NCBI GenBank assembly: GCA_916048095.2
Contig: OU696571.1
Span: 8,802,001-8,866,000, forward strand
DNA from: Sacculina carcini
Lineage: Eukaryota; Arthropoda; Thecostraca; Sacculinidae
DNA length: 64,000 nucleotides
Direction: 5' to 3'
Shown here one piece after another: positions 1 through 64,000 of this stretch. Under the pieces are notes generated by a model, which worked only from the letters and a program-made list of their open reading frames with translations, did not search any database and was not told the DNA's origin. The first letter of the stretch is position 1; every line of letters begins with the position of its first letter. Made by a program: the position numbers and the translations under genes.

Positions 1-424
1 TCACGTCTCCAGCAAATAAAATGGGATTGACACATGCAGATAAAAGGCGATCAAGTTTGTACCCGAGTGTGGAATTCGTGCACGGAGGAGGTAGATAAAT
101 GCTAAAAATATCGATGCAAACACCGTTGAGAGCGACAGTACAGGCTGCCGCTTGCAGGCCGTCGAATTGAGGCAGAGTTAGCCTTTGTTGCGGCAGCTGC
201 TGACTCACGTACAGCGCCACTCCGCCCTGTCTCCTGCCGGCTCCGTCGTAGTTGCACCTGTACGACGAATAATTGCGCAGTTCAACGTCATATGAGTCGT
301 TATCGCGCAGCCATGTTTCCTGCACTGCTATCACGAGGGGCTGTTTTGACGTAAAGAAGTTCTTTAGTTCGGCCCATCTCGCTATTAACCCTCTACAGTT
401 CCATTGTAGAATTGATAAAACCAT
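1..424 (-). CDS. LINE-A ORF2, N-terminal APE-type endonuclease (partial)
   Basis: The frame is open from an ATG at 424-422 to the window edge and encodes at least 141 residues. It opens with a short hydrophobic strand followed by QWNCRG, the N-terminal signature of the apurinic-type endonuclease of LINE ORF2 proteins; the Asn helps bind the metal. QETWL, carrying the catalytic Glu, follows near residue 38, and GGVALYV near residue 75. The visible part ends at FAGDV, just where the GDFN motif normally begins. In the family this domain nicks target DNA for target-primed reverse transcription. RT and any RNase H lie outside the window. The start was chosen because it lies 35 nt after the ORF1 stop and directly precedes the conserved strand. 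Confidence 0.85.
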   Translation of the reverse strand, partial: MVLSILQWNCRGLIARWAELKNFFTSKQPLVIAVQETWLRDNDSYDVELRNYSSYRCNYDGAGRRQGGVALYVSQQLPQQRLTLPQFDGLQAAACTVALNGVCIDIFSIYLPPPCTNSTLGYKLDRLLSACVNPILFAGDV

Positions 425-459
425 ACCTCAAGTTTTTTTTAAAAATCTGATAAAAATGT

Positions 460-1836
460 TTATGTGTTAGATAAAACAGGGCGCACTGGTGATTCGCGTG
501 TGTTGCGATCGCCAGTGGCGGCGATATTTTCGCGGCTCGGCGGCCGCTCCCCGCACGGCGACTGTTGTCGTCGCCGCGTCACCGTGGTCCACTCGCCTCT
601 ACTGGCGGCGGTTCGTGGCCTCGGTGATTTACTGCGCGAGCGACTCCCCGCGCGTCGTGCCGACCAGCAGCGCCGTGTAGGCAGCTTGCGGTTGCTCGAG
701 TTATACTGGTGGTGATGTGGTGGCGATGCACGGTGATGAGAAGATGAATGTTCTGGAAGACGGCTAGTTTGTGACGATCTCACAATTTTCCTCTGACTTA
801 CGAAGTCGATTTTGGAAGCACTGGACTCGACCGGGTCAGTCTGAGTGGCAACACAGTGCATCTGTTTGGTTGCTGTCGTAGCTGCATATGATTTTTGATT
901 GTTGAGTTGTCTCGTGTTGAAGATATTTCTTGCTTCTTTGTAGGATACGTCTCTGGCGACTTTGATGGCACAGATTTCTTTTTCATTCTTCCATTGCTCG
1001 CATTTGTTGCTTGATGCATTGTGGTCATTGTTTCCACAGTTGACGCATTTTTGCGGAGCGGTACAATCGGAGTCACCGTGATCTGGCTGGCCGCATTTGA
1101 CACACGCTGCTTCTTGTCTGCAGTTCTTGGTGCCGTGCCCGAAGCGCTGACACCGAAAGCACCTCAATGGGTTCGGTATGAATGGTCGCACTTCGTATCT
1201 CAGGTAGCCAGCTCTCACGTGAGTTAGAGCCGTCGTCGTTGGGAATGTAAGTACCAGCAGTGCTGTTGGAAGCCGCACACCGTTTCTGACCGACGTCATA
1301 CGTCGGACCTCGGAGACGCCCTCTCCAGCAAATCCTCTTGTCACCTCTTGATCTTCGACGTGTCGTAGTTCTGGGGCATAAATTGTGCCTTTACTCGTGT
1401 TTCTGCTGTTATGCAGCGACACGGAGACTGAGCGTTCACAGAACTTGGTCATCTTCAGCAGAGTTTTCGTTTGTTTCTCGTTGTTTGTTTTGACAATACA
1501 TGAACCGTCTTGTGGTGTTTCAACTTTTATTTTTTCTACTGCCGCACCAAATTTGCCCTTCAACTCAGCATGGATCCAGAACGGACCCAGTCGGCCGAAG
1601 TGGTGGTGGCCCTCGGTAGGCGTGAGTACAACGTATGAACCATTCGGGTCGGTACCTTGCGTTCTCTCAAAGCATTGTGTCTGATCTTTTTCCGTATTCG
1701 TGCCATTTGGTCGGTTGTCCTGTGACGGTGGGCCTGATGTGGTTGATATTGATGATGATGAGATGGAGGTTTTCCTAGGGGAACCCGGGGTCGCAGGTGG
1801 TCTATCTTTTCTGCGTTTTCTTTTCCTCCCCGTCAT
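460..1836 (-). CDS. LINE-A ORF1, gag-like RNA-binding protein
   Basis: An intact 458-codon frame. The N-terminus is basic (TGRKRKRRK, a plausible nuclear-localisation stretch). The middle resembles the folded region of jockey/I ORF1 proteins. Three consecutive zinc knuckles follow at about residues 232-290: CFRCQRFGHGTKNC, CVKCGQPDHGDSDC and CVNCGNNDHNASSNKC. The C-terminal third is Ser/Arg-rich. In the family this protein coats LINE RNA and chaperones nucleic acid during insertion. The ATG at 1836 follows a leader with several minus-strand stops, and ORF2 starts 35 nt after the stop. The knuckles are diagnostic; the N-terminal fold is inferred from context. Confidence 0.85.
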   Translation of the reverse strand: MTGRKRKRRKDRPPATPGSPRKTSISSSSISTTSGPPSQDNRPNGTNTEKDQTQCFERTQGTDPNGSYVVLTPTEGHHHFGRLGPFWIHAELKGKFGAAVEKIKVETPQDGSCIVKTNNEKQTKTLLKMTKFCERSVSVSLHNSRNTSKGTIYAPELRHVEDQEVTRGFAGEGVSEVRRMTSVRNGVRLPTALLVLTFPTTTALTHVRAGYLRYEVRPFIPNPLRCFRCQRFGHGTKNCRQEAACVKCGQPDHGDSDCTAPQKCVNCGNNDHNASSNKCEQWKNEKEICAIKVARDVSYKEARNIFNTRQLNNQKSYAATTATKQMHCVATQTDPVESSASKIDFVSQRKIVRSSQTSRLPEHSSSHHRASPPHHHQYNSSNRKLPTRRCWSARRAGSRSRSKSPRPRTAASRGEWTTVTRRRQQSPCGERPPSRENIAATGDRNTRESPVRPVLSNT

Positions 1837-2090
1837 CTCCCTTTGGTGTGGTCAGTACTTGATAAAATAAAATAAAAAACCAAAAAAGGACAAAAAAAAT
1901 TACAAAAACAAATAGGACCAAGACAAGAGAAGAGAACAAAATTAGAATGATACTCCGCAGGAAAATATAAAGAACAGATCTGATTGATGTCGGATTTGAC
2001 TACTCGGTGAGCTGTACAAACAACCACAATGAGGTCACAAAGGAGTCAAGGAGTGAGTGGTGGTGTGACGGTGTGACGGCCCAAGATGCG

Positions 2091-2270
2091 ACCTCAGATC
2101 AGATCAGATGAAAAGTTGAGGGTTAGCCTTTGCAACGGCCCCTCTTCGCTCATATTTGTATCACTTAATAGCAATATGTTCGTCCTGTTCGTCCGTTCCG
2201 TGTTTCTATTCTGTTTTTATTCCATTCTCCCTTTTCTTCCTCCTTTTCCAAAAACCATACAACCCCTCTC
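2091..2270. other. Unassigned spacer between LINE-A and Rep1
   Basis: About 180 bp with no coding signal. It lies between two direct copies of GGCCCAAGATGCGAC (near 2079 and 2273), which could be a duplicated target or the ends of an old insertion. The pyrimidine-rich middle matches nothing else I noticed in the window. Confidence 0.4.
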
Positions 2271-2363
2271 TGGCCCAAGATGCGACAGCGACGCTTACGA
2301 CGCGTTTAAGGCATTCAATGCCTTCACCGAATATTTATTCCTTCACTGAAACTTGTAAGGTCT
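2271..2363 (+). repeat. Rep1 copy 1, left part
   Basis: This is the start of an unclassified dispersed repeat whose core is the palindromic AAGGCATTCAATGCCTT, followed by CTTCACTGAA spacers. Gypsy-1 interrupts the copy after GTCT; the remainder resumes at 7165. Other copies lie at 7331-7640, 24055-24400 and 28079-28322 with 57676-57775. No coding capacity is seen. Confidence 0.7.
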
Positions 2364-2504
2364 TGTTACGTGGTATATACTTAATCAAGGAGACAACAGA
2401 CAACCAGAAAGTGCGAACAGTGTATTCTTCAGCTCTCCCTCACGTTGACTCCCAAAGCGGCGCGCTTCACACACAAACTCCACAAAGTTGCCAATCACGT
2501 AACA
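2364..2504 (-). repeat. Gypsy-1 3' LTR
   Basis: 141 bp, with inverted ends TGTTACGTG/CACGTAACA. It matches the copy at 7024-7164 without a visible difference, which suggests recent insertion or gene conversion. Confidence 0.92.
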
Positions 2505-2515
2505 TCTCCCCTGTT
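2505..2515 (-). promoter_or_regulatory. Gypsy-1 polypurine tract
   Basis: On the minus strand, AACAGGGGAGA abuts the 3' LTR. This is the expected position and composition for the plus-strand primer. Confidence 0.8.
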
Positions 2516-2651
2516 TTTAAATAGGAACAGTGATCGGCAGAACAATATAAACACAAACAAAACGCACATCACTAGCCACACTCAAAACTCACTTATACAG
2601 CAAAAAGCAACAACGTATACACATCGACGCATCTGGAACACTAGTGTGTCG

Positions 2652-3733
2652 TTAAACATCATCACGGTACCGCACTGGTATTTTGATTACCCTGCCGCAC
2701 CGCGTCTTCACAGGCGACACGGCATGACTGTCACTGTCAGCCTGTTCATCCTTCGCCACGCCGTTATCACGACCATGCTTATTTGTCGGTCTTTCTGGCG
2801 ATGTTGAGTCCTTGTCAGGCGACGTTGTCTTCTCCGGAGTACCAGGCTCTCTGGCTGGTGTAGCTCGGAGGAACCGGCGGTTGCGACGGTAGGTTCTGCC
2901 CTCCGTAGTCCGCACCACGTAGTCTCTCGATGACGTCTTGGCGGTCACCTCGGCCGGCTGCCACTGTTTACCTCCGTCTATCGGTTGAACATGAACTCGC
3001 TCACCGACTGAAATGGGCGGCAGCCTATGCCGTCCAATGTAGCGCTCAGCTCTCTGGCTGGTGTAGCTCGGAGGAACCGGCGGTTGCGACGGTAGGTTCT
3101 GCCCTCCGTAGTCCGCACCACGTAGTCTCTCGATGACGTCTTGGCGGTCACCTCGGCCGGCTGCCACTGTTTACCTCCGTCTATCGGTTGAACATGAACT
3201 CGCTCACCGACTGAAATGGGCGGCAGCCTATGCCGTCCAATGTAGCGCTCAGCCCAGATCTGCTTCTTCGTCTCGACCTGCTGCTTCACTTGCTCGCCAC
3301 TTATAACTTGAGGGGCAAGACGAGACGGGTGAGTCGGAACAACAGTCCTCGTTCGACGACCCAGTAGGCGTTGTGCTGGACTCAGGTTCACTCCTTCTTG
3401 CGGTGTGTTTCTCAAGTTCAGCAGTCCTATATATGGATCCTCATTCGCAGAATGACATCTCGTCATTACGCGTTTAACAACCTTCACTGCTGCCTCGGCA
3501 ACTCCGTTAGACTGTGAGTTACCCGGAGACGAAGTCACGTGAGCAAAGTCCCACTTTTTGGCAAAATCTTTGAACATTCGGCTAGTGTACTGCGTGCCAT
3601 TGTCGGACACCACGGCATCTGGTATGCCATATCTAGCAAAATGCTGCTTCAGCTTGTGGATAACGTTCTTCGACGTCGGCTCAGGTAAGAAATCCACCTC
3701 TGCATACTGACTGTAATAATCAACAGTAACCAA
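2652..3733 (-). pseudogene. Gypsy-1 integrase core and C-terminus, split by a tandem duplication
   Basis: This segment continues the Gypsy-1 polyprotein after an in-frame stop at 3734-3736. It begins VTVDYYSQYAEVDF in the integrase core, carries VVSDNGTQYTS with the second catalytic Asp, and GVAEAAVKVV with the catalytic Glu of the DDE triad. A 203-bp tandem duplication (2847-3252) repeats the region containing ERYIGRHRLPPISVGERV. Because 203 is not a multiple of three, the frame is lost at the junction. The natural C-terminus, ending near VRYRDDV at 2652, is in another frame and can only be read from the second repeat unit. Confidence 0.85.
2847..3252. repeat. 203-bp tandem duplication inside the Gypsy-1 integrase
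   Basis: Two adjacent units, about 2847-3049 and 3050-3252, both run from CTCTCTGGCTGG to TGTAGCGCTCAG and look identical. The unit length shifts the reading frame. The identity suggests a very recent event or an assembly artefact. Confidence 0.88.
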
Positions 3734-4486
3734 TTATTCTCGACTTCTGAATGTGAACAAATCAGTGGCAACTTTCTCCCATGCTCGCCCAGGTACAGAA
3801 TGACATATCAACGGTTCTTTGTGGTTGCTCACCGAATCACTTGCACATATGTCACAAGATTCCACATACTGTCGGATATCACTCGACATTCCTGGCCAAA
3901 AAATCACATCTCTCGCTCGTCGTAAACACGAGTTTACACCCCCATGACCTGCATGCACTCTTTGCATCATTTCTCGACGCATCGACTGAGGTATGATCAC
4001 TCTATCACCTCTGAGTAAAATACCATCTTGAGCTACAACCTCATCTCTGCAGTGGTAGTACGGCAGTGCTTCAACAGGAACAGATGTCTTCTCATCTGGC
4101 CAACCGGACATAACTACTCGTTGAAGAGCCATAAGACTGCCATCTTGACTAGTCGCATCTCGAACAACAGCCAACCGCTCCGGCTTGAACGGTGTGATGC
4201 TCAAGTTGTGTAGATGTTCTTCATCTGTAGTCTCCTCGGTCGAATCGGGTGCCCGAGACAATGCATCCGCCAATGGTAAGTCAGCACCACGGCGATAGTT
4301 CAGCTTCACGTCGTAATTCTGGATCACCAACAGCATAGACTGGAGACGTCTCGATGCCAAGTTTACCGGCTTGCTCGTTATGCTGACAAGTGGTTTGTGG
4401 TCGGTAATAACCACCACAGGACGTCCAAAGGTGTAGTGATGAAATTTCTCGAGACCGAATTTCACCGCTAACAACTCCTTCTCGAT
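3734..4486 (-). pseudogene. Gypsy-1 RNase H and integrase N-terminal segment
   Basis: This follows the stop at 4487-4489 in the same frame and ends at the TAA at 3734-3736. It opens with IEKELLAVKFGLEKF, the typical gypsy RNase H helix after the ERNYAQ motif, then TDHKPLV. The integrase zinc-binding module follows: HAGHGGVNSCLRRARDV with the His pair, and CDICASD with the Cys pair. It reaches ATDLF, the first catalytic Asp. Both flanking stops lie inside otherwise well-preserved homology, so they are lesions within one ORF rather than gene boundaries. Confidence 0.85.
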
Positions 4487-6817
4487 CTACGCGTAGTTTC
4501 TCTCCGCTGCTGTCATTGCACGACTTGCAAACGCAATTGGTTTGCCTTCTTGCAGCAGAGCACTTCCTAGACCATAGCTGCTGGCATCGTTTTCTAGCAC
4601 GAGTTTCTTGCTGGGGTCATACAGTGTCAAACAGGAATCACTCACAATCATATTCTTGATTGTCTCAAATGCTTTTTGTTGCACATCTGACCAGTTCCAC
4701 GGAACATCTTTTCTGGTCAGGTTTACCATCGGATGAATTATGTCAGAGCACTGGGGCAAATATCTCGATAGATAATTCACCATACCGAGGAATCTTCTCA
4801 GTTCAGGCAATGACTCAGGAACAGGATATTCTGAAATGGCCTTCACTTTCTCTGGATCTCTTCGCAGTCCGTCTTTGGAAATCACATGACCCATAAAGGT
4901 TATGTGATCAGATCGTAGAATCATTTTCTCTCGGTTCAGCTGCAGTTTTTTCTCGCGGCATCTCTGCATAAACGCTTGTAGTCGTTGATCATGTTCCGCT
5001 GTATCTTTGCCGTGCACGATCACATCGTCGGCGATGCAGACTACTCCATCCAGTCCAGATAGCGATTCGAGGAGTTTTTTCTGGAATATCTCAGCAGCTA
5101 CTGACAATCCAAATGGTAACCGAAGCCATCGGTACCTCCCACAACACGTTTGAAACGTTGTCAGTACGCTTGATTGTTCATCGAGAACCACATGCCAGTA
5201 GCCAGAGGCTAAATCTGCTTTTGTGAACACTTTCGACATTGACATCTCATGAAGAGTCTCTTCTAGGACCGGCATCGTGAAGCGTTCTCTTACCAGTGCT
5301 TCATTCAGGTCCCTTGGGTCAATGCAGATTCGTACAGACCCGTCCTTTTTCTTGGTACACACCATCTGACTCACCCAGTCAGTGGGCTGTGTCACTGGAA
5401 CAATTACACCTAGTTGCGTCAATCTGTCCAACTCATTCTTCAACAGTGGTCGCACAGATATAGGCACTCTTCTGTCCGGCATCACTGTTGGCTTGACGTC
5501 TGCTTTCAATTTCAGATGATGAACACCCGGCAGTGTTCCCAGTGAGCCGTTCATCACGTCACTGTAACCTGACATCTCCACCTTATTCACTCGAACAAAA
5601 TTCTCTTGCTGCACTTTCACAAGTCCCATTTGAACGCTTGCATTCAGGCCCAGCAGTGGAGTACGGTTTCCTTTGCACACAATAAACTCCACAGACCACT
5701 TCTTCCCATCCTTGGGGTTTCGCACGTTCGTTCTTGTGACGCCTATGGGATTCACATGTCCATCGTCCCATGTTTTCAGAACAGTTGTCGTTGGTGCAAT
5801 CTTGTCTGTCTTGACGTATCTGACAGGCAGCACATTGATACTCGACCCGGTGTCAATCTGAAAATTCACCGTCATTTTGTTCACGATCATCTGGCACTTT
5901 ACCTCTTTTCGGTCTACGTTCTCACGTGACATAGCGTTCACACATTCTGCATCTGATGAGTTACTTTTCACGTTGTTTACTCTCTTGGCGTGCTTCCCGC
6001 CTGCTCTCTGCCCCGCTCGGCACATGCTAGCACAATGGTTCAACTTTCCACATTTTCTGCACTGCTTCTTGTAGGCTGGACACGACTCTTTGTTCATACG
6101 GTGACTTCTACCGCAAAAATTGCAGCTGGCTGTGTGTCGGGTACCACTCGCCACGCTGCCTTGTGACCCTTTCGCCACGCGGTTCACTGTCTCTGGATAA
6201 ATTTTCCGAGTCTTCGCTGTCGCATTCTCGTATGCCCTGCACTCATCAATACAGGCATGCAGTGTTATGTTACGCACTTTCAACAGACTCGTTCGGAGCT
6301 GATTATCTCGAACACCAAGAACTATTCGGTCTCTTAGTACTGAATCAACGCACTCTCCACAGAAATCACACGTTTTCAGCATCACTCTGAGATCTGCAAG
6401 GAAACTGTCAAAAGTTTCATCTTCTTTCTGCTCTCTCCCGTGAAATATATATCGCTCGAAAGTGACATTGACTTCACCAACTGAGAAACTGTGAAATTTA
6501 GCAATGATTTCACTCACCGTGCGCTCAGTCTCGTCTGTATCAAATCCAAATCCATTGTACGTCCTCAGGGCGTCGTCAGACAGGCAGTTCAAAAACATCG
6601 CCACCTGCACCTGCATTGGTTGCGTACTCATACCTGAAAGTACGTAGTACGAGGACCATCGCTGATGGAAAATCTTCCAGCTCTCAGCAGGGTTGTCTCC
6701 TGGCGTGAATCTCTCTGGCGGCCTCACACCCGAAATCGCGGCGTGCCTCACCACCGACTCACTTTGACTCAAATTGTTGTTTGATACACTGTCCATACTG
6801 TTTCTATGACAGATCAC
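4487..6817 (-). CDS. Gypsy-1 gag-protease-reverse transcriptase (ends at a premature stop)
   Basis: A 776-codon frame; an internal ATG (MDSVSNN) a few codons in may be the real start. The gag region at about residues 1-220 resembles mag-type gag. Two zinc knuckles follow ([29 protein letters not shown]). The aspartic protease has [11 protein letters not shown] near residue 315. RT carries [18 protein letters not shown] and the catalytic box [10 protein letters not shown] near residue 610, then the RNase H start [11 protein letters not shown]. Gag and pol share one frame, so no frameshift is needed. The frame ends in TAG after ERNYA, inside a conserved RNase H motif, so full-length translation would need readthrough. 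Confidence 0.88.
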
Positions 6818-7003
6818 AACTCCAAATCAAAATTCGATCAGAAATGCACAAAATGAAATCCCAAAATTCAACTGTATCAAGGTTGAAATACGTTCACTAC
6901 GCTGCGAACATGAGATGAATTCAACGCGGACAAAACTGACTCAACTGATGAAAAAAAACTCAATTTCAGTAGAAAAATCAATCCACAAAAATTACAATCA
7001 TCA

Positions 7004-7023
7004 GGATCTCACCACTGCCACCA
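7004..7023 (-). promoter_or_regulatory. Gypsy-1 primer-binding site (conventional tRNA 3' end)
   Basis: Directly after the 5' LTR on the minus strand comes TGGTGGCAGTGGTGAGAT, the usual TGG start complementary to a CCA-ended tRNA. The paired tRNA would end CACCACTGCCACCA, which resembles a tRNA-Leu acceptor end. The tRNA identity is from memory and uncertain. Confidence 0.7.
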
Positions 7024-7164
7024 TGTTACGTGGTATATACTTAATCAAGGAGACAACAGACAACCAGAAAGTGCGAACAGTGTATTCTTCAGCTCTCCCT
7101 CACGTTGACTCCCAAAGCGGCGCGCTTCACACACAAACTCCACAAAGTTGCCAATCACGTAACA
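7024..7164 (-). repeat. Gypsy-1 5' LTR
   Basis: 141 bp, identical by eye to 2364-2504, and followed by the target duplication GTCT. Confidence 0.92.
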
Positions 7165-7330
7165 GTCTGTTATTATCTGTTATGAAATTGCATTTGTTGT
7201 TTGAATGGTCTCTTGCTGTCATATTCTGAGTTCACATTGATTTAATACGTCTTATTGGGGCCTTTGTTAGTTAACTTTTACTTTAGTAATATAACTTTTA
7301 TTATTACCGCATCTTGGGCCGTCACAACGG
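7165..7330 (+). repeat. Rep1 copy 1, right part
   Basis: The continuation of the copy split by Gypsy-1. GTTATTATCTGTTATGAAAT aligns with the uninterrupted copy at about 7418. Near its end is CGCATCTTGGGCCGTCAC, the inverse of a string at about 2075-2092. Confidence 0.65.
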
Positions 7331-7640
7331 AACGGATGGCGACCTGACGTTTGCGACGCGTTTAAGGCATTCAATGCCTTCACTGAACATTAATTCCTTC
7401 ACTGAAACGTGTAGGGTTTGTTATTATCTGTTATGAAATTGCATTTGTTGTTTGAATAGTTTCTTGCTATCATATTCTAAGTTCACATTGATTTAATAAG
7501 TCTTATTGGGGCCTTTATTTACTTGAGTGCTTATTCTGGTGTCTGATTTTCGTTGCAGTGGAAGTTGTAAGGACCAATTCCATTGTTTTGTTGTGGGAAT
7601 GGATAAGTGATATTTGTCTTTGTGTACAATGTTATTAATC
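7331..7640 (+). repeat. Rep1 copy 2
   Basis: An uninterrupted Rep1 copy. It runs from the CGGATGGCGACCTG region through the AAGGCATTCAATGCCTT palindrome and the TTCACTGAA spacers to the CCATTGTTTTGTTGTGGGAA box. It has no ORF. Confidence 0.65.
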
Positions 7641-7671
7641 AGTGAGTAATGTCTTAGTAATATAACTTTTG

Positions 7672-7829
7672 AGAACCTTCTACGGTCCTCGATTATATAA
7701 CTCGCTCCCTTCTCATATCACCTCCTCGCTCACGTATCAATCTTTTACCTCTTCTCTACGTAAACATCTTGTGGAAATTTCCTTTGATCCCGTGACTCAT
7801 TCCTTGACTCCTTTTGCCTCTCTCTGATA
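7672..7829 (+). pseudogene. CR1-a: C-terminal fragment of a CR1/L2-type LINE ORF2
   Basis: Frame-by-frame translation gives FYGPRLYNSLPSHITSS and ends in EISFDPVTHSLTPFASL before a TGA. The complete LINE CR1-c ends in nearly the same words (FYGPRIYNSLPPHITSS, EISFDPITHSLTPFASL). Only about 52 residues remain, a 5'-truncated copy typical of target-primed reverse transcription. The following 7830-8170 is probably its 3' UTR. It is too short to stand out by length alone. Confidence 0.75.
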
Positions 7830-8181
7830 TGTGTGTGGGCGCGAATGCATGTATGTTTGTGTTTACCTATGTTTTAGTCTAATTATGTTTATTGTTCTCT
7901 GTTATTGTGTTCTTCAATCACCCTTCAATGTGTTCTTCTCATTGTGTTGTGGTGATATGCTTTATACTCTAAGTTTCTAAGTACTTCTCTAAGTTTGTTA
8001 TTCTTCTTTATATCAGTTGTGCACCAGTTGTAGCGTGGTACGTTCTGATTATTGTTCTCTTGTTCGGTTGTTTGATCTTTTTATTGTTTGCTAATTGTTT
8101 GTTTATATTTTACAGATCTGTTATCATTTAGTTGTGCAAAATGTTGAATAAAGCCTGAGCTGTGATATCGTGTAATCTTCG
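7830..8181 (+). other. Probable CR1-a 3' UTR, boundary to Gypsy-3 unresolved
   Basis: T-rich non-coding DNA with an AATAAA at about 8149. Part may instead be the LTR of Gypsy-3, whose gag starts at 8217, but the second LTR is absent so this cannot be settled. Confidence 0.4.
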
Positions 8182-8216
8182 TTGGAACACAACAATTTAT
8201 TCAACATTCACATCAG

Positions 8217-9591
8217 TATGGACAAATTACTCAAACCAGAACGCTTTGATGTCGAACCAAGCGAAACAGATGCGTCAAAACAATGGACTCACTGGCTAAA
8301 GACATTCAAGAATTTTCTTTCTGCTGTTCAGCCTACCAGTAACACCAGTGTAGACAAGCTCAACTTGCTGGTCAATTAAGTCAGTGCTAGCGTCTATGAG
8401 CACATTACTGACTGCAAGACCTTCGATGGGGCTATAGAGCTTCTGGAGTCGCTGTATGTGCAGCCCAAAAGTCAGATATATTCGCGTCATGTTCTAGCTA
8501 CAAGAAGACAGCGAGAAAACGAGAGTTTGGAACAATTCCTTCAGTCGCTCAAGCTGTTGGCGAAAGATTGCGACTTCAAAACTGTCACTGCAGATACTCA
8601 TCGAGACGAGTATATTCGTGATGCCTTCATCAATGGGCTTTCTTCAGGTGCTGTTCGACAAAGATTGCTGGAGAACTCAACACTCGACCTCAAAACTGCG
8701 TTCCAGCAAGCGCGGACACTCACTTTGGCTCACAAGCACGCAGAGTCTTTTGCTCCGAACGCCTATGTTGCGGCTGCTGCTTGTGATGTTCAACTTTCAT
8801 CTGAACCAGAGTCCTCTCTTGCTGCACTGCAGTCAACACAGGCCGCGGCTCTTCCAGGAAACAGACACGATAAGTGCTTCTTCTGTGGACTCAAGAGACA
8901 TCCAAGGAAAAATTGTTCGGCCAGGGAGGCTGTCTGTCACACTTGCGGGAAAAAGGGACACTTCGCGAAGGTGTGCAGATCAGCCAGCTCGGCCACAGCT
9001 GCAGCGACTTCTCGCGCGGCGGCCGTCACTTCTGCTGCCGCTCCAGTTAATCTATCTAAATCTATTATTGATGTTACGGTTGACGGTGTTCCTGCTAAAG
9101 CGCTCATTGATACCGGCAGTTCGGAAAGCTTTTTGGATGCGCGCTTTGCAAGAGTGAATAATCTGAAGCAATCCCCCAGTCGTGGCGTGGTTACTTTGGC
9201 CTCTAGTTCAAATTGTTCACAAATTTTGGGCGTTGTTCATTCAAATTTGGTGTGTTCTGGACAATTGTACTGTGATGTTAAACTTTCCGTTATATATAAT
9301 CTATGTTGTGATATCATTCTAGGTCACGATTTTTTGGGGCTCCATTCTCATTTGGTAATGAAATTGGGTGGAGAAAAACAAAAACTGAGAGTGTGTGCAT
9401 TAGCTGCTGCTGATATTCCACCTGTTTCGATTTTTCATAATTTATCCCCTGATTGCAAGCCAGTTGCTACGAAATCGCGCAAATATTCTGATTCTGAACA
9501 AGCATTCATCAAGGAAGAAGTTCAGCGCATGTTAAAGGAAGGAATAATCGAGCCCAGCAAATCTCCGTGGCGAGCTCAGGTCCTTGTTGTT
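8217..9591 (+). pseudogene. Gypsy-3 gag-protease fragment
   Basis: A gag-pro frame starting MDKLLKPERFDVEP at 8217. A TAA at 8377-8379 interrupts it in frame after NLLVN, within gag homology that continues directly after the stop. Downstream are two knuckles (CFFCGLKRHPRKNC, CHTCGKKGHFAKVC), a protease with ALIDTGSSESF at about 9100-9130, and the first RT residues (EGIIEPSKSPWRAQ). The frame then runs into the truncated 5' LTR of TRIM-A at about 9592. RT, RNase H, integrase and both LTRs are missing. Gag matches the mag-like gypsy type. Confidence 0.82.
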
Positions 9592-9872
9592 TCGGTGTTT
9601 GCGTTGTTTGGTGATGTGTTTGTATGCATGCGTTTCATGAAGTGTGCATGCCCCGCGGCGGCGAGCGAGTGACCGGCTCGCCGCTGATTGGTTGTGGCGG
9701 TGTGCGTGAGGACTGTGCGTGTGTGTGTCCGTTTGTGCTCCCGTGTGTCACGGTGTGAGCTGGAGTCGTGTTTGTGGTGCGATCGGAGTGTGACGTCTTG
9801 TAGGCGCGCGTGGGGCGGTGATGCCCACGCGCGCCTGTCTGTAATATAATTTACATTTTTGTTTTTGCTACA
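9592..9872 (+). repeat. TRIM-A 5' LTR (5'-truncated)
   Basis: It matches the last two thirds of the LTR at 10553-10931 and ends GCTACA. It contains the inverted repeat AGGCGCGCGTGGG (9802-9836), whose end lies 36 nt before the LTR end. Confidence 0.82.
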
Positions 9873-9884
9873 AGCTATTTCGGC
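9873..9884 (+). promoter_or_regulatory. TRIM-A primer site complementary to the tRNA-Phe 5' end
   Basis: AGCTATTTCGGC abuts the LTR end. It is the reverse complement of GCCGAAATAGCT, nucleotides 1-12 of animal tRNA-Phe (recalled sequence). The role is inferred from position and recurrence in other elements of this window. Confidence 0.7.
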
Positions 9885-10552
9885 CTTTTGTTTTTTATTT
9901 GGAAATATTGTTTATCTGCGACCCGGCTTCAGCAGCGGAGATAGTACCCTCCAGTATTTGCAGCGGCCTGGAGGACGTGGTGGAGGTGCTCGGCGGCGTG
10001 TCAGGCTGGTGTGCAGGGGGACGGCAGGAGAGCATGGTGCCGGCAGGAAGCTGCGGGGGAGCTGTGGCCGAGGGTTGCTCGTCGTCCCACCTGCACTGGT
10101 GTTGGACTCGTCGCCGGGCAGATAGAAGGTCGCTGGTGGAGGCTGCTGGTGCTGGAGGGCATGTGAGAGAAAGGAGCTGCTGAAGCCGGAGGAGAAAACG
10201 AAGGAGTTGAGACGACGGCGTGGCCTGCATGTGCGGCGACGTTCGGCTGTCGCGGTAGGGTGCTGAAGAGCACCGGTGTCGACGGAAGCATGGTGGATGC
10301 TGGGGTCAAGGTGTTGTGCCCTGTCGCAGCAGCCGGTGATGAAGAAGACGGCAGGCTGCGGCGGAGCACTGAAGAGCACGGGCGGTGGCGGGAGCGTGGA
10401 GGATGCTGGGGCCTGCCGTGTTGCGCTTCGCCGCAGCCAAGGTGTGTGCGTCTGGTGAAGGCCGTCGTCGGGTTTGGTTGTTTTTGTTTGTTTGTTATGC
10501 GTTTTTTTATTGTATGCTCTATAGTTCATGTTTCTGTAAAAACAGGTGGAGG
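9885..10552 (+). other. TRIM-A internal region, GC-rich, probably non-coding
   Basis: It begins with a T-rich stretch, then CTGCGACCCGGCTTCAGCAG, which recurs in both TRIM-B internal regions. Frames on both strands are low-complexity (Pro/Ser-rich or Gly/Arg-rich) and their stops are not conserved between copies. It ends with the tract AACAGGTGGAGG. Confidence 0.6.
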
Positions 10553-10931
10553 TGTGGTGTGATTGTGAGCGAGAGAGAGAGTGTGTGAGCGCGTTGGAGT
10601 GTCTGTGGCTTAGTGTGTGTGTGTGTGTGTGTGTTTGATTCGCGTTTGCGTTCGTGTTTGCGTTGTTTGGTGATGTGTTTGTATGTATGCGTTTCATGAA
10701 GTGTGCATGCCCCGCGGCGGCGAGCGAGTGACCGGCTCGCCGCTGATTGGTTGTGGCGGTGTGCGTGAGGACTGTGCGTGTGTGTGTCCGTTTGTGCTCC
10801 CGTGTGTCACGGTGTGAGCTGGAGTCGTGTTTGTGGTGCGATCGGAGTGTGACGTCTTGTAGGCGCGCGTGGGGCGGTGATGCCCACGCGCGCCTGTCTG
10901 TAATATAATTTACATTTTTGTTTTTGCTACA
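10553..10931 (+). repeat. TRIM-A 3' LTR
   Basis: 379 bp from TGTGGTGTGATTGTGAG to GCTACA, with a (GT)n stretch near 10615-10634 and the conserved inverted repeat at 10861-10895. Confidence 0.85.
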
Positions 10932-11990
10932 GTCATGTTGCCAATTTGACAGCTATTATGCGCACTTGCGATTACACATGACTATACACTAATTTAATTT
11001 CACTGAAGTCCAATCACAATTTATAATGCATCATATTAGCTCCAAGCATGGATGGTGTGGTTTTATTGCGTACAGTATACTGAATATAAAGGCTTTATTG
11101 TCCTCAATATTTACACATGAATTGTTCCGCACGACGGGCGGGTAAAATGCTACTGGGAACAAAGTAAACTACTGAATTTGACTGTGTAATGTAATTGGTT
11201 TAATTTCAAGCTGCATACGCTTAAGTTGCATAAGGATATGGGCTGTAATATCATGCAATGCCAACTATATGCATATGCTGTTTTAGCGGAAGCATTAATC
11301 TGGAATCATAGAGATGACAGAAAGTTTCATTGTTTTCATAGTGTTACACTTCTGAATTACTACACACGAAGGACGGGTGTGAATTTGAGCAGTATTGAGG
11401 GAAAAAACTTCGTCAATAATTAAAACAAGAATTTACAAATTTACATTTTTCTGTTGGATAAGCTTTTTGCTTTTTGATTCATTATATTTTATTAATTGTT
11501 CCGCACGACGGGCGGGTTTAAATACGAGGCTGTTCGAGGGAAAATATTGTGCCACATCTAAAATAAACACATTCATATTTAGACTTTTCTATTGGTTAAT
11601 ACTTTTTGGGTTAATATTTAATGGGTTTACTTTTTTCTTTTTAAATTTGTATTCGTTTTCTTTTATGAATTCAATATTTATTTTACTTTATTAATTGTTC
11701 TGCAAAACGGGAGGGTTTCCATGCTAGATGATGCTAATTTAGAAATATATTTTGTAAACATTATGATAGAAAATGTTAAGTAAATTTTCATTATTTAGTA
11801 TCTGAATTTTGAATTAAAAATATAGAAATTTGGATTTTTATGGGTTTACTCTTTTATTTTTTAATTCATATTCCTTTTCTCTTATGAATTGAATACAAAT
11901 TTAATAGTATGAACCGTTCCGCACGACGGGCGGGTTTACATGCTAGAACATTCATTGTTTGAATTCATACATTCATTGTTGCATGAATTC
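10932..11990 (+). repeat. AT-rich block with CCGCACGACGGGCGGGT boxes
   Basis: No coding signal. Four clear copies of the 17-bp GC box start at 11127, 11501, 11700 (degenerate) and 11919, each preceded by GAATTGTT-like sequence and followed by AT-rich DNA. A fifth, more degenerate copy is near 11370. The first part, TGTTGCCAATTTGACAGC at 10936, recurs with one change at 17752. Confidence 0.6.
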
Positions 11991-11991
11991 A

Positions 11992-12271
11992 TGGTTTTTC
12001 ACCCTCCTCGTCTAACTCCACCTACACTTCCATTTCCTTTACGTTCGTCAGTGCGAAACTTGGGTGTAATTATGGATTCCTCCCTCATCTTTAGCAATAA
12101 TATTAGTTCTGTCACACGTACATGCCGTCATATTCTACGCGCGCTGTATCCCATACGTCCATTCCTCGACCAAGCGTCTGCCATCAAGCTCATCAAAACA
12201 CTGGTTTTTCCTCGTATAGATTATTGTATTGTTTTATATTTCAACACTCCGCGATGCTATTTGAAACCATT
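11992..12271 (+). pseudogene. CR1-b: CR1/L2-type LINE RT fragment, part 1
   Basis: Encodes HPPRLTPPTLPFPLRSSV, then NLGVIMDSSLIFSNNI and ALYPIRPFLDQASAIKLI. This is the thumb region downstream of the RT catalytic box, closely matching CR1-c. It is cut at CCATT by PheLTR-1 and continues at 15627 in the same frame once the insertion is disregarded. The 5' end is truncated. Confidence 0.82.
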
Positions 12272-12721
12272 TGTGGTGTATTACTGTGGTATTAGTGCGT
12301 GTGTGTGTGCGTTAGGGATATGGTGTTTGCATAAGCAAGTGTGTATGTGTATGTGAGTGAAAGTGTGCGTGTTGGTGTGGCTGTGATCCTTGCGCGAGCG
12401 GTAGGTGTTTGTTTTGTGAATGCGTGCGTGTCTGGTTGTACAGGCAGATGGTGTGCATGTATGTGATTGTGTGTGGGAGCGCGCGTGTACTGTACTGTGT
12501 TGGTAACTAGGGGAAATGTGGAGCGTTCGAGGGCAGTTGGTTTAGTGGTGTGAACTGGGAGCGTGGGGCGAACGAGTGCGTTGGCAAGAGGGTATCTGTG
12601 TTGTGTGGAGTTAACGCTTTGTTGCAGGATCGTGTAGATTCGTGCGTGGATTCGTGGTCATAACATATCGCAGTTTTCATGACGTTATTTTTTCTGTACA
12701 TCGTTGTTGAATACATTCACA
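12272..12721 (+). repeat. PheLTR-1 5' LTR
   Basis: 450 bp; it matches 15176-15626 apart from a few small differences. Confidence 0.9.
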
Positions 12722-12733
12722 AGCTATTTCGGC
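12722..12733 (+). promoter_or_regulatory. PheLTR-1 primer site complementary to the tRNA-Phe 5' end
   Basis: AGCTATTTCGGC abuts the LTR end. An inverted second copy (13067-13078) marks the far end of the inverted gag block. Confidence 0.7.
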
Positions 12734-13063
12734 CAGTTTTGCAAGTTTCCTCAGAGCGGACATATAAACGTCCGCGGTTTCACCGCTCCACTTGCTGTAT
12801 GCGAATCTTTCGTATGCGGTGAACCGATTGGCGGAAAAAGCATCGAGGAGTTTCGTTCTGACGTCTTCGTACACTTCCTTCTTCTGCTCGTTCATCTCAT
12901 TATACACATCGTAGGCTTTTCCGTCAAGAAAAAGCGGCAGCACGTTGGCCAAATCGTCGATCTTCTGCAGTTTTGCAACTCTTTCGAACTTGTTTATCCA
13001 CTGAACGACGTCCTGCCCTCCATCGAACTGTCGCAGGATCTCATGAAGCTTCATATTTGCCAT
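12734..13063 (-). pseudogene. PheLTR-1 gag N-terminal part, inverted
   Basis: The minus strand reads MANMKLHEILRQFDGG from 13063, through DVVQWINKFERVAKLQ and AYERFAYSKW, to ALRKLAKLA. It then runs into the primer-site sequence at 12733. PheLTR-2 gag has the same layout (MANVKLTEVVRTFDG, WLDKFDLIV). The normal gag should follow the 5' LTR on the plus strand; here it is antisense and lacks its C-terminal half and zinc knuckle. At the junction the gag codons read CTGGCCGAAATAGC, so gag and primer site may have shared short homology there. Confidence 0.85.
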
Positions 13064-13078
13064 TGTGCCGAAATAGCT

Positions 13079-13386
13079 TGTGAATGTATTCAACAACGAT
13101 GTACAGAAAAAATAACGTGATGAAAACTGCGATATGTTAATGACCACGAATCCACGCACGAATCTACACGATCCTGCAACAAAGCGTTAACTCCACACAA
13201 CACAGATACCCTCTTGCCAACGCACTCGTTCGCCCCACGCTCCCAGTTCACACCACTAAACCAACTGCCCTCGAACGCTCCACATTTCCCCTAGTTACCA
13301 ACACAGTACAGTACACGCGCGCTCCCACACACAAACACATACATGCACACCATCTGCCTGTACAACCAGACACGCACGCATTCACA
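13079..13386 (-). repeat. Inverted partial PheLTR-1 LTR
   Basis: The reverse complement of the last 308 bp or so of the PheLTR-1 LTR, preceded by an inverted primer site (13067-13078). The first 142 bp of the LTR are missing. Confidence 0.85.
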
Positions 13387-13390
13387 GCAT

Positions 13391-13640
13391 CAAGCATCGA
13401 GTTCGCCATTTTCAATGTGCTCTCACTGACAACGTCCTCCCATGCACACTCCTGTGATGACCTCTTCACGAAACTGGTTGCCACCCTTAACCAACCCGCT
13501 ATGTGGGAAGCTGGTGGGGCACTACCCTGTAGCGGGTTGGTTAAGGGTGGCAACCAGTTTCGTGAAGAGGTCATCACAGGAGTGTGCATGGGAGGACGTT
13601 GTCAGTGAGAGCACATTGAAAATGGCGAACTCTATGCTTG
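13391..13640. repeat. 111-bp palindrome at the pol fold-back point
   Basis: Arms 13391-13501 and 13530-13640 are near-perfect inverted copies around a 28-bp spacer. The right arm and spacer are in-frame pol (KLVGHYPVAGWLRV). The left arm is the same pol segment inverted and joined to the inverted LTR. Confidence 0.88.
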
Positions 13641-15121
13641 GAATGGTTGAAGAATGTGACCCTGTTCGAGGAAAGTGGTATGTACCCAAATCAAAGAAAG
13701 GAAAGGTGTGGTGTGATGCCAGCAGTTTGGCATTGGGTGTTTTGCTGGAAATAGACGGATCAGGAGTGGAAGACGCATCATGGTTGCGCAAAACGAATGA
13801 CGCCAATCACATTAACCTTGTCGAGCTGGACGCCGTACTGAAGGGAATCAATCTAGCTGTCAAGTGGGGTTTGGACGAGATTGAGGTGATTACTGATTCA
13901 ATGACAGTTATGGGGTGGCTGAGGTCTACGCTTAGTGGTGAGCGCAGAGTGAAGAGTAGCAGTGCGGCTGAAGTGCTGATTCTGCGCCGGCTGGGCCTCC
14001 TGAGCGCCATGGTCACCGAGCTTGCGATCACAATCAAACCCTCATTCATAAGGTCTGAAAGTAACAAAGCGGATAGGCTAACGCGTGTTCCCAAGTCATG
14101 GCTGGAACTACGCCGTGAGAACAGTGACGAAATATGTGCATTGACACTTCATGAAATGCATGCACAACATCATTTTGGAGTGGACAGGACTCTCTCGTTG
14201 GCGAGAATGGTGGACCCAGATACGACGAGGTCCCAGGTAAAAAGATGCGTCAGAGAGTGCGTTCAATGCCAGTCGATTGATCCGGCGCCGTCCAGCCATC
14301 AACCTGGACATCTGAGTGTGGACGAAAACTGGTGTCGACTGGCGGCAGATGTGACCCAGTACAGAGGCCAGTCTTATCTGACAATCGTGGATTCTGGGCC
14401 TTGTAGGTTCGCCGTGTGGAAAAGAATACGGTCGGAAAACGCTGACGATATCGCGAGGGTAATTCACGAGCTTTTCCTTGAACGTGGACCGGCTGCAGAA
14501 CTTCTCCTAGACAACAGCCCAGCTTTCAAATCATCAAAGCTTGCGGATGTTTGCGATAGATGGGGTGTGAAGCGCAGATATCGTGCAGCATATAGACCCT
14601 CAGGTAACGGAATCGTCGAGCGGCACCATAGGACGATCAAGCGTATGGCGGAGCGGTGCAGAACAACACCTATCGAGGTGTTGTTTTGGTACAATATGGC
14701 CCCAGCAGATTCCAACGAGGCGACGGTGTCCCCCGCGCATGGCATTTATAAGTATCAGTGGCGACATCCGTCGGCGAGGAAGGATCTTCCTGAGGAAGAT
14801 GGTGGTGTTTGGCGTGTTGGTGATCACGTCTGGGTGAAGCCGCCGGATGCACGTTGTACGACGCGCTGGAGAAGAGGTCGCATCACCGGAGTAGTTTCGC
14901 CCAACAACGTCGAAGTTGACGGTGTGTCACGCCACGTTCTGGACATTCGGCGAGTATTAGGGAGGGAGTCCGAGGACGAGAGCGAATGTTCACAGGACGA
15001 GACGGATCCGGTGATTTCCCAAGAACGTGTCGAGAACGTGGATCAAGAGCCGGAACCCGAGTTTGTGTCAAGGTCAACGCGAGAAAGACGAGCACCGGCG
15101 TGGCTCGACGACTACGTATAA
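13500..15121 (+). CDS. PheLTR-1 pol, RNase H-integrase part
   Basis: An open frame from pol sequence GKLVGHYPVAGWL to the TAA at 15119-15121. RNase H is marked by VWCDASSLALGVLLE near 13710, INLVELDAVLKGINLAVKW, and the later acidic residue in EVITDSMTVMGWL. Integrase has an N-terminal HHFGVDRTLSLAR with CVQCQS, and core residues in ADVTQYRG, LLLDNSPAFKSS and GNGIVERHHRTI. The C-terminus is acidic then basic (STRERRAPAWLDDYV), as in PheLTR-2. No protease or RT precedes it and it has no natural start, so it is probably not expressed. The RNase H style is not that of Gypsy-1 or Gypsy-2, so I treat these elements as a separate gypsy-related group. Confidence 0.85.
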
Positions 15122-15175
15122 CTTTACATGTATGTTAATATGTCTGATAATTTTGATGTGTACATCATGGGGGCG

Positions 15176-15626
15176 TGTGGTGTATTACTGTGGTATTAGT
15201 GCGTGTGTGTGTGCGTTAGGGATATGGTGTTTGCATAAGCAAGTGTGTATGTGTATGTGAGTGAAAGTGTGCGTGTTGGTGTGGCTGTGATCCTTGCGCG
15301 AGCGGTATGTGTTTGTTTTGTGAATGCGTGCGTGTCTGGTTGTACAGGCAGATGGTGTGCATGTATGTGTTTGTGTGTGGGAGCGCGCGTGTACTGTACT
15401 GTGTTGGTAACTAGGGGAAATGTGGAGCGTTCGAGGGCAGTTGGTTTAGTGGTGTGAACTGGGAGCGTGGGGCGAACGAGTGCGTTGGCAAGAGGGTATC
15501 TGTGTTGTGTGGAGTTAACGCTTTGTTGCGGGATCGTGTAGATTCGTGCGTGGATTCGTGGTCATTAACATATCGCAGTTTTCATCACGTTATTTTTTCT
15601 GTACATCGTTGTTGAATACATTCACA
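15176..15626 (+). repeat. PheLTR-1 3' LTR
   Basis: 451 bp, preceded by the purine tract ATGGGGGCG and followed by the CCATT duplication. Confidence 0.9.
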
Positions 15627-16058
15627 CCATTTAAGACGGTGATCAATCAATGTTGTAGATTTGTCCTCTCTCCCGTTGTTTGTGTTCATACATCTCATCA
15701 TTTGTACAATCTTCGTTGGCTACCTATTATTCCGCGAATTCATTTCCGTCTCTCCTGTATTATTTTCAAACTGCTGAACGGCATCAATCAGCCTGAATAT
15801 CTTGTATGTTTGTTATCTCGTGTCTCAAATCCCAACACCCGTATTTCACGTCCTCTACAATGTCCTAGAGCGTTGTGTGAATCTCCCTGGTCAGCAAAAT
15901 CATTTACCTTTTTTGCCCCTCGTTTCTATAACTCACTTCCATCTCATGTCCGTCTATCTCCCTCCTTCTCTTCTTTCACTTCACCTCTGCGCACATACTT
16001 ATTCTCTAAATCTTTTGATCGCTCATCTCATTGCCTTACACCATATGCCAAGATTTAG
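15627..16058 (+). pseudogene. CR1-b: LINE ORF2 C-terminus, part 2
   Basis: Resumes the LINE reading frame after PheLTR-1. It encodes KTVINQCCRFVLSPVVC, LRWLPIIPRIHFR, SPWSAKSFTFFAPRFYNSLP and ends HCLTPYAKI at 16058. The same order of motifs closes CR1-c ORF2. The fragment has no catalytic RT residues. Confidence 0.82.
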
Positions 16059-16377
16059 CTGCTCAAAGTGCACTCTCATCTTTTGCTTGCCTTTGTTTTT
16101 TTGCATTCACGTGTTTTTTTGTGTCCTGTAAGCAATTTTTCTCTATCTCCTATCTCTACCTGAATATCTTTGTACTGAAAATGTGTGTGGATTTCTTATT
16201 CTTACTGTGTGTGTATGTTTTATTCTGATGATTATTTATTGCGCTCAATGTTTGTTTCATATTGCGTCGACGTGTAGCTTTTGTTTTTTTTCTGTGCTAT
16301 TTTTGTTCTTTTGTAATCGCGCCATTGTTGCTATGTGCGCTAAATCAAATACATGTTGTTGTTGTTGTTGTTGTTTG
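16059..16377 (+). other. CR1-b 3' UTR and (TTG)n tail
   Basis: A T-rich 3' UTR ending in about seven TTG units at 16354-16377. CR1-c also ends at a (TTG)n-type junction. Confidence 0.6.
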
Positions 16378-16767
16378 TTACGTCTTTGTGTTCTGAATTA
16401 TTCCGCACGACGAGCAGGTTCAAATATGAGGCGGATTGAGGGATAATATTTTGTCAAAGTAAAAACATAAATATTCACACTTAGAGTTTTTATTGGTGAA
16501 CGTATTTACAGGTTGAACTTTTTGCGGATCGTATTCGAGCTCTGAATTATTCCGTACGACGGGCGGGTTTCAATATGAGGCGGGTTGAGGGATCATATTT
16601 TGTCAAAATAAACATAAAAAATGAAATTTAGAATTTTCATTTGATTAGGATATATATGGATTTAATATAATATTTTTTAATTTGAATTTTTTTATTTATA
16701 TAATATGAATTTTATTTCATGAATTGCTCCGCACAACGGGCGGGTTTTAATGCTATATATATCTATA
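16378..16767 (+). repeat. GC-box block 2 (CCGCACGACGGGCGGGT units)
   Basis: Boxes at 16403, 16552 and 16729, spaced 149 and 177 bp apart. Two are followed by ATGAGGCGG(A/G)TTGAGGGAT and TTTTGTCAAA. There is no ORF. Confidence 0.6.
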
Positions 16768-18032
16768 TCTATATATATAAAAGAGATCCTCTGTCTGTCT
16801 GTCTGTTTGTCTGTCCCACCCTCCTTGGTCCATTTTCAGCAAGCTGCTACTCGGTAACCACTTGGTGTACCCGCCAACGATTTATATACCATTACGTTGG
16901 AAATTTTCTTGTCTACACGATAGGATAAATTTTAAATTTTAAAAATAAAACCAAAAAAAGTTATCGCGGTGAAAAGACAAAATGAACCCTGAAAAACGCG
17001 AAAATTTTGGTCAATATTCCTGCATCTACTCCTCATAAACCAGGAATGGTACAGCCAAACAGATTATACCACTGTGTAGAAAATATTCTGTTCTACTCGG
17101 TAGGTTATAATTCATATCCAAAAATTAAATATAAAATATGTAAAAATGACAAAATTTCAGTCTACATTCAAAATTATATTTAAGCTCGACGCGTCCGATT
17201 TTCTGTACTTTTTTCTCTATTTCTCAGCAACTAACTATGACACATCTAAATAAATATTACCATCATGCTGGGAATTTTGTTTTCTACAGCACGGTATAAT
17301 TTTTAATTTTCCAAAGTGCATTAAAAAAATGTTACGGCGGTGTGAAGTCAAAATGACAAAGTCAAAAAGGCAAAATTAGCACTAAAAACGCGAATATTTT
17401 GGTCAATATTCCCCTATCTATTCCTCATAAACCAGCAGAGTTACAGCTATAAAAATTATACTATTGTGTAGAGAATTTTGTGTTCTACAAGAAATATTCT
17501 AATTTATACCCACAAATGATACAAAAAACGTGTCAAATTGGCAAAGTTCTCAAATACATCCAAAATTACACTTGAACACCGGGTGATTAAAAATAATTCA
17601 TTTTCTACCTATTTCTCAAGAACTATTTGTCACGCATTACAATAAATTATACCATCGTGCTAGAAATCTTGTTTTCTACTATGCGGTATAATTTGTAATT
17701 TTCCAAAGTGTATCTGAAGGAAGTAACGGCGGTGTAAAGTCAAAATGTCATGTTGCCAAGTTGACAGCTATTATGCGCACTGGCGATTACACAGGAATAT
17801 ACTACTGTGTAGATAATTTTGTGTTCTACAAGATAAGCTATAATTTATACCCACAAATGATACAAAAAACGTGTAAAATTGGCAAAATTCTCAAATACAT
17901 CCAAAATTACACTTGAACACCGTGCGACTAAAATTTATTCATTTTTCTTCAATTTCTCAGTAACTATTTGTTACACATAAAAATAAATTATACCATCGTG
18001 CTAGAAATCTTGTATATATATAAAAGAGATCC

Positions 18033-18069
<37 letters not shown>

Positions 18070-18165
18070 GTGTCCCACCCTCCTTGGTCCATTTTCTATC
18101 AGCTACTTCTCGGCCACCATTTGGCGTATCTGCTAACAATTTATACCATCACGTTGGAAATTTTC
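16768..18165 (+). repeat. Repeat family starting AAAAGAGATCCTCTG(TCTG)n with internal tandem units
   Basis: Two starts are seen, 16778 and 18020, both AAAAGAGATCCTCTGTCTG followed by TCTG repeats and CCCACCCTCCTTGGTCCATT. The second begins inside the first, after GCTAGAAATCTTG. Between them, units of about 380 bp repeat (compare 17430-17690 with 17810-18010), each with GTGTTCTACAAGA, ACCCACAAATGATAC and CATCCAAAATTACACTTGAA. It is non-coding. The type is unknown; a non-autonomous Helitron or DNA element is possible. Confidence 0.55.
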
Positions 18166-18700
18166 ATTCATTCATTCATTTCAAACATTCAATTTTACCG
18201 TATGGAATGAATCCATATACAAAACTCACGGGCTTGACTTCAAGATCCAGACTCACTAATGTAAATGTGACTTAAATGGTGTATAATTATATCACATTAT
18301 GCAACAAATGTGAAATTAGCTGCCTTACAGTTTGGTTCCGATACTATATTGGCGGGTTGAGAGGAAAGTATCGGTTGGCCGCGTGTTTGGGACCCCTGGG
18401 GTAGATAATCTCAGTCTGCTGATTACAAATTATGATCGAATCAGTATATTTTGTGATCACAAACTAAAAAGTTCAATCACCTCAGACTAGGCTGAGTGCG
18501 GTCAAGATTGAATGGTTGGGTTGGGTTGGGTAGGCTTGACTCAGGATATATTGGGTTGTAATGATAGCGGAACATAAATAAATTTTAGCAATAAATATTA
18601 TAGCGGTAAAAGTAAAATAGTACTTAAGCAAATGATGTTGGGGAATGATGTTAAGTAATAAATATAGTCATCATCTTTCATTGTTTTTTTCGTGTTTGTG
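18166..18700. other. No recognisable feature
   Basis: AT-rich DNA with a short ATTC run at about 18165. AAGATCCAGA at 18240 and a related string at 19079 suggest a diverged repeat. No gene is seen. Confidence 0.4.
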
Positions 18701-19346
18701 TTCTGAATTATACCACACGACGGGCAGATTTATATATCAGGCGGGTTGAGGGATAATATTTGTCAAAATATTAACGAAAATATTCACATTTAGACTTTTC
18801 TATTGGTTAAGATATTTATAGGTTACATTTTTTGCTTTTCAATTTGTATTCATTATATTTTATGGATTTAATATGAAATTTGTTGTATGAATTGTTCCGC
18901 ACGACGGGCGGGCTTAAAAAAGTGTTTACATTTTTTAGTTAATATTTTCAAATGGTTCATTTAAAAAAGGTAATTTTTTAACAAATATAAATGCTCCGCG
19001 AGCAGCAACTATAGACAATAGAACGTTCAATTTCCCCTGTAGAATTAATCCATACACAAGACCAATGGATTTGATTTCAAGATCCAGAACGAATCGTGTT
19101 CGAGTTCTGAATTATTCAGCACGACGGGCGGGTGTGAAAATGACTAAGGCGGACTGAGGGGAAATATTTTGTCGAAATAAAAATAGTTAAGCTTATAATT
19201 TTCAATTGATTAATATTTTTATGAGTGTCCCCTATTTCATTTTTAATTTTCCATATTTTTAATTAATTGAATATGAATTTCATGTTATGAATTACTCCGC
19301 ACAACGGGCGGGTTTTAATGCTAGTATATATATATATATATATATA
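18701..19346 (+). repeat. GC-box block 3
   Basis: Boxes at 18713, 18897, 19117 and 19297, spaced 184, 220 and 180 bp apart. The last is followed by TTTTAATGCTA and a (TA)n run in which PheLTR-2 sits. The box at 16729 has the same TTTTAATGCTATATAT context. Confidence 0.6.
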
Positions 19347-19590
19347 TGTAAGGAAAAATATGTATTCACAAAACACGTCGGTATGATTTCAACTCCGAAC
19401 AACAACAACCCCGCACATTGTGAGAATTCAACATTCCCTCATCCGTTCCCATGGCAACATCAAACATTAGTCAATACGCAATACACAATTCTACAGCTTA
19501 ATTATATATAACGTGGCTTCATACGCAAGACTCTTTCATTCATACAAATGCACACAATAAGTAAATATCATAATGCTAATACATACAACA
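19347..19590 (-). repeat. PheLTR-2 3' LTR
   Basis: 244 bp; identical by eye to 23183-23426. Confidence 0.9.
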
Positions 19591-19602
19591 CTTCCCCGTG
19601 AT
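19591..19602 (-). promoter_or_regulatory. PheLTR-2 polypurine tract
   Basis: The minus strand reads ATCACGGGGAAG directly before the 3' LTR. Confidence 0.65.
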
Positions 19603-19609
19603 GTCCTCA

Positions 19610-22474
19610 TCATCTGACATAGTCGGCCATCCACACTGGTGGCCGTCTGTTACGCTGTGATCTTCTCGGAACTTCCACTGTATTGCCCTCTGATTCAACG
19701 GCTGACCGGTCGTCTTCTGAATCATCTTCAATGAACAATCGACGGATATCAAGGACGTGTCTCGGAACACCGTCAACATCCACTATATTTTCCGAACGTA
19801 CACCAGTGACTTTCCCCTCTGTCCACCTGGACGTGCATCGTCTGTCGCTCGGTTTCACCACCACCGTATCTCCTAACTTGTATCGCGAATTGGTGGTGTC
19901 ACGCATCTGTGTTGTTTTGGCAGCAGGATGCCTCCAGTGGTAATTAAATATCGCTTCCGATGGTGCTGTACTGCCATTGGCATTCTCCTTTGCCGCCAGA
20001 TTGTACCAGAATACCATCTTCAGTGGACTGTCTCTGGATCTTGATGCCATCACCTTGATTGTGCGGTGCATACGTTCTGCAATACCGTTCCCTGATGGTC
20101 TATAGGCCGCCCTGTAATGCTGAAGTATATTATATGCCTTGCACAATTCTGCAACCTCGTAAGATCGAAACGCACGACTGTTGTCCATAAGAAATTCTTC
20201 CGGTGGCCCTCTCTCTAGGAGTATTTGCGTCAGATGCCGACATATATCTTTGGCGTTTTCAGAGGCCACTTCACGCCATATCGCAAAGCGACTTGGACCA
20301 CAATCAATTAGTGTTAGATATGACTGTCCACGATAGTACGTCACATCCAACGCTAAGCGTGTCCAATTTTCACGAACACTAAGTTCACCGGGCTCGTGAC
20401 ACACAGGAGCTGGGTCTACCATCTTACAGACTCTACACCGCTTCACAACGGCTTCCACACTTTCTCTTCGCACCGAAGGGTCCACCAATCTCGCCAAATA
20501 CAGTGTTCTCTCAGTACCAAAATGGTGGTCCGAGTGCAGTCTTTCAATGTCGACGACTGGCGCTATTACAGCAGCCACTGTATTTGCCCTCATCCAAGTC
20601 TTCGGAACGCGTGTTAATACATCAGCCTTGTTTTTCTCCGATGGAACCAGTGTCAAAGAAATACTAAGTTTCAACTCATCAACGAGTTCTTTCAAAATTG
20701 ACAGTCGTCGTTTCACAAGTATCTCTGACATTCCCGTCACCTTCATTCTTCTATCACCTTCCAGAGTCGAGCGTACCCATCTCAAAACAGTGGCAGAATC
20801 AGTATACACTTCAATCACTTTCAAGTCCCACTTTAGAGCCAGGTTGACGCCTTTCAGTACAGCATCTAATTCAGCAAGGTTTATATGCTGACAATCATCC
20901 GACTTCCGGAGCCAAGCTGCATCCTCCACTATTTGGCCACAAATTTCTACAGCAGCACCGACAGCTAAGCTACTCGCATCGCACCACACACTGCCTTTTG
21001 GTGTCGATGACACATAAAAAGTCCCTCTCACAGGATCTTCTCGAGCAATTCGCGTCAGCATTTCTTTGAGCATTCCTACGGCTGTGCTTCCTACCTCATC
21101 TTCCCATCGTTGTCCCTCGCTTGACCGCTTAATATAACTACTCGCCACTCGAAGCCATCCACATACAGGGTAATGACCCACAATTCTGCCACAGATTGAA
21201 AACATCTCTCTACGGGTCATTTTCATTTTTATTTCATCCTCAGTCGGAAGCACGTTTCCTCGACTGAAACACACTTTTCCTCCCCTACGCGCCACCTTCA
21301 GACCCAGGACACGTCCTCCATCCAATGACTCCGGAGCTTTCGCCTCGAGTCCGTACTGGGCTAAATGTTTGGTCACTGTTTCCGCTGATACAATGTATTC
21401 ATTTACTATTACATCATCAATGTAACAATCAGTACCAGATTTCAAACGCGCATCTTGCTCCAAAACTTTCTTCACAATTGCTGTCATAATTTTCGGTGCC
21501 GAGCTTAGACCGAACCCGAGCCTGGTAAGATAATAAACAACACCTCGGAAAATCACTCGTTGATACGGCCACAACCGCCTGTCAACCTGTATCTGCAAAT
21601 ATGCAGACTTCAAATCAACAATTTTCAAGTTTCTCGACATGCGTCTCCAATTTCTCAGTGTTTCCGTACACACCGCAACATCAGCACCTGGATGACTCTC
21701 CACTGACCGATTTAACTCTCGGTAGTCTAGAACAGGTCGCACCTTATTTTTATTTACCTGCACAACTGTCATCAAAGGTATTATTCCTCTTCTGTCGTTC
21801 TGGTTTTCACATCTCTTGAGCCACCCCTTGTCAATCCATGAAAACAATTCCTCTTCCCATTGCGCCTTGACTTCGTTGGTTCTGTTACTTTGATAGCAAT
21901 CGATCTTATTCATTAAATCAGGTCTCTCGCCATCCTTCCAACACCATTTGACAACCCATGATGATCCATCAAAATCAGCGACAAAATCATTGTCATTGAT
22001 CGAAAGTTTTCTTGGGGTCACGACGTTTGCTGCACATTGCGCGCGTTCAATTGCTGGTTCACCGGAAAGTCCGGCCGTTAGTTCGTCCACGTTGGTGTTT
22101 TTAAATGATACTACCCCGTCTTTCCACGCAAATCCACCGACCACCTGAATGAAGTCCAACCCAGCTATTGCATCCACACCTTGAAGCAACTTTCCAATCA
22201 CTATGCACTTCACCTTCTGTGAGACACCATTCACGCTTAGACAAAGATTCACAGTGCCTAACGTATCCACTTCTTTTCCATCAACTCCCATCACGACGCC
22301 CTTACTCAACGAATAATATGGTAGCACCCATGAACCAACTAATGACTGTGTGCATCCAGTATCAATGAGAATCCTACCGGGGCGACCACCAATAAAACCA
22401 TCTACAATTGGAAGCGCCATTAATGAGAACTTGGAGAAATTTCCGGCGCAGAAACTTCTCCCTTGGCGTTTCCC
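19610..22474 (-). CDS. PheLTR-2 protease-RT-RNase H-integrase
   Basis: An open frame of about 950 residues with no start of its own, entered from gag at the heptamer 22468-22474. Domains in order: aspartic protease (RILIDTGCTQSLVG), RT (VRPVLDYRELN; catalytic YIDD in CYIDDVIVNE at about 21410-21430), RNase H (VWCDASSLAVGAAVE, INLAELDAVLKGVNLALKW, YTDSATVLRW) and integrase (HHFGTERTLYLAR and CRVCKMVD for zinc; catalytic DVTYYRG, LMDNSRAF and NGIAERMHR). The C-terminus is acidic then basic (RRSQRNRRPPVWMADYVR). All catalytic residues I can identify are present. The RNase H and integrase styles differ from Gypsy-1 and Gypsy-2 but match PheLTR-1 and IleLTR-3. Confidence 0.9.
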   Translation of the reverse strand, partial: GKRQGRSFCAGNFSKFSLMALPIVDGFIGGRPGRILIDTGCTQSLVGSWVLPYYSLSKGVVMGVDGKEVDTLGTVNLCLSVNGVSQKVKCIVIGKLLQGVDAIAGLDFIQVVGGFAWKDGVVSFKNTNVDELTAGLSGEPAIERAQCAANVVTPRKLSINDNDFVADFDGSSWVVKWCWKDGERPDLMNKIDCYQSNRTNEVKAQWEEELFSWIDKGWLKRCENQNDRRGIIPLMTVVQVNKNKVRPVLDYRELNRSVESHPGADVAVCTETLRNWRRMSRNLKIVDLKSAYLQIQVDRRLWPYQRVIFRGVVYYLTRLGFGLSSAPKIMTAIVKKVLEQDARLKSGTDCYIDDVIVNEYIVSAETVTKHLAQYGLEAKAPESLDGGRVLGLKVARRGGKVCFSRGNVLPTEDEIKMKMTRREMFSICGRIVGHYPVCGWLRVASSYIKRSSEGQRWEDEVGSTAVGMLKEMLTRIAREDPVRGTFYVSSTPKGSVWCDASSLAVGAAVEICGQIVEDAAWLRKSDDCQHINLAELDAVLKGVNLALKWDLKVIEVYTDSATVLRWVRSTLEGDRRMKVTGMSEILVKRRLSILKELVDELKLSISLTLVPSEKNKADVLTRVPKTWMRANTVAAVIAPVVDIERLHSDHHFGTERTLYLARLVDPSVRRESVEAVVKRCRVCKMVDPAPVCHEPGELSVRENWTRLALDVTYYRGQSYLTLIDCGPSRFAIWREVASENAKDICRHLTQILLERGPPEEFLMDNSRAFRSYEVAELCKAYNILQHYRAAYRPSGNGIAERMHRTIKVMASRSRDSPLKMVFWYNLAAKENANGSTAPSEAIFNYHWRHPAAKTTQMRDTTNSRYKLGDTVVVKPSDRRCTSRWTEGKVTGVRSENIVDVDGVPRHVLDIRRLFIEDDSEDDRSAVESEGNTVEVPRRSQRNRRPPVWMADYVR

Positions 22475-23167
22475 GGCCTGCATGGACACTCTCTAGCCAA
22501 ATGGGTTGGCTCGCCACAAATCCAACAAAGTCTGTTGTTGGATTGGTTGTTGTTGTTCCGATTTGGCATTCTCGGACAGAATCGTGCGACGTGCGTGCCG
22601 CGGCGTTCCAAACACTGAACACTCTGCCTGGGTGCAGGTCCATTCCTTGGTCCGATGACAGCAACTGCTGCTGATTGATTCTCGTGGAGCTCCGACATGA
22701 GGGCTCTCGTGCGCTCCACAACAGAAGACAAATTCATGCTTTCAATGCCAGCTGTCGCTCTGAGTTCTCGCGACACCGCCGACGGCAAACCGACCACAAA
22801 TGCTCGCAGCAGCAGTATGTTGTTGGCTATGCCGGCAAGGCGAGCCAACTGGCGCAACTCTGCCATGTATACATCCACAGGCTCGTCTCGCCAAACTCGC
22901 TGCGAGAATTGTTCATACGCCTTGAAGGGATTCACTGAATACGCGTTCAGCAACGCCAACTTGATCTGATGAATATCCCGTTTTTTGCTGCGCACTGAGC
23001 TCAGTATACACGGAAAGTGCGCTACCCTCGAGAAACATCGGTAACACTGTTTCAGGGTTTTCCACGCCTCTCAATTGGACGATCAAATCAAATTTGTCCA
23101 GCCAGTCATTCACATTGCTGGAGCCATCAAACGTCCGCACAACTTCTGTCAACTTAACATTAGCCAT
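22420..23167 (-). pseudogene. PheLTR-2 gag with a frameshift in an A run
   Basis: The ATG at 23167 lies 3 nt past the primer site and begins MANVKLTEVVRTFDG. The first 60 or so residues match PheLTR-1 gag. The frame then changes at a run of six A (minus strand; 22981-22986) and continues as IHQIKLALLNAYSVNPFKAY to one zinc knuckle, CWICGEPTHLAREC. It ends at 22420. PheLTR-1 gag is continuous across this point, so the shift is a lesion or a sequencing error, not a programmed site. The last 55 nt overlap pol, where the separate GGGAAAC site lies. Confidence 0.85.
22468..22474 (-). promoter_or_regulatory. Probable -1 frameshift heptamer G GGA AAC
   Basis: On the minus strand GGGAAAC lies in the gag-pol overlap. 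In the gag frame it is read C-CG|G GGA AAC, the phase needed for tandem -1 slippage. The same heptamer, phase and neighbours recur in IleLTR-3 (62170-62176). Confidence 0.65.
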
Positions 23168-23170
23168 ATT

Positions 23171-23182
23171 GCCGAAATAGCT
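23171..23182 (-). promoter_or_regulatory. PheLTR-2 primer site complementary to the tRNA-Phe 5' end
   Basis: The minus strand reads AGCTATTTCGGC directly after the LTR end CCTTACA. No TGG-type 3'-tRNA site is present between the LTR and the gag ATG 3 nt further on, so no room exists for another primer site. Confidence 0.72.
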
Positions 23183-23426
23183 TGTAAGGAAAAATATGTA
23201 TTCACAAAACACGTCGGTATGATTTCAACTCCGAACAACAACAACCCCGCACATTGTGAGAATTCAACATTCCCTCATCCGTTCCCATGGCAACATCAAA
23301 CATTAGTCAATACGCAATACACAATTCTACAGCTTAATTATATATAACGTGGCTTCATACGCAAGACTCTTTCATTCATACAAATGCACACAATAAGTAA
23401 ATATCATAATGCTAATACATACAACA
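23183..23426 (-). repeat. PheLTR-2 5' LTR
   Basis: 244 bp; identical by eye to 19347-19590. Confidence 0.9.
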
Positions 23427-23435
23427 AATAACCAT

Positions 23436-23795
23436 ACACTCGTCCTGTGTGCTAGTGTGTGCGGCATCATATGATTGTGTGAAACCTACTTGGCCTCGTG
23501 CTGCAGTGCAGTACAGCGCGCCGATTTTTACACCGGTGTATTCGCCGAATCATCGACAACACCGCTCCGCTTCTGGTGGGGGAGCTCTGTGGTGCGCCTC
23601 GTGCAACAGCGTCACGCACTACTTCGGGGAACCTGCCAGAAGCACACGCGCAGTATCATCTGCCCTTGCAGCGTTTTGTGTGCGGCATCATATGACACAA
23701 TCATATGCATCTGCATGTGCGGTGCAACCTTGTGCATATGTGTCCTTTGTCGCAATAAACAGTCGGTCCAGAACACTCGTCCTGTGTGCTAGTGT
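23436..23795 (+). repeat. 314-bp segment between 23-bp direct repeats
   Basis: ACACTCGTCCTGTGTGCTAG plus TGT occurs at 23436-23458 and 23773-23795. The enclosed DNA is GC-rich, has two copies of TGTGCGGCATCATATGA and an AATAAA at about 23753. It may be a retroposed insert with a long target duplication, or a solo LTR; I cannot classify it. Confidence 0.45.
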
Positions 23796-23821
23796 AGCTC
23801 CGTGGCGAGTCAACCGCCACA

Positions 23822-24052
23822 AGCGCATATAACCACATATGCGAGCACAAATAATCAACGGCAAGAATAAATAAAATGGATCCAATGTAGCAAACACGTA
23901 TACACACAATATACAGTAACATCAAAACCAGATCAAGCACACAAGAGAAAGCTAAAAGATTTCTGAAAACAACAGGCAGCAGAAAATAAACGTGCGCTTA
24001 TCAGTTTAACCAATTAATCACCTGTGGTATTAACAAACCAAATAGCTATCAA
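23822..24052 (+). repeat. Left arm of a 230-bp inverted repeat
   Basis: It is the near-perfect reverse complement of 26235-26462 (for example ATGGATCCAATGTAGCAAAC against GTTTGCTACATTGGATCCAT). The arms enclose 2.2 kb holding a Rep1 foldback and the hAT-like element. Confidence 0.75.
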
Positions 24053-24054
24053 AG

Positions 24055-24400
24055 CCATTCCCACAACAAAACACAACAAACAATGGAATTGGTCCATACA
24101 ACTTCCACTGCAACAAAATATGACACCAGAATACAACATGACACCGAATAAGCACTCAAGTAAATAAAGGCCCCAATAAGACTTATTAAATCAATGTGAA
24201 CTTAGAATATAGAATAAAGAACTTAGAATAACAGATAATAACAAACCCTACACGTTTCAGTGAAGGAATTAATGTTCAGTGTTTGGAATTAATATTCAGG
24301 AATTAATGCCTTCACTGAACATTAATTCCTTCACTGAAACGTGTAGGGTTTGTTATTATTCCAATTCCATTGTTGTTTTGTTGTGGGAATGATCTTTGTT
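24055..24400. repeat. Rep1 copy 3, foldback form
   Basis: Two opposed Rep1 pieces meet at about 24280. The left reads CCATTCCCACAACAAAAC to ACGTTTCAGTGAAGGAATTA; the right reads CTTCACTGAAACGTGTAGGG to TTGTTTTGTTGTGGGAATG. Several TTCACTGAA/TTCAGTGAA spacers lie at the centre. Confidence 0.65.
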
Positions 24401-24498
24401 CAGGAAAATAGCTGCAGACGTTGAAGAATTAATTGTCTCACTCCGCTACGGGAATACTCTACGGGAGCTTGTAGGATTTTTTAGTGTTGTGTTATAAG

Positions 24499-25749
24499 TA
24501 GGGCTGTCAAAAGTTAATAAAGTTACTTTTTCACCTAAAGGTCACTTTTACATAAGCTACCTAAAACTGCATGAAAAAGTTGTGTACCATAATTATTAAA
24601 AAAGTTATTAGGTTACCAAAAGTTACTTTTTCATCGTTAGGTTACTTTTTTGCTTTTAAGGTTACTTTTTCATCGTCAGGTTACCTTTTGTTATTTTTCT
24701 TGTTATTAGGTAAGTATACCACGAGTTTGGTGACTTTTTGCAGATAAGAGGCACAAAAACGGTATATATGAGGATAAAATAGGAGAAGAGATGGAATATT
24801 AGGTCTGAAGATCCATAAATGTCAACATTTCTGCTCTTAGGATTTAGCAATTGATATTCTTCCTAATATCCGTGCTACTTGATATTTATACGTTTTTGGG
24901 TACGCAGGATAGTGTAATTCCATTTTAGGAAATGGCCACGAACCGGAGGGTTTCGTGAGAAGTTCGGAGCGTGGTATAGTACGATGTGTGAACTCTCTAT
25001 ACCAGATACTGCACTGTAGCACTTGACAGTACGTATTTACTTGAACAGGAATTTGCACGGGATTTTCAGGGCGTGAGATCGCGCCATTATCCCACGTTTG
25101 ACATATGGGAGGACGGGGGGCATTCACACATGCATTTACGCTCACAATAATATACAAACTGCAGTACGCGCTATTTGATAAAAAGTTCCATTGAAAAAAT
25201 ATAAAGAAAATTATTGCGACCATTACTAAAAATATTTACATTTGCAATTAGTGTATTTCGCATTTGTATGTGCTTTCCACTTAAAATTATATTTTGATGG
25301 TTATGCTCCTTTTTCGATGTTAGCTAAATGATGTTAAGTCACTTTTGGTTGTTTTTTGTAAAAATGGTACCAGATTGGAGAGGGTGGAAAAGTAGTACCA
25401 ACTCGGAAAGATGATAAAAAAGAAGGACTGGTGTATTTTCTTCCTTCAGAACTGCAAACAGAAATTCACCTTTTTTGAAGGTTATTTTTACGAAGGTTAG
25501 GTTATTTTTATGTTACTTTTTACAGGTTATTATGTTACTTTATATGTTCACAAACAAACAACAAACAACCCGTGTACTTCATATAGCGCACTAATCAGCA
25601 AAGGCGTGATAAACATGTGAGAAAACGATACAAAAGTGATGATAACATTAAAACTCATAGGTTATTTTTAGGTTACTTTTTTGGGTTACTTTTTCTCGAA
25701 AATAAAGTTACTTTTTTCTGATTTTTAGGTTACTTTTTTGACAGCCCTA
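24499..25749. mobile_element. Non-autonomous hAT-like DNA element
   Basis: 1,251 bp with terminal inverted repeats TAGGGCTGTCAAAA/TTTTGACAGCCCTA and an exact 8-bp target duplication GTTATAAG (24491-24498, 25750-25757). An 8-bp duplication and such termini are typical of hAT transposons. Both ends are built of GGTTACTTTTT-type units repeated every 15-40 bp; the middle (24800-25250) is unique. No transposase frame is present, so it depends on another source. Confidence 0.85.
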
Positions 25750-26110
25750 GTTATAAGATTATGGTGGGTATTGTGATATATATTGTAGTGTAATATTGTA
25801 GTGATACAGGAGTATAGTAGTGCGACTTTTGTAGTGCGGTTGTAGTTGCGTATTTGTGATATTTTTTTGTCCTAATTTCATGTTGGCATGGGTTCCTATG
25901 TATGCTGTGTTTTGGGTTATCTACATACATTTATTGGGTTGTGTGATCTTTATTTATATGCATTTGTATGTTTCGGTTTAATTTTGAGCGTGTATAGGCG
26001 CGTATTGTGTAACATTGGCTGTAAGACGCTGCTTAATCGTTGGAAGGGCAGTTGTGTAGCGTGAAGGGCGCAAGGTGTTACATGCGTGGTGCACGCATAA
26101 CTACGCTATA

Positions 26111-26119
<9 letters not shown>

Positions 26120-26173
<54 letters not shown>
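26120..26173. repeat. (TA)n microsatellite
   Basis: About 27 uninterrupted TA units. Confidence 0.95.
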
Positions 26174-26175
<2 letters not shown>

Positions 26176-26234
26176 CTCGACTGGTTTGACACTTTGTTTT
26201 AATAGTTGTTTGACTACTGCACGTTTGTTGTGAT

Positions 26235-26462
26235 AGCTGCTTGGTTTGTTAATACCGCAGGTGATTATTTGGTTAAACTGATAAGCGCACGTTCATTTTC
26301 TGTTGCCTGTTGTTTTCGGCAATCTTTTAGCTTTCTTTTGTGTGCTTGATCTGGTTTTGATGTTTCTGTATATTGTGTGTGTATACGTGTTTGCTACATT
26401 GGATCCATTCTATTTATTCTTGCCGTTGATTATTTCTGCTCGCATATGTGGTTATATGCGCT
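26235..26462 (-). repeat. Right arm of a 230-bp inverted repeat
   Basis: The inverted partner of 23822-24052. It directly adjoins the 3' end of the SINE at 26475. Confidence 0.75.
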
Positions 26463-26474
26463 ATACGAAATATA

Positions 26475-26870
26475 TTATTGATTGATTGGTCTTGTTGCTT
26501 TGTTGGTTAGTACATGAGTTAAACTGTTTTCCCTGGTGGTTAATAGGTTAAATACCTAAGTGACAGCTGCTACAGGGGAAGAAGCCGAAGCTTATGAACA
26601 CACAGGTGTGCCCCGTGCAGCGCACTGTCACCGCAGAACCGACCCTCTCCACGCTATGACGCCACAAGGACGGAATACGTATTAGAGAGGGTCACCTCCC
26701 CAGAATGCATGGCACAACCCATGACTGATATATGGTACCATCATTTTCTGCTGGGTGGAAAGGGGCTGTGGGATTGTAGAATTCGCCCAATGAAATTCTG
26801 CTCCGCCAGGTTTCGAACCACAGACCTCCCGCTTGTGAGGCGGGTGTGCTAACAACTGCACCACGGAGTC
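26475..26870 (-). mobile_element. tRNA-Val-derived SINE
   Basis: On the minus strand the first 72 nt (26799-26870) fold like a tRNA: box A TGGTGCAGTTGTTAGCA, anticodon stem-loop CCGCCTCACAAGCGG with CAC (Val), and box B GGTTCGAAACC. The outer two acceptor pairs mismatch and no CCA end or terminator follows. A tRNA-unrelated body of about 310 nt comes next, then a CAAT-type repeat tail (ATTGATTGATTGG on the plus strand at 26477-26490). The internal pol III promoter boxes look intact. It is a SINE, not a working tRNA gene. Confidence 0.8.
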
Positions 26871-27331
26871 CACAAAAGGGTGGTGGGCTTTATGTTGGTC
26901 AAACGGTGACGTGATTGATACGAGTGTCGAGAAAGTATTTCTGTGCTGGCCGTGACTGCGAAAACCCGTGTGGCGGCCGGACCTGCGGTGTGCCAGCCGG
27001 AGCCGTGAGGCTTTGCCCCCGCAAAATTACACGCGAACATAGCCTTCTCTACTGATGTGTTTAAATGCGTATGGTCAACAATCTATATATGGTCAATATG
27101 TGGATAAAGTAGGCTACTCACACTAGAAACTATTGAAGTTCATTTAATTTAAAATCACTACTCTGGGGGATGTGAGGGTATATTTACAAACATCGCTGTC
27201 CTCTTCAATAATCAAACATCAGATTCTCCACTGGGCGTCCAAGTTCAAATTGCATATTTAGTATTTGTTCACTTAGTATTCATAACACTTGTTCAGCATA
27301 CACCAATCTGATTCTACTGAGATTAAACACA

Positions 27332-27372
<41 letters not shown>

Positions 27373-28078
27373 CTCGAATTCCGTCCATGAGAAGCAGGCC
27401 ACAGCGAGCAGTGTGGCAGCTATGAGACCCCGCCTCTGAGCGGATAATACTTTCCATAGTGAAGGGGGAACCTGTAGTCATTGTGGACATGAACATCTAC
27501 ATTCCACTCTGCTAGCCCCATGGCATAACAAGATTTGATTTAGTAAAAAATGGTGATGCTTTGATTGTAAGGCGAGCTGTAAATCAGCCATGCATTGTCA
27601 GAAAACAGTCACTCAAGAGACACTTCGACAGTCAACAATGAACTAAAAAATTGGAGAATCTAAGAATGAACCAAGCCTGTGGTTCACTACAAATGACCCA
27701 TATGTGAATGCGCGTGTACACGTACACATATTTAAAACCTGTGTAGGTAGCGTTTTTCCTAAATATGCACATGCTCACGCGTAGAAAAACAAAGCACCTA
27801 TCAAAGGTTTTATTCGGTTTAATTGCCAAACAAAACTCGTGAAAATAGTAAGATATACAGGGCTGACAGCATAAGAGATGAAAAGGAGGAAAAACGAAAA
27901 CAGATGGAGCATGCAATGAACACATGTGGAAAAGACGCTCAGAACGAAATCCCCAAGAAACTCATGTTTGGCGCCTACAATATGACTACACCACAAACAC
28001 AGTAATACAAGGTTCCTCAAAAGTACACAAAGACAAATATCACTGATAATGAAACACGCCCTTAGATAATAACTCAAC
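26871..28078. other. No gene recognised; contains a (TG)n run
   Basis: About 1.2 kb without convincing coding potential. A GC-richer piece (26900-27020) and a (TG)n microsatellite at about 27329-27362 are the only features I see. Confidence 0.5.
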
Positions 28079-28322
28079 GTCTGCAGCTATTTTCCTGAAC
28101 AGAGACCATTCCCACAACAAAACAACAATGGAATTGGTCCTTACAACTTCCACTGCAACGAAAATAAGACACCAGAATAAGCACTCAAGTAAATAAAGGC
28201 CCCAATAAGACTTATTAAATCAATGAGAACTTGGAATATGATAGCAAGATACTATTCAAACAACAAATGCAATTTCATAACAGATGATAACAAACCCTAC
28301 ACGTTTCAGTGAAGGAATTAAT
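28079..28322 (-). repeat. Rep1 copy 4, left part
   Basis: An inverted Rep1 copy from CTGCAGCTATTTTCCTGAAC to TTCAGTGAAGGAATTA. A TATG-rich microsatellite and then BEL-1 split it; the rest resumes at about 57676 with GGAATTAATGTTCAGTGAAG. Confidence 0.7.
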
Positions 28323-28471
28323 TGTTGTTGTTATTATATGTATGTTATAAGGATGTATATGTATGTTATATTGTATGATGTTATATTGATGATGTTATGT
28401 TGTATGTGTGTTATATGTATGTATATGTATATTATATGTTATATGTTACATGTATGTTATTGTATGTATGT
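28323..28471. repeat. TATGT-rich microsatellite
   Basis: Irregular TGTATGTTATAT repeats inside Rep1. BEL-1 inserted here; its TATGT target duplication occupies 28467-28471. Confidence 0.75.
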
Positions 28472-28515
28472 TGTAACGCCCAACGGGTCGCTGTGCGGGT
28501 ACCCACGTACCAATG
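28472..28515 (+). repeat. BEL-1 5' LTR, first 44 bp
   Basis: Matches 57010-57053 of the 3' LTR exactly by eye, ending at AATG where Gypsy-2 inserted. Confidence 0.85.
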
Positions 28516-28625
28516 TGTGAGACAAAAGTTTGGCGTTTCAGTCTTGGCGTAATTTGGCAACATTGTCTTTATGATGCGGATCCAAACGTTGCGAGCATGT
28601 TACGTGATGTGTAGTTATTGTGCAA
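28516..28625 (+). repeat. Gypsy-2 5' LTR, first part
   Basis: 110 bp matching 51498-51607, from TGTGAGACAAAAGTTTGG to TATTGTGCAA. Confidence 0.85.
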
Positions 28626-30107
28626 CACCAGTGCGTTATTACACAGTGCGTACACTAGTTATTGTGCGTTTCGTACAACACCAGTGGAAGTGTTACGGGC
28701 TAGTACAGGTATTGCTCCTTTATCAACGCGTCACAAAAAACTGGCTATCAGATATGCATTGAAAGCGTACTACAACAACACGCACATTTTGAAGCCACTT
28801 TTTAATTTTCACCCTGAACATTCGGACATCCCATCTGTTTTTACGAGAAGAAACCGCATTTTATCGAAAACATTTAGCAGACGTGTTTTATCCTACATTG
28901 ACGAATTCAGTATCGCTCTACCGTCGGCTGACTGCGCTGCACGGGAACACATTACGCATGCCCCATGGAGGCTATCAGTACCGAGGGTCAGCCACTTGTT
29001 TTCAGAGCCAAAAGACTTCGTACCACCTGTTGTCGTACAATCCTTGACAACAGAGCTGCTTCACAAGTTCCGTGATTTTGTTCACATTTATACCGACGGT
29101 TCGAAAGACAACGACAGAGCCGGATGTGCCGTCTATATTGCAAATACAACCGATGAGACAACACACCGATATAGACTTCCATCCTATGTCTCCGCATTTC
29201 ATGCTGAGCTATTTGCCATTTCCAAGGCTCTATACATAGCGGAAGAATACCATTACAGCAAAACACTGATTTTGACAGACTCCAAATCTTCACTGGAATA
29301 TATCTCTCATCTCATGGACCATGATCCAGTGCACGAGCAAATCCTTGGCTTATATAGTCGGATCGTACGCACAGGCAACTCTTGTGAATTTGCATGGATC
29401 CCAGGACATATGGGGATAAGTGGTAATGTTGAGGCCGACCTCCAAGCTAAAGAGTCGTTGCAAGAACCCGTCATCACTCCATATCCATTCAACAGGACCA
29501 TGGTGAAGCAATTGGTGGAACCATTCTTCATTAAACATAAAAAATGCGAATGGGAATCAAAACGTAACCGATATTTTTACGGCAAGATGGCTGACTCAGT
29601 TCACTGGTTAGATAATCGAATACCCCGTGAACTAGAAAAGAAGCTAGCGAGATTGCAGTTTGGCCACTCATACCTGACCCAAGCTCATCTTTTAGAGGGA
29701 AGACCACCTCCACAGTGTGAAAGATGCGGTGTTCGCCTAACAGTGGAACATATCCTGTTGGAATGCGGAAAATACGCTGTGGGCCGCAGACCACTGATTT
29801 CGTATTGCGACTCCCGTGACATCGATTTTAGCATCTCAAACATTTTAGACTGCACTCAGCTTGACATTATCTGATTGATAATGCATGATTGATTAGCATT
29901 GATATATCTGTACATATAAGGATAATCGTATTACTGCTCTAGATATTCCCTCTAACTTGAGTTATTTTTATAGCTTTAGGTTAAGGCAACACGAGTAGCA
30001 TGCATCTATGATGCTTGTGTAACAAAAGAGTTGCATTGTGTGATCCCTGCATCTGAGCCTAACCTGTGCTATATGCAGTAACCAATAACAACAACAACAA
30101 CAACAAC
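28626..30107 (+). mobile_element. I-LINE-1, 5'-truncated I-type LINE
   Basis: It starts with junction filler (28626-28690) in which AACACCAGTG and TAGTTATTGTGC each appear twice, then enters a LINE ORF2 mid-way. The 3' UTR after 29874 becomes nearly identical to those of I-LINE-2 and -3 from about 29909 and ends in (AAC)n at 30086-30107. Yet the protein belongs to a clearly different family from I-LINE-2 and -3. Confidence 0.75.
28690..29874 (+). pseudogene. I-LINE-1 ORF2 C-terminal part with RNase H
   Basis: About 390 residues, open to the stop at 29872-29874. It starts downstream of RT with KLAIRYALKAYY. RNase H motifs are HIYTDGSKDNDRAGCAVY, FHAELFAISKALYIAEEY, LTDSKSSLEYI and IPGHMGISGNVEAD, giving the D-E-D-D active-site pattern. 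A Cys/His motif follows, CERCGVRLTVEHILLEC, as found at the C-terminus of I/R1-type ORF2 proteins. Endonuclease and RT are lost by 5' truncation. Residues differ from I-LINE-2 RNase H at most positions outside the motifs. Confidence 0.82.
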
Positions 30108-30118
30108 AGCATTCACAA
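30108..30118 (+). repeat. Junction repeat AGCATTCACAA after I-LINE-1
   Basis: The first of three identical 11-bp junctions (also 35905-35915 and 41704-41714), each following an (AAC)n tail. Probably a serially duplicated target. Confidence 0.7.
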
Positions 30119-30455
30119 CGATTCTGGCGCGAAAGGGGGTTGAGGGCTGTGCTCAAATCTGCTTTTGTGGAGTTTCTCGGGTGTTTTTGTGGTTAATTTC
30201 TGCCGTGTTAGGATAAACAGGTGTACATATTCCAAAATTTTAGTTTTGTTTTCGTCCAAATTCTATATTGTATTATATGGTGTATTCCTTCCTGGTCTGT
30301 CTCTACTATGTAGATTTCATGGCTGTTTTATAAAATAGCCGCGTACCACGTACTTTAGGCCAAATAAGTCTAGCTATCTCGGCTCTTCCCACTACTCTTT
30401 TTTTTGTGCATCATATACAAAGTTTCTCTGACAGAACTCAAGGTCTCCCCACCCA

Positions 30456-31687
30456 ATGGTGGGTAAAAACAGGGGTCTGGTAGACCCCAAATTTTCTCTG
30501 ATGGCGTACCCGATGAGGGCGCGTTTGTCCTCATCAAAACAAATACAGACACTACCAACAGCCTAGGATGGCCAAAAATTGAGCGGGCTATTCGTAACAT
30601 CACACCGACCAAGGCCGAAAGCGTGAAGATCATCAAAGGCGGTCAACTTCTGGTCAAAACTACATGCGAGAAACAAACCGAATTATTTCTTTCTCAGACG
30701 ACTTTCGGAGGACTAGAGGCGAACATCAGCCTTCACAAAACACTGAACTACACTAAGGGCTCAGTGTACGCACCAGGCCTCATTGACATTCCGATCAACG
30801 AACTGAACGAATGGATGAAGGATCTCGGAGTCACCGAGGTTCGCCGTCCCCATCGTCCAGCCGGGGAAAGACCATCGCCCGTGCTGATGCTGACATTCTC
30901 CCGTCTCTCGTGCCCGACCGAACTGAAGTTCGACTACATCAAGTACGATGTGCGGCCGTGGTATCCGAAACCGACAATCTGCGACAACTGTGGCCACATC
31001 GGCCACAAAAAGGACAAGTGCACAAAACCATCAGCGTGCTTGAAATGTGGGGAGAAATCTCATCAAGGTGAGTGCTCCTTTCACTGTGTGAACTGCGGTG
31101 GAGAACATCAAGCCACCTCAGTGACATGTACAAGATATATACAGGAAAAATCGATCCTCGAATACCAATACAGGACAAAATCCTCATACCATGACGCCAA
31201 ATCCGCAGTCGAGAAGGTCAACACAACATCGACCGCCGCCGTAGCTAGACAACACCAACAACACGAACAGCAACAACAACATCAACCAGTTGAAAGCTCA
31301 CCATCACCAGAGCTAATCAAAATGCAACAGCAATTGGCAGCCCTTTCGGAATCAGTGACGCAACTCACTACTGTTGTAGCGACATTGGTGAAAAACTTCC
31401 AAGCACCATCACCTTGTGCCACACCAACTGCCGTCACCACTGAATATCAGACGGAGTCGCCGCGTGCCATCGAAACCTCATCTCAGGACAACACCAGCAA
31501 GGACACCGCTGAAGATACCACTACCGGCTCTGCCGATGAAAACGCCAACAAAATGAACACACCGGCTCAAAGAAATGAGTCAGGTTCCTCTGATCACTCC
31601 TATTCCACTCCCGAACCCACATCAACCATCTACACGAAAACTACCAAGACACCCAGGGTAGCATACACGCGCAAGAAAAATAGATAA
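30456..31687 (+). pseudogene. I-LINE-2 ORF1 (gag-like), one-base frameshift near the start
   Basis: Relative to I-LINE-3 ORF1, a T run at 30492-30495 has four T instead of five, so the ATG at 30456 loses frame after about 13 codons. From there the sequence is open to 31687. Zinc knuckles CDNCGHIGHKKDKC, CLKCGEKSHQGEC and CVNCGGEHQATSVTC lie at about 30970-31130, followed by a Gln-rich run and a coiled-coil-like LAALSESVTQLTTVVATL. The C-terminus is Ser/Thr-rich and ends basic (TRKKNR). The family role is LINE RNA packaging. The single run-length difference could be a sequencing error. Confidence 0.85.
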
Positions 31688-31772
31688 ACAAGGAAAAAAA
31701 CCATCCAATACTCAATCACCTCTATCATCACACAAATAAATATATACACACCTAACACAACGTCATCATCAC

Positions 31773-34700
31773 ATGCATCCATTAATCTTTCAATGGAACT
31801 GTAGGGGCTTTGACAACAAACGATCAGAGCTCCAACAACTTCTCTCTTCTACTCTTCCACACACCGTTTGTCTACAAGAAACACATCTCCTCCCAACTGA
31901 CAACCTTCGCTTCATGCTCAACTGTTACCACGCACACCACTTCTATGCTGATAATGTCAGGCGTAAGGGCGGTGCCAGCGTCTTCGTTCAGTCCTCTCTT
32001 CCACATCATCGCATCACACTCACCGGACCATATCAGGCTGTAGCCGTTCAAATAACTATAAATAACAAAACAATCATTATATGCAGTTTATACATCCCAC
32101 CACAACAAATTGTAGATTCTTTCTTCTTTGATTCTCTTATCCAACAATTTCTGCATCCTTTTATCCTCTGTGGCGATTTTAATGCCAAACACCCGCTCTG
32201 GGGCTCGGCCGTCTCAGACGTTCGAGGCCGCGAGCTGGTCTCCTCCATCACCAATCACACACTCAACATTCTCAACGATGGCTCACCAACCCGTCTACAC
32301 GAATACAACGGCACACTCACACATCTCGATATTACACTTTGCTCCTCAATTCTAGCTCCTTTATTGCACTGGCAGTGTCACGACTCATTTCTCTCTAGTG
32401 ATCACTGTCCTGTTATTACCTCTCTCCTATCATCTTGCTCAATCATACCTTCACAGCAGATCAGGTGGAAATTTGCACACGCCAACTGGACATTATTCAA
32501 CAGTATATTCGCACAACAATACACTGAATCCGATTACACTACAATAGCCGTTCACATAGAAACTTCTCTTCTTCACGCTGCCACACATTCCATTCCTTCT
32601 TCTAAGACCCATCACAAAGCCCGACGTAGCTGTCCATGGTGGAACCAAGCCTGCAGAGATGCAGTGCTAAAACGCAAAAGAGCCCTGCGTTTCTTCCGGT
32701 CCCACCGCACCACATCATCTCTTGACACCTACAAGAGGGCCAAAGCAATGGCGCGCAAGACGATCCGCGCTGCCAAACGTGACAGCTGGTCTCACCTCAC
32801 TCACTCTTTCACACACAGAGCACCCATTACTAAACTATGGCACATAGTCCGTTCTTTCCGCCAAATACACCGACCACCAACCTCCCCTCCAGTAACATAT
32901 ATAGGTAACACACTCATCACTTACCAGCCACTAGTACTCCATCAACTTGCTACACACTACTCACAAATCTCAAAAAGTTCATCTACCTCAAGTCCTCCAT
33001 CCACTGTATCACCTACCACCTCTGTTACTACCGGATCCTCTTTTCTTACCGTATCATCCTACAATACTCCTTTTACTATTCTAGAGCTATCTAAAGGTCT
33101 CTCTCAATGTCACTCTACATCACCTGGGCCGGATGGCATTCATTACGCCTTCTTCAAAAATTTGAACTCATCAAACAAAATTATCCTGCTGTCGTGTTTT
33201 AATCAACTTTGGATCAATGACTTCTACCCCCCATCATGGCAGCACTCCATAATTATACCCATACTCAAACCAGGAAAGTCTAAATCAGACCTGTCATCTT
33301 ACCGTCCTATCCAACTCACTTCTTGCTTCTCGAAATTATTCGAAAGACTTGTCCTTCCTCGCCTCAATCATTTCGCTTCTATCACAAATCTCATTTCTCC
33401 TGAACAGACTGCCTTCACCAAAAATCGCTCCACTTCCGACAATGTCAATCTTCTAACGTCACACATTCGCATCGGCTTCCAAAACAAACTTTTCACTCTG
33501 GCCGTATTCTTAGACCTATCTTCTGCTTTTGATAAAGTCTCCAAAACTGCTACTATCCATCTATTAAAATCACATGGACTACGGGGACATTTGCTGAACT
33601 TCATAAAAGGGTATCTCTCCAATAGAACTTTCCAGGTACGCACCACACAACTATCTGACACATTCTCACAAGAAAACGGAGTCGTCCAGGGAGGAGTCCT
33701 CTCGCCAACCATTTTCAACATAGTTATAGATCAGGTCACTAGGAATCTTCCCTCTGGCGTAAAATTCTGCACATACGCTGATGACATAGTGTTGTGGACT
33801 ACTGGAGTGCACATATCCTCCATGATAAGTGTACTTCAGCTGGCCATAAACTCTGTGTCACAAAATTGCTCCCGTTTCGCTCTCCTCATTTCACCTGGGA
33901 AAACAACAGCCACTCTCTTTCGGAAAAATTGTTCTACACAACCAAACCTTCAAAATTCACTGACTCTGTCTTGCCACCCCATTAAATTCCAAAAATACAC
34001 CAAATTCTTGGGGATTATCCTTGATCCACAACTCTCTTTTCGATCCCATATCCAGCATATAAAATCCCGGGTCTTACAGCGCATCAGCATTATCAAATGT
34101 CTATCACATCCAGTTTATGGCACAAATCACAAAATTCTCATCCAACTATATTATACATTAATCCGCCCAATATTAGAGTACTGCTCCAGCGTCTTTATTT
34201 TCTCTCCTAATTCTACATTAGTCAATCTCGATGTTTTACAAAATTCCTGTCTTCGTCTGGCGACTGGCGCTCTACGTTCCTCCCCTATACAAAAACTACA
34301 CGTGGAGCTCGGTGTCACTTCTCTTCATTCTCGCAGATTACAACAAATTATCAAATATTGTTTGAAAATTCTGGCAGATCCTGACCATCCATGTTCTCAC
34401 ATTCTTCTCAGTCTCCAAAATTTCGACAACTTTCGGCCGGCTCTTGTTAACCGGTTATGTGGGTTCAGCTTAGGACTGGCCTACAGAACCGCATGCAAGC
34501 TTCTAACTTTCTACCCGAATTCACTCGTTTTACATCCAAATTTACCGCACAATTACACTCCACCTCGTATGCATTACCTTATTCACATCACACAATCTGC
34601 AATTCCAACCGAAATTCTGCAAAATTACTGTGAATTCAAATCATCTCATTCTGATTCTACGTTCATATTCACCGACGGCTCGGTGCAGTCCAACCTGTCG

Positions 34701-35480
34701 GCCTGTGCTGCAGTTGTACCTTGCCGTTCCATCGAAATTTCTCACCGTCTCCCAGACCACACTACTATTTTCACTGCTGAACAGTTTGCCATATATCAGG
34801 CCCTCGAAATTGTCCAAACTGAAAAATTCAACCGTTCAGTCATTGTCTCTGACTCGCAAACAGCAATTAAATCTCTTATAGATCCTCACAACGCTCTATC
34901 AATTAAATCGGCTACTCTTTACACTGATTTGGTATCCCAATTTGACATCTCCTTCCTATGGGTCCCCAGTCACTCCGGTATCACTGGCAACGACCTGGCC
35001 GACTCCGTTGCCAAACAGGCTTTACAACACACACACATCACCTATCCTCCTCTATCCCCATCCGATCTCATGAATTATCTTTCTCACCGCGTCTCCTCCT
35101 ACTGTCTTGATACCATGCCTTATCCATCAGCACCTTTCTCTCATCAGTCTAGGCATTACATCACACGCGGCCACAAAGATCCTCCGTGTCACCGCCGACT
35201 ACACACAGCCCTCACCAGACTCCGCATCGGACACACTCTTCTAACACACAGCCACATCTTTCGACACAATCCTCCTGCACTATGCGCCATATGCAGCACC
35301 ACGCTCGACATACAACACGTTCTGCTCCACTGTCCCAAATACAGAACTCAACGTCACCTCCTATTACACAGCTTTCCGCAAAATACATCCATATCTCTGG
35401 ATCTGCTTCTGTACAACCCTAGATATGTTCCTCACACCTTGAAGTTCTTGACAGACACAGGACTCACAAATCAAATATGA
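31773..35480 (+). CDS. I-LINE-2 ORF2: endonuclease-RT-RNase H, intact
   Basis: A 1,235-residue frame with no stops. Residues 1-220 are the APE-type endonuclease (FQWNCRG, LQETHL, CGDFNAKHPLWGS, LSSDHCPV). RT occupies about 470-740, with LKPGKSKSDLSSYRPIQLTS, VFLDLSSAFDKV, GVVQGGVLSPTIFNIV and the catalytic YADD in FCTYADDIVLW near residue 665. RNase H begins near 960 (FIFTDGSVQ, FTAEQFAIYQALEIV, IVSDSQTAIKSL, VPSHSGITGNDLAD). A C-terminal Cys/His motif, CAICSTTLDIQHVLLHC, closes the protein. Endonuclease, RT and RNase H together define the I group. The start follows the ORF1 stop by 85 nt and directly precedes the endonuclease strand. Confidence 0.93.
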   Translation: MHPLIFQWNCRGFDNKRSELQQLLSSTLPHTVCLQETHLLPTDNLRFMLNCYHAHHFYADNVRRKGGASVFVQSSLPHHRITLTGPYQAVAVQITINNKTIIICSLYIPPQQIVDSFFFDSLIQQFLHPFILCGDFNAKHPLWGSAVSDVRGRELVSSITNHTLNILNDGSPTRLHEYNGTLTHLDITLCSSILAPLLHWQCHDSFLSSDHCPVITSLLSSCSIIPSQQIRWKFAHANWTLFNSIFAQQYTESDYTTIAVHIETSLLHAATHSIPSSKTHHKARRSCPWWNQACRDAVLKRKRALRFFRSHRTTSSLDTYKRAKAMARKTIRAAKRDSWSHLTHSFTHRAPITKLWHIVRSFRQIHRPPTSPPVTYIGNTLITYQPLVLHQLATHYSQISKSSSTSSPPSTVSPTTSVTTGSSFLTVSSYNTPFTILELSKGLSQCHSTSPGPDGIHYAFFKNLNSSNKIILLSCFNQLWINDFYPPSWQHSIIIPILKPGKSKSDLSSYRPIQLTSCFSKLFERLVLPRLNHFASITNLISPEQTAFTKNRSTSDNVNLLTSHIRIGFQNKLFTLAVFLDLSSAFDKVSKTATIHLLKSHGLRGHLLNFIKGYLSNRTFQVRTTQLSDTFSQENGVVQGGVLSPTIFNIVIDQVTRNLPSGVKFCTYADDIVLWTTGVHISSMISVLQLAINSVSQNCSRFALLISPGKTTATLFRKNCSTQPNLQNSLTLSCHPIKFQKYTKFLGIILDPQLSFRSHIQHIKSRVLQRISIIKCLSHPVYGTNHKILIQLYYTLIRPILEYCSSVFIFSPNSTLVNLDVLQNSCLRLATGALRSSPIQKLHVELGVTSLHSRRLQQIIKYCLKILADPDHPCSHILLSLQNFDNFRPALVNRLCGFSLGLAYRTACKLLTFYPNSLVLHPNLPHNYTPPRMHYLIHITQSAIPTEILQNYCEFKSSHSDSTFIFTDGSVQSNLSACAAVVPCRSIEISHRLPDHTTIFTAEQFAIYQALEIVQTEKFNRSVIVSDSQTAIKSLIDPHNALSIKSATLYTDLVSQFDISFLWVPSHSGITGNDLADSVAKQALQHTHITYPPLSPSDLMNYLSHRVSSYCLDTMPYPSAPFSHQSRHYITRGHKDPPCHRRLHTALTRLRIGHTLLTHSHIFRHNPPALCAICSTTLDIQHVLLHCPKYRTQRHLLLHSFPQNTSISLDLLLYNPRYVPHTLKFLTDTGLTNQI

Positions 35481-35904
35481 TTACTTCAGAAAATTGTCAT
35501 CACTGCAAATTGTCTACAATAAGTAATATATCACTTTCTCTGATTTATTTTCCTATGCTTCTTTCTTGATTGAAAAAAAAAATCACAAAAAACAAACAAA
35601 ACAAAAAAACAAAAAAAAACGCCGTTGCGTCATGTATCTGTTTTTATTTCTCACTATGAACTCAATTCAACTATATCTTCCTTTCAACTAATATCTAGTA
35701 TCTGTACACATAAGGATAATCGTATTACTGCTCTAGATATTCCCTCTAACTTGAGTTATTTTTATAGCTTTAGGTTAAGGCAACACGAGTAGCATGCATC
35801 TATGATGCTTGTGTAACAAAAGAGTTGCATTGTGTGATCCCTGCATCTGAGCCTAACCTGTGCTATATGCAGTAACCAATAACAACAACAACAACAACAA
35901 CAAC

Positions 35905-35915
35905 AGCATTCACAA
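35905..35915 (+). repeat. Junction repeat AGCATTCACAA after I-LINE-2
   Basis: Identical to 30108-30118 and 41704-41714; followed by short filler before the I-LINE-3 5' UTR. Confidence 0.7.
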
Positions 35916-36255
35916 GGTTTTTGCTCGCAGGGCGAAAGGGGGTTGAGGGCTGTGCTCAAATCTGCTTTTGTGGAGTTTCTCGGGTGTTTTTGTGGTTAAT
36001 TTCTGCCGTGTTAGGATAAACAGGTGTACATATTCCAAAATTTTAGTTTTGTTTTCGTCCAAATTCTATATTGTATTATATGGTGTATTCCTTCCTGGTC
36101 TGTCTCTACTATGTAGATTTCATGGCTGTTTTATAAAATAGCCGCGTACCACGTACTTTAGGCCAAATAAGTCTAGCTATCTCGGCTCTTCCCACTACTC
36201 TTTTTTTGCATCATATACAAAGTTTCTCTGACAGAACTCAAGGTCTCCCCACCCA

Positions 36256-37491
36256 ATGGTGGGTAAAAACAGGGGTCTGGTAGACCCCAAATTTTTCTCT
36301 GATGGCGTACCCGATGAGGGCGCGTTTGTCCTCATCAAAACAAATACAGACACTATCAACAGCCTAGGATGGCCAAAAATTGAGCGGGCTATTCGTAACA
36401 TCACACCGACCAAGGCCGAAAGCGTGAAGATCATCAAAGGCGGTCAACTTCTGGTCAAAACTACATGCGAGAAACAAACCGAATTATTTCTTTCTCAGAC
36501 GACTTTCGGAGGACTAGAGGCGAACATCAGCCTTCACAAAACACTGAACTACACTAAGGGCTCAGTGTACGCACCAGGCCTCATTGACATTCCGATCAAC
36601 GAACTGAACGAATGGATGAAGGATCTCGGAGTCACCGAGGTCCGCCGTCCCCATCGTCCAGCCGGGGAAAGACCATCGCCCGTGCTGATGCTGACATTCT
36701 CCCGTCTCTCGTGCCCGACCGAACTGAAGTTCGACTACATCAAGTACGATGTGCGGCCGTGGTATCCGAAACCGACAATCTGCGACAACTGTGGCCACAT
36801 CGGCCACAAAAAGGACAAGTGCACAAAACCATCAGCGTGCTTGAAATGTGGGGAGAAATCTCATCAAGGTGAGTGCTCCTTTCACTGTGTGAACTGCGGT
36901 GGCGAACATCAAGCCACCTCAGTGACATGTACAAGATATATACAGGAAAAATCGATCCTCGAATACCAATACAGGACAAAATCCTCATACCATGACGCCA
37001 AATCCGCAGTCGAGAAGGTCAACACAACATCGACCGCCGCCGTGGCTAGACAACAACACGAACAACACGAACAGCAACAACAACATCAACCAGTTGAAAG
37101 CTCACCATCACCAGAGCTAATCAAAATGCAACAGCAATTGGCAGCCCTTTCGGAATCAGTGACGCAACTCACTACTGTTGTAGCGACATTGGTGAAAAAC
37201 TTCCAAGCACCATCACCTTGTGCCACACCAACCGCCGTCACCACTGAATATCAGACGGAGTCGCCGCGTGCCATCGAAACCTCATCTCAGGACAACACCA
37301 GCAAGGATACCGCTGAAGATACCACTACCGGCTCTGCCGATGAAAACGCCAACAAAGTGAACACACCGGCTCAAAGAAATGAGTCAGGTCCCTCTGATCA
37401 CTCCTATTTCACTCCCGAACCCACATCAACCATCTACACGAAAACTACCAAGACACCCAGGGTAGCATACACGCGCAAGAAAAATAGATAA
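36256..37491 (+). CDS. I-LINE-3 ORF1 (gag-like), intact
   Basis: 411 residues from the ATG at 36256 to the stop at 37491. The N-terminal half carries an RRM-like segment (GAFVLIKTNTDTINSLGW, KIIKGGQLLVKTT). Zinc knuckles follow at about residues 175-225 (CDNCGHIGHKKDKC, CLKCGEKSHQGEC, CVNCGGEHQATSVTC), then Gln-rich and coiled-coil stretches and a basic C-terminus. It shows what I-LINE-2 ORF1 would be without its T-run difference. ORF2 follows after 84 nt. Confidence 0.9.
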   Translation: MVGKNRGLVDPKFFSDGVPDEGAFVLIKTNTDTINSLGWPKIERAIRNITPTKAESVKIIKGGQLLVKTTCEKQTELFLSQTTFGGLEANISLHKTLNYTKGSVYAPGLIDIPINELNEWMKDLGVTEVRRPHRPAGERPSPVLMLTFSRLSCPTELKFDYIKYDVRPWYPKPTICDNCGHIGHKKDKCTKPSACLKCGEKSHQGECSFHCVNCGGEHQATSVTCTRYIQEKSILEYQYRTKSSYHDAKSAVEKVNTTSTAAVARQQHEQHEQQQQHQPVESSPSPELIKMQQQLAALSESVTQLTTVVATLVKNFQAPSPCATPTAVTTEYQTESPRAIETSSQDNTSKDTAEDTTTGSADENANKVNTPAQRNESGPSDHSYFTPEPTSTIYTKTTKTPRVAYTRKKNR

Positions 37492-37575
37492 ACAAGGAAA
37501 AAACCATCCAATACTCAATCACCTCTATCATCACACAAATAAATGTATAAACACCTAACACAACGTCATCATCAC

Positions 37576-40500
37576 ATGCATCCATTAATCTTTCAATGGA
37601 ACTGTAGGGGCTTTGACAACAAACGATCAGAGCTCCAACAACTTCTCTCTTCTACTCTTCCACACACCGTCTGTCTACAAGAAACACATCTCCCAACTGA
37701 CAACCTTCGCTTCATGCTCAACTGTTACCACGCACACCACTTCTATGCTGATAATGTCAGGCGTAAGGGCGGTGCCAGCGTCTTCGTTCAGTCCTCTCTT
37801 CCACATCATCGCATCACACTCACCGGACCATATCAGGCTGTAGCCGTTCAAATAACTATAAATAACAAAACAATCATTATATGCAGTTTATACATCCCAC
37901 CACAACAAATTGTAGATTCTTTCTTCTTTGATTCTCTTATCCAACAATTTCTGCATCCTTTTATCCTCTGTGGCGATTTTAATGCCAAACACCCGCTCTG
38001 GGGCTCGGCCGTCTCAGACGTTCGAGGCCGCGAGCTGGTCTCCTCCATCACCAATCACACACTCAACATTCTCAACGATGGCTCACCAACCCGTCTACAC
38101 GAATACAACGGCACACTCACACATCTCGATATTACACTTTGCTCCTCAATTCTAGCTCCTTTATTGCACTGGAAGTGTCACGACTCATTTCTCTCTAGTG
38201 ATCACTGTCCTGTTATTACCTCTCTCCTATCATCTTGCTCAATCATACCTTCACAGCAGATCAGGTGGAAATTTGCACACGCCAACTGGACATTATTCAA
38301 CAGTATATTTGCACAATTTACACTGAATCCGATTACACTACAATAGCCGTTCACATAGAAACTTCTCTCCTTCACGCTGCCACACATTCCCTTCCTTCTT
38401 CTAAGGCCCATCACAAAGCCCGACGTAGTTGTCCATGGTGGAACCAAGCCTGCAGAGATGCAGTGCTAAAACGCAAAAGAGCCCTGCGTTTCTTCCGGTC
38501 CCACCGCACCACATCATCTCTTGACACCTACAAGAGGGCCAAAGCAATGGCGCGCAAGACGATCCGCGCTGCCAAACGTGGCAGCTGGTCTCACCTCACT
38601 CACTCTTTCACGCACAGAACACCCATTACTAAACTATGGCACATAGTCCGTTCTTTCCGCCAAATACACCGACCACCAACCTCCCCTCCAGTAACATATA
38701 TAGGTAACACACTCATCACTTACCAGCCACTAGTCCTCCATCAACTTGCTGCACACTACTCGCAAATCTCAAAAAGTTCATCCACCTCAAGTCATCCATC
38801 CACTGTATCACCTACCACCTCTGTTACTACCGGATCCTCTATTCTTACCGTATCATCCTACAATACTCCTTTTACTATTCTAGAGCTATATAAAGGTCTC
38901 TCTCAATGTCACTCTACATCACCTGGGCCGGATGGCATTCATTACGCCTTCTTCAAAAATTTGAACTCATCAAACAAAATTATCCTGCTGTCGTGTTTTA
39001 ATCAACTTTGGATCAATGACTTCTACCCCCCACCATGGCAGCACTCCATAATTATACCCATACTCAAACCAGGAAAGTCTAAATCAGACCTGTCATCCTA
39101 CCGTCCTATCCAACTCACTTCTTGTTTCTCGAAATTATTCGAAAGACTTGTCCTTCCTCGCCTCAATCATTTCGCTTCTATCACAAATCTCATTTCTCCT
39201 GAACAGACTGCCTTCACCAAAAATCGCTCCACTTCCGACAATGTCAATCTTCTCACATCACACATTCGCATCGGCTTCCAAAACAAACTTTCCACTCTGG
39301 CCGTATTCTTAGACCTGTCTTCTGCTTTTGATAAAGTCTCCAAAACTGCTACTATACATCTATTAAAATCACATGGACTACGGGGACATTTGCTGAACTT
39401 CATAAAAGGGTATCTCTCCAATAGAACTTTCCAGGTACGCACCACACAACTATCTGACACATTCTCACAAGAAAACGGAGTCGTCCAGGGAGGAGTCCTC
39501 TCGCCAACCATTTTCAACATAGTTATAGATCAGGTCACTAGGAATCTTCCCTCTGGCGTAAAATTCTGCACATACGCCGACGACATAGTGTTGTGGACTA
39601 CTGGAGTGCACATATCCTCCATGATAAGTGTACTTCAGCTGGCCATAAACTCTGTGTCACAAAATTGCTCCCGTTTCGGTCTCCTCATTTCACATGGGAA
39701 AACAACAGCCACTCTCTTTCGGAAAAATTGTTCTACACAACCAAACCTTCAAAATTCACTGACTCTGTCTTGCCACCCCATTAAATTCCAAAAATACACC
39801 AAATTCTTGGGGATTATCCTTGATCCACAACTCTCTTTTCGATCCCATATCCAGCATATAAAATCCCGGGTCTTACAGCGCATCAGCATTCTCAAATGTC
39901 TATCACATCCAGTTTATGGCACAAATCACAAAATTCTCATCAAACTATATTATACATTAATCCGCCCAATATTAGAGTACTGCTCCAGCGTCTTTATTTT
40001 CTCTCCTAATTCAACATTAGTCAATCTCGATGTTTTACAAAATTCCTGTCTTCGTCTGGCGACTGGCGCTCTACGTTCCTCCCCTATACAAAAACTACAC
40101 GTGGAGCTCGGTGTCACTTCTCTTCATTCTCGCAGATTACAACAAATTATCAAATATTGTTTGAAAATTCTGGCAGATCCTGACCATCCATGTTCTCTCA
40201 TTCTTCTCAGTCTCCAAAATTTCGACAACTTTCGGCCCGCTCTTGTTAACCGGTTATGTGGGTTCAGCTTAGGACTGGCCTACAGAACCGCATGCAAGCT
40301 TCTAAATTTCTACCCGAACTCACTCGTTTTGCATCAAAATTTACCGCTCAATTACACTCCACCTCGTATGCATTACCTTATTCACAACACACAATCTGCA
40401 ATTCCAACCGAAATTCTGCAAAATTACTATGAATTCAAATCATCTCATTCTGATTCTACGTTCATATTCACCGACGGCTCGGTGCAGTCCAACCTGTCGG

Positions 40501-41281
40501 CCTGTGCTGCAGTTGTACCTTGCCGTTCCATCGAAATTTCTCACCGTCTCCCAGACCACACTACTATTTTCACTGCTGAACAGTTTGCCATATATCAGGC
40601 CCTCGAAATTGTCCAAACTGAAAAATTCAACCGTTCAGTCATTGTCTCTGACTCGCAAACAGCAATTAAATCTCTTATAGATCCTCACAACGCTCTATCA
40701 ATTAAATCGGCTACTCTTTACACTGATTTGGTATCCCAATTTGACATCTCCTTCCTATGGGTCCCCAGTCACTCCGGTATCACTGGCAACGACCTGGCCG
40801 ACTCCGTTGCCAAACAGGCTTTACAACACACACACACATCACCTATCCTCCTCTATCCCCATCCGATCTCATGAATTCTCTTTCTCACCGCGTCTCCTCC
40901 TACTGTCTTGATACCATGCCTTATCCATCAGCACCTTTCTCTCATCAGTCTAGGCATTACATCACACGCGGCCACAAAGATCCTCCGTGTCACCGCCGAC
41001 TACACACAGCCCTCACCAGACTCCGCATCGGACACACTCTTCTCACACACAGTCACATCTTTCGACACAATCCTCCTGCACTATGCGCCATATGCAGCAC
41101 CACGCTCGACATACAACACGTTCTGCTCCACTGTCCCAAATACAGAACTCAACGTCACCTCCTATTACACAGCTTTCCGCAAAATACATCCATATCTCTG
41201 GATCTACTTCTGTACAACCCTAGATATGTTCCTCACACCTTGAAGTTCTTGACAGACACAGGACTCACAAATCAAATATGA
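37576..41281 (+). pseudogene. I-LINE-3 ORF2 with two frameshifts
   Basis: Aligned with intact I-LINE-2 ORF2, it reads the endonuclease normally to about 38315. A one-base difference (GCACAATTTACACT against GCACAACAATACACT) then ends the frame at 38346. The next open stretch, to 40874, contains RT with YADD and most of RNase H. A two-base expansion of a CA run near 40830-40843 causes the second shift, and the last part runs to 41281 with the C-terminal Cys/His motif. An in-frame 3-nt deletion is also present near 37690. The copy could not make a full ORF2 protein as sequenced. Confidence 0.88.
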
Positions 41282-41703
41282 TTACTTCAGAAAATTGTCA
41301 TCACTGCAAATTGTCTACAATAAGTAATATATCACTTTCTCTGATTTATTTTCCTATGTTTCTTTCTTGATTGAAAAAAAAAATCACACAAAAAACAAAC
41401 AAAAAAAAAACAACAAAAAAACGCCGTTGCGTCATGTATCTGTTTTTATTTCTCACTATGAACTCAATTCAATTATATCTTCATTTCAACAAATATCTAG
41501 TATCTGTACATATAAGGATAATCGTATTACTGCTCTAGTTATTCCCTCTAACTTGAGTTATTTTTATAGCTTTAGGTTAAGGCAACACGAGTAGCATGCA
41601 TCTATGATGCTTGTGTAACAAAAGAGTTGCATTGTGTGATCCCTGCATCTGAGCCTAACCTGTGCTATATGCAGTAACCAATAACAACAACAACAACAAC
41701 AAC

Positions 41704-41714
41704 AGCATTCACAA
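41704..41714 (+). repeat. Junction repeat AGCATTCACAA after I-LINE-3
   Basis: Read on the minus strand (TTGTGAATGCT followed by TTG units), this is where the CR1-c 3' UTR meets its (TTG)n tail. It suggests the three I-LINEs entered that tail. Confidence 0.6.
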
Positions 41715-41745
41715 CACATACACACACAATATCCATTTACAACTC

Positions 41746-42025
41746 TGTGGTGTGATCGTGTGCAGTGAGAGAGAGTGTGTGTGTGAAAGATTGTGAGTGC
41801 GTGAACGTGTTAGTGTGTCTATATGTGATCGTGTATGGTTGAATTGTATATTGCGTGCGAGTGTGTATAGCTGTGTCGGTAAGTGTGTGCAGTTGTTTCG
41901 GTGTGTGTTTGTGTATGCGTGGTGTTTGTAGTGCGATCGGAGTGTGATGTCCTGTAGGCGCGCGTGGGGCGGTGATGCCCACGCGCGCCTGTCTGTAATA
42001 TATTTGAGTTTCTGGTTTTGTTACA
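41746..42025 (+). repeat. TRIM-B 5' LTR
   Basis: 280 bp, TGTGGTGTGATCGTG to TTGTTACA, with the conserved GC hairpin at 41956-41990. Confidence 0.9.
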
Positions 42026-42037
42026 AGCTATTTCGGC
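42026..42037 (+). promoter_or_regulatory. TRIM-B primer site complementary to the tRNA-Phe 5' end
   Basis: AGCTATTTCGGC directly follows the 5' LTR. Confidence 0.7.
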
Positions 42038-42719
42038 CCTTTTTGTTTTGGAATTATTTTTGTCTGCGACCCGGCTTCAGCAGCGGAGATGGTGCCTTCC
42101 AGCATCAGTAGCGGCCTACCAGCGGAGAATAGCGGTGGAGGTGCTCGGTGGCGTGTCAGGCTGTTGTGCAGGGTGACGGCAGTGCAGCATGATGCCGGCG
42201 GGAGGCAGCTGAGGAGCTGTGGCCGAGGGATGCTGGTCGTCTCGCCTGCACTGGTGTGAGGCACGTCGCCGGGCAACTACAGGATTGTCGGTGGAGGCGA
42301 CGATCGCTGGTGGAGGATGCTGGTGCTGGACGGCAGGTGACAGAGAGGGGCTGCTGAAGCCGGAGGAAAAAATGACGAACGACGGCGACGGCGTGGCCTG
42401 TGTGAACGGCGACGGCGTGGCCTGTGTGAACGGCGACGTCCCGGCTGTTTGCGGCAGGGTGCTGAAGAGCACTGGAGCACGGGAGCATAGTGGGTGCTGG
42501 GGCCGAGGTGTTGTGCCCTGTCGCGGCAGCCGGTGATGAAGAAGACGGGCGGAGGCGGGAGCGTGGAAGATGCTGGGGCCTGCCGTGTTGCGCTTCGCCG
42601 CAGCCAAGGTGTGTGCGTCTGCTGGAGGCCGTCGTCGGGTTTGGTTGTTTTTCTTTGTTTGTTATGCGTTTTTTTATTGTATGCTCTATAGTTCATGTTT
42701 CTGTAAAAACAGGTGGAGG

Positions 42720-42776
42720 TGTGGTGTGATTGTGAGCGAGAGAGAGAGAGTGTGTGAGCGCGTTGGAGTGTCTGTG

Positions 42777-42829
<53 letters not shown>

Positions 42830-43125
42830 CGCGTTTGCGTTCGTGTTTGCGTTGTTTGGTGATGTGTTTGTATGTATGCGTTTCATGAAGTGTGCATGCC
42901 CCGCGGCGGCGAGCGATTGACCGGCTCGCCGCTGATTGGTTGTGGCGGTGTGCGTGAGGACTGTGCGTGTGTGTGTGTGTCCGTTTGTGCTCCCGTGTGT
43001 GACGGTGTGAGCGGTAGTCGTGTTCGTGGGGCGGTTGTGGCGTAACGTCTTGTAGGAGCGCGTGGGGTAGTGATGCCCACGCGCGCCTGTCTGAATATAA
43101 TTTAGATTTTTGAATTTCTGCTACA
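42720..43125 (+). repeat. Internal TRIM-A-type LTR within TRIM-B
   Basis: 406 bp, TGTGGTGTGATTGTGAG to GCTACA. It is much closer to the TRIM-A LTR (10553-10931) than to the outer TRIM-B LTRs. It includes a long (TG)n run at 42783-42825 and the hairpin at 43054-43088 with one mismatch. The primer-type site follows at 43126-43137. Confidence 0.85.
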
Positions 43126-43137
43126 AGCTATTTCGGC
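43126..43137 (+). promoter_or_regulatory. Second primer-type site in TRIM-B
   Basis: AGCTATTTCGGC directly after the internal LTR, as after the outer 5' LTR. Confidence 0.65.
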
Positions 43138-43813
43138 CTTTTAGTTTGGAAGTGGTTTTTTGTCTGCGACCCGGCTTCAGCAGCAGAGATAGTGCCCTCC
43201 AGTATTAGCAGCGGCCTGGAGGAAGTGGTGGATGTGCTCGGCGGCGTGTCAGGTTGGTGTGCAGGGGGACGGCAGGAGGGCATGGTGCCGGCAGGAAGCA
43301 GCGGAGGAGCTGCAGCCGAGGGTTGCTCGTCGTCCAGCCTGCGCTGGTGTTAGACTCGTCGCCGGGCAGATAGAAGATCGCTGGTGGAGGCTGCTGGTGC
43401 TGGAGGGCATGTGAGAGAAAGGAGCTGCTGGAGCCGGAGGAGAAATGACGAACGACGACGACGGTGCGGCTTGCGTGTGCGGCGGAGTCACGGCTGTCTG
43501 CGACGGGGTGCTGAATAGCACGGGTGTCGGCGGGAGCACAGTGGGTGCTGGGGCCGAGGTGTTGTGCCCTGTCGCGGCAGCCGGTGATGAAGAAGACGGC
43601 AGGCTGCGGCGAAGCACTGAAGAGCACGGGCGGAGGCGGGAGCGCGGTGGACGCTGGGGCCTGACGTGTTGTGTTTCGCCGCAACCACGGTGTGTGCATC
43701 TGGTGGAGGCCGTCGTCGAGTTAGGTTTTTTTATTGGCTCCTGGTTTGCTTGGTTCGCGTTTTTTAATTGTCTGTTCTTTTGTTGATTTATGTTTCTTTA
43801 AAACAGGTGGAGG

Positions 43814-44093
43814 TGTGGTGTGATCGTGTGCAGTGAGAGAGAGTGTGTGTGTGAAAGATTGTGAGTGCGTGAACGTGTTAGTGTGTCTATATGTGATCGT
43901 GTATGGTTGAATTGTATATTGCGTGCGAGTGTGTATAGCTGTGTCGGTAAGTGTGTGCAGTTGTTTCGGTGTGTGTTTGTGTATGCGTGGTGTTTGTAGT
44001 GCGATCGGAGTGTGATGTCCTGTAGGCGCGCGTGGGGCGGTGATGCCCACGCGCGCCTGTCTGTAATATATTTGAGTTTCTGGTTTTGTTACA
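43814..44093 (+). repeat. TRIM-B 3' LTR
   Basis: 280 bp, identical by eye to 41746-42025; hairpin at 44024-44058. Confidence 0.9.
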
Positions 44094-44165
44094 AACTCTC
44101 ATACACGGACACAGGATATGGATAGAGACAAGATGGAGAAGATAAAAAAGAAAAGAAAAAAGCTG

Positions 44166-47061
44166 TTATTGAAGAGAAGCAAACGGCGTTAAGGAATGAG
44201 TAATAGGATCAAAAGATATTTCAAATAGGAACTCACGCAGGGAAGAGGTAAATGAACGATAGGTTGAAGAGGATGTTATGTGAGGAGGAAGCGAATTGTA
44301 TATACGAGGACCATAGAAGGAAAATGATTTGGAGGACCAGGAGGATTCATTTATGGCACGAGGACAAGAGAGAGGAACCGGAAGTCGGGAGGAAAGGTAG
44401 CTGGAAGGAGATAACAAATCAGATAGGTATGAAGGCTGCAGAGGATCATGTATAAGTTTATAGATTATACAACATACTTTAAAGTGGATTCGTGATTTCA
44501 TAGGGAGCCAACGGAATTTGAAGAGAAAGGGAGAGGTGTGTCGGCAGAAGGAAGGATATAAAACAAAGCGACAGGATTGGTTAATAACACGCTGGAGGAG
44601 AATGAGGGAGGATTTAGGACAATTGAGGTGAAGTGAGCTGCAGTAATCGAGTCGGGAAAATATGAGTGAGTGAACAAGTTTGATAGCAGAAGACTGATCA
44701 AGACAAGGCCGGATAGGATATAGAGAGCGAAGTATCATACGACATGTGCGTGAAGTAGATTGGATGTTAGTTGAGAAGGAAAGGGAGGAATCGAAAATTA
44801 CACCGAGATTCTTGGCAGACAATGAGAGAGGGAAAGGTAGGAGGGGAGGGGAAATACGTGGAGGATGGAGAGCAAGGAACTCGGATTTAGAAGGATTCAG
44901 GAGGAGACGACGAGAAGCAGACCAGGAGGTGATATCAGACAGAATGTCAGACAGGAGATCTGGATGGGAAAATGGACAGGGGATATAGAACTGTATGTCG
45001 TCAGCATAGATGTGAAAGCAAATAGAGCGGCGTCGAAGGATCGGACAGAGTGAGGACATGTACAGATTGAACAGGAGAGGACCAAGGATAGATCCTTGGG
45101 GAACGCCAGAGGAAAGGGGGAGTGGATTGGAAACAGAGGGGTTGAATTGAACAGAGTAGCTTCGATTTTGTAGGTAGGAGCGGAGTAAAGCAAGGGCAGA
45201 CTGAGATACACCAAGGTGAGAGAGATCATCGATAAGAATGCAGTGGTCAACGAGATCAAACGCTGAGCTCAAGTCAAGTAATACGAGGAGAAGAGATTTG
45301 CGATAGGAAAAGGAAGACAGAATACCATGAGTGACTGAGATAAGAACAGATTCAGTGGAGTGATAGGGGCGAAATCCAGACTGGTTAGAATCAAGGGAAT
45401 TATAAATGAAAGGAGATAGTTGAGAGGAAATTGCAGACTCAAGGAGCTTGGAGGAGAAACTAAGGAGGGAAATAGGACGAAAGTTGCAGCACAAGGAAGG
45501 ATCAAGAGTAGGTTTTTTTAGAATAGGGTGGACGAAAGCGTGTTTGTCAGCAAGAAAAGTACCATGTAGAAAAGAGGAGTTTATCAAATGAAGTAAGTAA
45601 GGAACTAAGGACTCAATAGACGCAGCAATAACACCAAAATTAATTGGATCAGCAGGAGATGACAAGGGTTTACGTTTGGAGAGGAGACACAAAATATCAG
45701 GGAGGTCAAGCTGAGAAAAAGATGGAAATTGACTAGATGAGGTGGTATGGATGACAGAAATGTGTGTAGGAGGAATAAGAGAGCGAGGGGATTCAACTTT
45801 GTTAGTAAAGTAGGAAGATAGTTCGTCAGCAGTGAGAGAGGAAGTAGAGGAAGGAGATCGGAGTCCAGAGAGAGAGTTCAGAGTGTTCCAGAGAGCTTTG
45901 GGAGAACGTGAGAGAGACGTAAGACGAGAAGAGTAATAAGCTTGCCTAGCAGATGTTAGAGAAGAAAGGTATGTGGTGCGAGCAGAGCAGAAGGCAGACC
46001 AGTCAGTGGAGAGCCGAGAGCGTCTCCATGTTCGCTCGAATGCCCGCTGATGACGTTTGAGACGGTTGAGGCGAGAATTGAACCAAGGGGAAGGACGAGG
46101 ACGAGGCGAGTGAAAAGTCAGGGGAAAAATAGTATTGTTAATAGAAGATAAAGCCGAATAAAGAAGAGGATATATTGCAGAGGGAGGAACCGAGCGAAGC
46201 AATTGCAATGGTAGAAGGTTTGCTAGAAGGGTGTGGAAGGTGAAAATTTTCATATTTCCTGAAATACAGGGGAGCTGGAGTGTGATTAGGTCTATGAATG
46301 GCCAATGACGTAATGATTAGAGAATGATCAGAGATGGAAGTATCAGGAGGAAGAACAACTACTTCAGAGGGAGGAAGATCAGATGAGAGAACAGGAGAAG
46401 GGAAGAGAACTAAATCAAGAGTATGACCAGAATTATGAGTGGGAGAGGAGACTGGAGAGATGAGACCATGAGAACTAAGCAGATGGATGAAATTCGAGGC
46501 ATAAGAAGACACAGAAGGACAATCAACCCAAAGATTAAAGTCTCCAAGAACAACGTACCTACTGGAGAAAGAAGCTTCAATAGCGTCAAGGAGAGAGGAA
46601 AATTCAGAGAGAAAGGAAGACGTAGTACGAGGATGGTTATGGCGATAGATGATAAGAATGCAGAATTTATGAGGTGGATCATTAGACGGCAGACAGAGGG
46701 TGAGGAACTCGAAAGAGGAAGGAGGAGAAATGGGATCAGGTAAAAGAGACAGGGGAAGAGACTTCAGATGCATGCATCCCACTCCACCTCCAGAGGATTT
46801 TGAGTTAGACCGGGCTTTGTGAATGAAACAAAAATCGGAAGGGATATTAGCAAGAAAGGAGGGTAAATCAGTATCAAGCAGCCATGTTTCAACCAAACAA
46901 AAAATTGAGAGATGATGAGAAGAAACAAGGTGAGAGAGAAGAGTGAATTTGTGTCGACAGGATCTAATGTTCAGGAAACCGACCAGAAAAGAAGAATGAT
47001 GGATGAGTGAATGTTGGGAAACAGGTGAAGGATTAAAAGAAATATGATTCGACGGTGGCAA
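44166..47061 (-). pseudogene. CR1-c ORF2: endonuclease and RT, one frameshift
   Basis: Minus strand from 47061. The first frame (to about 46240) carries the APE-type endonuclease: VGFLNIRSCRHK, CLVETWL, VVLGDFNLWVDCP and SISDHSLI. A shift near 46230-46255 (AAAATTTTC region) moves the rest to another frame, which runs open to 44166. RT motifs there are FRPISLLSFSSKLLE, LLDLSSAFDLVDH, GVPQGSILGPLLFNLYM and the catalytic YADD in FHIYADDIQFY. The C-terminus reads SSWSSKSFSFYGPRIYNSLP and ends LTPFASLQ. There is no RNase H. One indel breaks an otherwise long, clean protein. Confidence 0.88.
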
Positions 47062-47109
47062 GGAATCACAAGCTGAATCTGAAGTGGATGAGGAAGAGGG
47101 ACTAGGTAG

Positions 47110-48201
47110 TCAGGCGAGATGAGAGGAGGATGGAGGAGCAGAGATAGATGGAAGAGAAGACAGAGGCAAGTGGTCGTCAGATGTCGCAGTGCGGAGACGG
47201 ATGGAGTGGCGGACTGAAATGAAAGAGGGACACGACGAGTGAAATGATGAGTGAGTGTGAGGGCGAGAAGAAGACGCGCAGTGGCAGCATTTGTTAGGAG
47301 CAGTATGATTACAAGCAGAGGAGCGATGGGGTCCGGCACAGAAGCCACACGTTTCATTGCGGGTGCACCTCGCCTCGCTGTGGCCGAGGCCCGCGCAACG
47401 AGCACAACGGGTTACCCAAAACCGGTCATACACCAGACAGGACCTCAGTTCGACATAGAGTCGATCGCCGGCCGATCTTATCGCAGCACGGACGGAAGGT
47501 AACAGCGTCAGTACAGCATGGCGAATACCACCTCGGGCCCGCGTAAAAAATAACAGCTTGATGTCGCCCTCAGAGAAAGAGTCTAGGACACGGTTTTTCC
47601 GGCGCAGATGAGAGACAAAAGAGTCGGGCTCGAGATCTAGCGGAACGTTAGTCAGTGTGACTTTAGGACGGAGTGGGGCCGATTTTGGTCGGTGCGCCTC
47701 AACTTGTGGGATAGCCGCACGGACACAGCTCAGTGCACGGTCAGCGTCGAGGGACGAGCAGCAGCGGACGACAAGTCCACCGCTGGCAGTCTGGCGAGAC
47801 GAATCGACAGGGACATCACGCAGAAGAGAAGCCACCTTCCTGGGGCACACTGGCGACTTATCCCGCGATTTCAGGACGACCGTATGCGTGGGTTTTCTTG
47901 CTTCGATCGCATCATCAGGGGCCGGTTGCACTTGGTGCGATTCAATGGAGCGCAGCGACGACTCCATCACGTCCAGGCGCTCACGAATGCACGTGACATC
48001 ACGGTGCATGTACAGAGTAAGCTTTGCCTTGGCCAGGCAGGGGCAGCAGACCCAATTAACATGCTTAATTAGGTCGGCCTTGACTCCCGAGAGCGACGCA
48101 CATTTAATATGGGCCCAACTGTCACATATGGAGCACCCGATCCATTTGGTAGAGTCTCCCGACGAAGTGTTACAGACATAGCAAGTTTCGTTGGAAACCA
48201 T
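47110..48201 (-). CDS. CR1-c ORF1 with PHD-like finger and zinc knuckles
   Basis: 363 residues from MVSNETCYVC at 48201; an upstream in-frame hydrophobic extension exists but the PHD motif begins right after this ATG. The N-terminus is a Cys/His-rich finger (CYVCN, WIGCSICDSWAHIKC, WVCCPC) like the PHD fingers of CR1-type ORF1 proteins. The middle is RRM-like (VTLTNVPLDLEPDSF, IKLLFFTRARGGIRHAVLTL). Knuckles CARCAGLGHSEARC and CGFCAGPHRSSAC follow, then a Ser-rich tail. The family role is RNA binding and chromatin contact during insertion. ORF2 begins 48 nt after the stop. Confidence 0.87.
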   Translation of the reverse strand: MVSNETCYVCNTSSGDSTKWIGCSICDSWAHIKCASLSGVKADLIKHVNWVCCPCLAKAKLTLYMHRDVTCIRERLDVMESSLRSIESHQVQPAPDDAIEARKPTHTVVLKSRDKSPVCPRKVASLLRDVPVDSSRQTASGGLVVRCCSSLDADRALSCVRAAIPQVEAHRPKSAPLRPKVTLTNVPLDLEPDSFVSHLRRKNRVLDSFSEGDIKLLFFTRARGGIRHAVLTLLPSVRAAIRSAGDRLYVELRSCLVYDRFWVTRCARCAGLGHSEARCTRNETCGFCAGPHRSSACNHTAPNKCCHCASSSRPHTHSSFHSSCPSFISVRHSIRLRTATSDDHLPLSSLPSISAPPSSSHLA

Positions 48202-48364
48202 GAAACACCAATAAAAGAGAGAGAAAAATAAAGTAAAAATTATCAACAGAAACACACAAAAATACCCACCCAGCGACTATTAGGAAACAACAGCAAGTAA
48301 GATAGAAGATTCAAAGAGCGCGCCACATCCAATCAGTACAAGAGTCGCCAGGTGAATGAAGAAA

Positions 48365-48536
48365 TGCTGTTCAATTAGTTCGGTATTGTATGTTCCCATT
48401 CTATTTCTATTCATGAACTCAATTCGTTATTGTTAATCGCTGGGTGTTTACGTTTCCTATTTACAGGTCTTGTAACTTATCCGATATTCTCGTTACTAAT
48501 ACAGCGTTGGAGCGGGCCGCTGTGTTCCTTATGACA
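48365..48536 (+). repeat. Gypsy-2 5' LTR, second part
   Basis: 172 bp matching 51635-51806 with very few differences, from TGCTGTTCAATTAG to CTTATGACA. Confidence 0.88.
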
Positions 48537-48548
48537 TAATATCGGATA
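48478..48548 (+). promoter_or_regulatory. Possible self-priming pair in the Gypsy-2 LTR and leader
   Basis: TATCCGATATT in the LTR (48478-48488) is the exact reverse complement of AATATCGGATA (48538-48548), which lies one base after the LTR end. No TGG-type tRNA site is present there. The fission-yeast Tf1 element primes itself with 11 nt of its own RNA start in this way. The RNA start here is unknown. Confidence 0.5.
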
Positions 48549-48582
48549 TTAATATTCGGATAGAAGCAGGCGTACCGCAGTA

Positions 48583-51496
48583 ATGGCCGTGATGGGGGAG
48601 ACGACTATGCCAGACTACGAGGCCATGATCAATCCACATTTGTCATGCGTTCAGAAAAATCGTTTAATAAATGTGTTACGAAAGTATACCGATGTTTTTG
48701 CTCGTAATCCGAAGAAACCTACCGTTACTGATCGCGCTACGCATGTAATTGATACAGGTGAGGCCATGCCGGTAAAACGCCAACCGTATCGTATAAATCC
48801 CCAAGTGGAGGCGGAGGTAAACAAGCAGATCAAAGAGATGTTGAGTAATGGGATTTGCCGCCCTTCCTCGTCCCCCTGGGGCAGCCGCGTCCTTCTCGTA
48901 AGAAAAAAAGATGGGTCATACCGCTTCGTCGTTGACTATAGAGACCTCAACACCGCCACTAAGAAAGACGCATATACGGCGGCCGATTGGCGAAGAATTA
49001 TAGACAAGTTGGGGGGCAGCCAATTTTTCACCTTCCTCGATGGAGCTAGTGCATATTGGTCCATTCCGATCAGGGAATGCGACAAGGAGAAGACGTCATT
49101 CGTAGTTACGGGAGGGCAGTATGAGATGAATGTTATGGCTTTTGGCCTATGTAATAGCCAATGCACGTATCAGCGTGTGATGGATGAGATTTTGAAAGAT
49201 CAACCGAATGCAGCGGCATATGTCGATGATACCTGTGTTTTTTTCCGCGACGTTTGAGGATCATTTGCGACACGTTGATTCCACCTTGGAGGCATATCAA
49301 AAAGCAAATTTGCAGCTTCGCCACGATAAATGTCGTTTTGGTTATACTAAAGGAGAATTCGTGGGGCATGAGCTATCACCCAATGGTTGCCGACCGTTGA
49401 AATCACATGTCGACCTCATTTTACAGTGGGATGCACCGACCGGAGTGAAGGCTCTGCGGCGCTTTCTAGGATTCGTGAATTATTACAGACATTTTATAAA
49501 AGGTATGGCGAGAATATGCGCACCACTTTACGGTCTCACAAAGAAGCGGAGTCCGTGGTGTTGGGGTGACGACTGCCAGGCCAGTTTTGACCAAGTCAAG
49601 ACGGCGATTGTGACTTGTCCAGTGCTTCGGTATCCGGATTGGAAGGAGCCATTTGTCGTTTGCGTGGACGCCAGTACTAGCGGAGTGGGGGGCATGTTGG
49701 CTCAGAAGAATGGAAGGGGTGAACTACAACCAATCTCTTTTTTCTCTTCTGGGTTAACTTCGGCCCAGCGTAATTATGCAGCTGGAGAACTGGAAGCCTG
49801 GGCTCTTATAGCGGCTTTGCGCAAATGGTGGGAATACCTTCAGGCTGCAAAGAAGGTTTATTTCATTTCGGACCACAACCCACTTGTGTGGATGAAGCAG
49901 AAGAAAGATCCAAGGGGCAAATTTGCACGATGGTTATTAGAGCTCGAAATGGTTCAGGATTATGAGATATTGTATCGACAAGGATCTGATAATCAAGTGG
50001 CAGACTTTCTGAGTCGTATTCCATCATCGGTAGATGTCAATGTCAATGACAATGAGGAGCATATGGACCGACATATTTATCTGACGGAAGAGACTCCCTT
50101 TGATCGCATTAAGCGGGGTCAACTGCAAGACCAAAGTATCATCAGCGCCAAAACACAGCTATCATCGAACGGTGCGATACGCGACGGTTGTTTTCGACGC
50201 TGTGACGGTATTCACGTTCGCAATGATGTATTAATGAAAGGAAATCGAATCGTTGTTCCAGAACAGCTGAAAACATCACTGACTAGGGAATACCACAGTC
50301 AGGGTCACTTTGGAGTCGAGAAGACTTTATTGGCACTCAAGCGTGATCTGTACTGGATGGGTATGGAGAAAACAGTGAAGGAAGTTGGTAGCCAATGTGA
50401 TGTATGTGCGAGGCAGAAACGATCATACCAAAATAGGATCAGGATGCAAATACCCGATTATGGAGCCAGAGGTTCGCGTCAAGCCGTCGCCATGGATATT
50501 GCTACCATGCCGTGGAGTGCTAATGGGTACCGATATTTACTTGTAGTAGTTGACCTTTTCGCCAAGTTTGTGGAACTGATACCGATGGCAGACCAAACTG
50601 CTACTTCAGTGGTCACGGCGTTCAGGAACGAGTGGATCTACCGCCATGGCGCACCAAGAGTGCTGGTGTCTGATCAAGGCAGGAATGTTGATGGCGGAGT
50701 CGTCCGAGTGCTTTGTGCGGAACTAGGAATACAGAAAAGACATTCAAGTCCTTACCATCCTCAGGCCGACGGACAAGCAGAACGGTCGGTGCAAACTGCA
50801 AAACAGACCATCAGATGCTTGCTGGACGAACAAGACAAAGGTACAGAAGCATGGCCTGAAGTGGTTCGTGAAGCGGCTTTTCATATCAACAACGCAGTCA
50901 ATCGCAGCACGGGAAACACGCCCGCTCTCGTAATGTATGGTACGGAGTTGCGGACGAATAAGACGGTTGATGTGGAAAATCTGCGTTCCGAGATTCATCC
51001 CGACGATGTCATCGCGGAAACCAAGGCAAATCACATCATCATTCAAGCGGATGTAGAAAAGAGGACTGATCTAGCTCGTCAGAGATACAAACAGTACCAT
51101 GATCGTGGGAGAGTCGAACCTGCAGAGCATAGGGTAAGAACAGGGGACAAGGTCATGCTGCGAAACGAGACTAGATCCGGGTTAGATCCCATGTACTCCG
51201 GGCCTCACAATGTGGTAGATACCAATGGAGCAAACATATTTATCGAATCGAATCGACCTGAAAAACCCGTGGATTGCGTACATCATGACCGTTGCAAGAG
51301 ACTTGCTACTGAAGACGTCTCGAGAGACCCTTCCAGTGAAGCTGCTACGGCAGTGAACACTGGATTACCCGGTGGACCACCAGATGAGGCAGAGTTACAA
51401 GGTTTGGACCCATTGCGGTTCTTACCGACAACTTCCCGATACGGCAGGCGTATTCAGCGCAACCGGCGTTTCGCTGATTTTTCTAAGGGGGAGTAA
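48583..51496 (+). pseudogene. Gypsy-2 pol: RT-RNase H-integrase, one frameshift; gag and protease absent
   Basis: The first ATG is 47 nt after the 5' LTR and already lies at the start of pol; no gag, zinc knuckle or protease precedes it. RT motifs are HVIDTGEAMPVKRQPYR, VRKKDGSYRFVVDYRDLN and catalytic YVDD (AYVDDTCVF). Seven T at 49238-49244 then shift the frame; the continuation is in the frame ending at 51496. RNase H (VCVDASTSGVGGML, YFISDHNPLVWM) and integrase follow (HFGVEKTLLALKRDLYW, CDVCARQK, AMDIATMPW, VSDQGRNVDG, GQAERSVQTAK). The type is the classical gypsy/17.6 branch. RT, RNase H and integrase catalytic residues are present. Confidence 0.88.
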
Positions 51497-51497
51497 T

Positions 51498-51806
51498 TGT
51501 GAGACAAGAGTTTGGCGTTTCAGTCTTGGCGTAATTTGGCAACATTGTCTTTATGATGCGGCTCCAAACGTTGCGAGCATGTTACGTGATGTGTAGTTAT
51601 TGTGCAATGGTATGTGTTTGTTGTCCAAGTTGTATGCTGTTCAATTAGTTCGATATTGTATGTTCCCATTCTATTTCTATTCATGAACTCAATTCGTTAT
51701 TGTTAATCGCTGGGTGTTTACGTTTCCTATTTACAGGTCTTGTAACTTATCCGATATTCTCGTTACTAATACAGCGTTGGAGCGGGCCGCTGTGTTCCTT
51801 ATGACA
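51498..51806 (+). repeat. Gypsy-2 3' LTR
   Basis: 309 bp, TGTGAGACAAGAG to TTATGACA, preceded by the purine tract AAGGGGGAGTAAT and followed by the AATG duplication. Confidence 0.88.
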
Positions 51807-52426
51807 AATGTAAAGCGACATCTATTGTTATCAGTTTGCTTAAGTTTTTTGCGACTTTATTGAACATATCGGTGTTTAACAATTTTGTGTTTGTGCGCTA
51901 TTTGGATTATTACGTATTAAATGTTAGATTAACTTGTATGGCAGAATTTCGTTATAGCTTTATTTTCTTCCTTGAGAGAGCTTAATTGTGCCGCAATTGC
52001 ATCGCTTTTGCGCAACCCTGAACACGTTGTGTTGGTTGAATTTTGCGTCTACACCATTGAATTTTTTTGCACCTGTGAACCTAAGAACCTGAGAACGCCA
52101 GAAGTTGTAAGTTTTCACCTTTTTGTACGTCAAGTTGTACTGATATTTGTTTGTTGTATTATTTTCATGTTTATGCCACTCCTGATGCGGTGGTCTCTAA
52201 TAATGCTCTTGAGTGCTCAGTTTGGTAAATTTGATATGTAATTTGGTGAATTTGATACTTTAATTCGGTTTGTTTTTATGTGTTCTTTTGTTCCAGTTAG
52301 ACCGTTTATAATCGCTTTGTACCGTTTTTTACCGTTGGTACCCATTGCTACCCCTATGAGTGCATGAAACAGTGAATACAACGCGTGCCAAACCTCTGGT
52401 GTCACTTGCGCCCTCTGGGCGTAATA
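51807..52426 (+). repeat. BEL-1 5' LTR, second part
   Basis: 620 bp matching 57050-57670 with a few substitutions and one indel. It begins with the AATG copy created by Gypsy-2 insertion. Confidence 0.87.
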
Positions 52427-52461
52427 GTCCAATTTTGGCTCTGCATCATAGAACAACCCAG

Positions 52462-54445
52462 ATGGAAGACGCACCTGCGACGTCCAGTTCCAGAAGACGG
52501 CTTGGTGCTGCAAAGGGCAGTATCACTAAATGTATGAACACCATAGATAGACTCTTTTAAAGATAGATCTAATGTACTGTGTGTTAGAGATATGCTCGGT
52601 TGTATTGATGAACTGTTAAAAACATATGATTGTGTATGTAACGAGTTGTTAAGCTCACTGGAAGGATCAAATGATCATGAATCTATTGCGTATGTTGTAA
52701 ATGGGAGGAAACAGTTCCTGTCTGAGGTTCAGGGTTTCCAATCAGCCATTTCAATGTGGTTGGAGCAGGAAGAGATCGATGATGAAATTTCAGTGCAACC
52801 CAAGAGCGTCACAGAAGTAATGACGAGTTCACACCATGCAGAATCAGATAATCCAGGTGTCTGTGAGAGAAACGAAGAATATGAAAAACATTCTGGTGCC
52901 TTAGCTTCAGAAAATGAGATGTTGAAGATGAAGACGGCTCAACTGCAGATGGAGTTGAAGTTCAGTAAAGAAAGAATGTTGATGATGGAAGAGAACCAAA
53001 GGCTAAAGGAAGAATTGAACTCACTCACGGTGAATCACATTGGGAAGGTAAATGAGCACGTTGAGCGGCGGCAAGGCACTAAGTATGTACGATTAGAGAG
53101 TACACCTAGAACCGATATCGAGAAAACATCAAGGGTCTCTTGGGATCCTTCTGCAGTGGAAAGGGAAGCTCAACCTTCTGATTCTATTGCACAGACATTG
53201 ACTCAGATGTTGGAGATATCAAAGTTACAGCAGAAATCATTGGTTGAGTCATTGCTGTTGCCAAGAGGGGAACTGCAAAGGTTCTCCGGCAATGAATTGG
53301 AATACTGGCCTTTTATCAGATCCTTCATGGACACTGTCGATTGTTTATCAATACCAGATGCTCAGAAACTAGCTTGTTTGAGAAAGCATTGCCAAGGCCC
53401 TGCAGAACTCGCTCTCAGATGCACCACGTATATGCCAGCAGAAGAAGGTTATGCTAAGGCTTTTAGAATTCTGCAGGACCGTTTTGGTAATACCTATAGC
53501 ATAACTTGTGCATGGATTAAGAAGATCACACATCAGCCAGTTGTGAAGGGGAGTGATGAACTCCAAGCATTTGCAGATAATTTGAGGTGTTGTGTTGAGT
53601 CGTTGAAGGAGATGAATTATCTAGACCAATTGGTCAGTGGTGACATCATGGTTAAATTGGTTGATAAACTTCCACATTATTTGCAAGTTAGGTGGTTACG
53701 AGTGAATCATGACATTCGTTCTTCAGAGGCTAGAGGTGCCAACGTGCATGAGTTGCTTCAGTTTATAGAAAGGGCTGCTGAAGAAGCATCAGACCCAGTC
53801 TATGGCTCACTAGTTTCCAAGAGGTACAAGAATCCTACGCAAGAAAATCCGAAGAGGGATCGTGGGAGCTTTGCTTCCAGTGCAACTCCTCGAGACACTG
53901 TGAAGTTTGGAGAGCAAGTTTCGAGACACAGTGAGCCTGCAGGTCAATGTCCTTGCTGCAATAATGGCCATGCTATTTTTCGGTGTCCGCAATTTAAGGC
54001 CATGCGTATCAAAGATAGGTGGCAGCTTATCCGTTCGAAGGGCTTGTGTGCAAATTGTTTCAATACAGGTCATCTTGGGAAGGATTGTTACAGAAGTTTC
54101 ACATGTGGGATCAATGGCTGTAGTATGAAGCATAGCAGATATCTACATTTTCAACCCAGAGAATCCGATGCTTCTGGACCTAGTACATCTGGTCTACAGA
54201 ATCTTCAGAACCCTAGTGGTCAGAGCAACAGCAACTTTTCCTGTAGCCAAGGTGGCAAACTGGCACTGCCAATCGTGCCTGTGAGAATCAGGTGCCCAGG
54301 CTCTGATGAATATGCAGACACATATGCTTTACTGGACCCAGGTACAGATACTTCATACTGTTCACAAGGTATTGTCGATAAGATAGGTGCTAGATCGAGG
54401 AATGTCAACATGGAGATAACCACAATAGCACAGGCTAGGATGTAA
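52462..54445 (+). pseudogene. BEL-1 gag and protease start, with frameshift and stop
   Basis: An ATG at 52462 starts MEDAPATSSSRRRLG. A T run at 52555-52558 breaks the frame, which resumes as DMLGCIDELLKTYDC and is open to 54445. Features: a long coiled coil (ENEMLKMKTAQLQMELK and on), a BEL-type gag core (LPRGELQRFSGNELEYWPF), zinc knuckles (CPCCNNGHAIFRCPQF, CANCFNTGHLGKDC) and a protease motif with DPGTDTSYC in place of the usual DSGS-type site. The TAA at 54443 falls inside the protease region, and homology continues in the same frame. Confidence 0.83.
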
Positions 54446-56872
54446 GTTCAGTCCAGTGTAGTAACGTTGTTGGTGTCTGATATTAATGATGAGCTAGACC
54501 CAGTGTGCATCCCAGAAGTTGCTGTTCGGCCATGTTTGAATTTGGATTCATCTAACATGCCAAGTGTTACAGAAGTCGAACGATGGCCTCATTTGAGAAA
54601 CCTGCAATTACCAAGGTTGAATTTGGATAATGTTCATGTGCTGATTGGTCAGGATTGCTCCGACCTACTCATACCTGACCAGGTCAGGAAAGGAAACCCA
54701 GGATAGCCATTTGCTATACACACAGCGCTGGGCTGGGTGATAAACGGACCAGTAGGACTACCCAGATCAACGACTAGTGTCTCATACTTCACACGAACCT
54801 CTGAACCGGTGTTGAAAAATCTGTGGGACCTATAAGGTATCAACTGCGAAACTGAGTGCATGTCTCCTGAAGACGTGAAGACTTTGTCATTCTGGGAATC
54901 TGGTATGCAAATTGACAATGGGCGCTATTCTCTGGGAATCCCATTTAAAAGACCAAATCCTCAGTTGAAAAACAACTTTCGAATGGCAGAGAATCGATTA
55001 ATGTCGTTGCGCAAACGATTGGAGAAGGACGACTCACTTAAGACAGCATATAGTGAAGAAATTCAGAAGCTGCTCACCAATGAATATGCTGAGAAAGTTC
55101 CACAGGAGGAAATTGCACGATCAGACGGTAAGGTGTATTATCTACCCCACCATCCGGTGTATAATACTCGAAAACCCGAAAAAACTAGAATAGTATTCGA
55201 CTGCGCAGCAAAGTTCTGTGGGTCATCATTAAACGATCATGTGCTACAAGGACCTGTTCTTGGTAACAACCTCATCGGCGTGCTCTTGTGCTTCAGAGAA
55301 GGATCAGTGGCATTCAAGGCTGACGTAGAATCAATGTTCCACCAAGTTAAGGTGCACAAAGGTGACTGTGACGTTCTCCGTTTTCTATGGTTTGGAAATG
55401 ACGACCTTGGTGCCCGGGTTGAGCACTATAGAATGACTTCACACCCATTTGGCGGTGTTTGGAGCCCATCTTGCGCCAATTTTGCTATGCGGCATGTGGT
55501 AAGGGAATTCGAGCATGAGCCATCGGCTGAAGTGAGAAACTCATTGCTCACAAACTTCTACGTCGATGATTGCTTAAGGGCAACAGAGGAAGACACTACC
55601 GCTGTTGGTATTGCCGTGGGACTGAAGGACATCTTGTCGAAGAGGGGTTTCCGGCTGACGAAGTTAGTTTCGAACTCGCAAGACCTGTTGGAGAGCTTTC
55701 CCCGCTCTGAATGGGGCGAATCATTGCGTTTGGTCGACGTTGAGTTGAACCAACTACCCACTGAAAGATCCCTTGGCATGTTGTGGGAGCTGAATGAAGA
55801 CTGCCTCACATTTGATATACAGATCAAGAGTAAGCCAGATACCAAACGAGGCGTGTTGAGTATGCTCAGCACTCTGTTCGATAGGAGGCCTGAACACCAG
55901 AAGATGGCTGAGCTTCCACGTATCAGGACAACTCCCTTTGAACCACCGTTCAGTCATGTTGGAGTGGACTACTTTGGTCCATTCTTGGTCAAACGTGCTC
56001 GCTCGAAAGTGAAGAGATACGGGTGCATATTTTCGTGTATGGCCACGAGAGCAGTGCACCTGGAAGTTTCACACAGCCTAGACACTGATAGCTTCATCAA
56101 TGCTTTGATGAGGTTTGTGGCGAGGAGAGGAGAGCCTCGGCAGATCGTGTCCGACAACGGCACCAACTTCGTCGGAGCACATTTGGAACTACAGCGTGCC
56201 GTGAAGGATTGGAACCATCAGAAAATACATGAGCATCTCCTTCAAAGGGGTATCGATTGGAAATTCATCCCTCCTAGTGCATCGCATCAAGGCGGCGTTT
56301 GGGAAAGACAGATCCGGACTGTGCGCGCGGTCTTGATGGGCGTCACGAAGCAGCAACAAATGGATGACGAAACTTTGTTAACCTTCATTACGGTAGTAGA
56401 AGGTATAATCAATGGCCGCCCATTCACCAAACTATCTGATGACACCACTGATGAAAGACCTTTGACACCGAACCACATTTTAATGCTGAAAGCAGGTCCA
56501 GCAATACCACCAGGTGTATTTGAGTGCACTGATATGTACCGTCGTCGATGGAGGCAGGTGCAGTACTTGGCTGATCTGTTTTGGCGCAGCTGGCTACGTG
56601 AATATTTTCCTGAGCTACAGCGTCGTACGAAGTGGGTTTCCCAGAGACCGAACGTTAGTATTGGAGATCTCGTGCTATTAGTTGATAGCAACTCGCCCAG
56701 AAATCATTGGCCTCTCGGGCTAATTGAAGAAGTACAGAAGGGAGAAGATGGTTTAGTCCGCTCTGTGAGACTGAGAACCACCACAGGCTCTTATGAGAGA
56801 CCCGTGACACGGATTTGCTTGCTAGAGGGGGCACATGAGAGTTCGAATGGGGTGGGTGTTAAGCAAACCTAG
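54446..56872 (+). pseudogene. BEL-1 pol: RT and integrase core, internally deleted
   Basis: One frame with stops at 54704-54706 and 54833-54835, then open to 56872. RT is BEL/Pao type: VYYLPHHPVYN, TRIVFDCAAKF, AFKADVESMFHQV and catalytic YVDD in FYVDDCLRA. After RGVLSMLSTLFD the text jumps straight to a segment before the integrase core (MAELPRIRTTPFEPPF, GVDYFGPF, VSDNGTNFVGA, GGVWERQIRTV). RNase H and the integrase zinc-binding domain are therefore gone through an in-frame deletion of perhaps 350-450 codons (family comparison). A C-terminal BEL integrase tail (VSIGDLVLLVD) is present. Confidence 0.85.
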
Positions 56873-57009
56873 AATCCATCCAGTGAGCCGGTGTATGTAT
56901 TGATTATGTCTGTACCGTGTTTCGTAAATATCTCTTAATATTGTACCTTGTCGTTGTGCGTTACACTACGTGTTTGATTGAATGCCTCTGATCGAGCCAT
57001 TGGGGCCGC

Positions 57010-57670
57010 TGTAACGCCCAACGGGTCGCTGTGCGGGTACCCACGTACCAATGTAAAGCGACATCTATTGTTATCAGTTTGCTTAAGTTTTTTGCGACTT
57101 TATTGAACATATCGGTGTTTAATAATTTTGTGTTTGTGCGCTATTTGGATTATTACGTATTAAATGTTAGATTAACTTGTATGGCAGAATTTCGTTATAG
57201 CTTTATTTTCTTCCTTGAGAGAGCTTAATTGCGCCGCAATTGCATCGCTTTTGCGCAACCCTGAACACGTTGTGTTGGTTGAATTTTGCGTCTACACCAT
57301 TGAATTTCTTTTGCACCTGTGAACCTAAGAACCTGAGAACGCCATAAGTTGTAAGTTTTCACCTTTTTGTACGTCAAGTTGTACTGATATTTGTTTGTTG
57401 TATCATTTTCATGTTTATGCCACTCCTGATGCGGTGGTCTCTAATAATGCTCTTGAGTGCTCAGTTTGGTAAATTTGATATGTAATTTGGTGAATTTGTT
57501 ACTTTAATTTGGTTTGTTTTTATGTGTTCTTTTGTTCCAGTTGGACCGTTTATAATCGCTTTGTACCGTTTTTTACCGTTGGTACCCATTGCTACCCCTA
57601 TGAGTGCATGAAACAGTGAATACAACGCGTGCCAAACCTCTGGTGTCACTTGCGCCCTCTGGGCGTAATA
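57010..57670 (+). repeat. BEL-1 3' LTR
   Basis: 661 bp, TGTAACGCCCA to TGGGCGTAATA, followed by TATGT. A weak purine tract (ATTGGGGCCGC) precedes it. Confidence 0.88.
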
Positions 57671-57675
57671 TATGT

Positions 57676-57775
57676 TATAAGGAATTAATGTTCAGTGAAG
57701 GCATTGAATGCCTTAAACGCGTCACAAATGCCAGGTCGCCATCCGTTCCAGGTCGTCATCTGTTCCGTTGTGACA
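57676..57775 (-). repeat. Rep1 copy 4, right part
   Basis: Continues the copy at 28079-28322 after BEL-1, with the AAGGCATTGAATGCCTT core and the inverted CGGATGGCGACCTGG region. Confidence 0.68.
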
Positions 57776-58200
57776 GATAAAACGGGGACATAGATAAAAT
57801 GGGGACATCGACGCATTTGATACAAAATTTGACGCTTTGGAGGGATTTGAAGGCTTTCACTGTATGGTGTAAGGATTTTGAAGTTAAGGATATTGAGGGA
57901 TATTGAGATTAAGATTAAGGATATTGAAGTTATAGGGTTTGTTTTTGGTGCGGGCTAGTGTTGAGTTTATATTAGCTATAGGGAGTATTTTTCGTTTAAT
58001 GTTCTGTGTGTGGTGATGATCATTGACTGGCTGTTGTTGCGTCAGCCGAGTGTCGCTGCGATCGCGCGAGTGACGTAAGAGGTGAGCTATGCTCTGATTG
58101 GCGGAGATTGCGTGGCGGGAGACTGGCTCGTCGGTTGCAGAGCGTGCGGTGAGCCAACGCCACCTAGATACAAGGCCCTTCCATCCCCTCCCCATGGGGG
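57776..58200. other. Non-coding; part resembles the IleLTR-3 leader
   Basis: GGCCTTGTATCTAGGTGGC, read on the minus strand at about 58150-58175, also occurs on the plus strand at 61213. This suggests a diverged solo LTR or fragment. The rest has no recognisable feature. Confidence 0.4.
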
Positions 58201-59316
58201 GTGTTACGTCAGCTCGTCCGTCCTAACGCTACCTGGGTATCACATCTTGCTATGAATCATCTATAAACCGATGCTAATGACTCAGCTACAAACCATTGAA
58301 ACGCTGACGCTGCATCGCTGATCACGTGATCAGTTCGTTGTCAGTGTAGCGTTGTCAGTTCGTTGTCAGCGCGTGTTTGTGGTGTTGTGTGTATTTGTGG
58401 CGTTGCGCGTTTTGCGATTTTACGTGTGTTCGCTGTGATAATTATTTGTGGCATTGTGCGCATTATATTTTCAGTGCAGCGTAGTTGGTTGGACGTGTTT
58501 ATGTTAGTATTGCGTTCACAATTGTAGTGGCATTGAGCGTTTGCATTCGCTGTTGTTTCTATCATACTTCAAGCAGTGTTGTAGTGTTTCCCGCAAGTTT
58601 ACTTCAAGTATTATTAGATTGGTGTATTCCGGAGAATTTCACCTTTCGGAGTGAAAGGTAAATCAATAAATGCTCACTCATTTATCTTTTCCGTTGAACC
58701 AGATTTTGTTGAATTAGTTAAGATATGTTTCAATCTTTTTGGAATATTTGATCATTTTATGCGCTGCATTTTATATCTTAATAATGACATTATCTATTAC
58801 ATCTTACGATTCTTACTCCCATTGTTTGAAAAAGCTGGTATTGCGTTGTGATTGTTTAGTCCAGTGGTTATTAGCCGGGAGAATCCATACCCCTTGGTGG
58901 AATAGGAATCAAAGGTCGGAGGTATGGGATTAAATATCTGGATACCGCTATAAATTAGCAATAGCTATAATAATATTAAAAGTAACAAAGTGAATAAAAT
59001 AACCCAAATAATAATAAAATAACAAATTTATCATTGGCTATTTCCTAGTAATCCGTATCTAAATTACAGTAAATTCAAGCGATTGCAATATTCGTGGATC
59101 TGGAAGACAAACTGGCAAATTATGATAGGATTGGTGATAATTATTTGAACAGTCAAGTAAGTTGCGGGTATTGAACCATATTGGACAATACATTGGTGGT
59201 ATGGAACCATCAAAAGGTTGATAAGGTTCAAAAGTTCAAAAGGTAAAGGTTCAAAGGTTCAAAAGGTACCCCAAGTATAGTGTATCAATATTTTGTTATT
59301 ATGTTGTTCAGGAAAC
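58201..59316. other. No gene recognised
   Basis: AT-rich DNA. CCAGTGGTTATTAGCCGGGA near 58861 resembles the start of some hAT terminal repeats, but no partner was found. Short GGTTCAAAAG repeats lie at 59220-59265. Confidence 0.35.
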
Positions 59317-59437
59317 ATGCCAGATAAGTGATATGTCCGGGTGCAAAGACAACTACAATAGTGGCTCCAAAGTGAGCGTTTTCTGTTCACCGAAAGAGGA
59401 GGTGCTCCGAAAGAAATGGATGACAGCTATCAAATAA
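59317..59437 (+). pseudogene. THAP-domain fragment
   Basis: A short coding remnant. From the ATG at 59317 the sequence reads MPDK, then a base is lost. The shifted frame gives SGCKDNYNSGSKVSVFCSP and KEEVLRKKWMTAIK before a TAA at 59435. The pattern C-x4-C, N-Y-NSG, VSVF and LRKKW..AI is that of the N-terminal half of a THAP zinc finger, a C2CH DNA-binding domain of host regulators and P-element-type transposases. The second half with the CxxH pair is absent. TTGTTCAG just upstream could be an old splice acceptor. It is a decayed exon or transposase relic. Confidence 0.6.
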
Positions 59438-59499
59438 GACATGCCAATATACAATAATATATATGTAAATGTTGATGCGTGCAAATTGTACGTTAATGT

Positions 59500-60005
59500 G
59501 TGATATTTCCTCGTTCCTCCATTGCTCTAATTAATGCTTTTATTTTCCCCCATCTCAATTATTGCTCCTCTTTGTTTTATTCTCTACCAAAAAAGACATT
59601 TCTTCCTTCCAATCTATTCTCAACCAATCGTGCCGTTTTGTTTTCAGACTTCCTATCCGTCATCCCACCTCTCGATACCTAAAAATATTGAGATGGCTTC
59701 CTTTTAAATATATGACCCAACACAAAATATGTTGTCTCACTTTCAAATTGATCAACTACCCCTACCCTCCACCCTATCTGAAGGAGCTGGTAGTGCCAGT
59801 CTCACACAACACTAACACTCGATCATCTAGTGCCCTTCTAGAACACCGAGCAGTTTCCGAATCATCATGGTCTTCCAAATCCTTCCAATACATTTCCCCC
59901 CGTCTGTTCAATAAACTTCCGCGTTCAATTACATCTTCCAGCTCCTATAAATCTTTCAGCAGCAAATCATATAAATATCTTTTGGATGTGTACATAGATT
60001 CTTGA
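59500..60005 (+). pseudogene. CR1-d: C-terminal fragment of a CR1/L2-type LINE ORF2
   Basis: Starts around SSIALINAFIFPHLNYCSSL. The frame changes at a run of six A (59589-59594) and continues ISSFQSILNQSCRFVF, LRWLPFKYMTQHK, SSWSSKSFQYISPRLFNKLP to the stop at 60003-60005. Motif order matches the end of CR1-c ORF2, but the sequence is more distant, so this is a second CR1-type family. Catalytic residues are not included. Confidence 0.8.
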
Positions 60006-60207
60006 GCCCACACCGATATTATTCGTTTTTCTGTAGTATACGTGTTTTTGTGTGACTCTTGTTTGTCTTATTCCGCTGTGAGCCCAAGTTTATTTATGAT
60101 GCATTTTCATTTGTGTGTTTATTGTGTGATTTGTATGTATATTTTCATCCATGCCAATACTTTGTTGTATAAAGTGGCAATACATTTCTGATTTCTGATT
60201 TCTGATA
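60006..60207 (+). other. CR1-d 3' UTR with ATTTCTG tail
   Basis: The 3' UTR ends in ATTTCTG repeated three times (60185-60206). Short direct repeats at the 3' end, instead of poly(A), are typical of CR1-type LINEs. Confidence 0.7.
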
Positions 60208-60415
60208 TGGTGTTTATTTGTGATGTGGTGTTAATGTGTGATATGGTGTTAATGTGTAATATGGTGTTAATGTGTGATATGGTGTTAATGTGTGATATGG
60301 TGTTAATGTGTGGTATGGTGTATATCTGCGTGTGTCATTATCGTTGATGAGTGATATGGTGTTAATGTGTGGTATGGTGTATATCTGCGTGTGTCATTAT
60401 CGTTGATATAGAGTG
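60208..60415 (+). repeat. 18-bp minisatellite
   Basis: About seven units of ATATGGTGTTAATGTGTG, followed by a duplicated longer unit containing TATCTGCGTGTGTCATTATC. Confidence 0.9.
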
Positions 60416-61189
60416 AATATTGCCCATGGATTTGCTTTAAGATCGATTATTCAATATTCTCATGTGAAAGCGTGTCAATTCATTGATTTCTTGGCACCGC
60501 TGAGAAATCTTATGAATCCATTGGTTCGAACAAATTTAATGTCAGGAAGTCGATATAAGCGAAAATGAAAGATTTCGGATTGATAAAAACACGCATTTGT
60601 CCTTCTATCCGACATTAGTTCCCCACTTAGCGACACTTACAATTGACAAATCAACACTTACAAACACACTTACAATATCTATCAGCGGATAATTAGCGCA
60701 TGTTTCGGACCGCTGTTCTATGTGATATTTAAGCATAATTAACCATCACATTTATTGTTGTTTGTCAATGCTGGAATTTATGCTCAGTTATTGGCTTTGT
60801 ATTTCGCAATGTTGTATTCGTGAAGTGTGTAAACACGTTTTTGTCGACATGTTGATGGGCTGCAGCATGTTGTGAATGATGAATTATATAGCGTACCCGT
60901 GTCTGAATTCACTGTGACAAGTAATTAATGAAACATGTCATATTGGCTTCTATATTTGACCGTTTTCTTGTTGTTAATTCGCACGCTTGGTACAATACAT
61001 GATCGTAAACCTCCTGGATTTTGTTTGTATTAGGTTGTAAAAAGAATTGTTAAGCATTATACAGCTTCTAAATGCAAGGTTTCATTCAAAACTGGGAGTA
61101 TTTGTGAAAATAATGCACCGGCGTACGCATAATATCAACTAACAGTGCACCGCAACACATACACACTGCACCGACGTTGGCCGAACGCT
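60416..61189. other. No feature recognised
   Basis: AT-rich DNA without coding or repeat signals that I can support. It may include the start of the IleLTR-3 LTR. Confidence 0.4.
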
Positions 61190-61416
61190 GTGACGTCACA
61201 AAATCGTGAAACGGCCTTGTATCTAGGTGGCATTGGGTGAGCAGTATCGTTGTGAGAGGCGGACGGAGAGGTGCGGTCGAGTGGTGTTTGTGTGTATGTG
61301 ATTGCGTGTACGGGCGAGGTGTATTGAGCGTGAGCCCTGCGGGCCATCGAGTGTTTTCGCGTTTGTTTGTGCCTTGCATTTAATACATTGTTCATTTGCG
61401 TTCGCGCCGTTATACA

Positions 61417-61428
61417 AGCTAACCGGCC
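61417..61428 (+). promoter_or_regulatory. IleLTR-3 primer site complementary to the tRNA-Ile 5' end
   Basis: AGCTAACCGGCC directly follows ..ATACA. It is the reverse complement of GGCCGGTTAGCT, nucleotides 1-12 of animal tRNA-Ile(AAU) (recalled sequence). No TGG-type site is present. Confidence 0.68.
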
Positions 61429-61450
61429 ACGCGTCATTCGCGTAGCCGGA

Positions 61451-62257
61451 ATGTTTTCGCCCCAAGAAGCAGTATCTGCGACCAATGCGGATATCGCGCA
61501 GACAGCAGTGTCGCCAGCAGGCAGTTTCGATGTCCGGCTCGTGCCAGAGTTTGACGGCACCGGCGATGTCGTAGAGTGGTGGAATCGGGCGGTGATGCTG
61601 TGTGAGTTGAAGTGTGTACCAGTCATGATTGTGGTGCCCCTACGACTGACTAAGGGTGCATTCCACGTGTGGTCGCATTTATCGGCTGAAGATGGGCGAA
61701 GTGTTGAACGGACTCGAGCCGCGCTGTATGGTGCTTTTGGCATAGATAAATACTTGGCGTTCGAGCGCTTCAGAAATCGTCGATTGAACACAGGTGAATC
61801 GGTAGATGTATTTCTGTCCAGTTTGAAAGTGTTGGCAGACTCTTTCGGCGGGGTTAGTGATGAATTGCTTGAGTGTGCCTTTGTAACGGGATTACCGAGC
61901 GATATAGCGACAATAATTCAAACGGGTGCAGCCGCCGATAAGCTCACTCTAAACGACGTCGTGGTTAGAGCGCGGATGGCCCTGCAACGCAAAGAAGGAG
62001 CAATGAATCAGTCAAGGGATGAGAGCTGTTTTGCTGCACGAATGTCGACCACATCTAGGACTGGGAACAGATGTTATACGTGCAATGAAGTGGGTCATTT
62101 CAGCAGACAATGCCCAAGAAGATCGTGCTTCAAATGCTACAAGGTAGGCCACCTGTCTCGTGATTGTCCGGGAAACGCCAGAGGAGAGAGTACATCGGCG
62201 CCTGTGCTCCCTCCGCGTATGCAAATAAGGTGCTTCCGTCAACACGCGTTTCAATAG
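61451..62257 (+). CDS. IleLTR-3 gag
   Basis: 268 residues from MFSPQEAVSA at 61451, 22 nt after the primer site. The core matches the group's gag (RLVPEFDGTGDVVEWWNRAV, LSAEDGRSVERTRAALYGAF, YLAFERFRNRRLNTGESVDVFL). Two zinc knuckles close it: CYTCNEVGHFSRQC and CFKCYKVGHLSRDC. The frame continues past the slip site to a TAG at 62257, overlapping pol by about 90 nt. The frame is intact. Earlier in-frame codons exist upstream but would translate the LTR end, so this ATG is preferred. Confidence 0.87.
   Translation: MFSPQEAVSATNADIAQTAVSPAGSFDVRLVPEFDGTGDVVEWWNRAVMLCELKCVPVMIVVPLRLTKGAFHVWSHLSAEDGRSVERTRAALYGAFGIDKYLAFERFRNRRLNTGESVDVFLSSLKVLADSFGGVSDELLECAFVTGLPSDIATIIQTGAAADKLTLNDVVVRARMALQRKEGAMNQSRDESCFAARMSTTSRTGNRCYTCNEVGHFSRQCPRRSCFKCYKVGHLSRDCPGNARGESTSAPVLPPRMQIRCFRQHAFQ
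62170..62176 (+). promoter_or_regulatory. Probable -1 frameshift heptamer G GGA AAC
   Basis: GGGAAAC directly after the second zinc knuckle, read in gag as CCG GGA AAC GCC. A -1 slip here enters the pol frame. PheLTR-2 has the same heptamer with the same neighbours at 22468-22474. Confidence 0.65.
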
Positions 62258-64000
62258 ACAATCGCGAATGTTCAGTGCTCATTGATACGGGATGTAGCTG
62301 CTGCATTGTTTCTGACGTAGTTTGCAAAACGTGGAATAATGAGAAGACTTCAATTGAAACGCTGGGAGGAGGTGAATTCACATGTGTTGGAGTGGCAGTA
62401 TGTTGTCTTAAATCAGGTAATCGCAAGGCTGCGGTGAAGATGCTGGTCGTACACGAGAAACCGCTTGGTTTTGATGCCGTGCTGGGGATGAGTGCCATCA
62501 ATGCGATGGGTGGTGTTCGAGTAGTAGATGGTGAAGTGACGCTGGGTGAGGATAATGTTGATGGACAGTGCTGTGCTGCAGCTCAGATGCTTCGAGAAGA
62601 AAAACCGGGACACTTCATAGAGTTCAATTCGCTAATCAAGAGATGGATGTGCAAATGGAGGTGGCGTGACAACAAAGAACCAGATGCTTTTCGCAATCGT
62701 ATTGCGCAGTACAAAGTGCCGAAAGAGTCGCGCGAATCCTTCAACAAAGAGGTTCAGCTGTGGATACGTAATGGGTGGCTGGTTCCGTATGATGAGGAAG
62801 AACACGGACGGGCTCGTTGTCTGCTACCTCTCATGGCTGTCCGACAGAAGAACAAAGAGAAAGTGCGGCCAGCTCTCGACTTCCGCGAACTTAATCAATA
62901 CATTGACTCATATACGGCGGAAGCAGACGTGTGTCAGGATAAGTTGAAGAGTTGGAGGAGAAAAGGTGACAATCTGTTCATCATGGACCTGACTAAAGCG
63001 TACTTGCAAGTTGCCGTCGACAAATCCTTGTGGCCTTTCCAAACTGTGATGTACGAGGGCGTGCTGTATTGTCTAACGCGCCTGGGATTTGGCCTCAACT
63101 CGGCGCCTATGATTATGCAGGCGATAGTTGGCAGGGTATTGTCCTTAGACAAAACAGTTGAACGAGGCACTTCAGCATACGTCGACGACGTGGTGGTTGA
63201 CGGTGACGTGGTCTCACCCGGCGTGGTTAAACAACACTTGAGAAATTACGGATTGGAGAGTAAAGATGTGCAGCAATTTTCCGACGGTACTCGCGTACTG
63301 GGGCTCCACGTGTGGCGGTGTCGAGACGGCATCCTTCGGTGGAAGAGAGACAATGCATTGAGCGAATTCTCCAGCGATCTGACTCGCCGAAACATTTTTT
63401 CGTGGTGTAGCAAGCTGGTCTCACATTATCCCGTGGCCGGCTGGCTACGAGTATCAGCGTCGTATATCAAGAGACTTGCAACTGAACTTTCTAAAGGGTG
63501 GGATGACGAGATTCGAGAGGAGAAGTTGAATCGTTGCGTTCGCGAGGTGTCGGAGCGTATGGAACGGGACGATCCTGTGAAGGGCACATGGACCATCAAA
63601 GGTGAAGCGGCCAATGTTTGGGTGGACTCAAGTGATCTGGCCATTGGAGCAGTGGTAGAAGTGGATGGCGATGTCATCGAGGATGGCTGCTGGCTGAGAA
63701 AGGACGTACACCACATAAATATCGGAGAGCTAGATTCAGTTGTCAAAGGCTTAGGGATGGCGGTGAAGCTAGCATTTCGTGATGTCGACCTGTATTCGGA
63801 CTCTGCTACTGTGTGTTCTTGGCTCACCGGAATGTTAACGAGACGAGAGCGAATGAGAACAGCCGCAACGTCTGAGCTGCTCATCTTGAGGCGATTGGAA
63901 ATAGTTTAAAGAGCTTGATTGAAGAATACCAACTAACATTACGCGTACATAAAGTGGAATCGCACAAGAATCGTGCGGACGCGCTGACTCGCGTACCATT
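62171..64000 (+). pseudogene. IleLTR-3 protease-RT-RNase H (partial; frameshift at 63907)
   Basis: The pol frame, in -1 relation to gag, carries protease (SVLIDTGCSCCIVS), RT (VRPALDFRELNQY, MDLTKAYLQVAVDK, catalytic YVDD in SAYVDDVVVDG near 63180) and RNase H (VWVDSSDLAIGAVVE, INIGELDSVVKGLGMAVK, YSDSATVCSWL). A TAA at 63907-63909 ends the frame, but homology continues in another frame (SLIEEYQLTLRVHKVES, NRADALTRVP) to the edge, so one or two bases differ here. Integrase lies outside. Domain style matches PheLTR-1 and -2 rather than Gypsy-1 or -2. Confidence 0.85.

Follow-up and report, generated by a model that had tools for sequence, protein, structure and literature searches.

Putative primer-binding sites complementary to tRNA 5′ ends in LTR retrotransposons of Sacculina carcini

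Three types of primer (whole tRNA, half tRNA and self-primer) have previously been described, and a plant-wide survey reports all three among its elements. The use of half tRNAs is described as confined to the Copia superfamily. In the self-priming element Tf1, the primer is reported to be the first 11 nucleotides (nt) of the element's own RNA, annealed beside U5; according to a review, RNase H cleaves that RNA between bases 11 and 12, where the duplex ends. Here we report LTR retrotransposons from Sacculina carcini that carry, directly after the LTR, 12-nt sites complementary to the opposite end of a tRNA from the one canonically used. These 12-mers are very probably minus-strand primer-binding sites that pair with the 5′-terminal 12 nt of tRNA-Phe or tRNA-Ile(AAT). 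We found no description of tRNA 5′-end priming of this kind in the literature.

A first-pass annotation of the 64-kb window (the whole stretch of DNA analysed) had listed six such sites, and all six were found with the coordinates and strands claimed; a seventh exact copy, on the minus strand at 13067–13078, had been overlooked. In TRIM-A (plus strand), the exact complement of tRNA-Phe nt 1–12 (9873–9884) directly follows the ACA that ends the 5′-truncated 5′ LTR (9591–9872), a 99.3% direct repeat; the start of the 3′ LTR (approximately 10553–10931) is set by the AACAGGTGGAGG tract in front of it. PheLTR-1 (plus strand) has a 5′ LTR at 12272–12721 that is a 98.9% direct repeat of its 3′ LTR (15176–15626), with the 5-bp target-site duplication (TSD) CCATT on both sides, and its exact Phe site (12722–12733) begins 0 nt from the LTR. 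The overlooked copy belongs to an internal rearrangement of PheLTR-1 on the minus strand (13067–13386), in which an inverted LTR end and primer site are followed by the start of gag; this piece is a 99% inverted repeat of 12415–12733 and retains the exact Phe 12-mer. A Pfam scan places a pol fragment with DUF7047, an RNase H-like RVT_3 domain and integrase at 13430–15121 on the plus strand.

PheLTR-2 lies on the minus strand, with a 5′ LTR (23183–23426) that is a direct repeat identical at 244/244 positions to the 3′ LTR (19347–19590). Its exact Phe site (23171–23182) is followed 3 nt on by the gag ATG, bearing out the earlier observation; no clear TSD is present, and a TA repeat makes up the 3′ flank. 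The Pfam scan detects RT, DUF7047, RNase H and integrase in the pol ORF (19610–22492, minus) and a weak zinc knuckle, under Pfam's cut-off, in a gag-like ORF (22420–23070, minus). TRIM-B (plus strand) is a mosaic element: its 5′ LTR (41746–42025) is a 100% direct repeat of the 3′ LTR (43814–44093), with the TSD AACTC, and is followed by an exact Phe site (42026–42037), and a second exact 12-mer (43126–43137) follows an internal LTR whose end at 43125 is placed by LTR similarity. IleLTR-3 (plus strand) carries the exact complement of tRNA-Ile(AAT) nt 1–12, as given by host genes, at 61417–61428; the LTR is unproven in this copy because the 3′ LTR falls outside the window. Its pol ORF (62164–63909) contains a weak protease match, RT, DUF7047 and an RNase H-like RVT_3 domain in the Pfam scan, and its gag ORF (61334–62257) is recognized by zinc knuckles in the same scan and by gag homologs. 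The stop-to-stop frame of this gag crosses the primer site.

With up to two mismatches allowed, the window holds eight matches to the Phe 12-mer (six exact, two with one mismatch), a number reached by 3 of 100 shuffles; the Ile 12-mer occurs at one exact place. The two one-mismatch copies, at 30372 and 36175, were rejected as candidates: they lie within tandem LINE copies, away from LTR ends. As the first-pass annotation had noted, the usual TGG is missing. In the sites read, the post-LTR sequence begins AGCTA.

The elements have two direct LTRs of the form TG..CA, a target duplication, a PPT and a gag-pol region with RT, RNase H and integrase, as LTR retrotransposons do; the TRIMs are without pol. 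The domain order protease–RT–RNase H–integrase is that of Ty3/Gypsy (Metaviridae), with weak protease matches, and BEL/Pao elements have the same order. The RT is divergent, giving weak RVT_1 matches and a best PDB match to HIV-2 RT (E 3.4e-8). By their encoded proteins, the elements are assigned to a clade of LTR retrotransposons that is Ty3-like in domain order and has a pol marked by Pfam DUF7047; the TRIMs probably depend on these DUF7047-marked elements. Homologs of gag and pol include sequences from Trichuris, Trichinella, crabs, a barnacle and many unnamed contigs, with DUF7047 relatives in Trichuris, Trichinella, Petrolisthes, Portunus and Amphibalanus. Scanning viral and prokaryote contigs for RT revealed no relatives. 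Of 61 exact 15-mer matches in IMG/VR contigs, none lies at an LTR (the preceding 25 nt are never repeated exactly in the locus), and we therefore take them as chance. Chance is also our reading of a TRIM9-like protein (P0124), the lone match to a primer-site-coded peptide among 173 proteins. A TRIM9/67-like exon gave named matches at no more than about 33–38% identity across most of its length.

The earlier argument that such matches are hard to explain by chance finds its strong case in genome-wide counts: there are 2021 occurrences of AGCTATTTCGGC and 5 of its backward-read control pattern, and for ACA followed by AGCTAACCGGCC the corresponding numbers are 368 and 0. As a check on other host tRNAs, ACA followed by AGCTAYMCSSSC, a pattern that takes in the 12-mers of Lys(TTT) and Cys from host genes together with an Ala one, gave five matches against three in the control, none of them equal to the host-tRNA 12-mers covered. 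In 114 kb of contiguous DNA, ACAAGCTA occurs 11 times; 7 of these are known sites and 4 continue with other letters. The first-pass proposal of primer sites for the 5′ ends of two tRNAs in a common register is supported well beyond the window, by this enrichment, by the many groups with unlike flanks, by RT-selected copies and by a family with both sites. Single linkage of 53 read sites (tRNA-gene matches and loci L069–L075 and L082 set aside) yielded 16 groups at E 1e-3, or 17 at E 1e-5, with unlike flanks: 8 with Phe sites only, 7–8 with Ile sites only and 1 mixed. Flanks are little conserved outside the 12-mer and the preceding ACA, in a comparison of 19 groups that still included the tRNA-gene group and L082. 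The 15-mer was itself the probe that retrieved most Ile loci, and singletons, L001 and L004 among them, are unproven as LTR ends. In the sample of 48 copies chosen by RT, ranked by similarity to an Ile element and including that query, one or other of the two sites is present in 38 of the 41 examined; the other 3, from the 8 RT-defined misses that were read, have no site within 105 bp, and the 7 unread copies are misses outside the 41 (the sample omits the RT place C6:11835599 and all places on other contigs). Exact 5-bp TSDs together with an LTR abutting the 12-mer were found at 8 of 11 two-LTR sites tested, and an exact 5-bp TSD is absent at the other 3; this test, like the search for upstream complements below, omitted the tRNA-Ile gene loci L069–L078, the chance match L082 and L149–L156.

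Host genes support the Ile match directly: nt 1–12 of tRNA-Ile(AAT) read GGCCGGTTAGCT in all ten genes found, the exact complement of the Ile site, so that the proposed identity of this 12-mer stood in 10 of 10 genes. Four patterns and one BLAST search found no tRNA-Phe gene in the assembly, and the Phe match therefore rests on two published Drosophila tRNA-Phe probes, which are reported to end in GAGCTATTTCGGC and confirm the canonical animal 5′ end. The claim that the Phe 12-mer is the complement of tRNA-Phe nt 1–12 accordingly holds for the canonical animal sequence; the host tRNA-Phe is predicted to begin GCCGAAATAGCT. An RF00005 search scored 63 of 15013 candidates and so cannot show that tRNA genes are absent. 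BLAST returned only two tRNA-Phe-like pieces (nt 38–67/72, at loci L079 and L080); each lies within a rearranged element of this group and starts at nt 38. No comparable tRNA-Ile pieces were found, only the ten intact genes.

The place at which copying starts is marked by one TRIM family that bears an Ile and a Phe site in tandem. In four full elements of this family the LTR stops at the Ile site, whereas in three solo LTRs it runs 19 nt further, to where the Phe site would be; 7/7 loci have perfect 5-bp target duplications. The LTR end shifts with the 12-mer used, which marks the 12-mer as the priming site and puts the 3′ end of the primer near tRNA nt 12. The genome itself shows the sites, the exactness of their register and length, their position at TSD-proven LTR ends and this shift, and the insertions of the dual-site family indicate that DNA copying begins at the 12-mer. 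The family offers a natural assay, in which LTR length tells which tRNA primed each insertion. In a tree of the 22 of 25 rows kept once near-copies were removed, a single clade of Phe rows is rejected (p-AU 4e-5) and the starred branches force at least two primer changes, with three Phe rows only, on long branches flagged by the tree program. Elements have evidently switched between tRNA-Phe and tRNA-Ile sites.

We infer that the primer RNA is the tRNA itself and that it primes at nt 12; its 3′ end is most likely made on the template. The 5′ strand of the intact tRNA would open and anneal to the site, and the element's RNase H would cut the tRNA at the end of the short RNA duplex, much as Tf1 is reported to do with its own RNA. 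Synthesis would begin at the 3′-OH of tRNA nt 12, and U5 would therefore end directly at the site. Plus-strand copying of the primer would then halt at tRNA nt 1, restoring exactly 12 nt. We prefer this cutting of the annealed tRNA to the use of a pre-made fragment, and put its chances at about even.

The main competitor, possible but clearly less favoured, is the one suggested in the first-pass annotation: a free 5′ tRNA fragment, 12 nt long or longer and trimmed, which the host would make beforehand so that none is cut on the template. It accepts the primer sites, differs only in the origin of the primer's 3′ end and predicts the same sites and boundaries. In its favour, fragments of about 35 nt from the 5′ part of tRNA-Phe have been reported in Drosophila. 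To our knowledge, the common fragment ends do not include a cut at exactly 12/13 in two different tRNAs. The captured tRNA-Phe pieces also argue against free fragments, as they point, on two events only, to a 3′ tRNA portion that was available as a template during reverse transcription. It is very unlikely that a whole tRNA primes elsewhere through its 3′ CCA end and that the 12-mer is auxiliary pairing of the kind reported for Ty1 and Ty3, whose primer sites are bipartite: the 12-mer immediately adjoins the LTR end, which shifts along with it, and in 16 cluster representatives nothing above control length pairs with tRNA nt 13–76 in the 60 nt before the site or the 100 nt after it (greedy clusters, which split and merge related copies, omitting L069–L078 and L082). 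No more credible is self-priming as in Tf1 from the 5′ end of the element's own RNA, with the tRNA likeness a coincidence or an old capture; the reported Tf1 primer is similar in length (11 nt), but two unlike 12-mers each equal tRNA nt 1–12, and at 48 sites the longest complement in the 600 nt preceding the site measures 4–8 nt, against 4–7 nt in a reversed control. As improbable is conservation for another reason, such as protein or integrase recognition at the LTR end, with tRNA likeness by chance or ancestry: ACA|AGCTA is common to both site types, but the seven bases past AGCTA differ by type and match the complements of two different tRNA acceptor strands, and two bases at the U3 end are variable (CG, AG, GA or GG) while the AG after U5 is constant, in sites chosen by their 12-mer.

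Priming by tRNA 5′ ends would have practical consequences for annotation. Programs that restrict primer-binding sites to tRNA 3′ ends, TGG or self-complementarity would overlook such elements and label them primer-less. In addition, 5′ tRNA fragments would count as candidates for regulating transposition, like the 3′ tRNA fragments reported for mammalian elements.

Among known systems, partial likenesses are found in fungal FunCo1, reported to resemble an internal region of tRNA-Lys, away from the 3′ end, and in two bivalve TRIMs that resemble the central part of tRNA-Tyr and for which their authors could not identify a primer-binding site; these match internal or central parts of tRNAs, whereas the Sacculina sites match the exact mature 5′ end. 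The Helenus TRIMs of animals and fungi are likewise described as short, gene-less LTR elements relying on autonomous partners; unlike the Sacculina TRIMs, the animal ones are reported to use tRNA 3′ ends and have 4-bp TSDs, and the fungal ones mostly to use anticodon loops. Canonical tRNA priming shares with the Sacculina elements a site right after the 5′ LTR, a host tRNA and switching among tRNAs, but its site starts with TGG and matches the tRNA 3′ end, whereas the sites read here start with AGCTA and use 12 nt of the opposite end. Like copia and Ty5, in which half-tRNA priming is described, the Sacculina elements would use a tRNA without its 3′ end; those elements are reported to pair with the anticodon region, whereas the present sites are complementary to nt 1–12 and end at nt 12, and half-tRNA users are placed in the Copia superfamily, whereas the domain order here is Ty3-like. 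The Tf1/sushi group (Schizosaccharomyces pombe Tf1 and S. japonicus Tj1) is also reported to have a very short RNA primer, derived from an RNA 5′ end that anneals beside U5 and is cut by RNase H where the duplex stops. New modes of priming have been proposed earlier as well, for instance for Cryptococcus Tcn2–5. In the Sacculina elements the site has no own complement upstream above control (600 nt, 48 sites), in contrast to the Tf1 type, and the RNA would be a host tRNA. The use of the extreme tRNA 5′ end fits none of the three described types and would unite tRNA priming with Tf1-type duplex cleavage. The case is evenly balanced for a fourth primer class, in which an intact tRNA bound through its 5′ acceptor strand would be cut by RNase H on the template into a 12-nt primer, and dual-site elements would choose their tRNA at each replication, with the choice recorded in LTR length.

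All six 12-mers that the first-pass annotation placed in the five LTR elements of the window, each complementary to nucleotides 1–12 of tRNA-Phe (Phe site) or tRNA-Ile(AAT) (Ile site), are present there, together with a seventh, unlisted exact Phe 12-mer (13067–13078, minus strand). In PheLTR-1, PheLTR-2 and TRIM-B, the last of which has no pol, the site starts at the base next to the LTR's ACA, as had been claimed. PheLTR-1 and TRIM-B are complete in the window, with 5-bp target duplications (CCATT and AACTC, respectively), and the 244-bp LTRs of PheLTR-2 are identical to each other; the 5′ LTR of TRIM-A, also without pol, is truncated, and the 3′ LTR of IleLTR-3 falls beyond the window. PheLTR-1 also contains an inverted LTR end together with a primer site, and gag in antisense orientation separates this site from the first one (12722–13386), an arrangement that resembles a template-switch or self-integration product. 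Elsewhere in the window lie a probable BEL/Pao element (51804–57670; DUF5641, reverse transcriptase (RT) and integrase; LTRs of about 623 bp), which carries neither 12-mer after its LTR, and two near-identical tandem LINE copies (29905–41715; RT, endonuclease and RNase H; unit of about 5.8 kb), accompanied by a third copy, 215 bp long, of their common end and by an AAC-rich tail.

Comparison with host tRNA genes upheld the tRNA-Ile half of the annotation: we found ten identical tRNA-Ile(AAT) genes beginning GGCCGGTTAGCTCAGTTGG; the Ile site therefore complements nucleotides 1–12 of the host tRNA exactly. No tRNA-Phe gene was found in the assembly by four sequence patterns and BLAST; the gene may be absent from the assembly or have a different or unusual sequence. 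Another animal does have the canonical 5′ end: two published Drosophila tRNA-Phe probes end GAGCTATTTCGGC. One Ile-site element (L076) lies near a tRNA-Ile gene in a tRNA cluster on contig C30.

Across the assembly (264 Mb, 43 contigs), the Phe 12-mer AGCTATTTCGGC has 2021 matches (1005 + 1016) versus 5 for the reversed pattern, and the Ile 15-mer ACAAGCTAACCGGCC, which includes the preceding ACA, has 368 versus 0, bearing out the earlier view that the matches are hard to explain by chance. The Phe pattern was searched without ACA, which nevertheless precedes 17 of 18 Phe sites in fetched DNA. In the genome pattern search, the 12-mers for Lys(TTT) and Cys and one for Ala were not found after ACA. 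When 53 sites were clustered on their flanking sequences by single linkage, a cut-off of E 1e-5 yielded 17 groups and one of E 1e-3 yielded 16 (eight Phe only, eight or seven Ile only and one mixed), the singletons not all being proven LTR ends. Between groups, in a comparison that included the tRNA-gene group and locus L082, flanks are little conserved beyond the 12-mer and ACA.

Related elements were also collected without reference to the site, using a 150-residue RT piece of IleLTR-3; of 2925 candidates, the best 150 places were scored, their ranking following similarity to this Ile element. Places were counted on contigs C1–C4 and C6, where the Ile site list is complete up to C6:11450429 (n = 48, including the query's own copy). 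An exact Ile site with ACA lies 1199–1525 bp upstream of RT on the same strand in 31 of the 48. Among the 17 others, C1:5056312 has an Ile site with ACA at 481 bp and C1:7030387 a Phe site at 1249 bp; eight further places that were read comprise two with an exact Phe site, two with the Ile 12-mer after an altered ACA, one with a single change in the Ile site and three with no site within 105 bp. Thus, a recognisable site is present at 38 of the 41 places examined (Ile at 35, Phe at 3). On a tree of 22 protease/RT N termini (19 Ile, 3 Phe), the two kinds are intermixed; monophyly of the Phe elements is rejected (p-AU 4e-5), and the starred branches force at least two primer changes, with long branches flagged, including all three Phe rows. 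By this phylogeny, elements have switched between tRNA-Phe and tRNA-Ile.

One TRIM family carries both sites in series (..TTTTACA|AGCTAACCGGCC|TGTAACA|AGCTATTTCGGC..). In four two-LTR elements (L019, L024, L028 and L032; target duplications AATAT, AGAAA, CTAAT and GTAAC), the LTRs stop at TTTTACA, before the Ile site; L024 and L032 have one change in the Phe site (AGCC). Three solo LTRs (L009, L016 and L023; target duplications AAATG, CGGTA and GTAAT) stop 19 nt further, at TGTAACA, abutting the position of the Phe site on its upstream side. Because the 5′ region of the transcript would be the same either way, LTR length in each insertion would report the priming tRNA. The counts do not measure tRNA usage, as short solo LTRs would lack the 15-mer and be invisible to a 15-mer search. 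As read from its sequence, the LTR end in this family is coupled to the 12-mer, which would place the 3′ end of the primer at tRNA nucleotide 12.

Just two tRNA-Phe-like pieces were detected in the assembly by BLAST, both on the reverse strand and both inside inverted rearrangements of elements of the Phe/Ile-site group (L079, about 1501–1536; L080, about 1501–1530); comparable tRNA-Ile pieces were not found in the assembly. Both start exactly at tRNA nucleotide 38, ending at nucleotide 67 in L080 and, with mismatches, at 72 in L079, where the junction with the element is TTTCGGC, common to tRNA nucleotides 66–72 and the primer site. We read them as RT template switches onto the tRNA 3′ strand that halted at base 37, which is modified in tRNA-Phe, or at a cut there. 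Judging by these two events, the tRNA present during copying seems to have extended beyond a 12-mer.

On sequence evidence, we regard the site, its register and place, its coupling to the LTR end and the switching as established. In the mechanism that we propose, the tRNA 5′ strand would anneal to the site, a cut between nucleotides 12 and 13 would release a 3′ OH, and minus-strand synthesis would then copy U5; plus-strand copying of the primer would stop at tRNA nucleotide 1, restoring the 12 nt. By analogy with Tf1, a self-priming Schizosaccharomyces pombe retrotransposon in which, according to a review, the primer-binding site pairs with the 11 nt at the mRNA 5′ end and RNase H cuts between nucleotides 11 and 12, we prefer a cut made by the element's own RNase H on the short duplex. 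The main alternative is that a ready-made host tRNA fragment serves as primer. Retroviral-type trimming of 2 nt by integrase would move the primer 3′ end to nucleotide 10; against this, the dinucleotide preceding the 5′ TG of the 3′ LTR is variable (CG, AG, GA and GG), and the constant AG after the U5 end, at sites chosen by the 12-mer, is what tRNA pairing demands. Self-priming is not supported, because at 48 sites no stretch within the upstream 600 nt is complementary to the site beyond control length. In 16 representatives, the surroundings of the site show no pairing with the rest of the tRNA above control.

The pol of these elements has a Ty3-like domain order plus DUF7047, which Pfam places between RT and RNase H in the open reading frames at 62164–63909 and 19610–22492. 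Precomputed annotation gives this domain in nearly all of 120 listed relatives, nematode and crustacean included, and it appears to mark a lineage whose pol is divergent; named relatives among the listed matches are Trichuris, Trichinella, Petrolisthes, Portunus and Amphibalanus. Within the portions accessible in the open-licence literature searched, we found no description of a primer site matching a tRNA 5′ end, and prior publication is possible. A survey of plant elements lists three types of primer, and a 2024 TRIM study deals with tRNA 3′ ends and anticodon loops; for FunCo1 and two bivalve TRIMs, the likeness described is to inner parts of tRNAs.
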